NCBI RefSeq assembly: GCF_002001105.1
Contig: NZ_MUNP01000074.1
Location: 1-40,164 of the forward strand
Direction: 5' to 3'
Length of the DNA stretch: 40,164 nt
From: Rhodanobacter sp. C06
GTDB taxonomy: Bacteria; Pseudomonadota; Gammaproteobacteria; Xanthomonadales; Rhodanobacteraceae
The first letter of the stretch is position 1. Every line of letters starts with the position of its first letter. This document shows positions 1-40,164 of the stretch, one piece after another. Made by a program: the position numbers and the translations under genes. The notes under the pieces are model-generated. The model saw only the letters and a program-made list of their open reading frames with translations, was not told where the DNA came from and did no database searches.

Positions 1-123
1 TTCGACCGATACATACGAGAACATGCCAAGCTGCTGGACGTCGGGGCTGCGCATCGGATCGGGCGGTCAGTGATTGAGAACGTCTATGACCGCGGCGGCG
101 CGCGGAGGTTTCTCAACAGCCTG
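1..123. mobile_element. Terminal end of an insertion sequence (partial)
   Basis: The left edge looks like one end of an insertion sequence that begins outside the window. Read inwards from base 123, the end is CAGGCTGTTGAGAAACC, which resembles the GGCTGTTGA-type inverted-repeat tips of many IS elements. Homology to the hydrolase on the minus strand stops just outside it. The four bases that follow (CTAG, 124–127) fit a palindromic target duplication. The other end and the second CTAG lie outside the window, so family and length cannot be given. Confidence 0.5.
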
Positions 124-138
124 CTAGTGATGCCATAA
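1..138 (+). CDS. Probable transposase C-terminal fragment
   Basis: An open frame enters from the left edge and ends with TAA at 136–138, giving 45 residues. I do not recognise the protein by family. Its last residues (RRFLNSLLVMP) are read through the putative IS terminal repeat, which is common for transposases whose stop lies in or just beyond the terminal repeat. Its end overlaps the broken hydrolase on the other strand. Calling it a transposase rests on this context only; it could be the tail of an unrelated gene. Confidence 0.35.
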   Translation, partial: FDRYIREHAKLLDVGAAHRIGRSVIENVYDRGGARRFLNSLLVMP

Positions 139-416
139 ACGTGAAAATGTCGCGCCAATTCCGGGGCAATCGAATCGAACACATGCGCCGTATTGCCAAG
201 CCCCGCCAAGAGTACTAGTGGTCGCCCAGTGCCGCCCCAATCGAGCACCTCCAACCGTACGCCATCCGCCACCGGGACGAATTGCCGATGGTAGCTTGCG
301 CTTTCCGCTTCGAAAGTCGACGCGGTGGCCGAGCAGCCTGCAGCACCTGCCGCCGTTTGCATGAAGCTCATACCCAGGACAGCCGCTACCCACGCCCTGC
401 TTATCGCGGTTGGCAT
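84..416 (-). pseudogene. Secreted alpha/beta hydrolase, N-terminal fragment interrupted by an IS end
   Basis: This is the first third of a secreted alpha/beta-fold hydrolase. ATG at 416 has an AAGGAG ribosome site six bases upstream, and a signal peptide follows (MPTAISRAWVAAVLGMSF, with cleavage likely after an AAGA run). The mature part shows the family opening: a beta strand with DGVRLEVLDWGG, the oxyanion loop LVLLAGLGNTAHVFD, and APELARHFHVYGIT. Relatives would continue with RRGFG and then reach the GxSxG nucleophile. Here the frame passes through CTAG at 124–127 into unrelated DNA and ends in RLLRNLRAPPRS. Serine nucleophile, acid and histidine are all missing, so the product should be inactive. 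The remaining ACT AG fits the expected Thr-Arg, which supports insertion at CTAG. Confidence 0.75.
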
Positions 417-427
417 CTTGCGCTCCT

Positions 428-473
428 TGACTACACGTGTAGCCAAGCTATCGCATCGCTACACGTGTAGTCA
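428..473. promoter_or_regulatory. Two 16-bp palindromic operators in inverted orientation
   Basis: TGACTACACGTGTAGC lies at 428–443 and its exact reverse complement at 458–473. Each holds the perfect 12-base palindrome CTACACGTGTAG (431–442 and 459–470), with centres 28 bp apart. They sit 12–57 bp before the start of the broken hydrolase gene, where its promoter should be. A twin perfect palindrome is typical of a dimeric TetR-type repressor, but no regulator gene is visible beside it. Confidence 0.7.
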
Positions 474-850
474 ATCCGTGCGCTTTACCCGGAAACGACG
501 GGCAGGGACGCGTCATCCGTTCGATGCGGAGGCCCGTGCGGCCAATCTTTCGGACAGCAGTCGACGGATGGCGCGCCGGCTTGCCGGCGGATCAGCAGGC
601 AAAAAGCAATGGGGAAGGAGGGACTTCCCGAACTCTACTCTGCCCCCAGTTTTGGCGGCTTCCATCGCGCGCGTGTTGGCCATGCAGGTGGAAGCGGTCG
701 CGGCGGTGGCGTGAGGAGAACCTTCACGGGCGAACCCTCTCCCTCCGGGAGAGGGTTCGGTCGAAGCGAGGCGCGACGGAGTAACCGAACCATCCCGCCA
801 GTGCCGACTCCCCTTGCACGAGTTCGATCTTGCCTGGAACTTCCCAAAGT
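474..850. other. Gene-poor stretch
   Basis: No convincing gene is seen here. Open frames exist on both strands but are Arg/Ala/Ser-rich, overlap each other and lack ribosome sites. The stretch holds a strong hairpin repeat near 731–759. It may include decayed sequence that once accompanied the hydrolase, such as its regulator, but nothing recognisable remains. Confidence 0.5.
731..759. repeat. Short intergenic palindromic repeat (CCCTCTCCC type)
   Basis: CGAACCCTCTCCC and GGGAGAGGGTTCG form a perfect 13-bp stem around a 3-base loop. This looks like one of the dispersed short palindromes of xanthomonad genomes. Related elements appear near 30962 and 33163. No T-run follows, so it is more likely a dispersed repeat than a simple terminator. 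Confidence 0.6.
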
Positions 851-2005
851 TCAGAAACTGATCTTCAGGATCTGTCCGTTGTTGCCGACGAACCATCCGG
901 CTTTTGGATTCGCGAAAGCGACGGCCCAGTATCCGCTCACGGTGGGCAGCCAATACCAGGTCTGGCCTTCGTCGGGAGTCCAGGCCGCCGATCCTGAATT
1001 GAAGTCGGGTGCGGTTTCGGCAGTGATCACGACCGTGCGGTCGAATCGGGGGCGATGGTCGCCACGGTCATGCGGGTCTTGACCCTGATCGTCCTCGTCG
1101 TTGGAAGATGCTGAAAAGTGGCGATCGCGCAGGCCTCGGGCGTACGCCACGCAGAAGACCGCTCCGGGGGTCGGCGGTGGGTTGGTCAGAGTCCAGGTCG
1201 TGCCACCATCGTGAGAGGTCGCTGCGTCGGCTGAGAGATTGCTCGACAAGTCGCCGCCGCCGACAAACCCGTTGCGCGCATCGCGGAAAGCCACGCTCAA
1301 GCCGCCAGCACTGGCGTTGCTGATGAGCGGGGTGGCATAAGCGTTCCAGCTGTTGCCGCCATCGCGCGTCGCCAGGATGCGTGCGGTGGTCGAACCGCCG
1401 GTGGCAATCCACGCGTTTTGCTTTCCCTGCGTGGTGATGCAGGTTCCGCTCGATGCGAACGAGGCTTCTCCGGGGAGTGCCGGCGGCATATGGCCGGCGA
1501 TCGACCGCCAATGGATGCCGTCGGAGGTGCGCAGATCGGGAAACACTCCGCTCACTGAATCGCTGTGCGCGATGCCGCGGTCGGGGGACCAGAAGGCGAA
1601 ACAGTCGTAGAACGCGCCAGCAAGCTGGTTGGTGAATTCCACCGTCCAGTGCGCGCCGCCATCGACGGTTTTGTAGATCTTGAAGTCGGTGGTGTTGGCG
1701 CCGATCGACGACAAGTAGGCGATACGGGCGCTCACGGCATGGACGTCGCGGAACTGCAGATTCTCCGCGCCGGGTACCACGCCGGACTTCCAGGTATTGC
1801 CGCCGTCGGTGGTCACCACGTAGGTTCCCCCGGCTCCAGAGGCCCAGACCACGCGCGAATTCACCGGGCTGACGGCGATCAGCAGCTGTGTGGTGCCGCT
1901 CGATTGCGGCGTGAGCGTAGGCTGGCGAACCTTCGGAGGGCTGTCCGCAAAAGCAAGCGAGGCGCACGCGGCGAGCAGCAAAACGAGTACCGAATGCTTG
2001 AACAT
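851..2005 (-). CDS. Secreted BNR/YCF48-type beta-propeller protein
   Basis: A 384-residue protein, start ATG at 2005 with GGGGAGGG six bases upstream; an in-frame ATG further upstream lacks such a site. Residues 1–20 are a signal peptide (VLVLLLAACASLAFA). The rest is a repeat protein with five Asp-box-like motifs: TTDGGNTW (65–72), TVDGGAHW (113–120), TRDGGNSW (213–220), SHDGGTTW (264–271) and TPDEGQTW (343–350). These are typical of YCF48/sialidase-like propellers. No sialidase catalytic arginine triad or tyrosine/glutamate pair can be assigned, so it is probably a binding or scaffold protein. Residues 290–322 are an unusual Asp/His/Arg-rich stretch that interrupts the propeller pattern. 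It stands alone, with no close co-oriented neighbour. Confidence 0.8.
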   Translation of the reverse strand: MFKHSVLVLLLAACASLAFADSPPKVRQPTLTPQSSGTTQLLIAVSPVNSRVVWASGAGGTYVVTTDGGNTWKSGVVPGAENLQFRDVHAVSARIAYLSSIGANTTDFKIYKTVDGGAHWTVEFTNQLAGAFYDCFAFWSPDRGIAHSDSVSGVFPDLRTSDGIHWRSIAGHMPPALPGEASFASSGTCITTQGKQNAWIATGGSTTARILATRDGGNSWNAYATPLISNASAGGLSVAFRDARNGFVGGGDLSSNLSADAATSHDGGTTWTLTNPPPTPGAVFCVAYARGLRDRHFSASSNDEDDQGQDPHDRGDHRPRFDRTVVITAETAPDFNSGSAAWTPDEGQTWYWLPTVSGYWAVAFANPKAGWFVGNNGQILKISF

Positions 2006-2444
2006 GGCAGCCCTCCCCGGGTAGTCGAAGTGAGGCAGCATAAAACTCTCAAGATGAGGGTTTCGCGAAACAAGGGGTTCGGGATTCGCCTCCTCCGTGC
2101 ATCAACAGGCCGCTCGCAGATCGCCGACCTGGTGCTGGAACGTTGCTGCCATCGCGCGATCTCCTCGAGGACCCGCATGTGGCGCGCCAGCACGAAGCCG
2201 ACATCCAACTGCTGGAACGCGCGATGACCACGGTCACCGACACGGCGGTATGCATCACCACGCCGCGGCTGGCCGCGCGCTGGGCCGAGGCGGCGGAGTC
2301 GGCGGGTAGGTGGCCGATCGCGTGGCGATCTGAAAGTGAATGTGGTGCCATTATTTAGAGGTCGAGACGCGCCGGGTTTTGCCAATGACCGGCGGCGCGT
2401 CCGTTGACGACTGGTTTTCGCTAGATCACCACTGCGAGGTTCCC
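2006..2444. other. Intergenic stretch with a possible gene remnant
   Basis: No intact gene is seen. On the plus strand about 2143–2325 reads as a protein-like segment (RDLLEDPHVARQHEAD, then a Thr/Ala-rich helix and LAARWAEAAE). It has no good start and runs into a stop at 2356–2358, so it may be the remnant of a decayed gene of unknown family. A weak 9-bp inverted repeat (GACGCGCCG at 2366, its complement ending at 2401) lies before the next gene. Confidence 0.3.
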
Positions 2445-2849
2445 ATGACAAGCCGGATCGCTTCATGCTGTTGCGGACAATTGAACATCGAGGTGCAGGG
2501 CGAGACCCTGGGCGCCGGCGTGTGTCATTGCCTGGCCTGCCAGCGGCGTACCGGCAGCGTTTTTGCCGCACTGGCCGCATATGCCGCGCCCTGGAAGGCG
2601 AACGGCGCGGCGACCGAGTATGTGCGCACGGGCGATGCGGGCGCGTCGTTCCGCTTCCGCTTCTGCCCGATCTGCGGCAGCACGGTATTCCACACCGAGG
2701 AGGGCAACGACGACTGCGTGATGGTGGCCGTGGGCGCGTTCGCCGATCCGGCTTTTCCGCCGCCGCAGGATTCGGTCTACGAGTGTCGCCGGCACGCCTG
2801 GGTGCAACTGCCCGAAGGGATCGCGCGTTACGAGAAGGATCCGGACTGA
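2445..2849 (+). CDS. GFA family (glutathione-dependent formaldehyde-activating enzyme-like) protein
   Basis: 134 residues. ATG at 2445 follows GAGG at the right distance; longer in-frame starts add sequence unlike the family. The zinc-binding cysteine pattern is complete: C8/C9/C10, C27-H-C29 with C32 followed by QRRTGS, and C74-P-I-C77-G-S. This is the small Mss4-like fold of the GFA family (Pfam GFA). Members are usually annotated as glutathione-dependent formaldehyde-activating enzymes or centromere protein V-like, but few have proven activity, and no formaldehyde genes are nearby. Family assignment is firm; substrate unknown. Confidence 0.85.
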   Translation: MTSRIASCCCGQLNIEVQGETLGAGVCHCLACQRRTGSVFAALAAYAAPWKANGAATEYVRTGDAGASFRFRFCPICGSTVFHTEEGNDDCVMVAVGAFADPAFPPPQDSVYECRRHAWVQLPEGIARYEKDPD

Positions 2850-2881
2850 GCGTCCAACCTTCCGGAAATTCTCCGTCCTCG

Positions 2882-2906
2882 TGCACGAAGCGGCTGACTT
2901 CGTGCA
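2882..2906. terminator. Hairpin between convergent genes
   Basis: TGCACGAAG and CTTCGTGCA form a perfect 9-bp stem with a 7-base loop in the gap between the convergent GFA and polymerase genes. It could end transcription from both sides, but there is no T-run. Confidence 0.4.
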
Positions 2907-2952
2907 TGCATTGAATAACGGTTCCAGATTCACTTGCCTGGCGCGGCTGGTT

Positions 2953-4329
2953 TCAGCCGGACGGGGGCTTGTCCCCGCGCGCACCGCTTCGATCTCTCTC
3001 CCGTCGCCGATGCTCTCCTTCCGCCATCGCCTTGAACCGATTGAGCGATTGCAGCCATAGCGCGTTGCCTTCGGCCTCGTGCTCGCTGGCGCCGTCGGGG
3101 ATGCGGTTGAACGGGATGCGCATGGGCGCGGCGTCGTGGGCCAGCGCGGCCTGCATGCCGCCGAAGTAGACCTTGTTGAGGCCGTACTTCGTGTTGATGC
3201 GGTCCACCACCGCGTCGATCTGGCGGGTGTCGCTGGCGGGCGCGAACAGCGAGCCGCTGGTCTGTGCGCGTTCGCCGAGGCGCAGCAGGGTGACGCTCAC
3301 CGACAGCGGCACGGCGCGCGCGGGGCCGGGCAGCAGGCGGCCGCGTACGCGGCCGGCGGCGAGCATGCCGGCCAGCAGATGCAACAGGCCGCGGCTGTCG
3401 TCGGTGGGCTCGAAGTTGACGGCGCCTTCCCAGCGCTCGTCGTAGCCGACGTAGCGGATGCGCACCGCCATCGCGCCGGCCAGCAGTTGTTCGCGGCGCA
3501 GGCGCATCGCCGCCTTCACCAGCAGTTTCTTCAGCACCGCCAGTGCGCCCTCGGGGTTGCGCAGCTCGGGACCGAGCACATGCGAGTGGCCCAGCGAGCC
3601 GCGCGTGGTCGCGGCGACGGGAAGCCAGGTGCCGCGCAGCAGGCCCCACATGCGTTCGCCCTCGATGCCGCCCCAGGCGCGGCGCAGCACCAGCTTCGAG
3701 GCCGCGGTGAGCTGGGCCACGGTGAAGATGCCCTCGGCGTTCAAGCGTGTTTCCATCGAGGCGCCGATGCCACACAGGTCGCGCAGCTTGAGGCCGTGCA
3801 GCGCCTGCGGCAGATCGGCCTGCTCGATCACCACCAGGCCGTCGGGCTTCTGCATGTCGGTGGCGGTCTTGGCGAGGAAGTCATTCGGCGCGATGCCTAC
3901 CGAGCAGCGGATCGCGCCGCCGGGAGCGACCTTCGCGATCTCCTCCTTCACCTGCCGCGCGATGCGTTCGGCCTCCGCGCGCTGGCGCTGACGGCCGACC
4001 AGCTCGCAAGCCATCTCGTCGATCGAACCGACGTGGGCGATCGGGATGGCGTGGTCGATCGCCTCGATCAGCACATGGTGCCAGTGCACGTAGCGTTCCG
4101 GTCGTGCGGCGACGATGGTGATGCCGGGGCACAGCCGCCGCGCGTCGCCGACCATGGTGCCGGTGCCGACGCCACGCGCCTTGGCCTCGTAGCTGGCGGC
4201 GATCAGGCTGGTGGTTTCCGCCGCCACTGGCGCCACACCCACCGGCCGCCCGCGCAGCGCCGGCACCTCGTGCTGTTCCACCGAGGCGAAGTAGCTGTTG
4301 AAGTCGACGAACAGGCTGCGCAGGGTCAT
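2953..4329 (-). CDS. Y-family DNA polymerase (DinB/UmuC-like)
   Basis: 458 residues counted from ATG at 4329, where the conserved opening MTLRSLFVDFNSYFASVEQ begins. Metal-binding acids of translesion polymerases are present: D9 in the first motif and D104-E105 in GSIDEMA. The fingers/palm sequence VAAETTSLIAASYEAKARGV and the helix-hairpin-helix segment LCGIGASMETRLNAEGIFTVAQL follow, then a little-finger domain. The role is error-prone synthesis across DNA lesions. It is longer than E. coli DinB, with a C-terminal extension ending in a basic, Arg-rich tail (about 430–458) and no clear beta-clamp peptide. It is solitary: no imuA, dnaE2 or umuD is visible. The ribosome site is weak. Confidence 0.85.
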   Translation of the reverse strand: MTLRSLFVDFNSYFASVEQHEVPALRGRPVGVAPVAAETTSLIAASYEAKARGVGTGTMVGDARRLCPGITIVAARPERYVHWHHVLIEAIDHAIPIAHVGSIDEMACELVGRQRQRAEAERIARQVKEEIAKVAPGGAIRCSVGIAPNDFLAKTATDMQKPDGLVVIEQADLPQALHGLKLRDLCGIGASMETRLNAEGIFTVAQLTAASKLVLRRAWGGIEGERMWGLLRGTWLPVAATTRGSLGHSHVLGPELRNPEGALAVLKKLLVKAAMRLRREQLLAGAMAVRIRYVGYDERWEGAVNFEPTDDSRGLLHLLAGMLAAGRVRGRLLPGPARAVPLSVSVTLLRLGERAQTSGSLFAPASDTRQIDAVVDRINTKYGLNKVYFGGMQAALAHDAAPMRIPFNRIPDGASEHEAEGNALWLQSLNRFKAMAEGEHRRRERDRSGARGDKPPSG

Positions 4330-4476
4330 GACGCGGGTTCCGGGCGAGCCGGGAGGAATAGCATGCGCCGGTCGCGCGCGGCGAGACAGGGGGCGGCGCG
4401 AATCGGCGACATCGGTGGAGCCGCGGTGCAGACTGGGCAGCCGTGCAGGCGCGGGTTCATGTGGAGACACGGTTCC

Positions 4477-6498
4477 ATGCATTCACTCATCAAGTTCCTG
4501 GCTTTCGCCATGGTCGTGGCCATGGTGTTCCGCGCGGAGGCAGTGTCGGCGAGCCAGGCGGGTGCCGCCACGCCATATCGGGATCTGTTCGATTTCCAAG
4601 GTACGCCAAGTACGCCGACGGACCGTGGCTTCAACATCTTCTTCGACGCCGGTGCGTGGCAGGGCTACAGCCTGCCGAAGGTCGGCGACGGCACGACGGG
4701 GTTCAGCGGCCCCTTCGTGCACAGCCTGGGTACGGGGCAGTGGACGGGTGTGCGCTTCGCCGCGGTCGTCTTGCGCGATATCGGTGGAAAGGGCGACATC
4801 GTGCTGCAGGAAGTGGCGAGCCATGCCGTGCCGGGCGCGCTGGAGCGCGAGTTCGCTGCACCGGGCCTCACGGTGCGGCAGACGCTGTTCTTTGCCGACT
4901 CCTGGCATGCGCTGGTGCGCATCGAACTGCGGTCCACCACGGCACGCGAACTCGACGTGGCGATTGGCGGGCACGTCATGCCCGTGCCGGGGAGCCGCCT
5001 CGCCGGCGACGGCGGCGCGGTGACACGGAATTTCGTGAATATGCCTACGCAGCTCGACACGCAGCTGCACGCCGATGGCATCAACGCCGATCGGATCGAA
5101 GTGTCGGGCGACGACTACCGGATCGCGCTGGACCGTCCGCTGCATCTGGCGCCCGGCAAACCCGCCACGCTTTACGTCGTGCAGACCCTGCGCCACGACA
5201 CGCGCACCGCCACGCCACCTGTGCTCGACTATGCTGGAGCATGGGCGGCCAACCGCGTGCGCTGGGCCGGTTATCTGAAGTCGGTGGAAGCCAGCCATCT
5301 GCCTGGCCTGCCCGACGCCATCGCGCGGCGCGTGGCCGCGAAGGCCGTGGTCACCCTGATCGGCAACTGGCGTGCGGCACGCGGCGACCTGCGCCACGAC
5401 GGCGTGGTGCCCTCCTATTCCAATCCGGACTTCAACGGCTTCTGGGCCTGGGATTCATGGAAGCACGCGGCCGCGCTGGCCTGGTTTGCGCCGGATCTGG
5501 CGCGCGACCAGATCCGCGCGATGTTCGACTACCAGGCTGCGGACGGCATGGTGCCCGACTGCGTGTTCCTCGACCGTGCCGACAACAACTGGCGCGACAG
5601 CAAGCCGCCGCTGGCGACTTGGGCGGTATGGCAGGTATACCGCGCCTCCGGTGATCGGGCCTTCCTGGCCGAGATGTACGACAAGCTGGTGCGCTACCAC
5701 CGCTGGTGGTACGCGGCGCGCGACCACGACCACGACGGCCTCGCCGAATACGGTGCCACCGACGGCACCGCGATCGCGGCGAAGTGGGAAAGCGGCATGG
5801 ACAACGCCGTGCGCTTCGACGGCATCGCGATGCTGAAGAACGGCGAACATGCGTGGTCGATGGACCAGGCCTCGGTCGACCTCAATGCCTACCTCTACGG
5901 CGAGGACGTCGATCTCGCGCGGATCGCGGCGCTGCTCGGCAAGCCGAAGGACGAGGCGACGTGGCGGCAGCGGGCCATCGCGTTGAAGACGGCGATCCAG
6001 TCGCGGATGTACGACGCCGAGGCAGGCTGGTTCTTCGACATCAAGCTCGGCAAGCCGGAATTCGTGCGCGTGTACGGCTCGGAAGGCTGGGCGCCGCTGT
6101 GGGCCGGCGTGGCGACGGCCGCGCAGGCCGCCGCGGTCGAGAAGACGATGATGGACCCGCGCAAGTTCGCCACGTCCATGCCGTTTCCGACGCTGGCCGC
6201 AGACGATCCGCGCTTCTCGCCGGTGAAGGGCTACTGGCGCGGACCGGTGTGGCTGGATCAGTCGCTGTTCGGCGTCGAGGCCCTGTGGCGCTACGGTTAC
6301 CGCGCGCAAGCCGATGCAATGGCACGCCGGCTGGTGCTGGACGCGCAGGGGCTGGCGGCCGGCCAGGCGACGTTCCGCGAGAACTACGACCCGCTGACCG
6401 GGCAGGGCGAGCAGTCGCAGAACTTCAGTTGGTCCGCGGCGAGCTACCTGCTGCTCTTGCGGATGGATGCCAGTGCACCGGAGCCGCGCCAGCCTTGA
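4477..6498 (+). CDS. Secreted GH63 (YgjK-like) glycoside hydrolase
   Basis: 673 residues; ATG at 4477 with GGAG ten bases before. Residues 1–26 are a signal peptide. An N-terminal beta-sandwich region (about 35–250) precedes an (alpha/alpha)6 barrel. The barrel shows GFWAWDSWKHAAAL (321–334), WESGMDN with D442 as the likely general acid, and RENYDPLTGQGEQSQNFSW with E635 as the likely base, matching E. coli YgjK and other GH63/MGH1-like enzymes. Such enzymes release glucose or related sugars from alpha-linked oligosaccharides; the true substrate cannot be read here. It is divergent from the polymerase gene and followed by a mutarotase gene 93 bp downstream, consistent with a periplasmic sugar-release step. 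Confidence 0.8.
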   Translation: MHSLIKFLAFAMVVAMVFRAEAVSASQAGAATPYRDLFDFQGTPSTPTDRGFNIFFDAGAWQGYSLPKVGDGTTGFSGPFVHSLGTGQWTGVRFAAVVLRDIGGKGDIVLQEVASHAVPGALEREFAAPGLTVRQTLFFADSWHALVRIELRSTTARELDVAIGGHVMPVPGSRLAGDGGAVTRNFVNMPTQLDTQLHADGINADRIEVSGDDYRIALDRPLHLAPGKPATLYVVQTLRHDTRTATPPVLDYAGAWAANRVRWAGYLKSVEASHLPGLPDAIARRVAAKAVVTLIGNWRAARGDLRHDGVVPSYSNPDFNGFWAWDSWKHAAALAWFAPDLARDQIRAMFDYQAADGMVPDCVFLDRADNNWRDSKPPLATWAVWQVYRASGDRAFLAEMYDKLVRYHRWWYAARDHDHDGLAEYGATDGTAIAAKWESGMDNAVRFDGIAMLKNGEHAWSMDQASVDLNAYLYGEDVDLARIAALLGKPKDEATWRQRAIALKTAIQSRMYDAEAGWFFDIKLGKPEFVRVYGSEGWAPLWAGVATAAQAAAVEKTMMDPRKFATSMPFPTLAADDPRFSPVKGYWRGPVWLDQSLFGVEALWRYGYRAQADAMARRLVLDAQGLAAGQATFRENYDPLTGQGEQSQNFSWSAASYLLLLRMDASAPEPRQP

Positions 6499-6526
6499 TG
6501 GCCTGCATGCGCGGATAGGCTTGCCA

Positions 6527-6562
6527 AATGTCTTATTATATGTTGATGTTCAGACTTGCCTG
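6527..6562. promoter_or_regulatory. AT-rich promoter region before galM with TCAGACT motif
   Basis: A short AT-rich island (TTATTATATG, 6533–6542) lies in an otherwise GC-rich gap. It is followed by TCAGACT at 6550–6556, the same seven bases found in the stronger palindrome before the receptor gene (9201–9207). It probably holds the galM promoter; a shared operator is only a guess because the palindrome is weak here. Confidence 0.3.
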
Positions 6563-6591
6563 ATGCCATTCCGTGAAGCGGGGACTGCACG

Positions 6592-7740
6592 ATGAACAAG
6601 CACCTGATCGCCTGCGCCATCTCCCTGCCGTTGCTGGCCGCGCCCTGGTTGTGCGCGGCGGCCGACGCCAGCCGCGCCGTCTTCGGCACGATGCCCGACG
6701 GGCGCAAAGTGGAAGTGGTGACGCTGGACGATGGCCATGGCTTCACCGCCCGCGTGATCAGTCTCGGCGCCAGCCTGCAATCGCTCATGCTGCCGGATCG
6801 CGACGGCAAGCTGGCGGACGTGGTGCTGGCCTATCCCGATCTACACGACTACCTGGCCAAGCCGCAGTACTTCGGCGCCACGGTGGGGCGCTTCGCCAAC
6901 CGCATCGCGGGGGGCCGCTTCACGCTGGACGGCAAGAGCTACCAGCTCACCCTCAACGACGGGCCGAACTCGCTGCACGGCGGCGCGAAGGGCTTCGACA
7001 AGGTGGTGTGGCAGGTGATGAAGGTGGTGAAGTCGCCCGAGCCCAGCGTGACGTTGCGCTACGTCAGCCCCGACGGCGACCAGGGCTATCCCGGCACGCT
7101 CACTGCCACCGCCACCTACACGCTCAAGGCCGGCCACGAGCTGGACATCGACTACAGCGCCACCACCGACAAGCCCACCATCGTCAACCTCAGCAACCAC
7201 GCCTACTGGAACCTGGGCGGGGAAGGCTCGGTCAGCGTGTACGACGACATCCTCACCATCCCGGGCGACAGCATCACGCCGGTGGACGACACGCTGATTC
7301 CCACCGGCGAGTTCCGCACCGTGGCCGGCACCGACTACGACTTCCGCCGGGGCAAGCCGATCGGCCGCGACATCCGCGACGGCAAGGAGCAGCAGTTGCT
7401 GCGCGGCCACGGCTACGACATGAACTGGGTGATCAGTCGTACCGAGGCCTCCGCGCCGCGGCTGGTAGCGAAAGTGGAAGACCCGCGCAGCGGTCGCGTG
7501 CTGACGCTTTACTCCGCGCAACCGGGCCTGCAGTTCTATTCGGGCAATTTCCTCGACGGCACCAGCGTGGGCAAGTCGGGCCGCATCTACCGTCAGGGCG
7601 ACGCCTTCGTGCTTGAGCCGCAGAGGTTCCCGGACACGCCGAACCATCCCGACTTCGGCTCGGCACGGCTGGCGCCGGGGCAGACCTACCACAACCACAT
7701 CGTCTACCGCTTCTCGGTGGACGGTGGCACGGGCCGCTAG
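6592..7740 (+). CDS. galM: Aldose 1-epimerase (mutarotase), exported
   Basis: 382 residues with an N-terminal signal peptide (1–25), so it should act in the periplasm. It interconverts the alpha and beta anomers of galactose or other aldoses. Conserved galactose-mutarotase motifs are present: GATVGRFANRIAGG (95–108), NSLHGG with H129, SPDGDQGYPG (159–168), NLSNHAYWNL with H203 as the likely catalytic acid, and the late LEPQ glutamate E342 as the likely base. Secreted mutarotases of this length are usual in polysaccharide loci of xanthomonads and Bacteroidetes. Its place beside a galactose-oxidation operon suggests galactose as substrate, since sugar dehydrogenases use the beta anomer. Confidence 0.92.
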   Translation: MNKHLIACAISLPLLAAPWLCAAADASRAVFGTMPDGRKVEVVTLDDGHGFTARVISLGASLQSLMLPDRDGKLADVVLAYPDLHDYLAKPQYFGATVGRFANRIAGGRFTLDGKSYQLTLNDGPNSLHGGAKGFDKVVWQVMKVVKSPEPSVTLRYVSPDGDQGYPGTLTATATYTLKAGHELDIDYSATTDKPTIVNLSNHAYWNLGGEGSVSVYDDILTIPGDSITPVDDTLIPTGEFRTVAGTDYDFRRGKPIGRDIRDGKEQQLLRGHGYDMNWVISRTEASAPRLVAKVEDPRSGRVLTLYSAQPGLQFYSGNFLDGTSVGKSGRIYRQGDAFVLEPQRFPDTPNHPDFGSARLAPGQTYHNHIVYRFSVDGGTGR

Positions 7741-7849
7741 CCAGGCATCACGCCAGCGCGAGTCTGCGTCGCGCCCATTCCGGCTCGCCGTGTGGCGGCG
7801 GGCATATCCGGCGGCAGGGGCCGCCGAAGTAAGTCGTCACGGAGGTTCC

Positions 7850-9007
7850 ATGAAATACGCATTGTCCTGTCTGCTGCTTGCGGTGATGGTGGCCGCCACG
7901 GCGGCACCGGCGCACGCCGACGCGCCGGCGCGCTGGCCGAAGGCGCAGGCCCAGGCCTGGTACGCGAAACAGCCCTGGCCGGTGGGCAGCAACTACATTC
8001 CCTCGAACGCCATCAACGAGCTGGAGATGTGGCAGGCGGCCACGTTCGACCCGAAGCGCATCGACCAGGAATTGGGCTGGGCCGAGTCGCTGGGCATGAC
8101 CACCATGCGCGTGTTCCTGCACGACCTGCTCTGGAAGCAGGACGCGACCGGCTTCAAGCAGCGTATCAACACCTTCCTCGACATCGCGGCGAAGCACCAC
8201 ATCAAGCCGATCTTCGTGCTGTTCGATTCATGCTGGGATCCGGAGCCGAAGCTGGGTCCGCAGCACCCGCCGATTCCCGGTGTGCACAACTCCGGCTGGG
8301 TGCAATCGCCGGGCGTGGCGATGGACGATCGCAGCCAGTACCCGCGCTTCGAGCTGTACGTGAAGGACATCGTGGGCAGCTTCGCCAGCGACAACCGCAT
8401 CCTCGCCTGGGACGTGTGGAACGAGCCGGACAATCCGGGCGGTGGCAATTACGACGCGCGTGAGCCGAAGGACAAGTTCGAGCGCGTGGCCGAGCTGCTG
8501 CCGCAGGTGTTTGCCTGGGCGCGCAGCGAGCATCCGACCCAACCGCTCACCAGTGGCTTGTGGCATGACGCCGACTGGAGCCCGTCGGCGCACCTCAACG
8601 CGGTGGAGCGCACTCAGGTCGAACAGTCCGACATCATCAGCTTCCACGACTACGGCTGGCCGGAAGACTTCAAGCGCCGCGTGGCCCAGCTCAAGCTCTA
8701 CGGCCGGCCGCTGATCTGCACCGAGTACATGGCGCGCGGTGCCGGCTCCACCATCGACGGCGTGTTGCCGCTGGGCAAGAAGCTGGACGTGGGCATGGTC
8801 AACTGGGGCTTCGTGCTCGGCAAGACGCAGACCAACCTGCCGTGGGATTCCTGGCAGCGCCCCTACACGCTGCAGCCGCCCACGATCTGGTTCCACGATC
8901 TCTTGCACGAGGACGGCACACCGTATCGCGAGCGCGAGGCGCAGATCATTCGAGCGCTCAGCCACTCGCCGAAGGGCGTGGTGCCTGCGGCGGCGCTGAG
9001 TCCCTAA
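7850..9007 (+). CDS. Secreted clan GH-A glycoside hydrolase (GH5/cellulase-like)
   Basis: 385 residues; ATG at 7850 with GGAGG five bases ahead. Residues 1–23 are a signal peptide. A TIM-barrel hydrolase follows, with MRVFLHDLLW (86–95), the acid/base motif WDVWNEPDNP (E192) and the nucleophile strand LICTEYMARG (E292). The 100-residue spacing between the two glutamates is typical of clan GH-A retaining enzymes. The family is best described as GH5-like or 'cellulase family'; the specific substrate, such as a beta-galactan, mannan or xylan, is not decided by these motifs. It lies 109 bp after galM and ends just before a strong terminator, so galM and this gene may form one transcript. Confidence 0.75.
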   Translation: MKYALSCLLLAVMVAATAAPAHADAPARWPKAQAQAWYAKQPWPVGSNYIPSNAINELEMWQAATFDPKRIDQELGWAESLGMTTMRVFLHDLLWKQDATGFKQRINTFLDIAAKHHIKPIFVLFDSCWDPEPKLGPQHPPIPGVHNSGWVQSPGVAMDDRSQYPRFELYVKDIVGSFASDNRILAWDVWNEPDNPGGGNYDAREPKDKFERVAELLPQVFAWARSEHPTQPLTSGLWHDADWSPSAHLNAVERTQVEQSDIISFHDYGWPEDFKRRVAQLKLYGRPLICTEYMARGAGSTIDGVLPLGKKLDVGMVNWGFVLGKTQTNLPWDSWQRPYTLQPPTIWFHDLLHEDGTPYREREAQIIRALSHSPKGVVPAAALSP

Positions 9008-9058
9008 AACCTGCGCAAAAGAGCCGGCTTCGCCCGCTCCGACAGGTTCTGCTCGAGG

Positions 9059-9096
9059 AAAACGAAAACGCCCGGCCAGCCGGGCGTTTTCGTTTT
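9059..9096. terminator. Strong bidirectional rho-independent terminator
   Basis: AAAACGAAAACGCCCGGC and its exact complement GCCGGGCGTTTTCGTTTT form an almost uninterrupted 17–18-bp stem with a tiny loop, with A-run and T-run at the two ends. It ends the transcript of the preceding hydrolase. Confidence 0.85.
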
Positions 9097-9179
9097 GAAA
9101 GGGCCGTAGGAAAACGCCGATCCACGACGATGCGCTGCAGCATGACAAGTCGGTGCAAGTGATGCATCGTTAGTCATAT

Positions 9180-9188
9180 AGTACGACA
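9180..9188. promoter_or_regulatory. Candidate GntR/FadR-type operator, upstream copy
   Basis: AGTACGACA (complement TGTCGTACT) fits the TGTn3ACa pattern of FadR-subfamily operators and resembles TTTGTAATACATAAC before the regulator gene: both read TTTGT..TAC on the minus strand. It lies about 190 bp before the receptor start. Prediction only. Confidence 0.4.
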
Positions 9189-9196
9189 AATAGATT

Positions 9197-9209
9197 ATTG
9201 TCAGACTAT
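9197..9209. promoter_or_regulatory. Candidate GntR/FadR-type operator, promoter-proximal copy
   Basis: ATTGTCAGACTAT is a 13-base near-palindrome (arms ATTGTC and GACTAT about a central A) with the T.GTC.GAC.A layout typical of FadR-type GntR regulators. It is in the AT-rich island before the receptor gene and 21 bp (centre to centre) from the other copy, about two helical turns. Confidence 0.45.
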
Positions 9210-9376
9210 TGAAAACATGCCGGGCGGTGCGCGCAGTGGAGGGCGGATCTCCTTCAGGCAGGCGGCTCCATCGAGGCTGGTCAGTCACCGTGAACGACGG
9301 GATGAGCCAGCGGGCATCGACATTCCACTCATCGCTGCTGTTAAGCACGATCTAACGAACCTTGGGGAGAAAACGT

Positions 9377-12178
9377 ATGAAGCATCCGATCCTGGTCTCA
9401 TGCACGGCAACGCTGCTGGCGAGCGCCATCGGTGCCTGCTTTTTCCCGGCGCATGCCGCCGATGCGTTACCGGGCAATGCGACGGCTGCCGCACAGGACG
9501 CGACGAGCCAGACGCCCGCTGCCAAGACCAAGGAGGACAAGAACAAGCAGCGTGAGGAGGCGCAGAAGAATGCCGTCAACCTGTCCACGATCACCGTGAC
9601 CCCGTTGCGCAGCAGCCTGGAAAGCGCGCAGACGATCAAGCAGAACTCGCGCATGGTGGTCGATTCCATCGTGGCCGAGGACATCGGCAAGCTGCCGGAC
9701 AACAGCGTCGCCGACGCCATGCAGCGCATCACCGGCGTGCAGGTCGCGCCGGATTTCCAAGGGGAGACGGCTTCCGTGGTCATCCGTGGCTTGCCAAACG
9801 TCGCCACCACGCTGAACGGGCGTGAGATCTTCAGCGGTGTAGGCCGTGCTTTTGCGTTCCAGAATCTGCCGGCCACGGCAGTCAAAGACGTCAAGGTCTA
9901 CAAGACCAGCGAAGCGAGCCTGATCGATGGCGGCATCGCTGGCCTCGTCGACATGGAGTTGTATCGTCCGTTCGACTTCGCCGGCAGCAAGGTAGCCGGC
10001 ACCTTCACCAAGACGTACAGCCACTTCGGGGGGCACGTCGATCCCACCGGAAGTTTCCTGCTCAGCAATCGCTGGAGCACGGGCATCGGCGAAATCGGCG
10101 CCTTGGTCAACGTTGGCTATAGCCGCCAGCACTACGACTACAACGCGGTGTGGGGGGATTTCCCGAAGGTATTGACCGATGGCAGCGGCAGCCCGATCCG
10201 CACCGGTAGCGGCAACCTGATCGCGGCACCGAACGGTTTCGGTGCCGACTACAACATCGGCGATCGCACGCGCGAGGAGTTCAACTACGCGTTGCAGTGG
10301 AAGCCGAACGATTCCACCGAGGTCTACCTGGAAGGCATCTACGACTGGGATTCCGACAGATACAACCAGCCGTTCTATTTCTCGTTCCCGGTCGGTTCGG
10401 TCACGCCTACTCAGTACACGGTGGGCAACAACTGCTACGCCAACCAGTTGACCGGCTCGCCGTACCAGGGACAGACCATCTGCGATGCCACCAGCGGCAC
10501 GTGGACGGGCAACACTTACGCGGCCACCAGCACGCAGGCGCATACGGAATGGGGGCACGACATCCAGAATTCGCTGGGTGTGAAGTGGCATGGCGATCGC
10601 CTGAGCCTATCCAGCGACTTGTCGTTCAACACGACGTCGTTTGAAGAGCAGACCTTCATCGTGGACACGTTCCTGAAGGCGCCGATCACCACCGTGTGGA
10701 CAGGCACCGCGGGCAACCAGCAGAACTGGGGCCTGGGCGGCAATCCGCAAACCAATCCGGCCAACTACTACCTCAACGGCCTGTTCCAGGACTGGAACGA
10801 ACAGCGTGCACAGCAGTGGGCATGGCGCGCCGACGGCAACTTCGACATCAACGGCGATTTCTTCCAGTATCTCGATTTCGGCGCGCGCTATGCAGACCAC
10901 AAGGCCGAGTACCACGGCAGCTACGACATCTCCACGCCACCACCGGGCGGCACCGGTGCGATCTCCCTGAATCCGAATCCGGCCAACCAGGTCATCGCTC
11001 GCTTCCCGAACGGCTACTTCTGCAGCGAGCCGACCACGTCCGCGCTCCCGGTTACATGGCTAAGTGGCTGCTACAACTTCCTGACCAGCAATGCCGATGC
11101 GATCCGCGCTCTCTACGGCCTGCCCGCCGGGCCTGCGGCGGAGAATCCCGGGCGCTACTACCAAATCGAAGAGAAATCCTCGGCAGGCTATGCCCAGTTG
11201 GGCTATGGCAACACACTGTTGGGCCTGTCGTTCGATGGCTTGCTTGGCATGCGCGTGGAACGCATGCAGCGCCACTTGAATGCATATTCCTATGACGCAT
11301 CGACCAACATCTACACGCCGCTGTCCGATTCCACAAGCGCGCCCGTCTACCTGCCAAACTTCAGCTTCAACTTGCATTTCACGGATCAACTGCAACTGCG
11401 CCTGGTGGCGGCCAAGACGCTCACCTACCCCGGCTTTGGAGCGTTGAACCCATCGATTTCGCTGAATCCGGGCACCATCAATCGTGCAGGTGCCGCCAGC
11501 AGCGGCAATCCCGACCTCAAGCCGACACGTTCGAACAATTACGACGCATCGCTGGAGTGGTACTTCGGGCCGGCCAGCTACATCAGCGGTGGCCTCTTCT
11601 ATCGCGACATCAACGGGTACATCCAGAACTACACCACGAATGTCATCATCGGCGGCCAGCCGTACCAGTTGAATTCGCCGCAAAGCGCCGGTTCCGGTCA
11701 TCTCGATGGCGCTGAGTTCGCCTACCAGCAGTTCTTCGATTTCCTGCCGGGCGTTCTCAGCGGGCTGGGTGCGCAGTTCAACTACACCTACATCGAGGGT
11801 TCGACGCGCTCGCCGCAGTATCTCGGTGGCCCGATGACACAGTCGCCGCTGCAGAACGTTTCCAAGAACAACTACAACGCGGTGCTGATGTACGAGCGCT
11901 ACAACTGGTCGGCGCGACTGGCCTACAACTTCCGCAGCCGCTACATCGACGGCTTCAACCAGCCGACCGTGGCCGGCATTTACGACGAGGTCAAGCCGGC
12001 GAACCAGGTGGATTTCTCGTTGGGCTATGACATCAACAAGAACGTCACGGTGGTGTTCAACGCCACGAACATTCTAGGTGCCAACCTCCACCAGTACTGG
12101 GGTAGCGGCGATACGCGGCCACGCGACATCCGCTATCAGGATCGCACCGTCGGCTTGGGTGTGCGCGTCAAGATGTAG
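9377..12178 (+). CDS. TonB-dependent outer-membrane receptor (oligosaccharide type)
   Basis: 933 residues; ATG at 9377 with GGGGAGA ahead. A signal peptide (1–27, ending in FPAHAA) is followed by a Thr/Lys-rich linker, a plug domain (about 72–200) with AEDIGKLPDNSVADAMQRITGVQV and VVIRGLPNVATTLNGREIFSG, then a 22-strand barrel that ends in the typical aromatic/hydrophobic tail (TVGLGVRVKM). The AEDIGKLPD signature is common in the large receptor class of Caulobacter and xanthomonads that imports plant oligosaccharides. It lacks an N-terminal STN signalling domain, so it is a transporter rather than a transducer. Flanking hydrolases and the galactose operon suggest uptake of galactose- or arabinose-containing oligosaccharides. 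A leader of about 165 bp follows the candidate operators. Confidence 0.9.
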   Translation: MKHPILVSCTATLLASAIGACFFPAHAADALPGNATAAAQDATSQTPAAKTKEDKNKQREEAQKNAVNLSTITVTPLRSSLESAQTIKQNSRMVVDSIVAEDIGKLPDNSVADAMQRITGVQVAPDFQGETASVVIRGLPNVATTLNGREIFSGVGRAFAFQNLPATAVKDVKVYKTSEASLIDGGIAGLVDMELYRPFDFAGSKVAGTFTKTYSHFGGHVDPTGSFLLSNRWSTGIGEIGALVNVGYSRQHYDYNAVWGDFPKVLTDGSGSPIRTGSGNLIAAPNGFGADYNIGDRTREEFNYALQWKPNDSTEVYLEGIYDWDSDRYNQPFYFSFPVGSVTPTQYTVGNNCYANQLTGSPYQGQTICDATSGTWTGNTYAATSTQAHTEWGHDIQNSLGVKWHGDRLSLSSDLSFNTTSFEEQTFIVDTFLKAPITTVWTGTAGNQQNWGLGGNPQTNPANYYLNGLFQDWNEQRAQQWAWRADGNFDINGDFFQYLDFGARYADHKAEYHGSYDISTPPPGGTGAISLNPNPANQVIARFPNGYFCSEPTTSALPVTWLSGCYNFLTSNADAIRALYGLPAGPAAENPGRYYQIEEKSSAGYAQLGYGNTLLGLSFDGLLGMRVERMQRHLNAYSYDASTNIYTPLSDSTSAPVYLPNFSFNLHFTDQLQLRLVAAKTLTYPGFGALNPSISLNPGTINRAGAASSGNPDLKPTRSNNYDASLEWYFGPASYISGGLFYRDINGYIQNYTTNVIIGGQPYQLNSPQSAGSGHLDGAEFAYQQFFDFLPGVLSGLGAQFNYTYIEGSTRSPQYLGGPMTQSPLQNVSKNNYNAVLMYERYNWSARLAYNFRSRYIDGFNQPTVAGIYDEVKPANQVDFSLGYDINKNVTVVFNATNILGANLHQYWGSGDTRPRDIRYQDRTVGLGVRVKM

Positions 12179-12185
12179 GCACCTA

Positions 12186-12225
12186 CGGCGGTGGCGACAC
12201 CCTCCCCGCGCCACCGCCGCTTTTT
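12186..12225 (+). terminator. Rho-independent terminator after the receptor gene
   Basis: CGGCGGTGGCG (12186–12196) pairs with CGCCACCGCCG (12209–12219), an 11-bp GC stem, followed by C and a run of five T. It lies eight bases after the receptor stop. Confidence 0.8.
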
Positions 12226-12409
12226 CTTCATGGGTCGATGTGTCGCGCATGCGGGCCCTCGTGATCCGGGATCGCGCCTGCGCCTCGCGTTCGACAGCGA
12301 TGACTCCATCCATGCCAATGGCCCAATGACCGGGCTGGCCCGCGATCACAATGCATCCTCTGCCACGCCGGCCCCGCCACATTCAACCGGACTTTCCTGG
12401 AGCCCGCGC

Positions 12410-13984
12410 ATGAAACGTCCCGTCATCGTCATTGCCATGGGTCTGTGCGTACTGTCCGCCGCTCCATCGGCTGCAGTGCAGCCAGGTGATGCGCCCGTCG
12501 GCACCGTGCTGGCGAAAGGTGTGGGCTACCCGGTGTTGGTACAGCTCGCCCACCAGGCCGACCCGTCGGCCAACGGCCGTGTGCTTTTGGCCTTCGAACG
12601 TGATGGCATGGGCGGCATTCCGCTGTACGTGCGCGAACCGGGGCAGCGCGACTGGCGCTTCACGGAGAATGTGACCGACCAGGCGCATCGCGGTGATGCC
12701 GACTGGCAATTGCGCTGGCAACCGAACCTGTACGAACTGCCGCGCGCCAGTGGGCCGCTGCCGGCAGGTACCGTACTGCTGGCCGCGAACGCCACCGGCA
12801 ACGATGCCCGAGGCAGGGTGGTCAGCGAGGATCTGCAGCTCTATGCCTCGGACGACGGCGGACACACGTGGCGTTACCGCAGCTCGATCATCAAGGGTGG
12901 CGGCAAGCCCGAGGACAAGGACAACCACGGCGTGTGGGAGCCGAACCTGCGCGTGCTGGACGATGGCCGCCTGGTGGCCTGGTACTCCAGCGAGCAGCAC
13001 AAGGCCGCGGGCTACAACCAGTTGCTGGCGCACAAGGTGTCCGGCGACGGCGGCCGCACCTGGAGCGCCGAACACATCGACGTGGCGATCCCCGGTGGCG
13101 TGGAGCGTCCCGGCATGACGGTGGTCGACCGCTTGCCCGACGGCCGCTACGTGATGAGCTACGAGGACATCGATGGCCCGCAGAACGGCCACGTCTACTT
13201 GAAGTTCAGTCGCGACGGACTGGATTGGGGTGATCCCGCCGACCGCGGCACACCGGTGCAGACGCAGGCCGGCGCCTGGCCCGCTGCTTCGCCGATCGTG
13301 AAGTGGCTGCCGGTGGGTGGTCACGGCGGCACGATCGCGGTGCTGGCCGAGCGTGCCGGCGGGGGCGGCGACCCGGGCGGCCGCGCGATCTACTGGAACA
13401 ATGACCTTGGCCGCGGCGCGTGGTGGGAAGCGCCGGCGCCGGTGCAGAAGCTCACTGGCAACATCCACGCCGGCTGGACCCAGGCACTGTTGCTGCAGCA
13501 GGACGGCACACTGCTGCACCTCAGCTCGTCGTCCTCGTCCGCGGCGCCCGCCGATGCGCGTGCCAACGTCATCCTGAAGGCCAGCGCGCCGGCACGCTTC
13601 GATCGTTACGAGGCGGAAGACGCAGCGCGCCACTGGGCGGTGCAGATTGACGATCCGACCACCTCCAACCGGCGCAAGGCGCGCGTGGCCGCGCCGCCGC
13701 TCGGCCGACTCGACTTCGCGGTGCATGCCGCCACGGACGGTCCACGTCTGCTGCGCGTGCGCTGGCAGGATCTCGGCTTTCCGACGCAGCCGGTGTTGCG
13801 CATCGACGGGCGGGCGATCGCGGCCGGTGGCACGCGCGACGACCGCGACGGCTGGCGCATTACCAGCTTCCGCGCACCGCTGCGCGCCGGCGACCACACG
13901 ATCGCCGTGGGTGGCTCGGTGCACGCGCTGGACATCGATTACCTGCAGATCGACGCCGCCGGTTCCCAGGCGTCCGGCGACTAG
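12410..13984 (+). CDS. Secreted sialidase-fold glycoside hydrolase (GH93-like) with C-terminal carbohydrate-binding module
   Basis: 524 residues; ATG at 12410 preceded by GGAG at seven bases. Residues 1–22 form a signal peptide. A six-bladed propeller follows with Asp-box motifs at 147–154 (SDDGGHTW), 211–218 (SGDGGRTW) and about 267–273, plus conserved WEPNLRVLDDGRLVAWYSSEQH (176–197, acid-rich active-site face). After a serine-rich hinge (SSSSSS, 372–377) comes a beta-sandwich beginning RYEAEDA (399–405), the usual start of CBM35/CBM6-type modules. GH93 enzymes are exo-alpha-1,5-arabinanases; the similarity is by fold and context, so exact activity is unproven. Its stop codon shares CTAG with that of the convergent GH43 gene. 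Confidence 0.7.
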   Translation: MKRPVIVIAMGLCVLSAAPSAAVQPGDAPVGTVLAKGVGYPVLVQLAHQADPSANGRVLLAFERDGMGGIPLYVREPGQRDWRFTENVTDQAHRGDADWQLRWQPNLYELPRASGPLPAGTVLLAANATGNDARGRVVSEDLQLYASDDGGHTWRYRSSIIKGGGKPEDKDNHGVWEPNLRVLDDGRLVAWYSSEQHKAAGYNQLLAHKVSGDGGRTWSAEHIDVAIPGGVERPGMTVVDRLPDGRYVMSYEDIDGPQNGHVYLKFSRDGLDWGDPADRGTPVQTQAGAWPAASPIVKWLPVGGHGGTIAVLAERAGGGGDPGGRAIYWNNDLGRGAWWEAPAPVQKLTGNIHAGWTQALLLQQDGTLLHLSSSSSSAAPADARANVILKASAPARFDRYEAEDAARHWAVQIDDPTTSNRRKARVAAPPLGRLDFAVHAATDGPRLLRVRWQDLGFPTQPVLRIDGRAIAAGGTRDDRDGWRITSFRAPLRAGDHTIAVGGSVHALDIDYLQIDAAGSQASGD

Positions 13985-15072
13985 CGCGGATGCGGAGGGG
14001 CCTGGACTTCGTCCTGCCTCGACGGCACCGCCAGCGGCACGTCCGCCTTCACCGGCACGCCGAAGTCGGGTGTGCCGTCCGCGCGCCAGTGCATCTGCTG
14101 CATGCGCGGCGAGCGGCGCGGGCCGCACTTCCAGCCGGGACCGCCGTTGGCGTGGTAGATGATCCACGTCTGCTTGCCGTCCGGCGACTTGAAGAAGCCA
14201 TTGTGGCCTGGCGCGTAGACACCGTTGGCCGGCGACTGGGCAAACACCGGCTGCGGCGACTTGTGCCACGCCGCGGGATCGAGTGGATCGGCATCCGGCG
14301 CGGCGCTGAGCAGGCCCAGCGCGTAATGGTCGGACCAGCAGGCGCTGGCGGAGTAGCTGAGGAACAGCTTGCCGGTGGGGCCTTCGAGGAACTCCGGCCC
14401 TTCCAGGATCTTCCGTCCGCCCTGCATCTCCCATGCATAGGTGGGCTGGGCGATGTCCGCTTGCGGCGTGCCCAGCGTCCACGGGTTCGTCATCGGCGCG
14501 ATCACCAGGTCGCTGTGGTCGCCGACGTAGGCGGAATAGACGAAGTACAGCTTGTCGCGCAATTGGAACACGGTGCCGTCGATGCCGTTGTGGTCGGTCT
14601 TCAGCATGCCTCGCGAAATCCATTGCCCCTGCGTGGGATCGGGCGAGGCGTTCTCCAGCACGTAGAGGTGGCGGTGCGTGTCGTCGTCGTGCGCCTTGTC
14701 GGCGGCGGTGTAGTACAGGTACCACTTGCCGTCGAGGAAGTGCAGCTCCGGCGCCCATACCGCGGCGGAGCCGGGCCCGCTGGCTGGCGCGCGCCAGACC
14801 ACGGTGGCCGGCGCCGCGGCGAGACGGCCCAGGTCGCGCGTCTTCCACAATGCGATGCGGTCGCCCAGTGTGTTGGTGTAATAGTAGAAGCCGTCGTGCT
14901 GCGCCACCCACGGGTCCGGCCCCGTGGGCAGCAGCGGGTTGCGGAAGGTCTCGCTGGCGGCGGCGAGATTCGCCGCCACGGCAATCGCAAGCAGTGATGC
15001 CGCCAGCACGACCCGTCGCCGCCAACGCGGACGACGAGCTTGGGTGTTCGTGCGGATCGGCGTCGAGTGCAC
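13981..15072 (-). CDS. Secreted GH43 glycoside hydrolase (arabinanase/arabinofuranosidase-like)
   Basis: 363 residues from a GTG start at 15072, four bases after the symporter stop, so the two are co-transcribed. An Arg-rich n-region and hydrophobic core (20–38) form the signal peptide. The five-bladed propeller has the three GH43 catalytic acids: D53 in GPDPW (base), D165 in NGIDGTVF (pKa modulator) and E224 in EGPEF (acid). Other family marks are WAPELHFLDGKWYLYYTA (106–123) and APGHNGFFKSPDG. GH43 enzymes are inverting and remove alpha-L-arabinofuranosyl, beta-xylosyl or beta-1,3-galactosyl units; this one looks most like arabinofuranosidase/arabinanase members. Its place at the end of a galactose operon suggests trimming of arabinose side chains from a galactan. 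Confidence 0.85.
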   Translation of the reverse strand: MHSTPIRTNTQARRPRWRRRVVLAASLLAIAVAANLAAASETFRNPLLPTGPDPWVAQHDGFYYYTNTLGDRIALWKTRDLGRLAAAPATVVWRAPASGPGSAAVWAPELHFLDGKWYLYYTAADKAHDDDTHRHLYVLENASPDPTQGQWISRGMLKTDHNGIDGTVFQLRDKLYFVYSAYVGDHSDLVIAPMTNPWTLGTPQADIAQPTYAWEMQGGRKILEGPEFLEGPTGKLFLSYSASACWSDHYALGLLSAAPDADPLDPAAWHKSPQPVFAQSPANGVYAPGHNGFFKSPDGKQTWIIYHANGGPGWKCGPRRSPRMQQMHWRADGTPDFGVPVKADVPLAVPSRQDEVQAPPHPR

Positions 15073-15076
15073 GGTC

Positions 15077-16468
15077 TTACTGCCCGATCCGCCGCAGCGG
15101 CTGGCCCGCCATCAGCTTGCGCTCGATCTGTTCCAGCGTGACGCCCTTGGTCTCCGGCACCAGCCAGATGGTGAACGCGATGAATACCACGTTGAATGCG
15201 GCGTACAGCCAGAACGTCTCGGCCTGGCCGATGCCGTTGAGCAGCGGCAGGAACGAGAGGCCTACCAGCCAGTTCGCCACCCAGTTGGTGAAGGTGGAGC
15301 AGCCGATGCCGAAGTCGCGGCCCTTCAGCGGCTGGATTTCCGAGCACAGCGTCCAGATCAGCGGGCCGGCCGACATCGCGAAGCCGACGATGAACACCAG
15401 CAGCATGACCACGGTGAAGGTCTGTTCGCCGTGGCTGTGGATGCCCAGGTGCATCATCGTGCCGACCACGCCGAGGCCGATCGCCATCACCACGAAGCCG
15501 ATGTACAGGATCGGCTTGCGGCCCAGCTTGTCGACCAGGCCGATCGCGATGAAGGTGGCCAGCACGTTGACCAGGCCCACTATCGCGGTGAACCACATCT
15601 GCGATTCGGTGTTGTAGCCCATGTCCTGGAAGATGCGCGGCGCGTAGTACATCACCACGTTCATGCCGGTGAGCTGCTGCATCACCTGCAGCAGCACGCC
15701 CAGGCCCACCGAGCGGCGGAAGTTGCGGTTCTGCTGGAAGAGATGCCAACCGCGCTGCGGCGTCTTCAGCTGTTCGCTGATCTCGCCGATTTCCTTGGCG
15801 ATGGCGCCGTTGCTGCCGAGCAGCTTGCGCAGCACCTGCTCGGCCTCCGGCTGGCGGTCCTTCATCATCAGCCAGCGCGGACTTTCCGGCAGGAAGGCCA
15901 CGCCGAACAGGAACAGCGCGCCGGGGATCGCGATCACGCCCAGCATCCAGCGCCAGTTGCCCGAGTAGCTGAAGGCGGTGTCGGAGAGGAAGGCGACCAG
16001 GATGCCGATGGTGATCATCAGCTGGTACAGCGAGATCATCGCGCCGCGGATCGATTCCGGCGCGATCTCGGCCAGGTACAGCGGTGCGGTGAAGCTGGCG
16101 AGGCCGATCGCGAGGCCGAGCACGAGGCGGCCCACGATCAGCACGTGCGGCGTCCAGGCCAGGCCGCACAACACCGAGCCGCCCACGAACAGCACGGCAC
16201 CGAGGATCAGCGTGCGTTTGCGACCCAGCTGGCTGGACAGCCAGCCCGCCGCCAGCGCGCCCAGTGCGGCGCCCAGCATCATGATGCTGACGATCCAGCC
16301 GAGCATGTCGTCGCCGATGCCGAAGTCCTTCTGCAGGAATTGCTGCGCGCCGGAGATCACGCCGATGTCGAGGCCGAACATCAGGCCGGCCAGCGCGGCG
16401 AGGATGCAGGTGAAGACGGCGGTGGCCTTGCCGTGCGTGGCGGCGGGTGGTGCGGTGGTGGCGCTCAT
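15077..16468 (-). CDS. Sugar:proton symporter (GalP/AraE-like, MFS sugar porter)
   Basis: 463 residues, ATG at 16468 with GGGGAG six bases ahead. Twelve membrane helices with sugar-porter hallmarks: GFDIGVISGA-like FGLDIGVISGA in helix 1, GRKRTL after helix 2, RLVLGLAIGLAS and LAEIAPESIRGA in helices 4–5, PESPRWLMMK before the central loop, QQLTGMNVVMYYAPRIF in helix 7, DKLGRKP, and VPETKG after helix 12. This is the family of E. coli GalP, AraE and XylE, importing monosaccharides across the inner membrane with protons. Placed between the galactose-oxidation genes and a GH43 gene, it probably brings in galactose or arabinose. A repeat-filled gap of 195 bp separates it from the lactonase gene, so it may also have its own promoter. 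Confidence 0.92.
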   Translation of the reverse strand: MSATTAPPAATHGKATAVFTCILAALAGLMFGLDIGVISGAQQFLQKDFGIGDDMLGWIVSIMMLGAALGALAAGWLSSQLGRKRTLILGAVLFVGGSVLCGLAWTPHVLIVGRLVLGLAIGLASFTAPLYLAEIAPESIRGAMISLYQLMITIGILVAFLSDTAFSYSGNWRWMLGVIAIPGALFLFGVAFLPESPRWLMMKDRQPEAEQVLRKLLGSNGAIAKEIGEISEQLKTPQRGWHLFQQNRNFRRSVGLGVLLQVMQQLTGMNVVMYYAPRIFQDMGYNTESQMWFTAIVGLVNVLATFIAIGLVDKLGRKPILYIGFVVMAIGLGVVGTMMHLGIHSHGEQTFTVVMLLVFIVGFAMSAGPLIWTLCSEIQPLKGRDFGIGCSTFTNWVANWLVGLSFLPLLNGIGQAETFWLYAAFNVVFIAFTIWLVPETKGVTLEQIERKLMAGQPLRRIGQ

Positions 16469-16520
16469 GCGTTACTCCCCGTGGAATGGCGTGCGACTTC
16501 GGCTGGAAGCTTTCCCGGAT

Positions 16521-16625
16521 TCGTTCGCCCTGAGCGTAGCGCCAAAGGCGCGAAGTCGAAGGGTCCGAAGTCCGGGAGGCATATGTGTTTCGACTTCGCG
16601 GAACTGCGTTCCGCTACGCTCAACA
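16521..16625. repeat. Pair of inverted REP-like repeats (GAGCGTAGC…GCGAAGTCGAA type)
   Basis: TTCGCCCTGAGCGTAGC … GCGAAGTCGAAGGG (16523–16563) is followed by an inverted copy, TTCGACTTCGCG … GCTACGCTCA (16589–16622). Each unit has its own small hairpin, and the pair can fold into one long stem. This motif is a widespread intergenic repeat in gammaproteobacteria. It splits the galactose operon between the lactonase and symporter genes. Confidence 0.65.
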
Positions 16626-16663
16626 CCAACGGCTCCCGATCATGCGTCATCTTTCGACGACGC

Positions 16664-17578
16664 TCACGGCGTGTGGCCCGGAGGCGGCAAGCCGGCAAAA
16701 CGTGGTTCGGACAGGCCGCGCACATCGACGTGCGTGCCGAACAGCGCGCCGGCCAGTGGCTCGCGCGCCAGTGTGGCAGCGTCGAGACCGTCGCGGGCGC
16801 TGGTGACGTAGAGCGCGTCCAGCGCGTCGCCGCCGAAGGCGGGGCGGGTGGGCTGGCTGGCGGCCGTGGTCAGGATGCGGTCGATACTGCCGTCGGCGCG
16901 GTAGCGCACCACGCGGCCCAGCCCCCATTGTGCATTCCACAGGCCGCCATCGGCATCCACGCAGGAGCCGTCCGGTTCGCCAGTGCTGTTGCGCAGGTCG
17001 GCGAACAGGCGCGAGGGTCCGAGTGCGTCGCCGTAGGCGCAGCAGCGGATCGTGCGCGTCAGCGAGTCGCAGTAGTACAGCGTGCCGCCGTCGGGGCTGA
17101 AGGCGAGGCTGTTGCTGATCGCCACGCCTTCCAGCGGCAGCTTCTCCAGTTTGAGGTCGGCGTCCAGGCGCCAGAAGCCGCCGATGGCTTGCTTTGCACC
17201 ACCATCGGCAGGCTCGTGCAGGGTGCCGAACACGAAGCGGCCCTGGCGGTCGCAGGCGCCGTCGTTGCAACGCGTGGGCAGGCCGGGCTCGACTTCGCAG
17301 ATCGTGTGTAGCGCGCCGTCGGCGAGGCGGAAGAACGCCAGCTTTGATGCCAGCGCCAGCAGCAGCCAGCCATCCGCCGCGCACAGCGCGAACGAAGCGA
17401 GGCGTTCGGGCAATCGCCACTGTTGCGTCTCGCCGCTGGCGGGCACGTGCCGCCACAGCGTGGCGGCGTGGATGTCGGTCCAGTACAGCGCCCGCGCGCG
17501 TTCGCACCAGACGATGCCTTCACCCAGCACGTTGCCCGCTTCCACGACGGCCTGCATGGGAGCGGACGGCGCGTTCAT
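16664..17578 (-). CDS. SMP-30/gluconolactonase family lactonase, probable galactonolactonase
   Basis: 304 residues; ATG at 17578 overlaps the stop of the dehydrogenase gene (ATGA), showing translational coupling. The six-bladed SMP-30 propeller has its divalent-metal ligands: E20 in LGEGIVW, N156 in AISNSLAFSPDG and D203 in GEPDGSCVDADGGLW, plus RCNDGACDRQGRF (103–115) near the substrate site. The family hydrolyses sugar lactones. Between a sugar dehydrogenase and galactonate dehydratase its natural job is opening D-galactono-lactone to D-galactonate. Family relatives also open arabino- and gluconolactone, so substrate rests on context. Confidence 0.85.
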   Translation of the reverse strand: MNAPSAPMQAVVEAGNVLGEGIVWCERARALYWTDIHAATLWRHVPASGETQQWRLPERLASFALCAADGWLLLALASKLAFFRLADGALHTICEVEPGLPTRCNDGACDRQGRFVFGTLHEPADGGAKQAIGGFWRLDADLKLEKLPLEGVAISNSLAFSPDGGTLYYCDSLTRTIRCCAYGDALGPSRLFADLRNSTGEPDGSCVDADGGLWNAQWGLGRVVRYRADGSIDRILTTAASQPTRPAFGGDALDALYVTSARDGLDAATLAREPLAGALFGTHVDVRGLSEPRFAGLPPPGHTP

Positions 17579-18333
17579 ACCCAGCCACCGTCGACGATGA
17601 AATCCTGGCCGGTGCACATGCCGCTGTCATCGGCGGCGAGGAACAGCGCCATGCGCGCCAGGTCCTCGGCCATCAGGTAGCCGGGCAGGCATTGCACACG
17701 CGCGATCTCGGCCTCGCCCTCGGCGTCCAGCCACAGCGCACGCTGTTTTTCGGTGATCACCCAGCCGGGCACCAGCGCGTTGATGCGGATGTGCTGCTGG
17801 CCCAGCTCGCGCGCCATGCCGTTGACGAAGCCGTGCACCGCGGCCTTGGCCATTGCGTAGAGCGGATAGCCGGCGTTCTTCTTCATCCAGCCGGTGGAGC
17901 CGAGGCAGATGATGGAGCCACCGCCGAGCCGCTGCATGTCGGGAATCACCGCGCGGGTGGCGAACACCTGGTGGCGCAGGTTCACCGCCACGTTGCGCTC
18001 GAATGCGGCGGCGTCCACGTCGGCCAGCGTGTGGCGCACGTCGTTGGCGGCGTTGTTGACCAGCACCGCGACGGGGCCGATGTGCGTACGCGCGCTGGCG
18101 ATGGCGCCATGCAGCGCGTCGAGATCGGTGACGTCGCAGCGCAGGAACACGGGGACGTGCGCCACATCCTGCAGCGTGGCCAGCAGCGCCCGTGCGCCGG
18201 CCTCGTCCACGTCGACGAAGGCCACCTTCGCGCCTTGCCGCGCGAAGTGTTCGACGAAGGCCGCGCCGATGCCGGTGGCGCCGCCCGTGATCAGCACACT
18301 GCGATCGCGCAGGCTGGGGTAGCTGGCGTACAT
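17575..18333 (-). CDS. SDR-family sugar dehydrogenase, probable D-galactose 1-dehydrogenase
   Basis: 252 residues. Rossmann motif TGGATGIGAAF (16–26), acidic D41 at the end of strand 2 (AFVDVD), which favours NAD+, the NNAA stretch (93–96), and the catalytic S146, Y159, K163 (YAMAK). The C-terminal DGGWV end is typical. The enzyme should oxidise an aldose at C1 to its lactone. Flanked by a lactonase and by galactonate dehydratase, D-galactose is the expected substrate; L-arabinose or fucose dehydrogenases of the same family cannot be excluded. ATG at 18333 lies five bases after the dgoD stop; an in-frame GTG at 18342 would overlap that stop and is a possible alternative. Confidence 0.82.
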   Translation of the reverse strand: MYASYPSLRDRSVLITGGATGIGAAFVEHFARQGAKVAFVDVDEAGARALLATLQDVAHVPVFLRCDVTDLDALHGAIASARTHIGPVAVLVNNAANDVRHTLADVDAAAFERNVAVNLRHQVFATRAVIPDMQRLGGGSIICLGSTGWMKKNAGYPLYAMAKAAVHGFVNGMARELGQQHIRINALVPGWVITEKQRALWLDAEGEAEIARVQCLPGYLMAEDLARMALFLAADDSGMCTGQDFIVDGGWV

Positions 18334-18338
18334 GGCGC

Positions 18339-19487
18339 TCACCACTCCGCCACGCTGCCGTCGTCGTGACGCCAGATCGGGTTGTGCCACTGATGGCCCA
18401 CCTTGGCGCGCTCGGCCACGTAAGCCTCGTTCACCTCGATGCCCAGGCCCGGGCCCTTCGGCATGGCCACGTAACCGTCGGCGTAGGCGAACACGCTGCG
18501 GTCGGTGATGTAGTCGAGCAGGTCGTTGCCGGCGTTGTAGTGGATGCCCAGGCTCTGTTCCTGGATGAAGGCGTTGTGGCACACCGCGTCCAGTTGCAGG
18601 TTCGCGGCCAGCGCGATCGGGCCGAGCGGGCAGTGCAGCGCCAGCGCCACGTCGTAGGCTTCGGCCATCGCCGCAATCTTGCGCGTCTCGGTGATGCCGC
18701 CGGCATGCGAGGGATCGGGCTGGATGATGTCCACGCCGCCGGTCTGCAGCACGCGCTTGAAGTCGTAGCGCGAATACAGCCGCTCGCCCAGCGCGATCGG
18801 CGCGGGCGAGATCGCGGCCAGCTCGGGCAGGCATTCCAGGTGCTCGGACAGCACGGGCTCCTCGATGAACATCAGCTTGTACGGCGCCAGTTCGCGCATC
18901 AGCACCTTGGCCATCGGCTTGTGCACGCGGCCGTGGAAATCCAGCCCGATGCCGATGTCCGGGCCCACCGCGTCGCGGATCGCCTGCACGTTTTCCAGCA
19001 CGCGCTCGACCTTGGCGTGCGTGTCGACGTATTGCATCTCCTCGGTGGCGTTCATCTTCACCGCGGTGAAGCCGCGCGACACCGCGTCCTGCGCGGCACG
19101 CGCGGTGTCGGCCGGGCGGTCGCCCCCGATCCACGAGTACACGCGGATGCGCCCGCGCACCGGGCCACCCAGCAATTCGTATACCGGCCGGCCCAAGTCC
19201 TTGCCCTTGATGTCCCACAGCGCCTGGTCGATGCCGGCGATGGCGCTCATCAGGATCGGGCCACCGCGATAGAAACCGCCGCGGTAGAGCACGTTCCAGT
19301 GATCCTCGATATGGCGCGGGTCCTTGCCGACCAGGTAGCTCGACAGTTCCTCGACGGCCGCCGCCACGGTATGCGCCCGCCCCTCGACCACCGGCTCGCC
19401 CCAGCCGCTGATGCCCGCATCGGTGTCGATGCGCAGGAACAGCCAGCGGGGAGGGACCTGGTAGGTGGTGATTGCCGTGATCTTCAT
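18339..19487 (-). CDS. dgoD: D-galactonate dehydratase
   Basis: 382 residues, the same length as E. coli DgoD, and clearly its homologue across the whole chain (start [22 protein letters not shown], end [11 protein letters not shown]). It is an enolase-superfamily enzyme that dehydrates D-galactonate to 2-keto-3-deoxy-D-galactonate. The magnesium ligands D183, E209 and E235, and the catalytic H185 and H285, fall at the E. coli positions within LDFHGR, IEEPV, LGERLY and [12 protein letters not shown] at 19487 overlaps the dgoA stop by four bases (ATGA), so it is translationally coupled. Confidence 0.97.
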
Positions 19488-20128
19488 GCGTGCGTATCCA
19501 ATGCGTGGGTATCCAACGCCTGCCAGGCCTGCGCGAAGGCGCGGGCGCGCGAGGTGGTGTCGTCCAGGCTGCGACCGGGTGTGTAAAGCGCCGAGCCGAT
19601 ACCGAAGCCAGCGGCGCCGGCAGCGACCCACGGCGCCATGTTGTCGGGGGTGATGCCACCGACCGGCAGCACCGGCACCTCGCGCGGCAGTACCGCACGC
19701 CAGGCCTTGAGCACGGCCGGTGTGGCTTGTTCGGCGGGGAACAGCTTCAGCGCGTCGGCGCCCGCGTCCAGCGCGGCGAAGGCCTCGGTGGGCGTGGCCA
19801 CGCCGGGCACGCAGACCAGGCCGGCGGCCTTGGCAGCGCGGATCACCGTGGTGTCGGCGTGCGGCATCACGATCAGCCGGCCGCCCGCGGTTGCCACCGC
19901 GTCCACGTTGGCGGGCGTCATCACCGTGCCCGCGCCGACCAGCACCTCATCGCCCAGCGCCGCAGCGAGCCTGGCGATGCTGTCGATCGGCCGCGGCGAA
20001 TTGAGCGGCACTTCCAGCATGCGGAAGCCGGCCTCGGCGATGGCGCGGCCGGTGGCCACCGCCTCGTCCGGCGTGAGGCCGCGCAGGATCGCCACCAGCG
20101 GCAGGGGATGGAGCCAGGGAGTCAGCAT
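19484..20128 (-). CDS. dgoA: 2-dehydro-3-deoxy-6-phosphogalactonate aldolase
   Basis: 214 residues of the KDPG/KDPGal class I aldolase fold. The catalytic glutamate E39 lies in MLEVPLNSP and the Schiff-base lysine K128 in [17 protein letters not shown], the phosphate-site loop [11 protein letters not shown] and GFGIGSALY complete the family pattern. It splits 2-keto-3-deoxy-6-phosphogalactonate to pyruvate and glyceraldehyde-3-phosphate. The start at 20128 overlaps the kinase gene by seven bases. The C terminus ends [11 protein letters not shown], made by a 15-bp tandem duplication (19487–19516, one mismatch) directly against the dgoD start; relatives normally end without it. Confidence 0.94.
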
Positions 20129-21069
20129 GCGGGAGTGGTCTCGGAAACGGATGGAATTGGGCCGGGTGGAACCAGGCCGGCCTGCGTCGCCAGCAGCCAC
20201 AGGCCGCGGGCGGCGGCGTCGGCGATGGCCGGCGGCAGCTCGATGTCGAACAGTGCGGCGGCGCGGCGGTAGCGCGCGCACAGCGCGGCCTCGCCGATCA
20301 GCTGCAACGGCGTATCGCGGCGGGCGAGGCCGTCGGCCAGCGCGGTGCGGAATTCCTCGCCGATCAGCAGGCCGGAGAGATAGTCGGGCACCGACGCGGG
20401 CGCCAGCACGCCGTCCAGCATCAGCGCACGGGTGGAGAACAGCCGACTCAGGGCGCCGGCCGCGCCGCTGTCGCGGGCCGCAGCGGCGCCACGTTCAAAG
20501 GCTTCGATGTCGTCGACGGTCGCGGCGCCGGTGGCGCCGAGGATCGAATGCTGCCGCAGCGCGGCGAACAGCTCGCCGGTCATCAGGGTGCGGAAACTGC
20601 GGACCGCGCCGTCCCGCACCACGGTCCACTTGCTGTGCGTGCCGGGCTGGATGAAGGTGCAGGCGTCGGCGAGGGCGGGCCGCAGCGCCAGCGCGCCGAG
20701 CAGTTGGGTTTCCTCGCCGCGCATCACGTCGGGGCCGTGCGGATCGCGCAGGCCGGGCACCAGGTGCACGTCCCGGCCGTCGGCGGCGCGCAGGTGGCCC
20801 AGTGCGCGACCGAGCTGCACCGCGTCCGCGGGCAGGTCGAGGTAGGGCATCTCCCGCCAGCCGCCGCGGCTGCCGACCATGCCGCAGGCCAGTCGCGGCA
20901 GCGCCGGCCAGCCGGTGGTGATCCCGGCCAGCGCGGCGTCGTAGCCGCCGTCCGGCAGCTGGCGAATGCCCCAGGGACGCGCGCGCGTCTCCACGAGGGC
21001 GCCCGCGCCGTCGAAGCGGAAGGCGCGCAGGCTGCTGGTGCCCCAATCGAGTCCGATCAGTCCGTGCAT
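20122..21069 (-). CDS. dgoK: 2-dehydro-3-deoxygalactonokinase
   Basis: 315 residues. The DgoK family opening GLDWGTSSLRAF (6–17) is the phosphate-binding loop of an actin-like (ASKHA) kinase. It is followed by CGMVGSRGGWREMPYLDLPA, VPGLRD, DVMRGEETQLLGAL, QPGTHSKW and MTGELFAAL, all family blocks. It phosphorylates 2-keto-3-deoxy-D-galactonate with ATP, feeding the aldolase encoded next to it. The start lies seven bases after the regulator stop, and its end overlaps dgoA, placing it second in the operon. Confidence 0.95.
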   Translation of the reverse strand: MHGLIGLDWGTSSLRAFRFDGAGALVETRARPWGIRQLPDGGYDAALAGITTGWPALPRLACGMVGSRGGWREMPYLDLPADAVQLGRALGHLRAADGRDVHLVPGLRDPHGPDVMRGEETQLLGALALRPALADACTFIQPGTHSKWTVVRDGAVRSFRTLMTGELFAALRQHSILGATGAATVDDIEAFERGAAAARDSGAAGALSRLFSTRALMLDGVLAPASVPDYLSGLLIGEEFRTALADGLARRDTPLQLIGEAALCARYRRAAALFDIELPPAIADAAARGLWLLATQAGLVPPGPIPSVSETTPAC

Positions 21070-21076
21070 TGCCGGC

Positions 21077-21784
21077 TCAGGCCTTCCGCGTGTTGCGGCG
21101 GATGTTGCTGCGCGAGTCGGCGATCATCTTCTGCATCGTCTGGCGCGCCACTTCCGGCTGGCGGCGGCGGATCGCATCGAGCACCTTCTTGTGGTGTGGC
21201 AACGAGTAGCTGAAGTTGCCGGCGATGCTCGCCGAGAGCTGGAAATACCCGCCCAGCGCGGTCTCGATCACCGAGAACAGCGAGGTCATCAGTTCGTTGT
21301 TGGTGGCGCGCAGCACGGCCTCGTGGAAGGCCAGATCTGCCGTGGACCAGGCCTCCAGGTCGGTTGCGGCGGCCATCGCCGCGTAGGCGGTCTCGATGCG
21401 CGCCAGCTGTCCGGCGTCGCGGCGGCGGGCGGCGGCGGCGGCGGCGGCGGGCTCGATCACCTCGCGCATCTCCACCAGCTTCTCGACGAAATCCTCGGTG
21501 GGCATCGAGGCGCAGCGCCAGGCCAGCACGTCCGCGTCGAGCTGGTTCCAGTGGATGATGTCGCGCACACGGGTGCCGGTCTTCTGGCGCGACTCGATCA
21601 GGCCCTTGGCGGACAGCACCTTCATCGCCTCGCGCAGCGCGGTGCGGCTGACTTTCATGCGCTCGGCCAAGAGCTCCTCGCGCGGCAGGTTCGCGCCGGG
21701 GGCGATCTCGCCGCCGACGATCAGCCGGCCCAGTTCCTGGACCACCTGGCCATGCAGGTTGCGCACGATGACGGGCTTTACCAT
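21077..21784 (-). CDS. GntR-family transcriptional regulator with FCD domain (DgoR-like)
   Basis: 235 residues; ATG at 21784 with AGGAG seven bases ahead. Residues about 8–75 are the winged helix of GntR regulators (LIVGGEIAPGANLPREELLAERMKVSRTALREAMKVLSAKGL region). Residues 95–225 are an FCD ligand domain with metal-site residues D150, H154 and H198. FadR-subfamily regulators of this type control sugar-acid pathways, E. coli DgoR being the closest functional parallel. As first gene of the galactonate operon it is very likely its repressor, relieved by galactonate or a related intermediate. A seven-fold GGC repeat encodes part of the alanine run 113–119. Confidence 0.88.
   Translation of the reverse strand: MVKPVIVRNLHGQVVQELGRLIVGGEIAPGANLPREELLAERMKVSRTALREAMKVLSAKGLIESRQKTGTRVRDIIHWNQLDADVLAWRCASMPTEDFVEKLVEMREVIEPAAAAAAARRRDAGQLARIETAYAAMAAATDLEAWSTADLAFHEAVLRATNNELMTSLFSVIETALGGYFQLSASIAGNFSYSLPHHKKVLDAIRRRQPEVARQTMQKMIADSRSNIRRNTRKA
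21428..21448. repeat. (GGC)7 trinucleotide microsatellite inside the regulator gene
   Basis: Seven uninterrupted GGC units on the plus strand encode alanines at the domain junction of the GntR regulator. Slippage would change the alanine number without breaking the frame. Confidence 0.6.
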
Positions 21785-21833
21785 GCCGGTTCTCCTGGTC
21801 GCGGCGTCGCGTTCGCGACGGCGAGCTTTAATT

Positions 21834-21856
21834 TGTAATACATAACTGACTTTATA
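21834..21856 (-). promoter_or_regulatory. Promoter and candidate auto-operator of the galactonate operon
   Basis: TGTAATACA (21834–21842) is a perfect TGTA-n-TACA palindrome of the FadR type, inside TTTGTAATACATAAC. On the minus strand a TATAAA box lies at 21856–21851, so the palindrome would cover the transcription start, a good place for repression by the GntR protein. This is an AT-rich patch in GC-rich DNA. No clear -35 box was seen. Confidence 0.5.
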
Positions 21857-21946
21857 GCAGCTTGCCCGCACCGCGTCATCGGTTACTCTGGCGCCGACGC
21901 CAGGGCAGAGGGGCCGCGGCGACTCATCGGTGACGGGGAGGTTTCC

Positions 21947-22363
21947 ATGTTGGGGATTTCGGTGTTCGGGGCGTTGGCCGGCCTGGGGGCGATGGCGATC
22001 CTGGTGCTGGTCGTGGTCGGCGTGCTGGTGTCGGCGCTGGTGCTGAGTCTCGCGTATCGGCTGGTGGTGGGACACATGCCGTCGTATGCGCGCGCGCTGG
22101 CCACGGTGGTGGTGTCGTGGCTGGCCCAACTGGTGGTGCGGGCGATCCTGCACGGCGGCATGGGGCACCTGCTGGCCTTCGTGGCGCAGTTCCTGGTGGG
22201 TGCGGCGATCATCAACCTGCTGTTGCTGGCGCGGGACGGCAGCCAGATCGGCTACGGCAAATCCTGCCTGGTGCAGCTGGTCAACATGGTGATCTTCTTC
22301 GTGCTGGCCTTCGTGCTGGCGCTGGTGTTCGGCGGCATGATGCTGGGCATGCTGCATCACTGA
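21947..22363 (+). CDS. Small integral membrane protein of unknown function
   Basis: 138 residues; ATG at 21947 preceded by GGGGAGG at the right spacing. About four hydrophobic helices: residues 9–37, 50–67, 73–94 and 108–134, with short polar loops (RLVVGHMPSYAR, ARDGSQIGYGKSC). No catalytic or binding motif is recognised and I cannot name the family. It is transcribed away from the galactose operon and ends shortly before a hairpin, so it looks monocistronic. Confidence 0.7.
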   Translation: MLGISVFGALAGLGAMAILVLVVVGVLVSALVLSLAYRLVVGHMPSYARALATVVVSWLAQLVVRAILHGGMGHLLAFVAQFLVGAAIINLLLLARDGSQIGYGKSCLVQLVNMVIFFVLAFVLALVFGGMMLGMLHH

Positions 22364-22374
22364 GGTTCGCCGTG

Positions 22375-22411
22375 GCGACGGGAAGGTGGGCGTTTCCCGC
22401 CTTTCCGTCGC
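22375..22411. terminator. Strong hairpin after the small membrane protein gene
   Basis: GCGACGGGAAGGTGGG pairs with CCCGCCTTTCCGTCGC over 16 bp with two G·T wobbles and a five-base loop. It lies 12 bases after the stop. No T-run follows, so efficiency is uncertain. Confidence 0.5.
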
Positions 22412-22531
22412 TTGCGCGGCATGTCCGGATTTGGCCGTCTGAATCGCACGCGTGTCCGCAAGAACGTGCGGCTTCGGTTCGCGCAGGCGACGGCGTAGAA
22501 TTTCCGCCTTTGAGTCGCGACGGACCCTTCC

Positions 22532-24448
22532 ATGACCTCCCCGGCTGACAACCCCCCCGGCCACGCCGACGTGCGCACCGAGGGCAGCACCGACGCGCTG
22601 CCGCTGTCGCCCGCGCTGGGCGCGACGCTGGATGCGGCGAAGATGCCGCGCCGCTCCACCCTGGTCGACCGCCGCGTGCTGCGCATCACCGCGGTGTCGG
22701 TGGTGCTCGGCATCGGCGCGGCGCTGATCGCAAAGATCCTCACCATGCTGATCGGCCTGATCACCAACCTGGTGTTCTACGGCCGCGTCTCCGCCGCGTT
22801 CTCTTCGCCCGCCGACGCGGTGCCGCACCTGGGCTGGTGGGTGGTGCTGATCCCCGCCGCCGGCGGCGTGATCGTGGGCATCATGGCGCGCTGGGGCTCG
22901 CGCGCGATCCGCGGCCACGGCATCCCCGAGGCGATGGAGCAGGTGCTGCTGAACGAGTCGAAGATCCCGCCGCGCATCACCTTCCTGAAGCCGATCTCCT
23001 CGGCCATCGCGATCGGCACCGGCGGCCCGTTCGGCGCGGAAGGCCCGATCATCGCCACCGGCGGCGCACTGGGTTCCTTCATCGGCCAGATCCTCAAGGT
23101 CACCGGCAGCGAGCGCAAGGTGCTGCTGGCGGCAGGCGCCGCGGCGGGCATGTCGGCGATCTTCTCCGCGCCGATCGCCTCGGTGGTGCTGGCGGTGGAG
23201 CTGCTGCTGTTCGAACTGCGCCCGCGCTCGCTGATCCCGGTGGCGCTGGCCTGCGTGGCCGCCACCGGCATGCGCTACGTGCTGATGGGCACCGCGCCGG
23301 TGTTCCAGATGCCGGTGCTGGCCTCGCCCGGCGGCTGGGCGCTGGCCACCTACGTGCTGATCGGCGCGGTGGTCGGCCTGCTCAGCGTGTGGACCACGAA
23401 GATCGTCTACGCGATCGAGGACTGGTTCGAGGAACTTCCGATCCACTGGATGTGGTGGCCGGCGATCGGCGGCGTGGTGGTAGGCGTGGTCGGCTATTTC
23501 GCGCCGCTGACCCTGGGCGTGGGCTACAGCAACATCGAGGACATCCTCAACGGCCGGCTGACGCTGGCGGCGCTGGCCTTCCTGTGCGTGATGAAGTTCC
23601 TGTCCTGGTCGATCTCGCTGGGCAGCGGCACCTCGGGCGGCACGCTGGCGCCGCTGTTCACCATCGGCGGTGCGCTGGGCGCGGTGGCCGGCATCGGCGT
23701 GGCCGCAATCGCGCCGCACTTCGGCGTGGACCCGCGCATCGCCGCGCTGGTGGGCATGGCGGCGATCTTCGCCGGCGCGTCGCGCGCGCTGCTCACCGCG
23801 GTGGTGTTCGCGTTCGAGACCACGGCGCAGCCCGCCGGCCTGCTGCCGCTGCTGGGCGGCTGCACCGCGGCCTACCTGATTTCCGCGCTGATGATGCGCA
23901 ACACCATCATGACCGAGAAGATCGCCCGCCGCGGCGTGCGCGTGCCCGCCGAGTACGCGGCCGATTACCTTGATCAGGTCATCGTGGGTGACGCTTGCGC
24001 GCGCGAGGTGGTGACGCTGAAGACCACGCAGGCTCTCGCCGAGGTGCGCCACTGGTTCATCGAGGGTACGCCGGAAACCATGCACCAAGGCTACCCGGTG
24101 GTGGACGAGCAGGGACGCGTGCAGGGCGTGCTGACCCGTCGCACCCTGCTCGACCCGCAGTGGCACTACACGCTGACCCTGGGCGAGCTGGTGACGCGGC
24201 CGCCGATCGCGGTGAACGAGGGCCACTCGCTGCGCGAGGCGGCCGACCACATGGTGGCCGAGAGCGTGGGCCGGCTGGTCGTGGTGAGCAAGGACGACCC
24301 GCACAAACTGGTCGGCATCCTCACCCGCGGCGACATCCTCGCCGCGCACGGGCGGCGCCTGCGCGAGGCGCGCCATTCTTCGCGCTACCTGCGTTTCCGC
24401 GATGGCCTCAAGCCGCGGCCGGAAGAGGCCGTGGCTTCGCGCCACTGA
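22532..24448 (+). CDS. ClC-family chloride channel/transporter with CBS pair
   Basis: 638 residues. A polar N-terminal tail (1–50) precedes the ClC membrane core. Signature loops are GHGIPE (128–133), GPFGAEGPI with the gating glutamate E170, and SGTSGGTLAPLF. A C-terminal cytosolic pair of CBS domains follows (about 485–625; for example HQGYPVVDEQGRVQGVLTRR and VGRLVVVSKDDPHKLVGILTRGD halves). ClC proteins move chloride or other anions, often in exchange for protons; the glutamate suggests a gated or exchanger mode. The first filter loop has His where ClC-ec1 has Ser (GSGIP). The last residues are basic. No clear Shine-Dalgarno precedes ATG 22532. It appears to be a single-gene unit ended by the terminator at 24501. 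Confidence 0.9.
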   Translation: MTSPADNPPGHADVRTEGSTDALPLSPALGATLDAAKMPRRSTLVDRRVLRITAVSVVLGIGAALIAKILTMLIGLITNLVFYGRVSAAFSSPADAVPHLGWWVVLIPAAGGVIVGIMARWGSRAIRGHGIPEAMEQVLLNESKIPPRITFLKPISSAIAIGTGGPFGAEGPIIATGGALGSFIGQILKVTGSERKVLLAAGAAAGMSAIFSAPIASVVLAVELLLFELRPRSLIPVALACVAATGMRYVLMGTAPVFQMPVLASPGGWALATYVLIGAVVGLLSVWTTKIVYAIEDWFEELPIHWMWWPAIGGVVVGVVGYFAPLTLGVGYSNIEDILNGRLTLAALAFLCVMKFLSWSISLGSGTSGGTLAPLFTIGGALGAVAGIGVAAIAPHFGVDPRIAALVGMAAIFAGASRALLTAVVFAFETTAQPAGLLPLLGGCTAAYLISALMMRNTIMTEKIARRGVRVPAEYAADYLDQVIVGDACAREVVTLKTTQALAEVRHWFIEGTPETMHQGYPVVDEQGRVQGVLTRRTLLDPQWHYTLTLGELVTRPPIAVNEGHSLREAADHMVAESVGRLVVVSKDDPHKLVGILTRGDILAAHGRRLREARHSSRYLRFRDGLKPRPEEAVASRH

Positions 24449-24500
24449 GAGGCCGCGATTTTTTCGTCCTCTCGGCCCTGGCCGCAAGGCGCGACGACCG

Positions 24501-24522
24501 ACGGCCCGCGAGGGCCGTTTTT
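24501..24522 (+). terminator. Rho-independent terminator after the ClC gene
   Basis: ACGGCCC and GGGCCGT form a 7-bp stem with a GCGA tetraloop followed by a run of five T. Confidence 0.75.
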
Positions 24523-24789
24523 CGTGATGCCTTCCCCGTGAACGATCCGCGCGGCGCCACGCCGCGTCGACGGATTCATCACACACGTGACGCATGACGG
24601 GTAGTGCGGATCATCGCAAACCCTGCGCGCGGCGTTTGCGCACGCGGGGGGAGATCGGGGATGCTCGCCCGTGGCGCCACGGGAACGGCGGATTCGAATG
24701 CACGGGCCGCTTCCTCTTCACATGACGCCGGGCACGATGCAAGACGGGGCATGGGAATTCACACAGGGGCCACAAGGGAGGCAAGCCTG
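24523..24789. other. Long leader/promoter region of the second receptor gene
   Basis: This non-coding stretch holds no protein-like frame. GGGAGG at 24776–24781 is the ribosome site of the receptor. No copy of the operator-like palindromes found at 9.2 and 21.8 kb was seen, so this receptor is probably controlled differently. Confidence 0.4.
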
Positions 24790-27768
24790 ATGAGTCGTCG
24801 TCAATCGTTGGCATTGCGTCGTTACAACGTTTTGGGCCAGCAGCGGCCCCTGGTGGCAGCCTGCGCAGCGGCATGGCTGTTCGTGGCATCGGGTGGGATC
24901 GCCTTGGCGCAGGAGGCATCGACCCAAGCCAAGTCCAAGCCAGCCAACAACGGGCAATCGGCAACCGAACCCGCCAAGCCGACGTCGAAGACGGCGAAGA
25001 AGCCGCCGGCCAGCGCCGCCAGCAACCTGGATGCGGTGATCGTCACCGGCATCGCCGGCAGCATCGAGAACTCGCTGAGGACCAAGAAGAACTCCAACGA
25101 AATCGTCGAGGCGATTTCCGCCGAGGACATCGGCAAGTTGCCCGACGCCAGCATCGCCGAGAGCCTTTCGCGCCTGCCTGGTCTGGCCACCCAGCGCTTG
25201 GATGGCCGCGCCAACATGATCTCGATCCGCGGCTTCTCGCCGGACTTTTCCGGCACGCTGTTGAACGGCCGTGAGCAGGCGACCGTGGGCGAGAACCGCG
25301 GCGTGGATTTTGACCAGTACCCGTCCGAGCTGATCAGCGGCGCCGAGGTCTACAAGACGCCGGATGCCACTCTGGTCGGCCAGGGCCTGTCTGGCACGGT
25401 GGACCTGCACACGATCAAGCCGCTGGATCTGCCGGGCCGCGTGATCACAGCCAACGTGCGCGGCGAATACACCACCAACGGCGACCTCAACCCCGGCACC
25501 GACGTGGGCACGCTGGGCCACCGCGCCAGCATTTCCTACGTCGACCAGTTCTTCGACCACACCCTTGGCCTCGCGGTGGGCTTCGCCCAGCTCGCCTCGC
25601 CGATCCAGGACAAGCAGTACAACTACTACTGGTGGAGCGTGAACAACGGCTCCGCAGGCATCGACCAGAACTGGGGCGGTCCGCATACCCAAGGCCTGCC
25701 TGACAACGTGATCGCCCAACAGGGCATGGCGCTGGGCGCGCAGTCGCAGTTGCAGAAGCGCAATGGCCTGATGGCGGTGCTGGAATGGGCGCCGGACGAG
25801 CACACCCACTCCACGCTGGACATGTACTACTCCACGTTCGACAACAAGAAGTACACCAACGACGCGCAGTGGTCGAACAGCCCGTACGACAACTACGACA
25901 TCAACAACCCGCAGAATCCCGCGCTCATCCCCAGCTACAGCAACGTGGGCACGACGAACGCGCTGCCGTATCCCATCGTCACCTCGGGCACGATCAGCGG
26001 GGTCAAGCCGATCCTGCAGAACGATTTCAACCACGAGCACGACAAGCTGTTCTCGGTGGGTTGGAACACCCAGTACTTCTTCGACAACGGCTGGACCGCC
26101 ACCACCGACCTGTCCTACTCCAGCGCCAGGGTCAAGCTGCGCGACGCCTATCTGTTCATGGGGCTGGTGCCGGGTAACCAGGCCAACGTCAACTTCAACC
26201 ATTCGAGCGGTTTCGCCTATCCCAACTTCTCGCCGAACGTGAACCTCGCCGATCCGAACACGATGGTGTTCACCGATCCTGACGGCTACGGCTACAACGG
26301 CCGCCAGGAGTTCGATGCGCAGACCGACACCATCCGCGCGATCCGCTTCGAGGTCAGCCATCCGCTGGGCTGGATCTTCAGCGACTTCGTGCTGGGTGCG
26401 GATTATTCCGAGCGCGTCAAGCGCAAGACCGCGGACGTGGACTTCGCGTGGTTGAACGGCAACGGTTCGTCCAGTTCGTCGGTGCCCCCGTACAACAACA
26501 ACTACTACGCGCCGATCACCGGTTTCGCGGGTCAGCCCACGCGACTCGGCTTTGGCGGCATCCCCGACATCCTGTACTACAACGTGCTGGATGCCATGTA
26601 CAACCAGTTCTATCTCACCCCGGAGAATGGCGCGGGCGACTGGAGCCGCAACTACTCGATCACCGAGCGTGTGCCGGTCGGCTACGTGAAGTTCAACATC
26701 GACACCAGCCTCGGCAGCGTGCCGGTGACCGGCAACGTCGGCGTGCAGGTGGTGCACACCAACCAGAGCTCGCAGGCGCTGCAGACCGACAGCAACGGCA
26801 ACCTGGTCGGCACGCTCAATGGCGGCACCAGCTACACCAACGTGCTGCCCAGCCTGAACCTGGTGTTCCACCTTACCGACCGCCAGGACATCCGTTTCGG
26901 CTTCGCCAAGACGCTGGCGCGTGGACGCATCGACGACGAGAAGGTATCCAGTTCCGCTTACGTGGCGTTGGTGCAGCAGGGCCCGGCGACCGGTCAGGTG
27001 CTGTGGTCGGGCAGTGGCGGCAACCCCAAGCTGAAGCCGTATGTGGCGGTGGGCACGGACCTGTCGTACGAGTTCTATTTCGGCAAGTCCAGCTACTTCG
27101 CTGCGGCGGTATTCAACAAGAACCTGCTCAATTACATCTACACGCAGACCGAGTTGAACCATGACTTCACCGGCTACATCAACAACGACCCCACGCTGAA
27201 GCCGACCAGCAACATCGGCTCGTACACCACCCCGATGAACGGCACCGGCGGCAAGATGCAGGGCCTGGAACTGTCCGCTTCGTTGGAAGGCGGATTGCTG
27301 GCGAACGCGCTGGATGGTTTCGGCATGCAGGCCAACTTCTCGCTGACCAACACCACCGTCCCGCAAAAGGTCATCGGCTCCATCCCGGGCCCGACCCCGC
27401 CGGCAACGCTGCCCGGCCTGTCGCGCAAAGTGGCTAACCTCACGTTGTTCTACGAAAAGTACGGCTGGTCGGCGCGCATCGCGGAACGTTACCGCTCCTC
27501 ATTCACCGGCGAGATCGTGCCGATGTTCAACCAGATTGCCTACACCCGGATGATGGCCAACAAGCAGACCGACGTGCAGCTGAGCTACGCATTTGACACC
27601 GGAAAATGGAAGGGGCTGACCCTGCTTCTCCAGGTCAGCAACCTCACCAACTCGTCCGATTCGAAGGTGCAGGTTGCCAGCTTGCCTGACGGCGAACAGG
27701 TGACCCTGCCGCAGTATTACGACACTTGGGGCCGCACTGTGATGCTGGGTGCAAGCTACAAGCTGTAA
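24790..27768 (+). CDS. TonB-dependent outer-membrane receptor (second, oligosaccharide type)
   Basis: 992 residues; ATG at 24790 behind GGGAGG. A long signal peptide (about 1–41, ending GGIALAQ) is followed by a Lys/Ala/Pro-rich linker (42–78). The plug domain begins LDAVIVTGIAGSIENSL and contains AEDIGKLPDASIAESLSRLPGL and ISIRGFSPDFSGTLLNGREQ. A large barrel with many aromatic/Asn-rich extracellular loops ends in VMLGASYKL. The signature AEDIGKLPDASIAE marks the carbohydrate receptor class of xanthomonads and caulobacters. It has only distant similarity to the receptor at 9.4 kb, so it probably imports another glycan. The following GH30 gene points to beta-1,6-linked glucan or galactan fragments. 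Confidence 0.9.
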   Translation: MSRRQSLALRRYNVLGQQRPLVAACAAAWLFVASGGIALAQEASTQAKSKPANNGQSATEPAKPTSKTAKKPPASAASNLDAVIVTGIAGSIENSLRTKKNSNEIVEAISAEDIGKLPDASIAESLSRLPGLATQRLDGRANMISIRGFSPDFSGTLLNGREQATVGENRGVDFDQYPSELISGAEVYKTPDATLVGQGLSGTVDLHTIKPLDLPGRVITANVRGEYTTNGDLNPGTDVGTLGHRASISYVDQFFDHTLGLAVGFAQLASPIQDKQYNYYWWSVNNGSAGIDQNWGGPHTQGLPDNVIAQQGMALGAQSQLQKRNGLMAVLEWAPDEHTHSTLDMYYSTFDNKKYTNDAQWSNSPYDNYDINNPQNPALIPSYSNVGTTNALPYPIVTSGTISGVKPILQNDFNHEHDKLFSVGWNTQYFFDNGWTATTDLSYSSARVKLRDAYLFMGLVPGNQANVNFNHSSGFAYPNFSPNVNLADPNTMVFTDPDGYGYNGRQEFDAQTDTIRAIRFEVSHPLGWIFSDFVLGADYSERVKRKTADVDFAWLNGNGSSSSSVPPYNNNYYAPITGFAGQPTRLGFGGIPDILYYNVLDAMYNQFYLTPENGAGDWSRNYSITERVPVGYVKFNIDTSLGSVPVTGNVGVQVVHTNQSSQALQTDSNGNLVGTLNGGTSYTNVLPSLNLVFHLTDRQDIRFGFAKTLARGRIDDEKVSSSAYVALVQQGPATGQVLWSGSGGNPKLKPYVAVGTDLSYEFYFGKSSYFAAAVFNKNLLNYIYTQTELNHDFTGYINNDPTLKPTSNIGSYTTPMNGTGGKMQGLELSASLEGGLLANALDGFGMQANFSLTNTTVPQKVIGSIPGPTPPATLPGLSRKVANLTLFYEKYGWSARIAERYRSSFTGEIVPMFNQIAYTRMMANKQTDVQLSYAFDTGKWKGLTLLLQVSNLTNSSDSKVQVASLPDGEQVTLPQYYDTWGRTVMLGASYKL

Positions 27769-27775
27769 GCGCCAA

Positions 27776-27807
27776 GGCGCCGGGTGCACTCGCCGCAACC
27801 CGGCGCC
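27776..27807 (+). terminator. Hairpin after the second receptor gene
   Basis: GGCGCCGGGT and ACCCGGCGCC form a perfect 10-bp stem with a 12-base loop eight bases after the stop. No T-run follows, so it may stabilise the mRNA end or attenuate rather than fully end transcription into the GH30 gene. Confidence 0.45.
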
Positions 27808-27968
27808 GTCCCAGCAGGGCGGCCGCATCAACGCGACGAGGTTCCCCGTGGTTTGTATCCGAAACCTTTGGTGGCTAGCGGCCGTGCCGGCAGCCGCCGT
27901 TCACGCGAGCGCGGGAAAGCGATGATGGCGATCCGGTGGGCGGCGCCCCGCGACGGTGAGCGCTGCGC

Positions 27969-29555
27969 ATGAAGAAGGGGCAGGACACATCCGGTCGGAT
28001 CGCGATTGCGCTGGTCACCCTGCTCAGCGTGTGCGCGCTGGCCGCGTTGCGCGTGCCCTTGCGCCTGCCGGCCGCGCCGGTGCTGCAGCTGCCGCTGGCG
28101 ATGCCCACCGGGCCGGCGGTGGAGCTGTGGCTGAGCACGCAGGATCGCCGGCTGCGCCTGGCCCGGCAGCCGGACATCCCGATCAGCGTGTCGCCAGCGA
28201 CCGGGGCGGCCGACATCGTCATCGACACCAGCCGGATCTTCCAGAGCATCGTGGGTTTCGGCGCGGCGATGACCGATTCCTCCGCGTGGCTGATCCGCAA
28301 CCGGCTCAACAGCTGGCAGCGCCTGGCGTTCCTGCGCGAGATGTTCGGACCGCCGCCGGGCCTCAACCTGAACCTGCTGCGGCTGACCATCGGCGCCTCG
28401 GATTTCTCGCTCCAGCCGTACACGCTGGACGACCTGCCTGCTGGCCAGGTCGATGCCGGGCTGGCGCACTTCAACCTCGCGGCCGATCTCGAATACGTGA
28501 TACCGACCCTGCGCGAGGCGCTGGCGATCAATCCCGGGTTGCGCCTGATCGCCACGCCGTGGAGCGCGCCGGCGTGGATGAAGAGCAACGACAGCCTGAT
28601 CGGCGGCACGTTGCTGGCGCAGTACGAGTCCGTCTACGCGCAATACCTGGTCAAGTACGTCGACGCCATGCGCGGCCAGGGCATCGCGATCTGGGCGTTG
28701 ACCGTGCAGAACGAGCCGGCCTTCCTGCCGTTGACTTACCCGGGCATGGCGCTGCCCGCCGACGCGCGCGCCCGGATCATCGGGCAGTACCTCGGCCCGG
28801 CGCTGGCGGACCGCAGCACGCGGCCGCTGATCTTCGGCTGGGACCACAACTGGGACGATCCAGCCCAGCCCCTGGCCGTATTGGGCGACGCCGACGCCCG
28901 GCGCTATCTCGACGGCATCGCCTGGCATTGCTATGTGGGCGATCCGGCTGCGCAGAGCCGCGTGCATCGCGCCTGGCCGCGCAAGGACGCCTACGTCACC
29001 GAGTGCTCGGGCGGCGACTGGGAATCCGCGAAGAACGGCGAGCTGCTGTGGTTCGCGCGCGACCTGCTGCTGGGCAGCCTGCGCAACTGGGCGCGCGGCG
29101 TGGTGTACTGGAACCTCGCGCTCGACGAGAACCACGGGCCGCACCATGGCGGCTGCGACAACTGCAAGGGCATGGTCACGATCGACTCGCAGAGCGGCGT
29201 GGTGAGCCGCAACGACGAGTACTACGCGTTCGCCCACTACAGCTGCTTCGTGCTGCCAGGCGCAGTGCGGGTGTGGTCCACCGACACCGGCCCGGACCTC
29301 CACAACGTGGCGTTCCGCAACGCCGAAGACGGCTCGCTGGTGCTGGTGGTGACGAACGGCGCGAAGACTGCGCACGCGGTCGGCGTCGAGCAGGGCCAGC
29401 TGCATTTCCAGTACACGATGCCGCCCGAGAGCGTGGCCACCTTCACCTGGAATCCGGACTACGCCACGGAAACCTGGGAGCAGCGTGCGCGCCGGCTGCT
29501 CGAACACGCGCTGCACCCCGCCGGCCCCGATGCGGCGGGCGATGGCGAGCCATGA
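27969..29555 (+). CDS. GH30 glycoside hydrolase (beta-1,6-glucanase/glucosylceramidase-like)
   Basis: 528 residues from ATG 27969, with a hydrophobic N-terminal segment (10–29) acting as signal peptide or anchor. The GH30 TIM barrel shows GFGAAMTDSSAWLI (96–109), LRLTIGASDFS (137–147), TPWSAPAWMKSN (196–207), the acid/base E249 in TVQNEPAF and the nucleophile E345 in VTECSGG; the side beta-domain includes residues before 90 and after 430. The motifs fit GH30 subfamilies 1 and 3, which include glucosylceramidases and endo-beta-1,6-glucanases; endo-beta-1,6-galactanases belong to another subfamily. The next gene follows after 28 bp, so they form an operon. The ribosome site is weak. Confidence 0.85.
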   Translation: MKKGQDTSGRIAIALVTLLSVCALAALRVPLRLPAAPVLQLPLAMPTGPAVELWLSTQDRRLRLARQPDIPISVSPATGAADIVIDTSRIFQSIVGFGAAMTDSSAWLIRNRLNSWQRLAFLREMFGPPPGLNLNLLRLTIGASDFSLQPYTLDDLPAGQVDAGLAHFNLAADLEYVIPTLREALAINPGLRLIATPWSAPAWMKSNDSLIGGTLLAQYESVYAQYLVKYVDAMRGQGIAIWALTVQNEPAFLPLTYPGMALPADARARIIGQYLGPALADRSTRPLIFGWDHNWDDPAQPLAVLGDADARRYLDGIAWHCYVGDPAAQSRVHRAWPRKDAYVTECSGGDWESAKNGELLWFARDLLLGSLRNWARGVVYWNLALDENHGPHHGGCDNCKGMVTIDSQSGVVSRNDEYYAFAHYSCFVLPGAVRVWSTDTGPDLHNVAFRNAEDGSLVLVVTNGAKTAHAVGVEQGQLHFQYTMPPESVATFTWNPDYATETWEQRARRLLEHALHPAGPDAAGDGEP

Positions 29556-29583
29556 CTGACAAAGTTGTTCGAAGGAGGATCGC

Positions 29584-30951
29584 ATGATGTTCTCAAGCAG
29601 CAATCGGTGGCGGCACTTGCTGGCCGCGGCGGCCTTTCTGGGCGGCCTCGCCGCGACGATGCCCGGCGCACAGGCGGCAACGGCCATGCCACGGCCCAAG
29701 GTGATCGTGATCAGCCTCGACGCGTTCGGCGCCGAGAGCCTCAAGGAGCCCGAGCTGCCCGCACCCACCCTGCACGCATTGATGCGGCAGGGCGTGCATG
29801 CGGTGTCGATGCGGCCGATCAACCCGACCATCACCTGGCCCAATCACACCAGCATGGTCACCGGCGTCGACGCCAGCCGCCACCACGTGCTGGTCAACGG
29901 GCTGATCGTCAACCAGCGCGAGACCACGCCGCCCCGCATCGACATGAATGCGCCGAAGTCGCAGCTGGTCGCCGTGCCCACCGTCTACGACGCCGCGCAT
30001 GCGGCGGGACTCGTCACCGCCGAGGTCGACTGGGTCGCGATCATGCACGCGCCCAGCATCGACTGGCGCTTTCCCGAACACCCCGATCCGGATGGTGCGA
30101 TCGAGCAGGAACTGGTGCGCGAAGGCGCGGTCACGCGCGACGAACTGATGCATTTCGGCGAGCCCTCGCAGGCCTGGCGCGACCGCATCTACACCCGCGC
30201 GGCGGTCGACATCATCCGCAAGCACCATCCCGACCTGCTGCTGCTGCACCTGCTGGCGCTGGACAGCATCGAGCACGCCACCGGCTACGGCAACGACGCA
30301 GGGCGCAATACCATCGCCTTCCTCGACGACCGCGTGAAGGAAGTGATCGACGCGGTGCGCGCCGAAGGCGAACTGGCCAACACCACCTTCATCATCGTCT
30401 CCGACCACGGCCAGCAAAGCGTGCACCACCTGCTGAATCCCGACGTGCCGCTGCGCGAGGCCGGGTTGCAGCAGAGCGGCGCCAGACAGCCCGCGTTCGC
30501 GCTCCCCGAAGGCGGCTTCGCCCTGGTCTTCCAGAAGAACGCCACCGATGCTTCGCGGCAGGCGCTGAAGCAACTGTTCGCAGGCAAGCCCGGCATCCGC
30601 GCCGCGCTGACCCCGGACGAGGCCGCGAAACTGGGCTGGCCGACCCCGGCGCAATCCAGCCAGGCGCCCGACCTGCTGCTCTACGCGGCCGACGACTACG
30701 AATTCCCCGACAAGGACACGCCGCGCTACGAGACGCCCACCGTGGAGATCGGCGCCCACGGCTACCCCAACACCAACCCGCTGATGCAGGCGATCTTCAT
30801 CGCCGCGGGCGCAGGCATCCGGCCCGCCGGCGAGATTCCGGCGTTCCCTGACGTGGACATCGCGCCGACCATCGCGCACCTGCTGCACGTCCGCCTCGAC
30901 GGTAACGTGCAGGGCAAGCCGCTGACCAAGATCCTCGCGCCGGGCGAGTGA
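29584..30951 (+). CDS. Secreted type I phosphodiesterase/nucleotide pyrophosphatase (alkaline phosphatase superfamily)
   Basis: 455 residues; the second of two candidate starts (29587) is also possible, but AAGGAGGA sits best for 29584. Residues 1–32 are a signal peptide. The alkaline-phosphatase fold has its two-metal site: D46 in VISLDAFG, nucleophile T84 in TITWPNHTSM, an Asp and His in LLALDSIEHATGYG, SDHGQ, and the late GAHGYPN histidine. This is the NPP family, which cleaves phosphodiester or pyrophosphate bonds in nucleotides or lipids. Following a receptor and GH30 gene it could act on a decorated glycan or scavenge phosphate. Substrate is unknown. Confidence 0.85.
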   Translation: MMFSSSNRWRHLLAAAAFLGGLAATMPGAQAATAMPRPKVIVISLDAFGAESLKEPELPAPTLHALMRQGVHAVSMRPINPTITWPNHTSMVTGVDASRHHVLVNGLIVNQRETTPPRIDMNAPKSQLVAVPTVYDAAHAAGLVTAEVDWVAIMHAPSIDWRFPEHPDPDGAIEQELVREGAVTRDELMHFGEPSQAWRDRIYTRAAVDIIRKHHPDLLLLHLLALDSIEHATGYGNDAGRNTIAFLDDRVKEVIDAVRAEGELANTTFIIVSDHGQQSVHHLLNPDVPLREAGLQQSGARQPAFALPEGGFALVFQKNATDASRQALKQLFAGKPGIRAALTPDEAAKLGWPTPAQSSQAPDLLLYAADDYEFPDKDTPRYETPTVEIGAHGYPNTNPLMQAIFIAAGAGIRPAGEIPAFPDVDIAPTIAHLLHVRLDGNVQGKPLTKILAPGE

Positions 30952-30961
30952 GGGCGTGTGG

Positions 30962-31124
30962 CCCCCTCTCCAACCGGGGGAGGGAGCCATGTTCTTCATT
31001 CCAGCGAAAGCTGGAATCCAGTGCCTTTCGCCGTCGTGCGAAGTGCGAAGGCGCTGGATGACCAGCTTCGCTGTTGTGAAGCACCTCCGGATGTCGCTAC
31101 GCGATTCCGGGATGACGTGCAGAA
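30962..31124. repeat. Composite intergenic repeat (ATTCCAGC palindrome and CCCTCTCC element)
   Basis: A partial palindrome CCCCCTCTCC…GGGGGAGGG (30962–30984) is followed by the perfect palindrome ATTCCAGC-gaaa-GCTGGAAT (30998–31017). Further pieces (GGCGCTGGATGACCAG, TTCCGGGATGACG) match the layout of the dispersed CATTCCAGCGAAAGCTGGAATCC-type repeat of xanthomonads. It fills the gap between the convergent phosphodiesterase and rpiA genes. No gene is seen in it. Confidence 0.6.
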
Positions 31125-31161
31125 TCAGGGCGCCACTTCGGCAGCAGCCGGCGCCCTCGAA

Positions 31162-31803
31162 TCACATCTCCCGATCGCCCACCAGCACCACATCCGCCGG
31201 GCGCTGCGCGAACAGGCCCACGGTGACCACGCCGGCGAGCTGGTTGAGCTGCTGCTCCAGCGCCACCGGATCGGCGATCTGCCAGCCGTGCACGTCGATG
31301 ATCCAGTTGCCGTTGTCGGTGACCACGCCGTCGCGCCACACCGGCTGGCCGCCCAGCTTCACGATCTCGCGGCTGACCAGGCTGCGCGCCATCGGGATCA
31401 CCTCGATCGGCAGCGGGAACTTGCCCAGCACGTCCACGCGCTTGCTGGAGTCGATGATGCAGACGAACTTCCGCGCCGCCGCCGCCACGATCTTCTCGCG
31501 GGTCAGCGCGGCGCCGCCGCCCTTGATCAGGCGCTTGAACGGATCGCATTCGTCGGCGCCGTCGATGTAGAGGTCGAGCGGGCCGGTGGCGTTGAGGTCG
31601 AACACCTCGATGCCGTGCTTCTTCAGCTGCGCGGTGGACTGCTCCGAGCTGGACACCACGCCCTTGATGCGATCCTTCATCGTGGCCAGCGCGTCGATGA
31701 AGTACGCCACCGTGCTGCCGGTGCCCACGCCCACGATGGCGCCGTCCTCGACGTAGCGCAGCGCGGCTTCGCCCGCGAGTTTCTTTTCATTGACCTGGTT
31801 CAT
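31162..31803 (-). CDS. rpiA: Ribose-5-phosphate isomerase A
   Basis: 213 residues. The start at 31803 ([15 protein letters not shown]) aligns with E. coli RpiA; upstream in-frame ATGs add non-conserved sequence. Substrate and catalytic residues are in place and at E. coli numbers: GVGTGST phosphate loop (25–31), D81 and D84 in DGADE, K94 in [11 protein letters not shown] and E103. It converts ribose-5-phosphate and ribulose-5-phosphate in the non-oxidative pentose phosphate pathway. It is divergent from the potassium channel gene across 124 bp. Confidence 0.97.
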
Positions 31804-31927
31804 GGCGGCACCGAGAGCGGGAAAGGACGCCATGATCCCCGATTTGCGCGGGCGCCGCACGCGGCGATTTGGCAGCATGCGCCGCGTGTTACGGTGAACG
31901 CCGGTCCGGAACCGGGGGCGACCCATC

Positions 31928-33136
31928 GTGCAGCTGAGGACGACACGGCAACGCTGGCGCGCCGGCCTGCAGCGCGGGCAGCAACTGCTGCGCGCGCGCT
32001 ACTGGTTCCCGCACATCCCGCTCGCACTGCTGCTGGGGCTGGGCGCGCTGGCGCTGCTGCGGCTGGACCTGGGCGCGGACTGGCAGCACTACCTCGCGCG
32101 CCTCGCCGGCGGCCGGTTCGACCTCAAGCCCAGCGTGCTGCCGCCGCTGCTGATCGGGCTGGGCCTGCTGACCATGGCGATCGGCCTGCTGCTGCGCTCG
32201 CGGCTGGCCTGGGCCATGGCCTTGCTGCTCGCCGCCACCGCGCTGGCGAACCTGCTGCTGGGCACGCACCACGCGCACGTGCTGCTCGCCTACTTCGTGC
32301 TGCTGCTGGCGGCGCTGCTGGCGGCGTGGCGGCAATTCGATCGCTCCAGCGTGGCGGCCAGCACGCTGTTCGCGCTGACCTCGGTGGCGATGCTGCTGAT
32401 GTACGCCACCTTCGGCAGCTATTACCTGGGCGCCGACTTCCGGCCCGCGATCACCGACCTCACCACCGCGCTGTACTACGCCATGGTCACCATGAGCACG
32501 GTGGGCTACGGCGACATCGTGCCGGTGACGCCGCAGGCGAAACTGTTCGCGGTGTCGGTGATCGTGCTCGGCGTGGCGGTGTTCGCCACCTCGCTGACCG
32601 CGGTGATCGCGCCGATGGTCAGCCGCAGCCTGCAACGCATCGTCAACCGCAAGGGATCGGGCATGAAACGGGAAAACCACTTCGTGGTGATCGGCAATTC
32701 CTCGCTGGCGATCAACACCTGGCGCGAACTGGCGCGGCGCGGCCGCCCGGTCACCCGCCTGCTGCGCGAGGCGCCGGCCGACGGCGAACTGGCCGGCGTG
32801 GACGTCGTCGCCGGCGATCCCAGCAACCTCGACGTGCTGCGCCAGGCCGGCGCGCACAAGGCCGAGGCCGTGCTGGCGATGCTGGCCGACGATTCGGAGA
32901 ACGCCTTCGTGGTGCTCGCGGTGAAGGAACTCGCCGGCAGCGCGCGCACCGTGGCCGCGGTGAACGACGCCAGCCACCTCAGCCGCGTCAAGCTGGTGCA
33001 GCCCGACGTGGTGATCGCGCCGCAGGTGCTCGGCGGCGAGCTGATGGCGATGCTGCTCTCGGGTGAGGAAGTCACCGGGGACTTCGTGCTGCAGCGGGTG
33101 TTCCAGCAGGCGCCGGTAGTGCCGCCCAAGGCTTGA
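31928..33136 (+). CDS. kch: Kch-like potassium channel with RCK (TrkA-N) domain
   Basis: 402 residues with a GTG start at 31928 after GGGGGCGA. Six membrane helices precede the pore: hydrophobic spans at about 29–45, 72–90, 92–112, 117–134, 145–168 and 204–229. The selectivity filter TMSTVGYGD (189–196 region) lies between the last two. After a basic linker comes a Rossmann RCK domain ([18 protein letters not shown], from about 252; [25 protein letters not shown]). The layout and length match E. coli Kch, a single-chain, six-helix potassium channel without a charged S4. Met246 in the linker has its own good ribosome site. Confidence 0.9.
32651..32665 (+). promoter_or_regulatory. Internal ribosome-binding site and start in kch
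   Basis: AAGGGA (32651–32656) lies six bases before an in-frame ATG (32663, Met246) at the channel/RCK boundary. Translation here would give a soluble RCK protein of 157 residues. E. coli Kch has an internal start at Met240 with this effect. Confidence 0.55.
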
Positions 33137-33162
33137 ACCTGCCGCCGGCCCACCGTGTTGCT

Positions 33163-33198
33163 CCCTCCCCTGCGTGCAGGGGAGGGTCGGGGGTGGGG
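33163..33198. repeat. Intergenic hairpin repeat with G-quadruplex motif
   Basis: CCCTCCCCTGC and GCAGGGGAGGG form a perfect stem (33163–33186). The right arm continues into four G-tracts (GGGG-A-GGG-TC-GGGGG-T-GGGG, 33179–33198), a canonical G-quadruplex pattern. It lies between kch and the toxin–antitoxin operon and belongs to the dispersed CCCTCCCC-type repeats. Confidence 0.6.
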
Positions 33199-33252
33199 TG
33201 CTCTGAATCTTGATCTCGTGCCTGCCGGATGCCGGTGGCGCAGGCTGCGAAT

Positions 33253-33271
33253 GTACGGTATCGTACCGTAC
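33253..33271. promoter_or_regulatory. Palindromic operator of the vapBC operon
   Basis: GTACGGTA-tcg-TACCGTAC is a 19-bp palindrome with perfect 8-bp arms, two bases before the antitoxin ribosome site. Ribbon-helix-helix antitoxins bind such sites to repress their own operon. Confidence 0.75.
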
Positions 33272-33284
33272 ACGGAGGCCCGCC

Positions 33285-33533
33285 ATGAACGCTACCGCCG
33301 ACCGCCTCGACCTGCGCCTGAGCGCCGAGGACAAGAACCGCATCCGTCGCGCCGCCGATCTGCACGGCGTGCCGCTGGCGGCCTTCGTCCGCGAGGCCGC
33401 CTTGCGCGAAGCCGACGCGATCATTGCCCACCCGCCCAAGGCGCGGCCCGGCAGCCTGTCCGCGCGCCTGCGCGGTCGCGCCACTGCGCGCCTCTCCACC
33501 GACGAAATCATGCGGCTCACGCGCGGCGCATGA
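33285..33533 (+). CDS. Ribbon-helix-helix type antitoxin (VapB-like, DUF1778-like)
   Basis: 82 residues; ATG at 33285 with GGAGG six bases before. The N-terminal part (RLDLRLSAEDKNRIRRAADLHGVPLAAFVREAA, split beta strand then two helices) is a ribbon-helix-helix DNA-binding fold, most like DUF1778 antitoxins. The C-terminal tail (HPPKARPGSLSARLRGRATARLSTDEIMRLT region) contains the ARLSTDEIMRLTRG segment that VapB-type antitoxins use to occupy the toxin's active site. The gene overlaps the toxin gene by four bases, and the operator palindrome is upstream. It should neutralise the PIN toxin and repress the operon. Confidence 0.85.
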   Translation: MNATADRLDLRLSAEDKNRIRRAADLHGVPLAAFVREAALREADAIIAHPPKARPGSLSARLRGRATARLSTDEIMRLTRGA

Positions 33534-33934
33534 AGCGCGTGCTGGTGGACGCCAACGTCCTGCTGGACGTGCTCACCGACGACCCGCGGTGGTACGTCTG
33601 GTCGGCCGCGCAACTGGATGCCTGCGTGGCCAAGGCTGAGGTGTGCATCAACCCCATCGTCTATGCAGAGGTATCGGTCGGTTTCGAGCGCATCGAGCAA
33701 CTGGACGAAGCCCTGTCCCCGGACGCCTTCACTCGTCTGGAACTGCCGTGGGAAGCGGGCTTCCTCGCCGGCAAGGCCTTCGTGCAATACCGCTGCGCCA
33801 AGGGCAGCCGCAGTTCACCTTTGCCGGACTTCTACATCGGTGCGCACGCCGCCATCGAAGGCATGGCGTTGCTGACGCGGGACGCGAAGCGTTACCGCAC
33901 GTACTATCCGACACTTGAATTGATCTGCCCTTGA
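33530..33934 (+). CDS. PIN-domain toxin (VapC-like ribonuclease)
   Basis: 134 residues; the start overlaps the antitoxin stop (ATGA). The four acidic residues of the PIN nuclease site are present: D7 in LVDANVLLD, E47 in VYAEVSV, D100 in LPDFYIGAHA and D118 in LTRDAKRY. VapC toxins are magnesium-dependent ribonucleases that cut tRNA or rRNA and stop growth when the antitoxin is lost. Pairing with a ribbon-helix-helix DUF1778-like antitoxin is less common than with AbrB-type VapB, but known. The pair looks intact. Confidence 0.9.
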   Translation: MKRVLVDANVLLDVLTDDPRWYVWSAAQLDACVAKAEVCINPIVYAEVSVGFERIEQLDEALSPDAFTRLELPWEAGFLAGKAFVQYRCAKGSRSSPLPDFYIGAHAAIEGMALLTRDAKRYRTYYPTLELICP

Positions 33935-33954
33935 GCAGGGTTTCACCGGGTCAT

Positions 33955-33974
33955 TGCGCACCGCCACGTGCGCA
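33955..33974. terminator. Hairpin between convergent vapC and EVE genes
   Basis: TGCGCAC and GTGCGCA form a 7-bp stem with a six-base loop in the 44-bp gap between convergent genes. There is no T-run. Confidence 0.35.
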
Positions 33975-33978
33975 CCGC

Positions 33979-34446
33979 TCACTCCAACCCGAGGATGTGC
34001 TCCCAGTGCCCCGCCTCCACCGGCTGCACCGACAGCCGGCTGCCCTTGCGCACCAGCACCATGCCGTCCAGCGCGGGGTCGAGCTGCAGTTCCTTCAGCG
34101 TGATGGTGCGCTTGAGCTTCTTCGCGAACTTCACGTCGACCAGCAACCAGCGCGGGTTGTCGCGCGTGCTGCCGGGGTCGAAGTATTTGCTCTTGGGGTC
34201 GAACTGGCTGGGGTCGGGGTAGGCGTCGGTGGCGACCGTGGCGATGCCGACGATGCCGGGTTCGGCGCAGTTGGAGTGGTAGAAGAACACCTTGTCGCCC
34301 ACGCGCATGCCGTCGCGCATGTAGTTGCGCGCCTGGTAGTTGCGCACGCCGTCCCAGGCTTCCTGCTTCTTGCGCTTGAGGTCGTCGATGGAGAACGCGT
34401 CGGGTTCCGATTTCATCAGCCAGTAATGGCGCTCGCGGGGGCTCAT
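33979..34446 (-). CDS. EVE domain-containing protein
   Basis: 155 residues covering one EVE domain: HYWLMKSEPDAFSIDDL (7–23), WDGVRNYQARNYMRDGMRVGDKVFFYHSN (31–59), GIVGIATV, and a C-terminal LSVQPVEAGHWEHILGL. The EVE fold belongs to the PUA-like superfamily, as in human THYN1, and is thought to bind modified bases in nucleic acids; the cell role of the proteobacterial protein is unknown. ATG at 34446 overlaps the stop of the cyclo-ligase gene by four bases, so the two are co-translated. Confidence 0.9.
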   Translation of the reverse strand: MSPRERHYWLMKSEPDAFSIDDLKRKKQEAWDGVRNYQARNYMRDGMRVGDKVFFYHSNCAEPGIVGIATVATDAYPDPSQFDPKSKYFDPGSTRDNPRWLLVDVKFAKKLKRTITLKELQLDPALDGMVLVRKGSRLSVQPVEAGHWEHILGLE

Positions 34447-35096
34447 GCGTGGGCGGCTCCGTCTTGTCCAGTGGTGTTGCAGGCGATCAGTTCGCGGTCG
34501 GTGGCGACGTAGTCCAGCGGCACGTCCCAAGGCTCCACGGCCAGGTTGTCGACTTCCTGGAACGCGTAGGCCACGCCCACCAGCAGCGGTTCGGTGGGGC
34601 GGGCCTGGCCCTTCAGGAAGGCGAAGCTGCGGTCGTACCAGCCGCCGCCATGGCCTAGGCGGTGGCCGCGGCGGTCGAAGGCCAGCAGCGGCACCAGCAC
34701 CAGGTCGAGCTGGAACGGCGCGAACCATTCGCGCGGCGCCACCGGTTCGGGGATGCCGTAGCGGTTCGGGGCGATCGGGTCGCCGTCGCGCCAGGGCGCG
34801 AAGTGCAGTTCCTTGCCCTTGGCCAGCAGCGGCAGCAGGAAACGCTGGCCGCGCGTGGCCAGCGGCGGGATCACCAGGTTCAGCGGCAGCTCGCCGCCGC
34901 TGGCCCAGTAGCCGGCCACGCGCAGGTCGGTGAGGTATTCGGGGAGCTGGTCCAGCGTGCGGCGCAGGCCTTGTGCGGCGGCCATGCGCGCCGGCGGTGG
35001 CAGCGCGCGGCGGCGTTCGGCCATCTGCTCCCGCAGGCTCTGGCGCTGGGCGGTGGCGTCCACGGGGCTGTCTCCATCGAAAAACGCCCCGTCCAT
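34443..35096 (-). CDS. fau: 5-formyltetrahydrofolate cyclo-ligase
   Basis: 217 residues. It converts 5-formyltetrahydrofolate to 5,10-methenyltetrahydrofolate with ATP, rescuing folate from a stored form. The family signature LVPLLAFDRRGHRLGHGGGWYDR (about 136–158) with the nucleotide-binding GGGWYDR loop is intact. The N-terminal basic helix (QRQSLREQMAERRRAL) and GYWASGGELPLN fit the fold. The gene lies downstream of 6S RNA in the same orientation, the order ssrS–ygfA found across gammaproteobacteria, and may be expressed from the 6S RNA transcript. No strong ribosome site precedes the ATG at 35096. Confidence 0.93.
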   Translation of the reverse strand: MDGAFFDGDSPVDATAQRQSLREQMAERRRALPPPARMAAAQGLRRTLDQLPEYLTDLRVAGYWASGGELPLNLVIPPLATRGQRFLLPLLAKGKELHFAPWRDGDPIAPNRYGIPEPVAPREWFAPFQLDLVLVPLLAFDRRGHRLGHGGGWYDRSFAFLKGQARPTEPLLVGVAYAFQEVDNLAVEPWDVPLDYVATDRELIACNTTGQDGAAHA

Positions 35097-35128
35097 CAGC
35101 TTGACGAACGGGGCGTGGAAGAGGTGGC

Positions 35129-35312
35129 GTCAACCGCGATGCCGCTGCCCACCGAACGACCTTGATCCACGATGGATCAGGTGGGAGGGCCACATGGTCT
35201 CAAGGCTTTCCGCACGCGGCGGACATGCACAACGACCGATGAAAAGCCGACCCGGGGCCGTATTTAGGAACAAGGCAAATGTAAGAGTGTGCCGGCGAAC
35301 ACCGCAGAAAAC
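35129..35312 (-). ncRNA. ssrS: 6S RNA
   Basis: The gap between zapA and the cyclo-ligase gene folds and reads as 6S RNA. The closing stem pairs CTGCGGTG (35307–35300) with CATCGCGG (35141–35134). The 5' part has the typical GGTGTTCGCCGGC. The internal part has GCATGTCCGCC…GAAAGCCTTGAGACC, matching the E. coli GCATG…GAAGCCTTAAAAC block. The small hairpin CCTGATCCATCGTGGATCAAGG and the 3' GCGGCATCGCGG also match. With ends at the outer stem the length is 184 nt, as in E. coli. 6S RNA binds sigma-70 RNA polymerase by mimicking an open promoter. Exact ends may differ by a few bases. Confidence 0.9.
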
Positions 35313-35322
35313 GCCGGGACCG

Positions 35323-35328
35323 ATTCTA
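35323..35328 (-). promoter_or_regulatory. -10 box of the 6S RNA promoter
   Basis: TAGAAT on the minus strand lies about ten bases before the predicted 6S RNA 5' end and overlaps the zapA stop codon (TAG). No good -35 box is visible inside the zapA end. Confidence 0.45.
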
Positions 35329-35676
35329 GGCTTTTGGCAGCAAATCCGCCACCGGTTCGCCCTGGCGCGCCACGGCGCCTTCCATCGCGATCTCCAGTCG
35401 TTGCCGCAGTGCGGCGAGGCGCTGCGCGGTCAGCTGGTCGTGGCCGCCCAACTGCTTGCGCAGCGCCAGCAGCTCGTGGGTCATGCTCACGGCGGCGAGC
35501 ACGGCGAGGCGCTCGAAGCTGGGCGCGCGGGCGTTGGCGCGCAGCTCGCGCATCTTGCGGTCGAGCAGCGCGGCGGCATCGACCAGGCCATCGCGCTCTT
35601 CCGGCGCGCAGGCGATCAGGAATTCGCGGTCGATCAGCCGCAGCGCGACCGGTTCGTTGCTTTGGACGTCACTCAT
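35326..35676 (-). CDS. zapA: Cell division protein ZapA
   Basis: 116 residues from the second Met (35676, MSDVQSNEPVALRL), which matches the usual N terminus; a Met four codons earlier (35688) would overlap the upstream gene. ZapA is a small coiled-coil protein that bundles FtsZ filaments in the Z ring. Family marks are VALRLIDREFLIACAPEERDGLVDAAALLDRKMRELR region at the globular head and a long helix (about 60–110) with MTHELLALRKQL. It stands upstream of 6S RNA and directly behind a ZapB-like gene, the conserved gammaproteobacterial arrangement. Confidence 0.9.
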   Translation of the reverse strand: MSDVQSNEPVALRLIDREFLIACAPEERDGLVDAAALLDRKMRELRANARAPSFERLAVLAAVSMTHELLALRKQLGGHDQLTAQRLAALRQRLEIAMEGAVARQGEPVADLLPKA

Positions 35677-35680
35677 GGGG

Positions 35681-35920
35681 TCAGCCATTGCCTTCGAGCG
35701 ACTTCAGTCGCTGGATCATCGCCTCGACCCGGCTGCGCGCCTGCTCGTTGCGCGCGAGCAGGTTGGCGCGTTCGCCCGACAGCTGCTCCTGGCTGTGCCG
35801 CAGGCTGCGATTTTCCTCGCTGAGCCGGCGCACGGTATCGAGCAGGCGGTCGACCTGGCGGCCGAGCGCCTCCAGCTCCAGCTGGACGGGGTCAGGCGGA
35901 AAGGTGTCGGCAGGGTTCAT
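35681..35920 (-). CDS. ZapB-like coiled-coil protein (TIGR02449 family)
   Basis: 79 residues, almost entirely helical from residue 13 on, with heptads LEALGRQVDRLLDTVRRL, SEENRSLRHSQEQL and RSRVEAMIQRLKSLEGN. Such short coiled coils precede zapA in many gammaproteobacteria (TIGR02449) and resemble ZapB, which links FtsZ-bound ZapA to the chromosome terminus. A role in division is inferred from form and position only. It is divergent from ygfB across 123 bp, where both promoters must lie. Confidence 0.8.
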   Translation of the reverse strand: MNPADTFPPDPVQLELEALGRQVDRLLDTVRRLSEENRSLRHSQEQLSGERANLLARNEQARSRVEAMIQRLKSLEGNG

Positions 35921-36043
35921 GCGCGGAACTATAGCAGTACGACGCGCGGGGACAGCGGGCGGTTCGGCGTCTTGCAGCGCTGCCGGAAACGGCGCTGCGG
36001 CGGGCCTGGCGTAGAATGAGCGGCCGCCCCCGAGGAGCTCCCC

Positions 36044-36607
36044 ATGCCGGCCACAGAACCGCTCAGCCACGACGATCTGGACGCGCTGATCGTGCGTCTG
36101 CGCCTGGGCGTGGATGCCAGCGAACTGCACGGCTCGCTGTGCGGCTATCTCGCCGGCGGTGCCACGCCGCAGGGCGGCAACCTGCTCGCCGCGTTGCAAC
36201 TTGATGGCGAGGAAGTGGCGCCGTCGCCGGCCGACCAGGCGAAGCTGGTTGCCTTGTTGAAGCAATGCCGCGACGCGCTGGCCGATCCCGAGCTGGGCTT
36301 CGAGCCGCTGTTGCCGGACGACGACCGCCCGCTGGCCGAACGCGCCGAGGCGGTGGCGGAATGGTGCCGCGGTTTCCTCGGCGGCTTCGGCCTCGCCGGC
36401 ACCGACGCGCATGCGCAGCTGTCGGACGACGCGCAGGAAGTGCTGCGCGACTTCGGCACGATCGCCGCCGCGTCCTTCGACTTCGGCGACGCCGCCGAGG
36501 ACGAGGACGCGCTGATCGAGGTGCAGGAATTCCTGCGCGTGGGCGCGTTGCTGCTGTACACCGAGTCCGCCGGCCGCGGCCAGTCCGGCAGCGATCGCCT
36601 GCATTGA
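36044..36607 (+). CDS. YgfB/UPF0149 family protein
   Basis: 187 residues; ATG at 36044 behind GAGGAGCTCCCC. The UPF0149 fold is all-helical, with SELHGSLCGYLAGG (27–40) and EWCRGFLGGFGL (about 105–117) as family motifs, then an acidic C-terminal part (DFGDAAEDEDALIEVQEFLRVGALLLY). In E. coli ygfB is the first gene before pepP and ubiH, divergent from zapA, exactly as here. Biochemical function is unproven; in Pseudomonas aeruginosa YgfB has been linked to ampDh3 control and beta-lactam resistance. Confidence 0.92.
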   Translation: MPATEPLSHDDLDALIVRLRLGVDASELHGSLCGYLAGGATPQGGNLLAALQLDGEEVAPSPADQAKLVALLKQCRDALADPELGFEPLLPDDDRPLAERAEAVAEWCRGFLGGFGLAGTDAHAQLSDDAQEVLRDFGTIAAASFDFGDAAEDEDALIEVQEFLRVGALLLYTESAGRGQSGSDRLH

Positions 36608-37944
36608 ACGCCTTGCCCGATCGCGCCGGGGCGCCGGCGATCGCGGGCGAGGAGTTCGCCCGCCGCCGCCGCCAGCTGATGCAGATGGCTGGCGAGGACG
36701 CGGTGCTGCTGGTCGCCGCCGCACCCGAGCGCCTGCGCAACGCCGACGCCGCCTGGCCGTACCGGCAGGATTCGGACTTCCACTACCTCGCCGGCTTCCC
36801 CGAGCCCGACGCGGTGCTGGCGCTGCTGCCCGGCCGTCTGCATGGCGAAGTAGTGTTGTTCTGCCGCGAGCGCGACGCCGAGCAGGCGCGCTGGCACGGC
36901 CGCTCGATCGGCACCGAACGCGCGGTGGCCGATTACGGCATGGACGACGCGTTCCCGATCGACGACATCGACGACATCCTGCCCGGAATGATCGAGGGCC
37001 GGGCGCGCGTGTACTGCCACTTCGGCCGCGAGCCCGCCTTCGACGCGCAACTGCTGGGCTGGATGCGCCGCCTGCGCCAGTTGCGCGGCGGCGGCGTGGT
37101 GCCGAAGGAATTCGTGGCGCTGGGGCACCTGCTGCACGACCTGCGCCTGTACAAGTCGCGCGCCGAGCTGAAGCTGATGCGCGCCGCCGCCGGCATCGCC
37201 GCCGAGGCCCATCTCGCCGCGTGGCGCAGCGCGCTGCCGGGCCGGCACGAATACGAAGTGGAAGCCGAGCTGCTGCACGCGTTGCGCAGTCGCGGCGCGG
37301 TGCCCGCGTTCACCCCCATCGTCGCCGCCGGCAGCAACGCCTGCACGATGCACTACCAGCACAACCGCGCGCGGCTCGACGCCGGCGACCTGCTGCTGAT
37401 CGACGCCGGTGCCGAACTGGACTGCTACGCCTCCGACATCAGCCGCAGCATCCCGATCAGCGGCCGCTACAACCGCGAGCAGCGCGCGCTGTACGAAGTG
37501 GTGCTGGCCGCCCAGCTCGCCGCGATCGACGAAGTGCGCCCCGGCCAGCCGTTCGACGTCGCGCACCATGCCGCGGTGCGGGTGATCGCCGAAGGGCTGT
37601 GCGCGCTGGGATTGATTCATGGCGACGCCGACACGGCGATCGCCGAGGGCAGCTACCAGCGTTTCTTCCCCGCCAAGACCGGCCACTGGCTGGGTCTCGA
37701 CGTGCACGATGTGGGCGACTACCGCATAGCCGGCGCCTCGCGCGTGCTGGAGCCCGGCATGGTGGTGACGGTGGAGCCGGGCATCTACGTGCCGCCCGAC
37801 GAGGCCGGCGTGGATGAACGCTGGCGCGGCATCGGCATCCGCATCGAGGACGACGTGGCGGTGACCCGCGATGGCCACGAGGTGCTCAGTGCCGCCGTGC
37901 CGAAAGAGGCGGAGGAGATCGAGGCGCTGCTGGCCGGGCGGTAG
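36604..37944 (+). CDS. pepP: Xaa-Pro aminopeptidase P
   Basis: 446 residues. No ATG or GTG lies early enough to give a full N terminus, so a TTG at 36604 overlapping the ygfB stop (TTGA) is the likely start. An N-terminal creatinase-like domain (15–180) with the PepP block YRQDSDFHYLAGFPEPDAV precedes a pita-bread peptidase domain with all five manganese ligands: D267, D278, H361, E391 and E415. It removes N-terminal residues before proline. The TAG stop lies inside the REP repeat at 37941. ubiH, which follows pepP in E. coli, is absent here. Confidence 0.95.
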   Translation: MNALPDRAGAPAIAGEEFARRRRQLMQMAGEDAVLLVAAAPERLRNADAAWPYRQDSDFHYLAGFPEPDAVLALLPGRLHGEVVLFCRERDAEQARWHGRSIGTERAVADYGMDDAFPIDDIDDILPGMIEGRARVYCHFGREPAFDAQLLGWMRRLRQLRGGGVVPKEFVALGHLLHDLRLYKSRAELKLMRAAAGIAAEAHLAAWRSALPGRHEYEVEAELLHALRSRGAVPAFTPIVAAGSNACTMHYQHNRARLDAGDLLLIDAGAELDCYASDISRSIPISGRYNREQRALYEVVLAAQLAAIDEVRPGQPFDVAHHAAVRVIAEGLCALGLIHGDADTAIAEGSYQRFFPAKTGHWLGLDVHDVGDYRIAGASRVLEPGMVVTVEPGIYVPPDEAGVDERWRGIGIRIEDDVAVTRDGHEVLSAAVPKEAEEIEALLAGR

Positions 37945-38000
37945 GAGCGGCTTCAGCCGCGACCAGTCGCAGGGGAAATCGCGGCTGAAGCGGCTCCTAC
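37941..38000. repeat. REP hairpin between convergent pepP and pepQ
   Basis: GTAGGAGCGGCTTCAGCCGC… (37941–37962) and its inverted copy …GCGGCTGAAGCGGCTCCTAC (37979–38000) form a 22-bp stem with one mismatch around a 16-base loop. This is the well-known GTAGGAGCGGCTT(C)AGCCGCGA repeat of Pseudomonas and xanthomonads. The outer TAG of each arm is the stop codon of the adjoining gene. Confidence 0.85.
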
Positions 38001-39325
38001 AGTGGCGCTTGGGCCCGTGCGAACGCGTCGCGCGTGAGGTTCTCCGGTTCGCCCTCGGTGCAGACGACGTCGTCCTCGATGCGGATGCCGCCGTACTGGC
38101 GGAAGGCGTCCACCTTGGCCCAGTCGATGTCGGCGGCGACCGACTTGTCGCGCAGTTCGGCCAGCAGCATGTCGATGAAGTACAGGCCCGGCTCGATGGT
38201 CACCACCATGCCGGGCTCCAGCACGCGGGTCATGCGCAGGTAGGGATGGCCGGCGGGGCGCGGGATGCTGCCGCCGCGCTCGCTCTGCTGGAAACCGGCG
38301 ACATCGTGCACCTGCAGGCCGATCGGGTGGCCCAGACCGTGCGGGAAGAACGCGGAGGTGACGCCCGATTCCACCGCGCTTTCCGCGCTCATGCGGATGA
38401 AGCCGTGCTCGCGCAGCACGCCGGCCAGCACGTGGTGGGCGCGGAGATGCAGCTCGGGATAGCTCTGGCCCGTGCGCACCTGCGCTGCGAAACCCTGTTG
38501 CGCGGCGTCCATGCTGGCGACCAGCGCCTGGAATTCGCCGTGGCCGGCGGCGGCATAGGTGCGAGTGATGTCGCTGGCGTAGCCCGCACAGCTGGCGCCG
38601 GCGTCGATCAGGAAGGAGCGGTGCTCGGCGGGCGGCGTGCGGTCGAAGTGCGTGTAATGCAGCACCGCGCCGTGCTCGTTCAAGGCCACGATGCTGGCGT
38701 AGGGCAGTTCGGCGTCGATCTGCCGTGCCGCCGCGAGATACATCATGTGGATACCGAATTCGCTGCGTCCAGCGTGGAAGGCGGCTTCGGCGGCGCGGTG
38801 CGCGCGCGCGCCGATGCGGTTCGCCTCGCGCATCAGCGCAAGTTCGTACGGTGTCTTGTACGAGCGATGCCAGTGCAGGTAATCGAGCACGGCTTGCGGA
38901 TTGTTCACCGTCACGCCGTCGATGGCCGGGCAGGCCGGCGCCAGCACCGCACTGCGCCCCTGCGGCAGCTGTGCCGCCGCTTCCGCCGCGCTGCGCACGG
39001 TGACGATGTCGAAGTGCTCCACCCAGTAGCCGTGCGGCGCCTCGGGCACCACGTGCCAATAGTCGCGCGGTTGCACGAACACCAGCTTCGGCTTGCTGCC
39101 CGGCGTGTAGGCGATCCAACTGCCGGGCGCGTCGGTGAGCGGCAGCCAATGCTTGAAATGCGGGTTGGCGACGAAGGGGTAGTCCTGGTCGTCGAGGAAC
39201 TTGCCGAGCGGTGTGCTCGCGGCGATCAACAGATGGTCGAAGCCGCCCGGCGCCAGCGCCTGGTCGGCGCGCGCGCGCAGGGTGGCGAGGTGCGCGGGGT
39301 AGAGCGAGGCGAGCGGCGCGTTCAT
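37997..39325 (-). CDS. pepQ: Xaa-Pro dipeptidase (prolidase)
   Basis: 442 residues, matching E. coli PepQ (443) along its full length, for example LASLYPAHLATL at the start, FLDDQDYPFVANPHFKHW, and LHYTHFD. The dinuclear metal ligands are D241, D252, H333, E378 and E417 (motifs FLIDAGA, SDITRT, GLGHPIGLQVHD, TIEPGLYF, RIEDDV). It cleaves Xaa-Pro dipeptides in the cytoplasm. It is transcribed toward pepP, and its stop codon is the TAG of the REP arm. A 76-bp gap separates it from the PilZ gene upstream. Confidence 0.96.
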   Translation of the reverse strand: MNAPLASLYPAHLATLRARADQALAPGGFDHLLIAASTPLGKFLDDQDYPFVANPHFKHWLPLTDAPGSWIAYTPGSKPKLVFVQPRDYWHVVPEAPHGYWVEHFDIVTVRSAAEAAAQLPQGRSAVLAPACPAIDGVTVNNPQAVLDYLHWHRSYKTPYELALMREANRIGARAHRAAEAAFHAGRSEFGIHMMYLAAARQIDAELPYASIVALNEHGAVLHYTHFDRTPPAEHRSFLIDAGASCAGYASDITRTYAAAGHGEFQALVASMDAAQQGFAAQVRTGQSYPELHLRAHHVLAGVLREHGFIRMSAESAVESGVTSAFFPHGLGHPIGLQVHDVAGFQQSERGGSIPRPAGHPYLRMTRVLEPGMVVTIEPGLYFIDMLLAELRDKSVAADIDWAKVDAFRQYGGIRIEDDVVCTEGEPENLTRDAFARAQAPL

Positions 39326-39401
39326 GCGGGTTCCGGGCGGGGACGTCGGCCTACCAGTGTAGCGCGCGGCGGCAGGCGGCCCCGGCGGATCCGCGTGGTG
39401 C

Positions 39402-39731
39402 TCAGCCTTGCCGCAGCCAGCGTTCGAGCAACTCGCCGTGGCCGTTGCCGATCGCGATGATGCGGTAGCCGGCCCAGTACTGGCCGGGACTGGCGGCCGG
39501 CTCGTGCCACTGTTCCTGCAGGCCGAGCTCGATGCTGCCGCCGGCGCCCGGCAGTGGCATACGCACCTGGTAGATGCCTTCGCTGCGCGGCGCATGGCCG
39601 CCGATCAGCATCAGACCGCTGGCGGAGAGGTTGCACAGGTGGCCGAGCGGTTGTTCGGCGATCGTGTCGATCGCCACGATGCCGGCGTCGACCGGCTTGC
39701 GCGGCGCGCGGCGTTGCTCGCGGGTGCTCAT
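39402..39731 (-). CDS. PilZ domain protein
   Basis: 109 residues. One PilZ domain with the c-di-GMP motif RRAPRKPVD (7–15) and NLSASGLML (33–41), matching RxxxR and D/NxSxxG. It should bind c-di-GMP and pass the signal to a partner. GGAG lies seven bases before ATG 39731, which overlaps the stop of the DUF1631-type gene (ATGA), so the two are translationally coupled and probably act together. Confidence 0.88.
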   Translation of the reverse strand: MSTREQRRAPRKPVDAGIVAIDTIAEQPLGHLCNLSASGLMLIGGHAPRSEGIYQVRMPLPGAGGSIELGLQEQWHEPAASPGQYWAGYRIIAIGNGHGELLERWLRQG

Positions 39732-40164
39732 GGGCGGGCTCCGGGCGCGGACGTGACGGTGGTGCGCAGGTTGCCGGTGAGCGCGTGCCAGGCGCGGTCG
39801 AGCAGGCCGTCGCGCTGCGGCGGCAGCTCGCGCACCTGGCCGGCGGCCATCGCGCGGGCCAGCTCGCGCAGGTTCAGCTCCTCGCCGCGCTGGCCGCGCC
39901 GGGTGACGAACAGGCTGTTGCCGGTGATCGGCGAGAACCAAGCCAGCTTGCGCCGGGTGACTTCGCCCGAGGCCGGGTCGGTGAATTCGAACCAGCTGCC
40001 GTAGGGCAGCTGGCGCAGACGGTTGTGGATGCGCGCCTCCTGCGGGCCCAGCGGCGGCTCGTGGTTGGCGGTCGCTGTCGTTGCCTTCGCATGCTGCGAT
40101 TCGCCCAGCCGCTGGCGCTGCTTCAGGCGCAGCGCAAGGTCGGTGGCGCTGGGCAGCTCGTGGA
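39728..40164 (-). CDS. DUF1631-type protein, C-terminal part (runs out of window)
   Basis: The last 144 residues of a long protein enter from the right edge (frame begins at 40162; stop TGA at 39728–39730). The visible part is a linker (LKQRQRLGESQH, Ala/Thr-rich) followed by a conserved beta-rich domain: NRLRQLPYGSWFEFTDPASGEVTRRKLAWFSPITGNSLFVTRRGQR (in pieces), then ELNLRELARAMAAGQVREL. This resembles the C-terminal domain of DUF1631 proteins, which are large gammaproteobacterial proteins of unknown function. The assignment is from memory of that domain and is moderate. Confidence 0.7.
   Translation of the reverse strand, partial: HELPSATDLALRLKQRQRLGESQHAKATTATANHEPPLGPQEARIHNRLRQLPYGSWFEFTDPASGEVTRRKLAWFSPITGNSLFVTRRGQRGEELNLRELARAMAAGQVRELPPQRDGLLDRAWHALTGNLRTTVTSAPGARP

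Follow-up and report, generated by a model that had tools for sequence, protein, structure and literature searches.

A probable DgoR-type regulon of Rhodanobacter sp. C06 for using the galactose of a plant galactoside decorated with arabinose

Which sugar does a galactonate-type operon serve when it lies beside arabinan exo-enzymes and an outer-membrane receptor, and do these genes act together? The question is raised by a locus of the soil bacterium Rhodanobacter sp. C06 at positions 4477–21784 of the analyzed window (the whole 40,164-nt stretch of DNA), which extends from the start of a GH63-like gene to the start of gntR (table 1). We consider it likely that the locus forms a DgoR-type regulon and lets the bacterium grow on galactose drawn from a plant galactoside with arabinose decorations.

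Gene Content and Layout

The minus strand encodes a DgoR-type GntR regulator, DgoK, KDPGal aldolase, DgoD, an SDR, an SMP-30 lactonase, a sugar porter and a GH43 enzyme, and the plus strand a YgjK/GH63-like protein, a mutarotase, an orphan clan GH-A hydrolase, a TonB receptor and a GH93 enzyme. The two gene sets converge and do not form one single operon. Profile and PDB sequence matches, and for GH-A a predicted structure, place every gene named in a first-pass annotation where it had been put; the start/stop overlaps that it described at most minus-strand junctions, however, occur at only three of the seven (+7, −7, −4, +5, −4, +195 and +4 nt in order from gntR to GH43), the others being three gaps of 4–7 nt and one of 195 nt between the SMP-30 and porter genes.

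Table 1. Features of the locus, with positions in the window.
Feature	Positions	Strand	Basis
GH63/YgjK-like glycosidase, probably secreted (signal peptide by eye), optional neighbor	4477..6498	+	Pfam MGH1-like, YgjK_N; PDB 3w7s
GalM-like aldose 1-epimerase, probably secreted (signal peptide by eye)	6592..7740	+	Aldose_epim; PRK11055
Orphan clan GH-A glycosidase (predicted fold)	7850..9007	+	AlphaFold model and Foldseek; no family over cut-off
Probable DgoR-type operator before TonB receptor gene (predicted)	9177..9191	+	Motif score 16.3
TonB-dependent receptor, Xanthomonas/Caulobacter type	9377..12178	+	TIGR01782
GH93-like exo-1,5-alpha-L-arabinanase	12410..13984	+	PDB 3a71, 2ydt; Pfam BNR_2 just below cut-off
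Alpha-L-arabinofuranosidase-like GH43 protein at the end of the operon, probably secreted (signal peptide by eye)	13981..15072	-	PF04616; PDB 3akf
Sugar porter (MFS)	15077..16468	-	TIGR00879
SMP-30 sugar lactone lactonase	16664..17578	-	PF08450; PDB 7plb
SDR sugar 1-dehydrogenase (XylB-like family)	17575..18333	-	NCBIfam D-xylose 1-dehydrogenase below cut-off; PDB 4lvu
D-galactonate dehydratase, dgoD	18339..19487	-	PRK14017
KDPGal aldolase, dgoA	19484..20128	-	PRK09140
2-keto-3-deoxygalactonate kinase, dgoK	20122..21069	-	PF05035
DgoR-type GntR/FadR-family regulator	21077..21784	-	FCD, GntR; likeness to E. coli DgoR
DgoR-type operator before gntR (TTATGTATTACAAAT), predicted	21831..21845	-	Motif; like sites in relatives

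The order gntR-dgoK-dgoA-dgoD is that of R-K-A-D in the E. coli dgo operon (dgoR-K-A-D-T), whose DgoR is likewise a GntR/FadR-family repressor (operator core TGTA-N-TACA). Unlike E. coli, which has a galactonate symporter in the place of the SDR, lactonase, sugar porter and GH43 genes, Rhodanobacter has a regulon that probably extends to an outer-membrane receptor.

Probable Galactose Catabolism and Its Control

The galactonate dehydratase, KDGal kinase and KDPGal aldolase of the De Ley–Doudoroff pathway are all encoded, as judged by homology: the dgoD product scores 690.8 bits against PRK14017 (cut-off 311), that of dgoA 301.4 bits against PRK09140 (cut-off 207) and that of dgoK 291.6 bits against Pfam DGOK, PF05035 (cut-off 25), and identities to the E. 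coli proteins are 59.7% (DgoD), 50.8% (DgoA), 35.7% (DgoK) and 35.8% (DgoR). The dgoD product also carries D183, H185, E209, E235 and H285, which we take to be the functional residues of DgoD. The SDR and SMP-30 genes are linked to these in the locus and assigned by family. The lactonase scores 237.5 bits against PF08450 (PDB 7plb, 1.3e-37); the SDR, with a YAMAK motif at 159, matches PDB 4lvu (9.5e-106), 7wwx (6.8e-77) and the sulfoquinovose dehydrogenase 9gwu (8.1e-64), and has as its best NCBIfam model a D-xylose 1-dehydrogenase (304.6 bits, below the cut-off of 400), which counts against galactose as the sugar served. The supposed GalP-like symporter is a sugar porter by the general model TIGR00879 (441.2 bits, cut-off 237.8); the best 25 NCBIfam families listed include none that is specific to GalP. 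The mutarotase matches Aldose_epim (302.6 bits) and PRK11055 (306.6 bits, cut-off 240) and does not reach the galM_Leloir cut-off (397.65).

No galK was found in this genome or in those of 14 genus mates (one of 41 across all genomes examined), and because of this oxidation appears to be the sole galactose route seen in the genome. The absence is consistent with growth on galactose through the De Ley–Doudoroff pathway. Among 20 stretches from relatives, the core gntR-dgoK-dgoA-dgoD-SDR-SMP30-MFS is whole and in order in 16, and the genes that flank it differ among close relatives. Some carry alpha- or beta-galactosidases beside the core, which point to galactose: GH27 and GH36 alpha-galactosidases (L049), GH42 (L061) and GH35 (L052, and by position within L049, L051 and L053, L051 also having the arabinan set). 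The GH63 gene (Pfam MGH1-like 263.1 bits, YgjK_N 36.9; PDB YgjK 3w7s, 2.4e-83) is an optional neighbor, found among these 20 stretches in L046, L047, L054 and L055 and as fragments in L052.

The regulator has the GntR/FadR architecture (Pfam FCD 93.5 bits, GntR 63.8) and is homologous to DgoR; none of the NCBIfam regulator models passes its own cut-off. Excerpts of PMC7674646 list 11 positions of the DgoR galactonate pocket, of which we compared eight: equivalents of R102, D146, H150 and H195 are kept, T191 is replaced by S, and W181, D184 and R224 differ. That only part of the pocket is conserved counts against our reading.

An operator motif model, built from the gntR promoters of Rhodanobacter sp. 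C06 and relatives (which carry similar sites), has its best two places in the window in the gntR and receptor promoters, the latter ranking second. Applied to a 12-kb E. coli dgo stretch, the model places its best two positions in the dgoR promoter, one coinciding with the published DgoR repeat IR1 (PMC12288454, consulted in part) and the other with a repeat beside it. By sequence, both Rhodanobacter sites are predicted DgoR-type operators. In the 4.14-Mb genome TWTGTANKACAAWT occurs once, before gntR, and TATAGTANNACAAWT, with at most one mismatch, has a single match, the site 200 bp before the receptor gene; because the two motif forms occur in the genome only before these genes, the gntR operon and the receptor gene may constitute one regulon, as the sequence suggests. 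Taken alone, the receptor site is statistically weak: it scores 12.1 under a model built on eight sites from beyond the genus mates, a value that falls among those given by 60 models with permuted columns (mean 9.5, largest 13.5). A site scoring at least 11 precedes the receptor gene in eight of the 12 genomes in which that gene is at least 50% alike (C06 window counted) and was not found in L073, L074, L075 and L077; both the permuted-model range and these four genomes weigh against our reading.

The homology and order of dgoD, dgoA and dgoK, the DgoR-like regulator and operator, the failure to find galK and the galactosidases of some relatives give the earlier De Ley–Doudoroff assignment good support. 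Its claim that every step is present holds by homology from galactose to pyruvate and triose phosphate but not for the release of galactose, since no galactose-releasing glycosidase was identified in the locus.

Arabinan Enzymes and the Fate of Arabinose

The GH43 protein (194.1 bits to PF04616) has its best PDB match in 3akf (3.2e-70), named a putative secreted alpha L-arabinofuranosidase II, and its D53, D165 and E224 align with the acids of 3akf; on homology and aligned acids it is a putative 3akf-type alpha-L-arabinofuranosidase. These three residues are presumably the catalytic acids, and the specificity of 3akf presumably exo-1,5. For the other protein the GH93 label comes from the PDB exo-arabinanases 3a71 (1.1e-34) and 2ydt (6e-30), because Pfam gives only BNR_2, below its cut-off (31.2 versus 31.4 bits); the homology indicates a probable exo-arabinanase. 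Both proteins match exo-acting alpha-L-arabinan enzymes, which supports the arabinose side chains proposed at first pass. The receptor scores 617.6 bits against TIGR01782 (cut-off 310).

That these enzymes would release arabinose, with no arabinose route found, counts against the galactose reading. An alternative that we regard as unlikely is that L-arabinose is the main or second substrate: the SDR and lactonase would yield L-arabinonate, and DgoD, DgoK and the aldolase would act on the C5 analogues, so that one pathway burns both sugars. In its favor, L-arabinonate shares its C2–C4 configuration with D-galactonate, the GH43 and GH93 proteins match arabinose-releasing enzymes, and araA was found in none of 15 genus genomes (own included; one of 41 overall) and in none of 15 further genomes that carry GH-A loci, on which ground arabinose use by isomerase was rejected. 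A further candidate, an arabinonate dehydratase elsewhere in the genome, was rejected, as the two IlvD/EDD genes resemble IlvD and Edd by their neighbors, which likewise favors the alternative; the enolase superfamily gives five matches, namely dgoD, enolase itself, one gene like L-fuconate dehydratase and two like epimerases (these IlvD/EDD and enolase-superfamily names were read from translations and neighbors rather than by family search). Published enzymes are also in its favor: a Herbaspirillum L-arabinose 1-dehydrogenase has a kcat/Km for L-arabinose only 2.9-fold above that for D-galactose (excerpts of PMC6336799), and R. leguminosarum enzymes take both sugars or both acids (excerpts of PMC9795676). 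DgoK and KDPGal aldolase, however, suit a C6 acid, galactosidases adjoin the core in some relatives, and, in the portion of PMC11596576 consulted, five Rhodanobacter type strains (possibly without the locus) are listed as negative for L-arabinose assimilation.

It is quite improbable that the galactose operon and the arabinan locus are two neighboring units without a shared function, as the variable flanks, the converging strands and the weak receptor site would allow. Against this, GH43 begins 4 nt past the porter gene, DgoR-like sites precede the receptor gene in most genomes compared, and GalM, GH-A, receptor and GH93 accompany dgo genes in Dyella, Frateuria, Lysobacter soli and other Rhodanobacteraceae. 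Additionally, GH43 and dgoK occur together in 11 of 58 full-length GH-A loci (Fisher p 0.0007), and in six of 48 without L069–L078 (p 0.005), both values uncorrected for kinship and with seven gene pairs tried.

The Orphan GH-A Protein and the Target Polymer

The "clan GH-A" label of the first-pass annotation is not borne out by sequence profiles but agrees with the predicted fold. No Pfam family exceeds its cut-off (PF00150, 20.3 versus 23.5 bits), NCBIfam gives no match, and PDB sequences give one, at E 0.48. The AlphaFold model (mean pLDDT 86.7, below 50 at 333–343) resembles GH5_18, GH164 and other mannosidases in Foldseek (TMq 0.55–0.61 among the top ten), a modeled likeness at the level of fold and not to one named clan GH-A family; E192 and E292 are invariant in 41 of 41 sequences. 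Some sphingomonad GH-A loci (e.g., L080, L105, L132) likewise combine GalM, GH-A, receptor, dgoK and dgoA, several also with GH43 and GntR; the mutarotase is usual there, not constant. They differ in having an IlvD/EDD dehydratase and an SSS transporter instead of DgoD and MFS (assigned by Pfam for L132 and by resemblance for the other two); in L132 an adjacent Gfo/Idh protein (Pfam) takes the place of the SDR. That dgoK and dgoA stay beside GH-A despite other dehydratase and transporter families counts for galactose. Among 13 acidobacterial GH-A loci (92 proteins, 78 scanned, 14 short ones left out), no glycosidase family occurs in more than two members among the best 25 of 131 families, and GH-A therefore shows no consistent partner in these loci. 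We tentatively suggest, as a possibility short of an even chance, that the orphan is the first of a glycosidase family not yet classified and frees galactose (or a galactosyl-arabinose) from plant glycans decorated with arabinose. It would then supply the step that joins the trimming of arabinan to the oxidation of galactose in Rhodanobacteraceae as well as sphingomonads, arabinose being removed without use.

The arabinogalactan target proposed earlier is still a guess: GH43 and GH93 support its arabinose part, but no enzyme of the locus is identified as releasing galactose, and GH53 endo-1,4-galactanase was found in none of 21 genomes, own included. The clear GH35 of the genome sits on another contig, which, like the two preceding points, counts against the galactose reading. 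An adjacent GH30 with a second receptor, considered as a beta-1,6-galactanase, finds its best matches in 5ngk and in a model for beta-1,6-glucanases (311 bits, cut-off 700) and was excluded from the locus.

Enzyme families, gene order, operator-like sites and the failure to find galK or araA are established at the level of sequence, and for growth on galactose we propose the following course. The TonB receptor would bring oligosaccharides to the periplasm, where GH93 and GH43 may trim alpha-linked arabinose; galactose might be freed by the orphan GH-A protein or by a beta-galactosidase encoded elsewhere. The mutarotase would equilibrate its anomers and the MFS porter probably import it; in the cytoplasm, the SDR would oxidize galactose to the lactone, SMP-30 open this to galactonate, DgoD dehydrate, DgoK phosphorylate and the aldolase yield pyruvate and glyceraldehyde 3-phosphate. 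Galactonate probably causes the GntR repressor to leave the promoters of gntR and of the receptor gene.

Excerpts of PMC5507952 describe De Ley–Doudoroff genes clustered with a glycosidase and a transporter in other bacteria. The Rhodobacteraceae, Halomonas and Salinivirga loci there resemble ours in joining oxidative galactose/galactonate genes to a transporter and regulator, with an alpha-galactosidase in Rhodobacteraceae and a COG3386 lactonase and DgoR in Halomonas; they differ in their ABC, SSS or TTT transporters and, in some, IclR regulators, and in these excerpts neither arabinan enzymes nor a TonB receptor nor GH-A is named with them. As in the first-pass annotation, which knew of no described locus of this exact make-up, we found none in the open-access papers searched; the kind of locus is known, and the Rhodanobacter version, varied among related bacteria, seems undescribed. 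It suggests how the gain of a dehydrogenase, a lactonase, a porter and exchangeable hydrolases turns a galactonate-type operon into a system for using polysaccharides, with a repressor that probably also controls the outer-membrane receptor. The locus raises the question of why bacteria in which no arabinose route was found carry arabinan exo-enzymes, and it offers a conserved context for an unassigned GH-A hydrolase family.

A galactonate-type core with variable neighbours

The genome holding the window comprises 4.14 Mb in 82 contigs, of which the window is one entire contig (C30). All of the genes that the first-pass annotation had named in the locus are present, with their families confirmed by profile searches and, for five of them, by PDB sequence matches; the start/stop overlaps it had described between most minus-strand genes are found at three of the seven junctions and fail at the other four (+7, -7, -4, +5, -4, +195 and +4 nt). 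The start of the GH63-like gene shares six bases with the long reading of a divergent Y-family polymerase gene (table).

The catabolic assignments are well above their model cut-offs: dgoD reaches 690.8 bits with the model for galactonate dehydratase (cut-off 311), the KDPGal aldolase gene dgoA 301.4 bits (cut-off 207), and dgoK 291.6 bits against DGOK (cut-off 25). Identity to the Escherichia coli proteins is 59.7% for DgoD, 50.8% for DgoA, 35.7% for DgoK and 35.8% for the regulator DgoR, and the order dgoR-dgoK-dgoA-dgoD is the same in both; however, E. coli continues with the galactonate symporter dgoT, whereas the window continues with SDR, SMP-30, sugar porter and GH43 genes. galK was not found in this genome or in 14 genus mates and is present in 1 of 41 genomes searched; thus, no Leloir entry was found. 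The genome also encodes, in stretch L002, an L-fuconate-dehydratase-like protein with a FAH-like neighbour, by resemblance an oxidative L-fucose route.

Features of the window and their positions
Feature	Position	Strand	Score, 24-site operator model	Remark
Y-family polymerase gene, long reading	2953-4482			divergent from GH63-like gene
Bases shared with start of GH63-like gene	4477-4482
Clan GH-A glycosidase gene	7850-9007	+
Receptor promoter, two operator-like words	9177-9210			opposite orientation
Operator-like site, receptor promoter	9177		16.3
Operator-like site, same receptor promoter	9196		10.9
Operator-like site, gntR	21831		23.6
Second uptake unit	24790-30951			TonB receptor, GH30, type I phosphodiesterase

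A dgoK gene was found in all but one of the 14 genus mates and, counting this genome, in 31 of 61 genomes overall, and 16 of 20 fetched genome stretches hold gntR-dgoK-dgoA-dgoD-SDR-SMP30-MFS in order. The contig ends before the porter in L048 and in L056, the latter also having no GntR match upstream; L061 has no GntR within the stretch, and L060 only diverged dgoK, SMP-30 and dgoD. The neighbours of the core vary among the 20. GH43 immediately follows the porter in five (L044, L045, L051, L055, L063), and Pfam identifies GH27 and GH36 in L049, GH35 with an arabinofuranosidase C-terminal domain in L052, and GH42 in L061. A separate search places GH35 inside L049, L051, L052 and L053. Additional GH27 in L052, L053 and L060 is assigned by resemblance only; L051 carries the arabinan set and GH35 together. 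That galactosidases lie beside the same core in relatives is the strongest indication of galactose as the sugar it handles. A third arrangement (L046, L047, L054; proteins named by resemblance) joins a GH63-like gene to receptor-like and permease-like genes and one for a secreted protein of ~712 aa; DgoR-like sites are present as well. The GH63-like gene of L052 survives only as fragments (17289-17865) beside the same PolY neighbour, which suggests the loss of an optional gene.

Hydrolases and the linkage of the GH-A family

Among solved structures the GH43 protein is closest to 3akf, which carries the name putative secreted alpha-L-arabinofuranosidase; three acids align between the two. The GH93-like protein matched exo-arabinanases at 1e-34 in a PDB sequence search. 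The GH30 of the second uptake unit is nearest to a beta-1,6-glucanase model, at a score below that model's cut-off. The genome does have a clear GH35 gene, which sits on contig C32 and not in the window; GH53 was found in none of 21 genomes.

araA was found in none of 15 genus genomes including this one, in 1 of 41 across all genomes searched, and in none of 15 other genomes carrying GH-A loci; the two IlvD/EDD genes of this genome adjoin an ilvA-like gene and eda-like and pgl-like genes, respectively. In a description of two new Rhodanobacter species, five type strains are listed as having beta-galactosidase activity and as not assimilating L-arabinose (PMC11596576), which makes it less probable that arabinose enters the same oxidative path.

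No family exceeded the cut-off for the GH-A protein in profile searches. The similarity of its AlphaFold model (mean pLDDT 86.7) to GH5_18, GH164 and other mannosidases is confined to the fold (TMq 0.46-0.61, 12-18% identity among the 50 matches listed), and both E192 and E292 are conserved without exception across 41 sequences.

We scanned named genomes for the family and retained the best 80 of more than 80 loci. Among these, Dyella, Frateuria, other Rhodanobacteraceae and Lysobacter soli carry GalM, GH-A, receptor and GH93 genes alongside dgo genes, mostly with GH43 (none seen in L076) and in several arrangements; L069-L071 show part of the dgo operon at most within 10-kb flanks, and a second GH-A gene of Dyella nitratireducens (L078) stands alone. 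Nine sphingomonad loci among the best 80 (L080, L105, L108, L114, L115, L126, L132, L141, L144) have dgoK and dgoA near GH-A, with GH43 in six and GalM in seven. L132 encodes a Pfam-confirmed IlvD/EDD dehydratase, Gfo/Idh protein and SSS transporter; judged by resemblance, L080, L105 and L085 have similar proteins, although no Gfo/Idh was noticed in L105 and L085 has no dgoK or dgoA match. Acidobacterial GH-A genes mostly lack these partners. Across 58 full-length loci from the best 80, 11 have both GH43 and dgoK, seven GH43 only, six dgoK only and 34 neither (Fisher p 0.0007, one of seven gene pairs tried, with loci counted as independent and kinship ignored); without L069-L078 the counts are 6, 4, 5 and 33 (p 0.005). 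The corresponding values for GH93 and dgoK are p 0.05 and p 1.0.

Operator-like sites and the regulator

We trained a 15-base operator model on 24 sites from gntR promoters, including that of the window; the training entries from L076 and L077, with scores of just 10-11, are unlikely to be true sites. The three sites scored in the table are the model's best in the window. Ten simulated 40-kb sequences gave top scores of 4.0-12.9. In 29 loci and the window, all scores of at least 11 are intergenic except one, in L049, many being training sites themselves; the others lie mainly upstream of the receptor gene or GalM and, in L046, L047 and L054, before the 712-aa secreted protein and another receptor. 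Counted once per genome, a receptor gene at least 50% alike is present in 12 genomes, and such a site precedes it in eight (window, L045, L051, L055, L070, L071, L072, L076). None at this threshold does so in L073, L074, L075 or L077; in L073-L075, the gntR site is located between gntR and a divergent GalM gene. The gntR and receptor word forms each occur once in the whole genome, by patterns selected after the sites had been seen.

Applied to a 12-kb stretch of E. coli DNA around dgo, the model has its two best positions, 7268 and 7289, within the dgoR promoter; 7289 is the published IR1 (PMC12288454) and 7268 presumably IR2. The two words of the window's receptor promoter recall these paired repeats. 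A second model, trained on eight sites from outside the 14 genus mates (one taken from a record named Rhodanobacter sp. FW104-R8), puts the gntR site on top (15.8); the receptor site is the second-ranking place, at 12.1. Because 60 column-permuted models reach 13.5 (mean 9.5), the latter score alone is not exceptional, and the case for a putative receptor operator is carried by uniqueness and conservation.

With reference to the DgoR pocket residues listed in PMC7674646, R102, D146, H150 and H195 are kept in 22 of 22 aligned regulators; in the window's regulator T191 is replaced by S, and W181, D184 and R224 differ. Since the pocket is conserved in part, the effector is probably, though not certainly, galactonate-like.

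De Ley-Doudoroff loci with a glycosidase, and replacement by unrelated genes, have been described (PMC5507952). A locus in which a DgoR-type regulon is combined with TonB-dependent uptake, exo-acting arabinan enzymes and a GH-A family lacking assignment did not turn up in the open-access papers searched.
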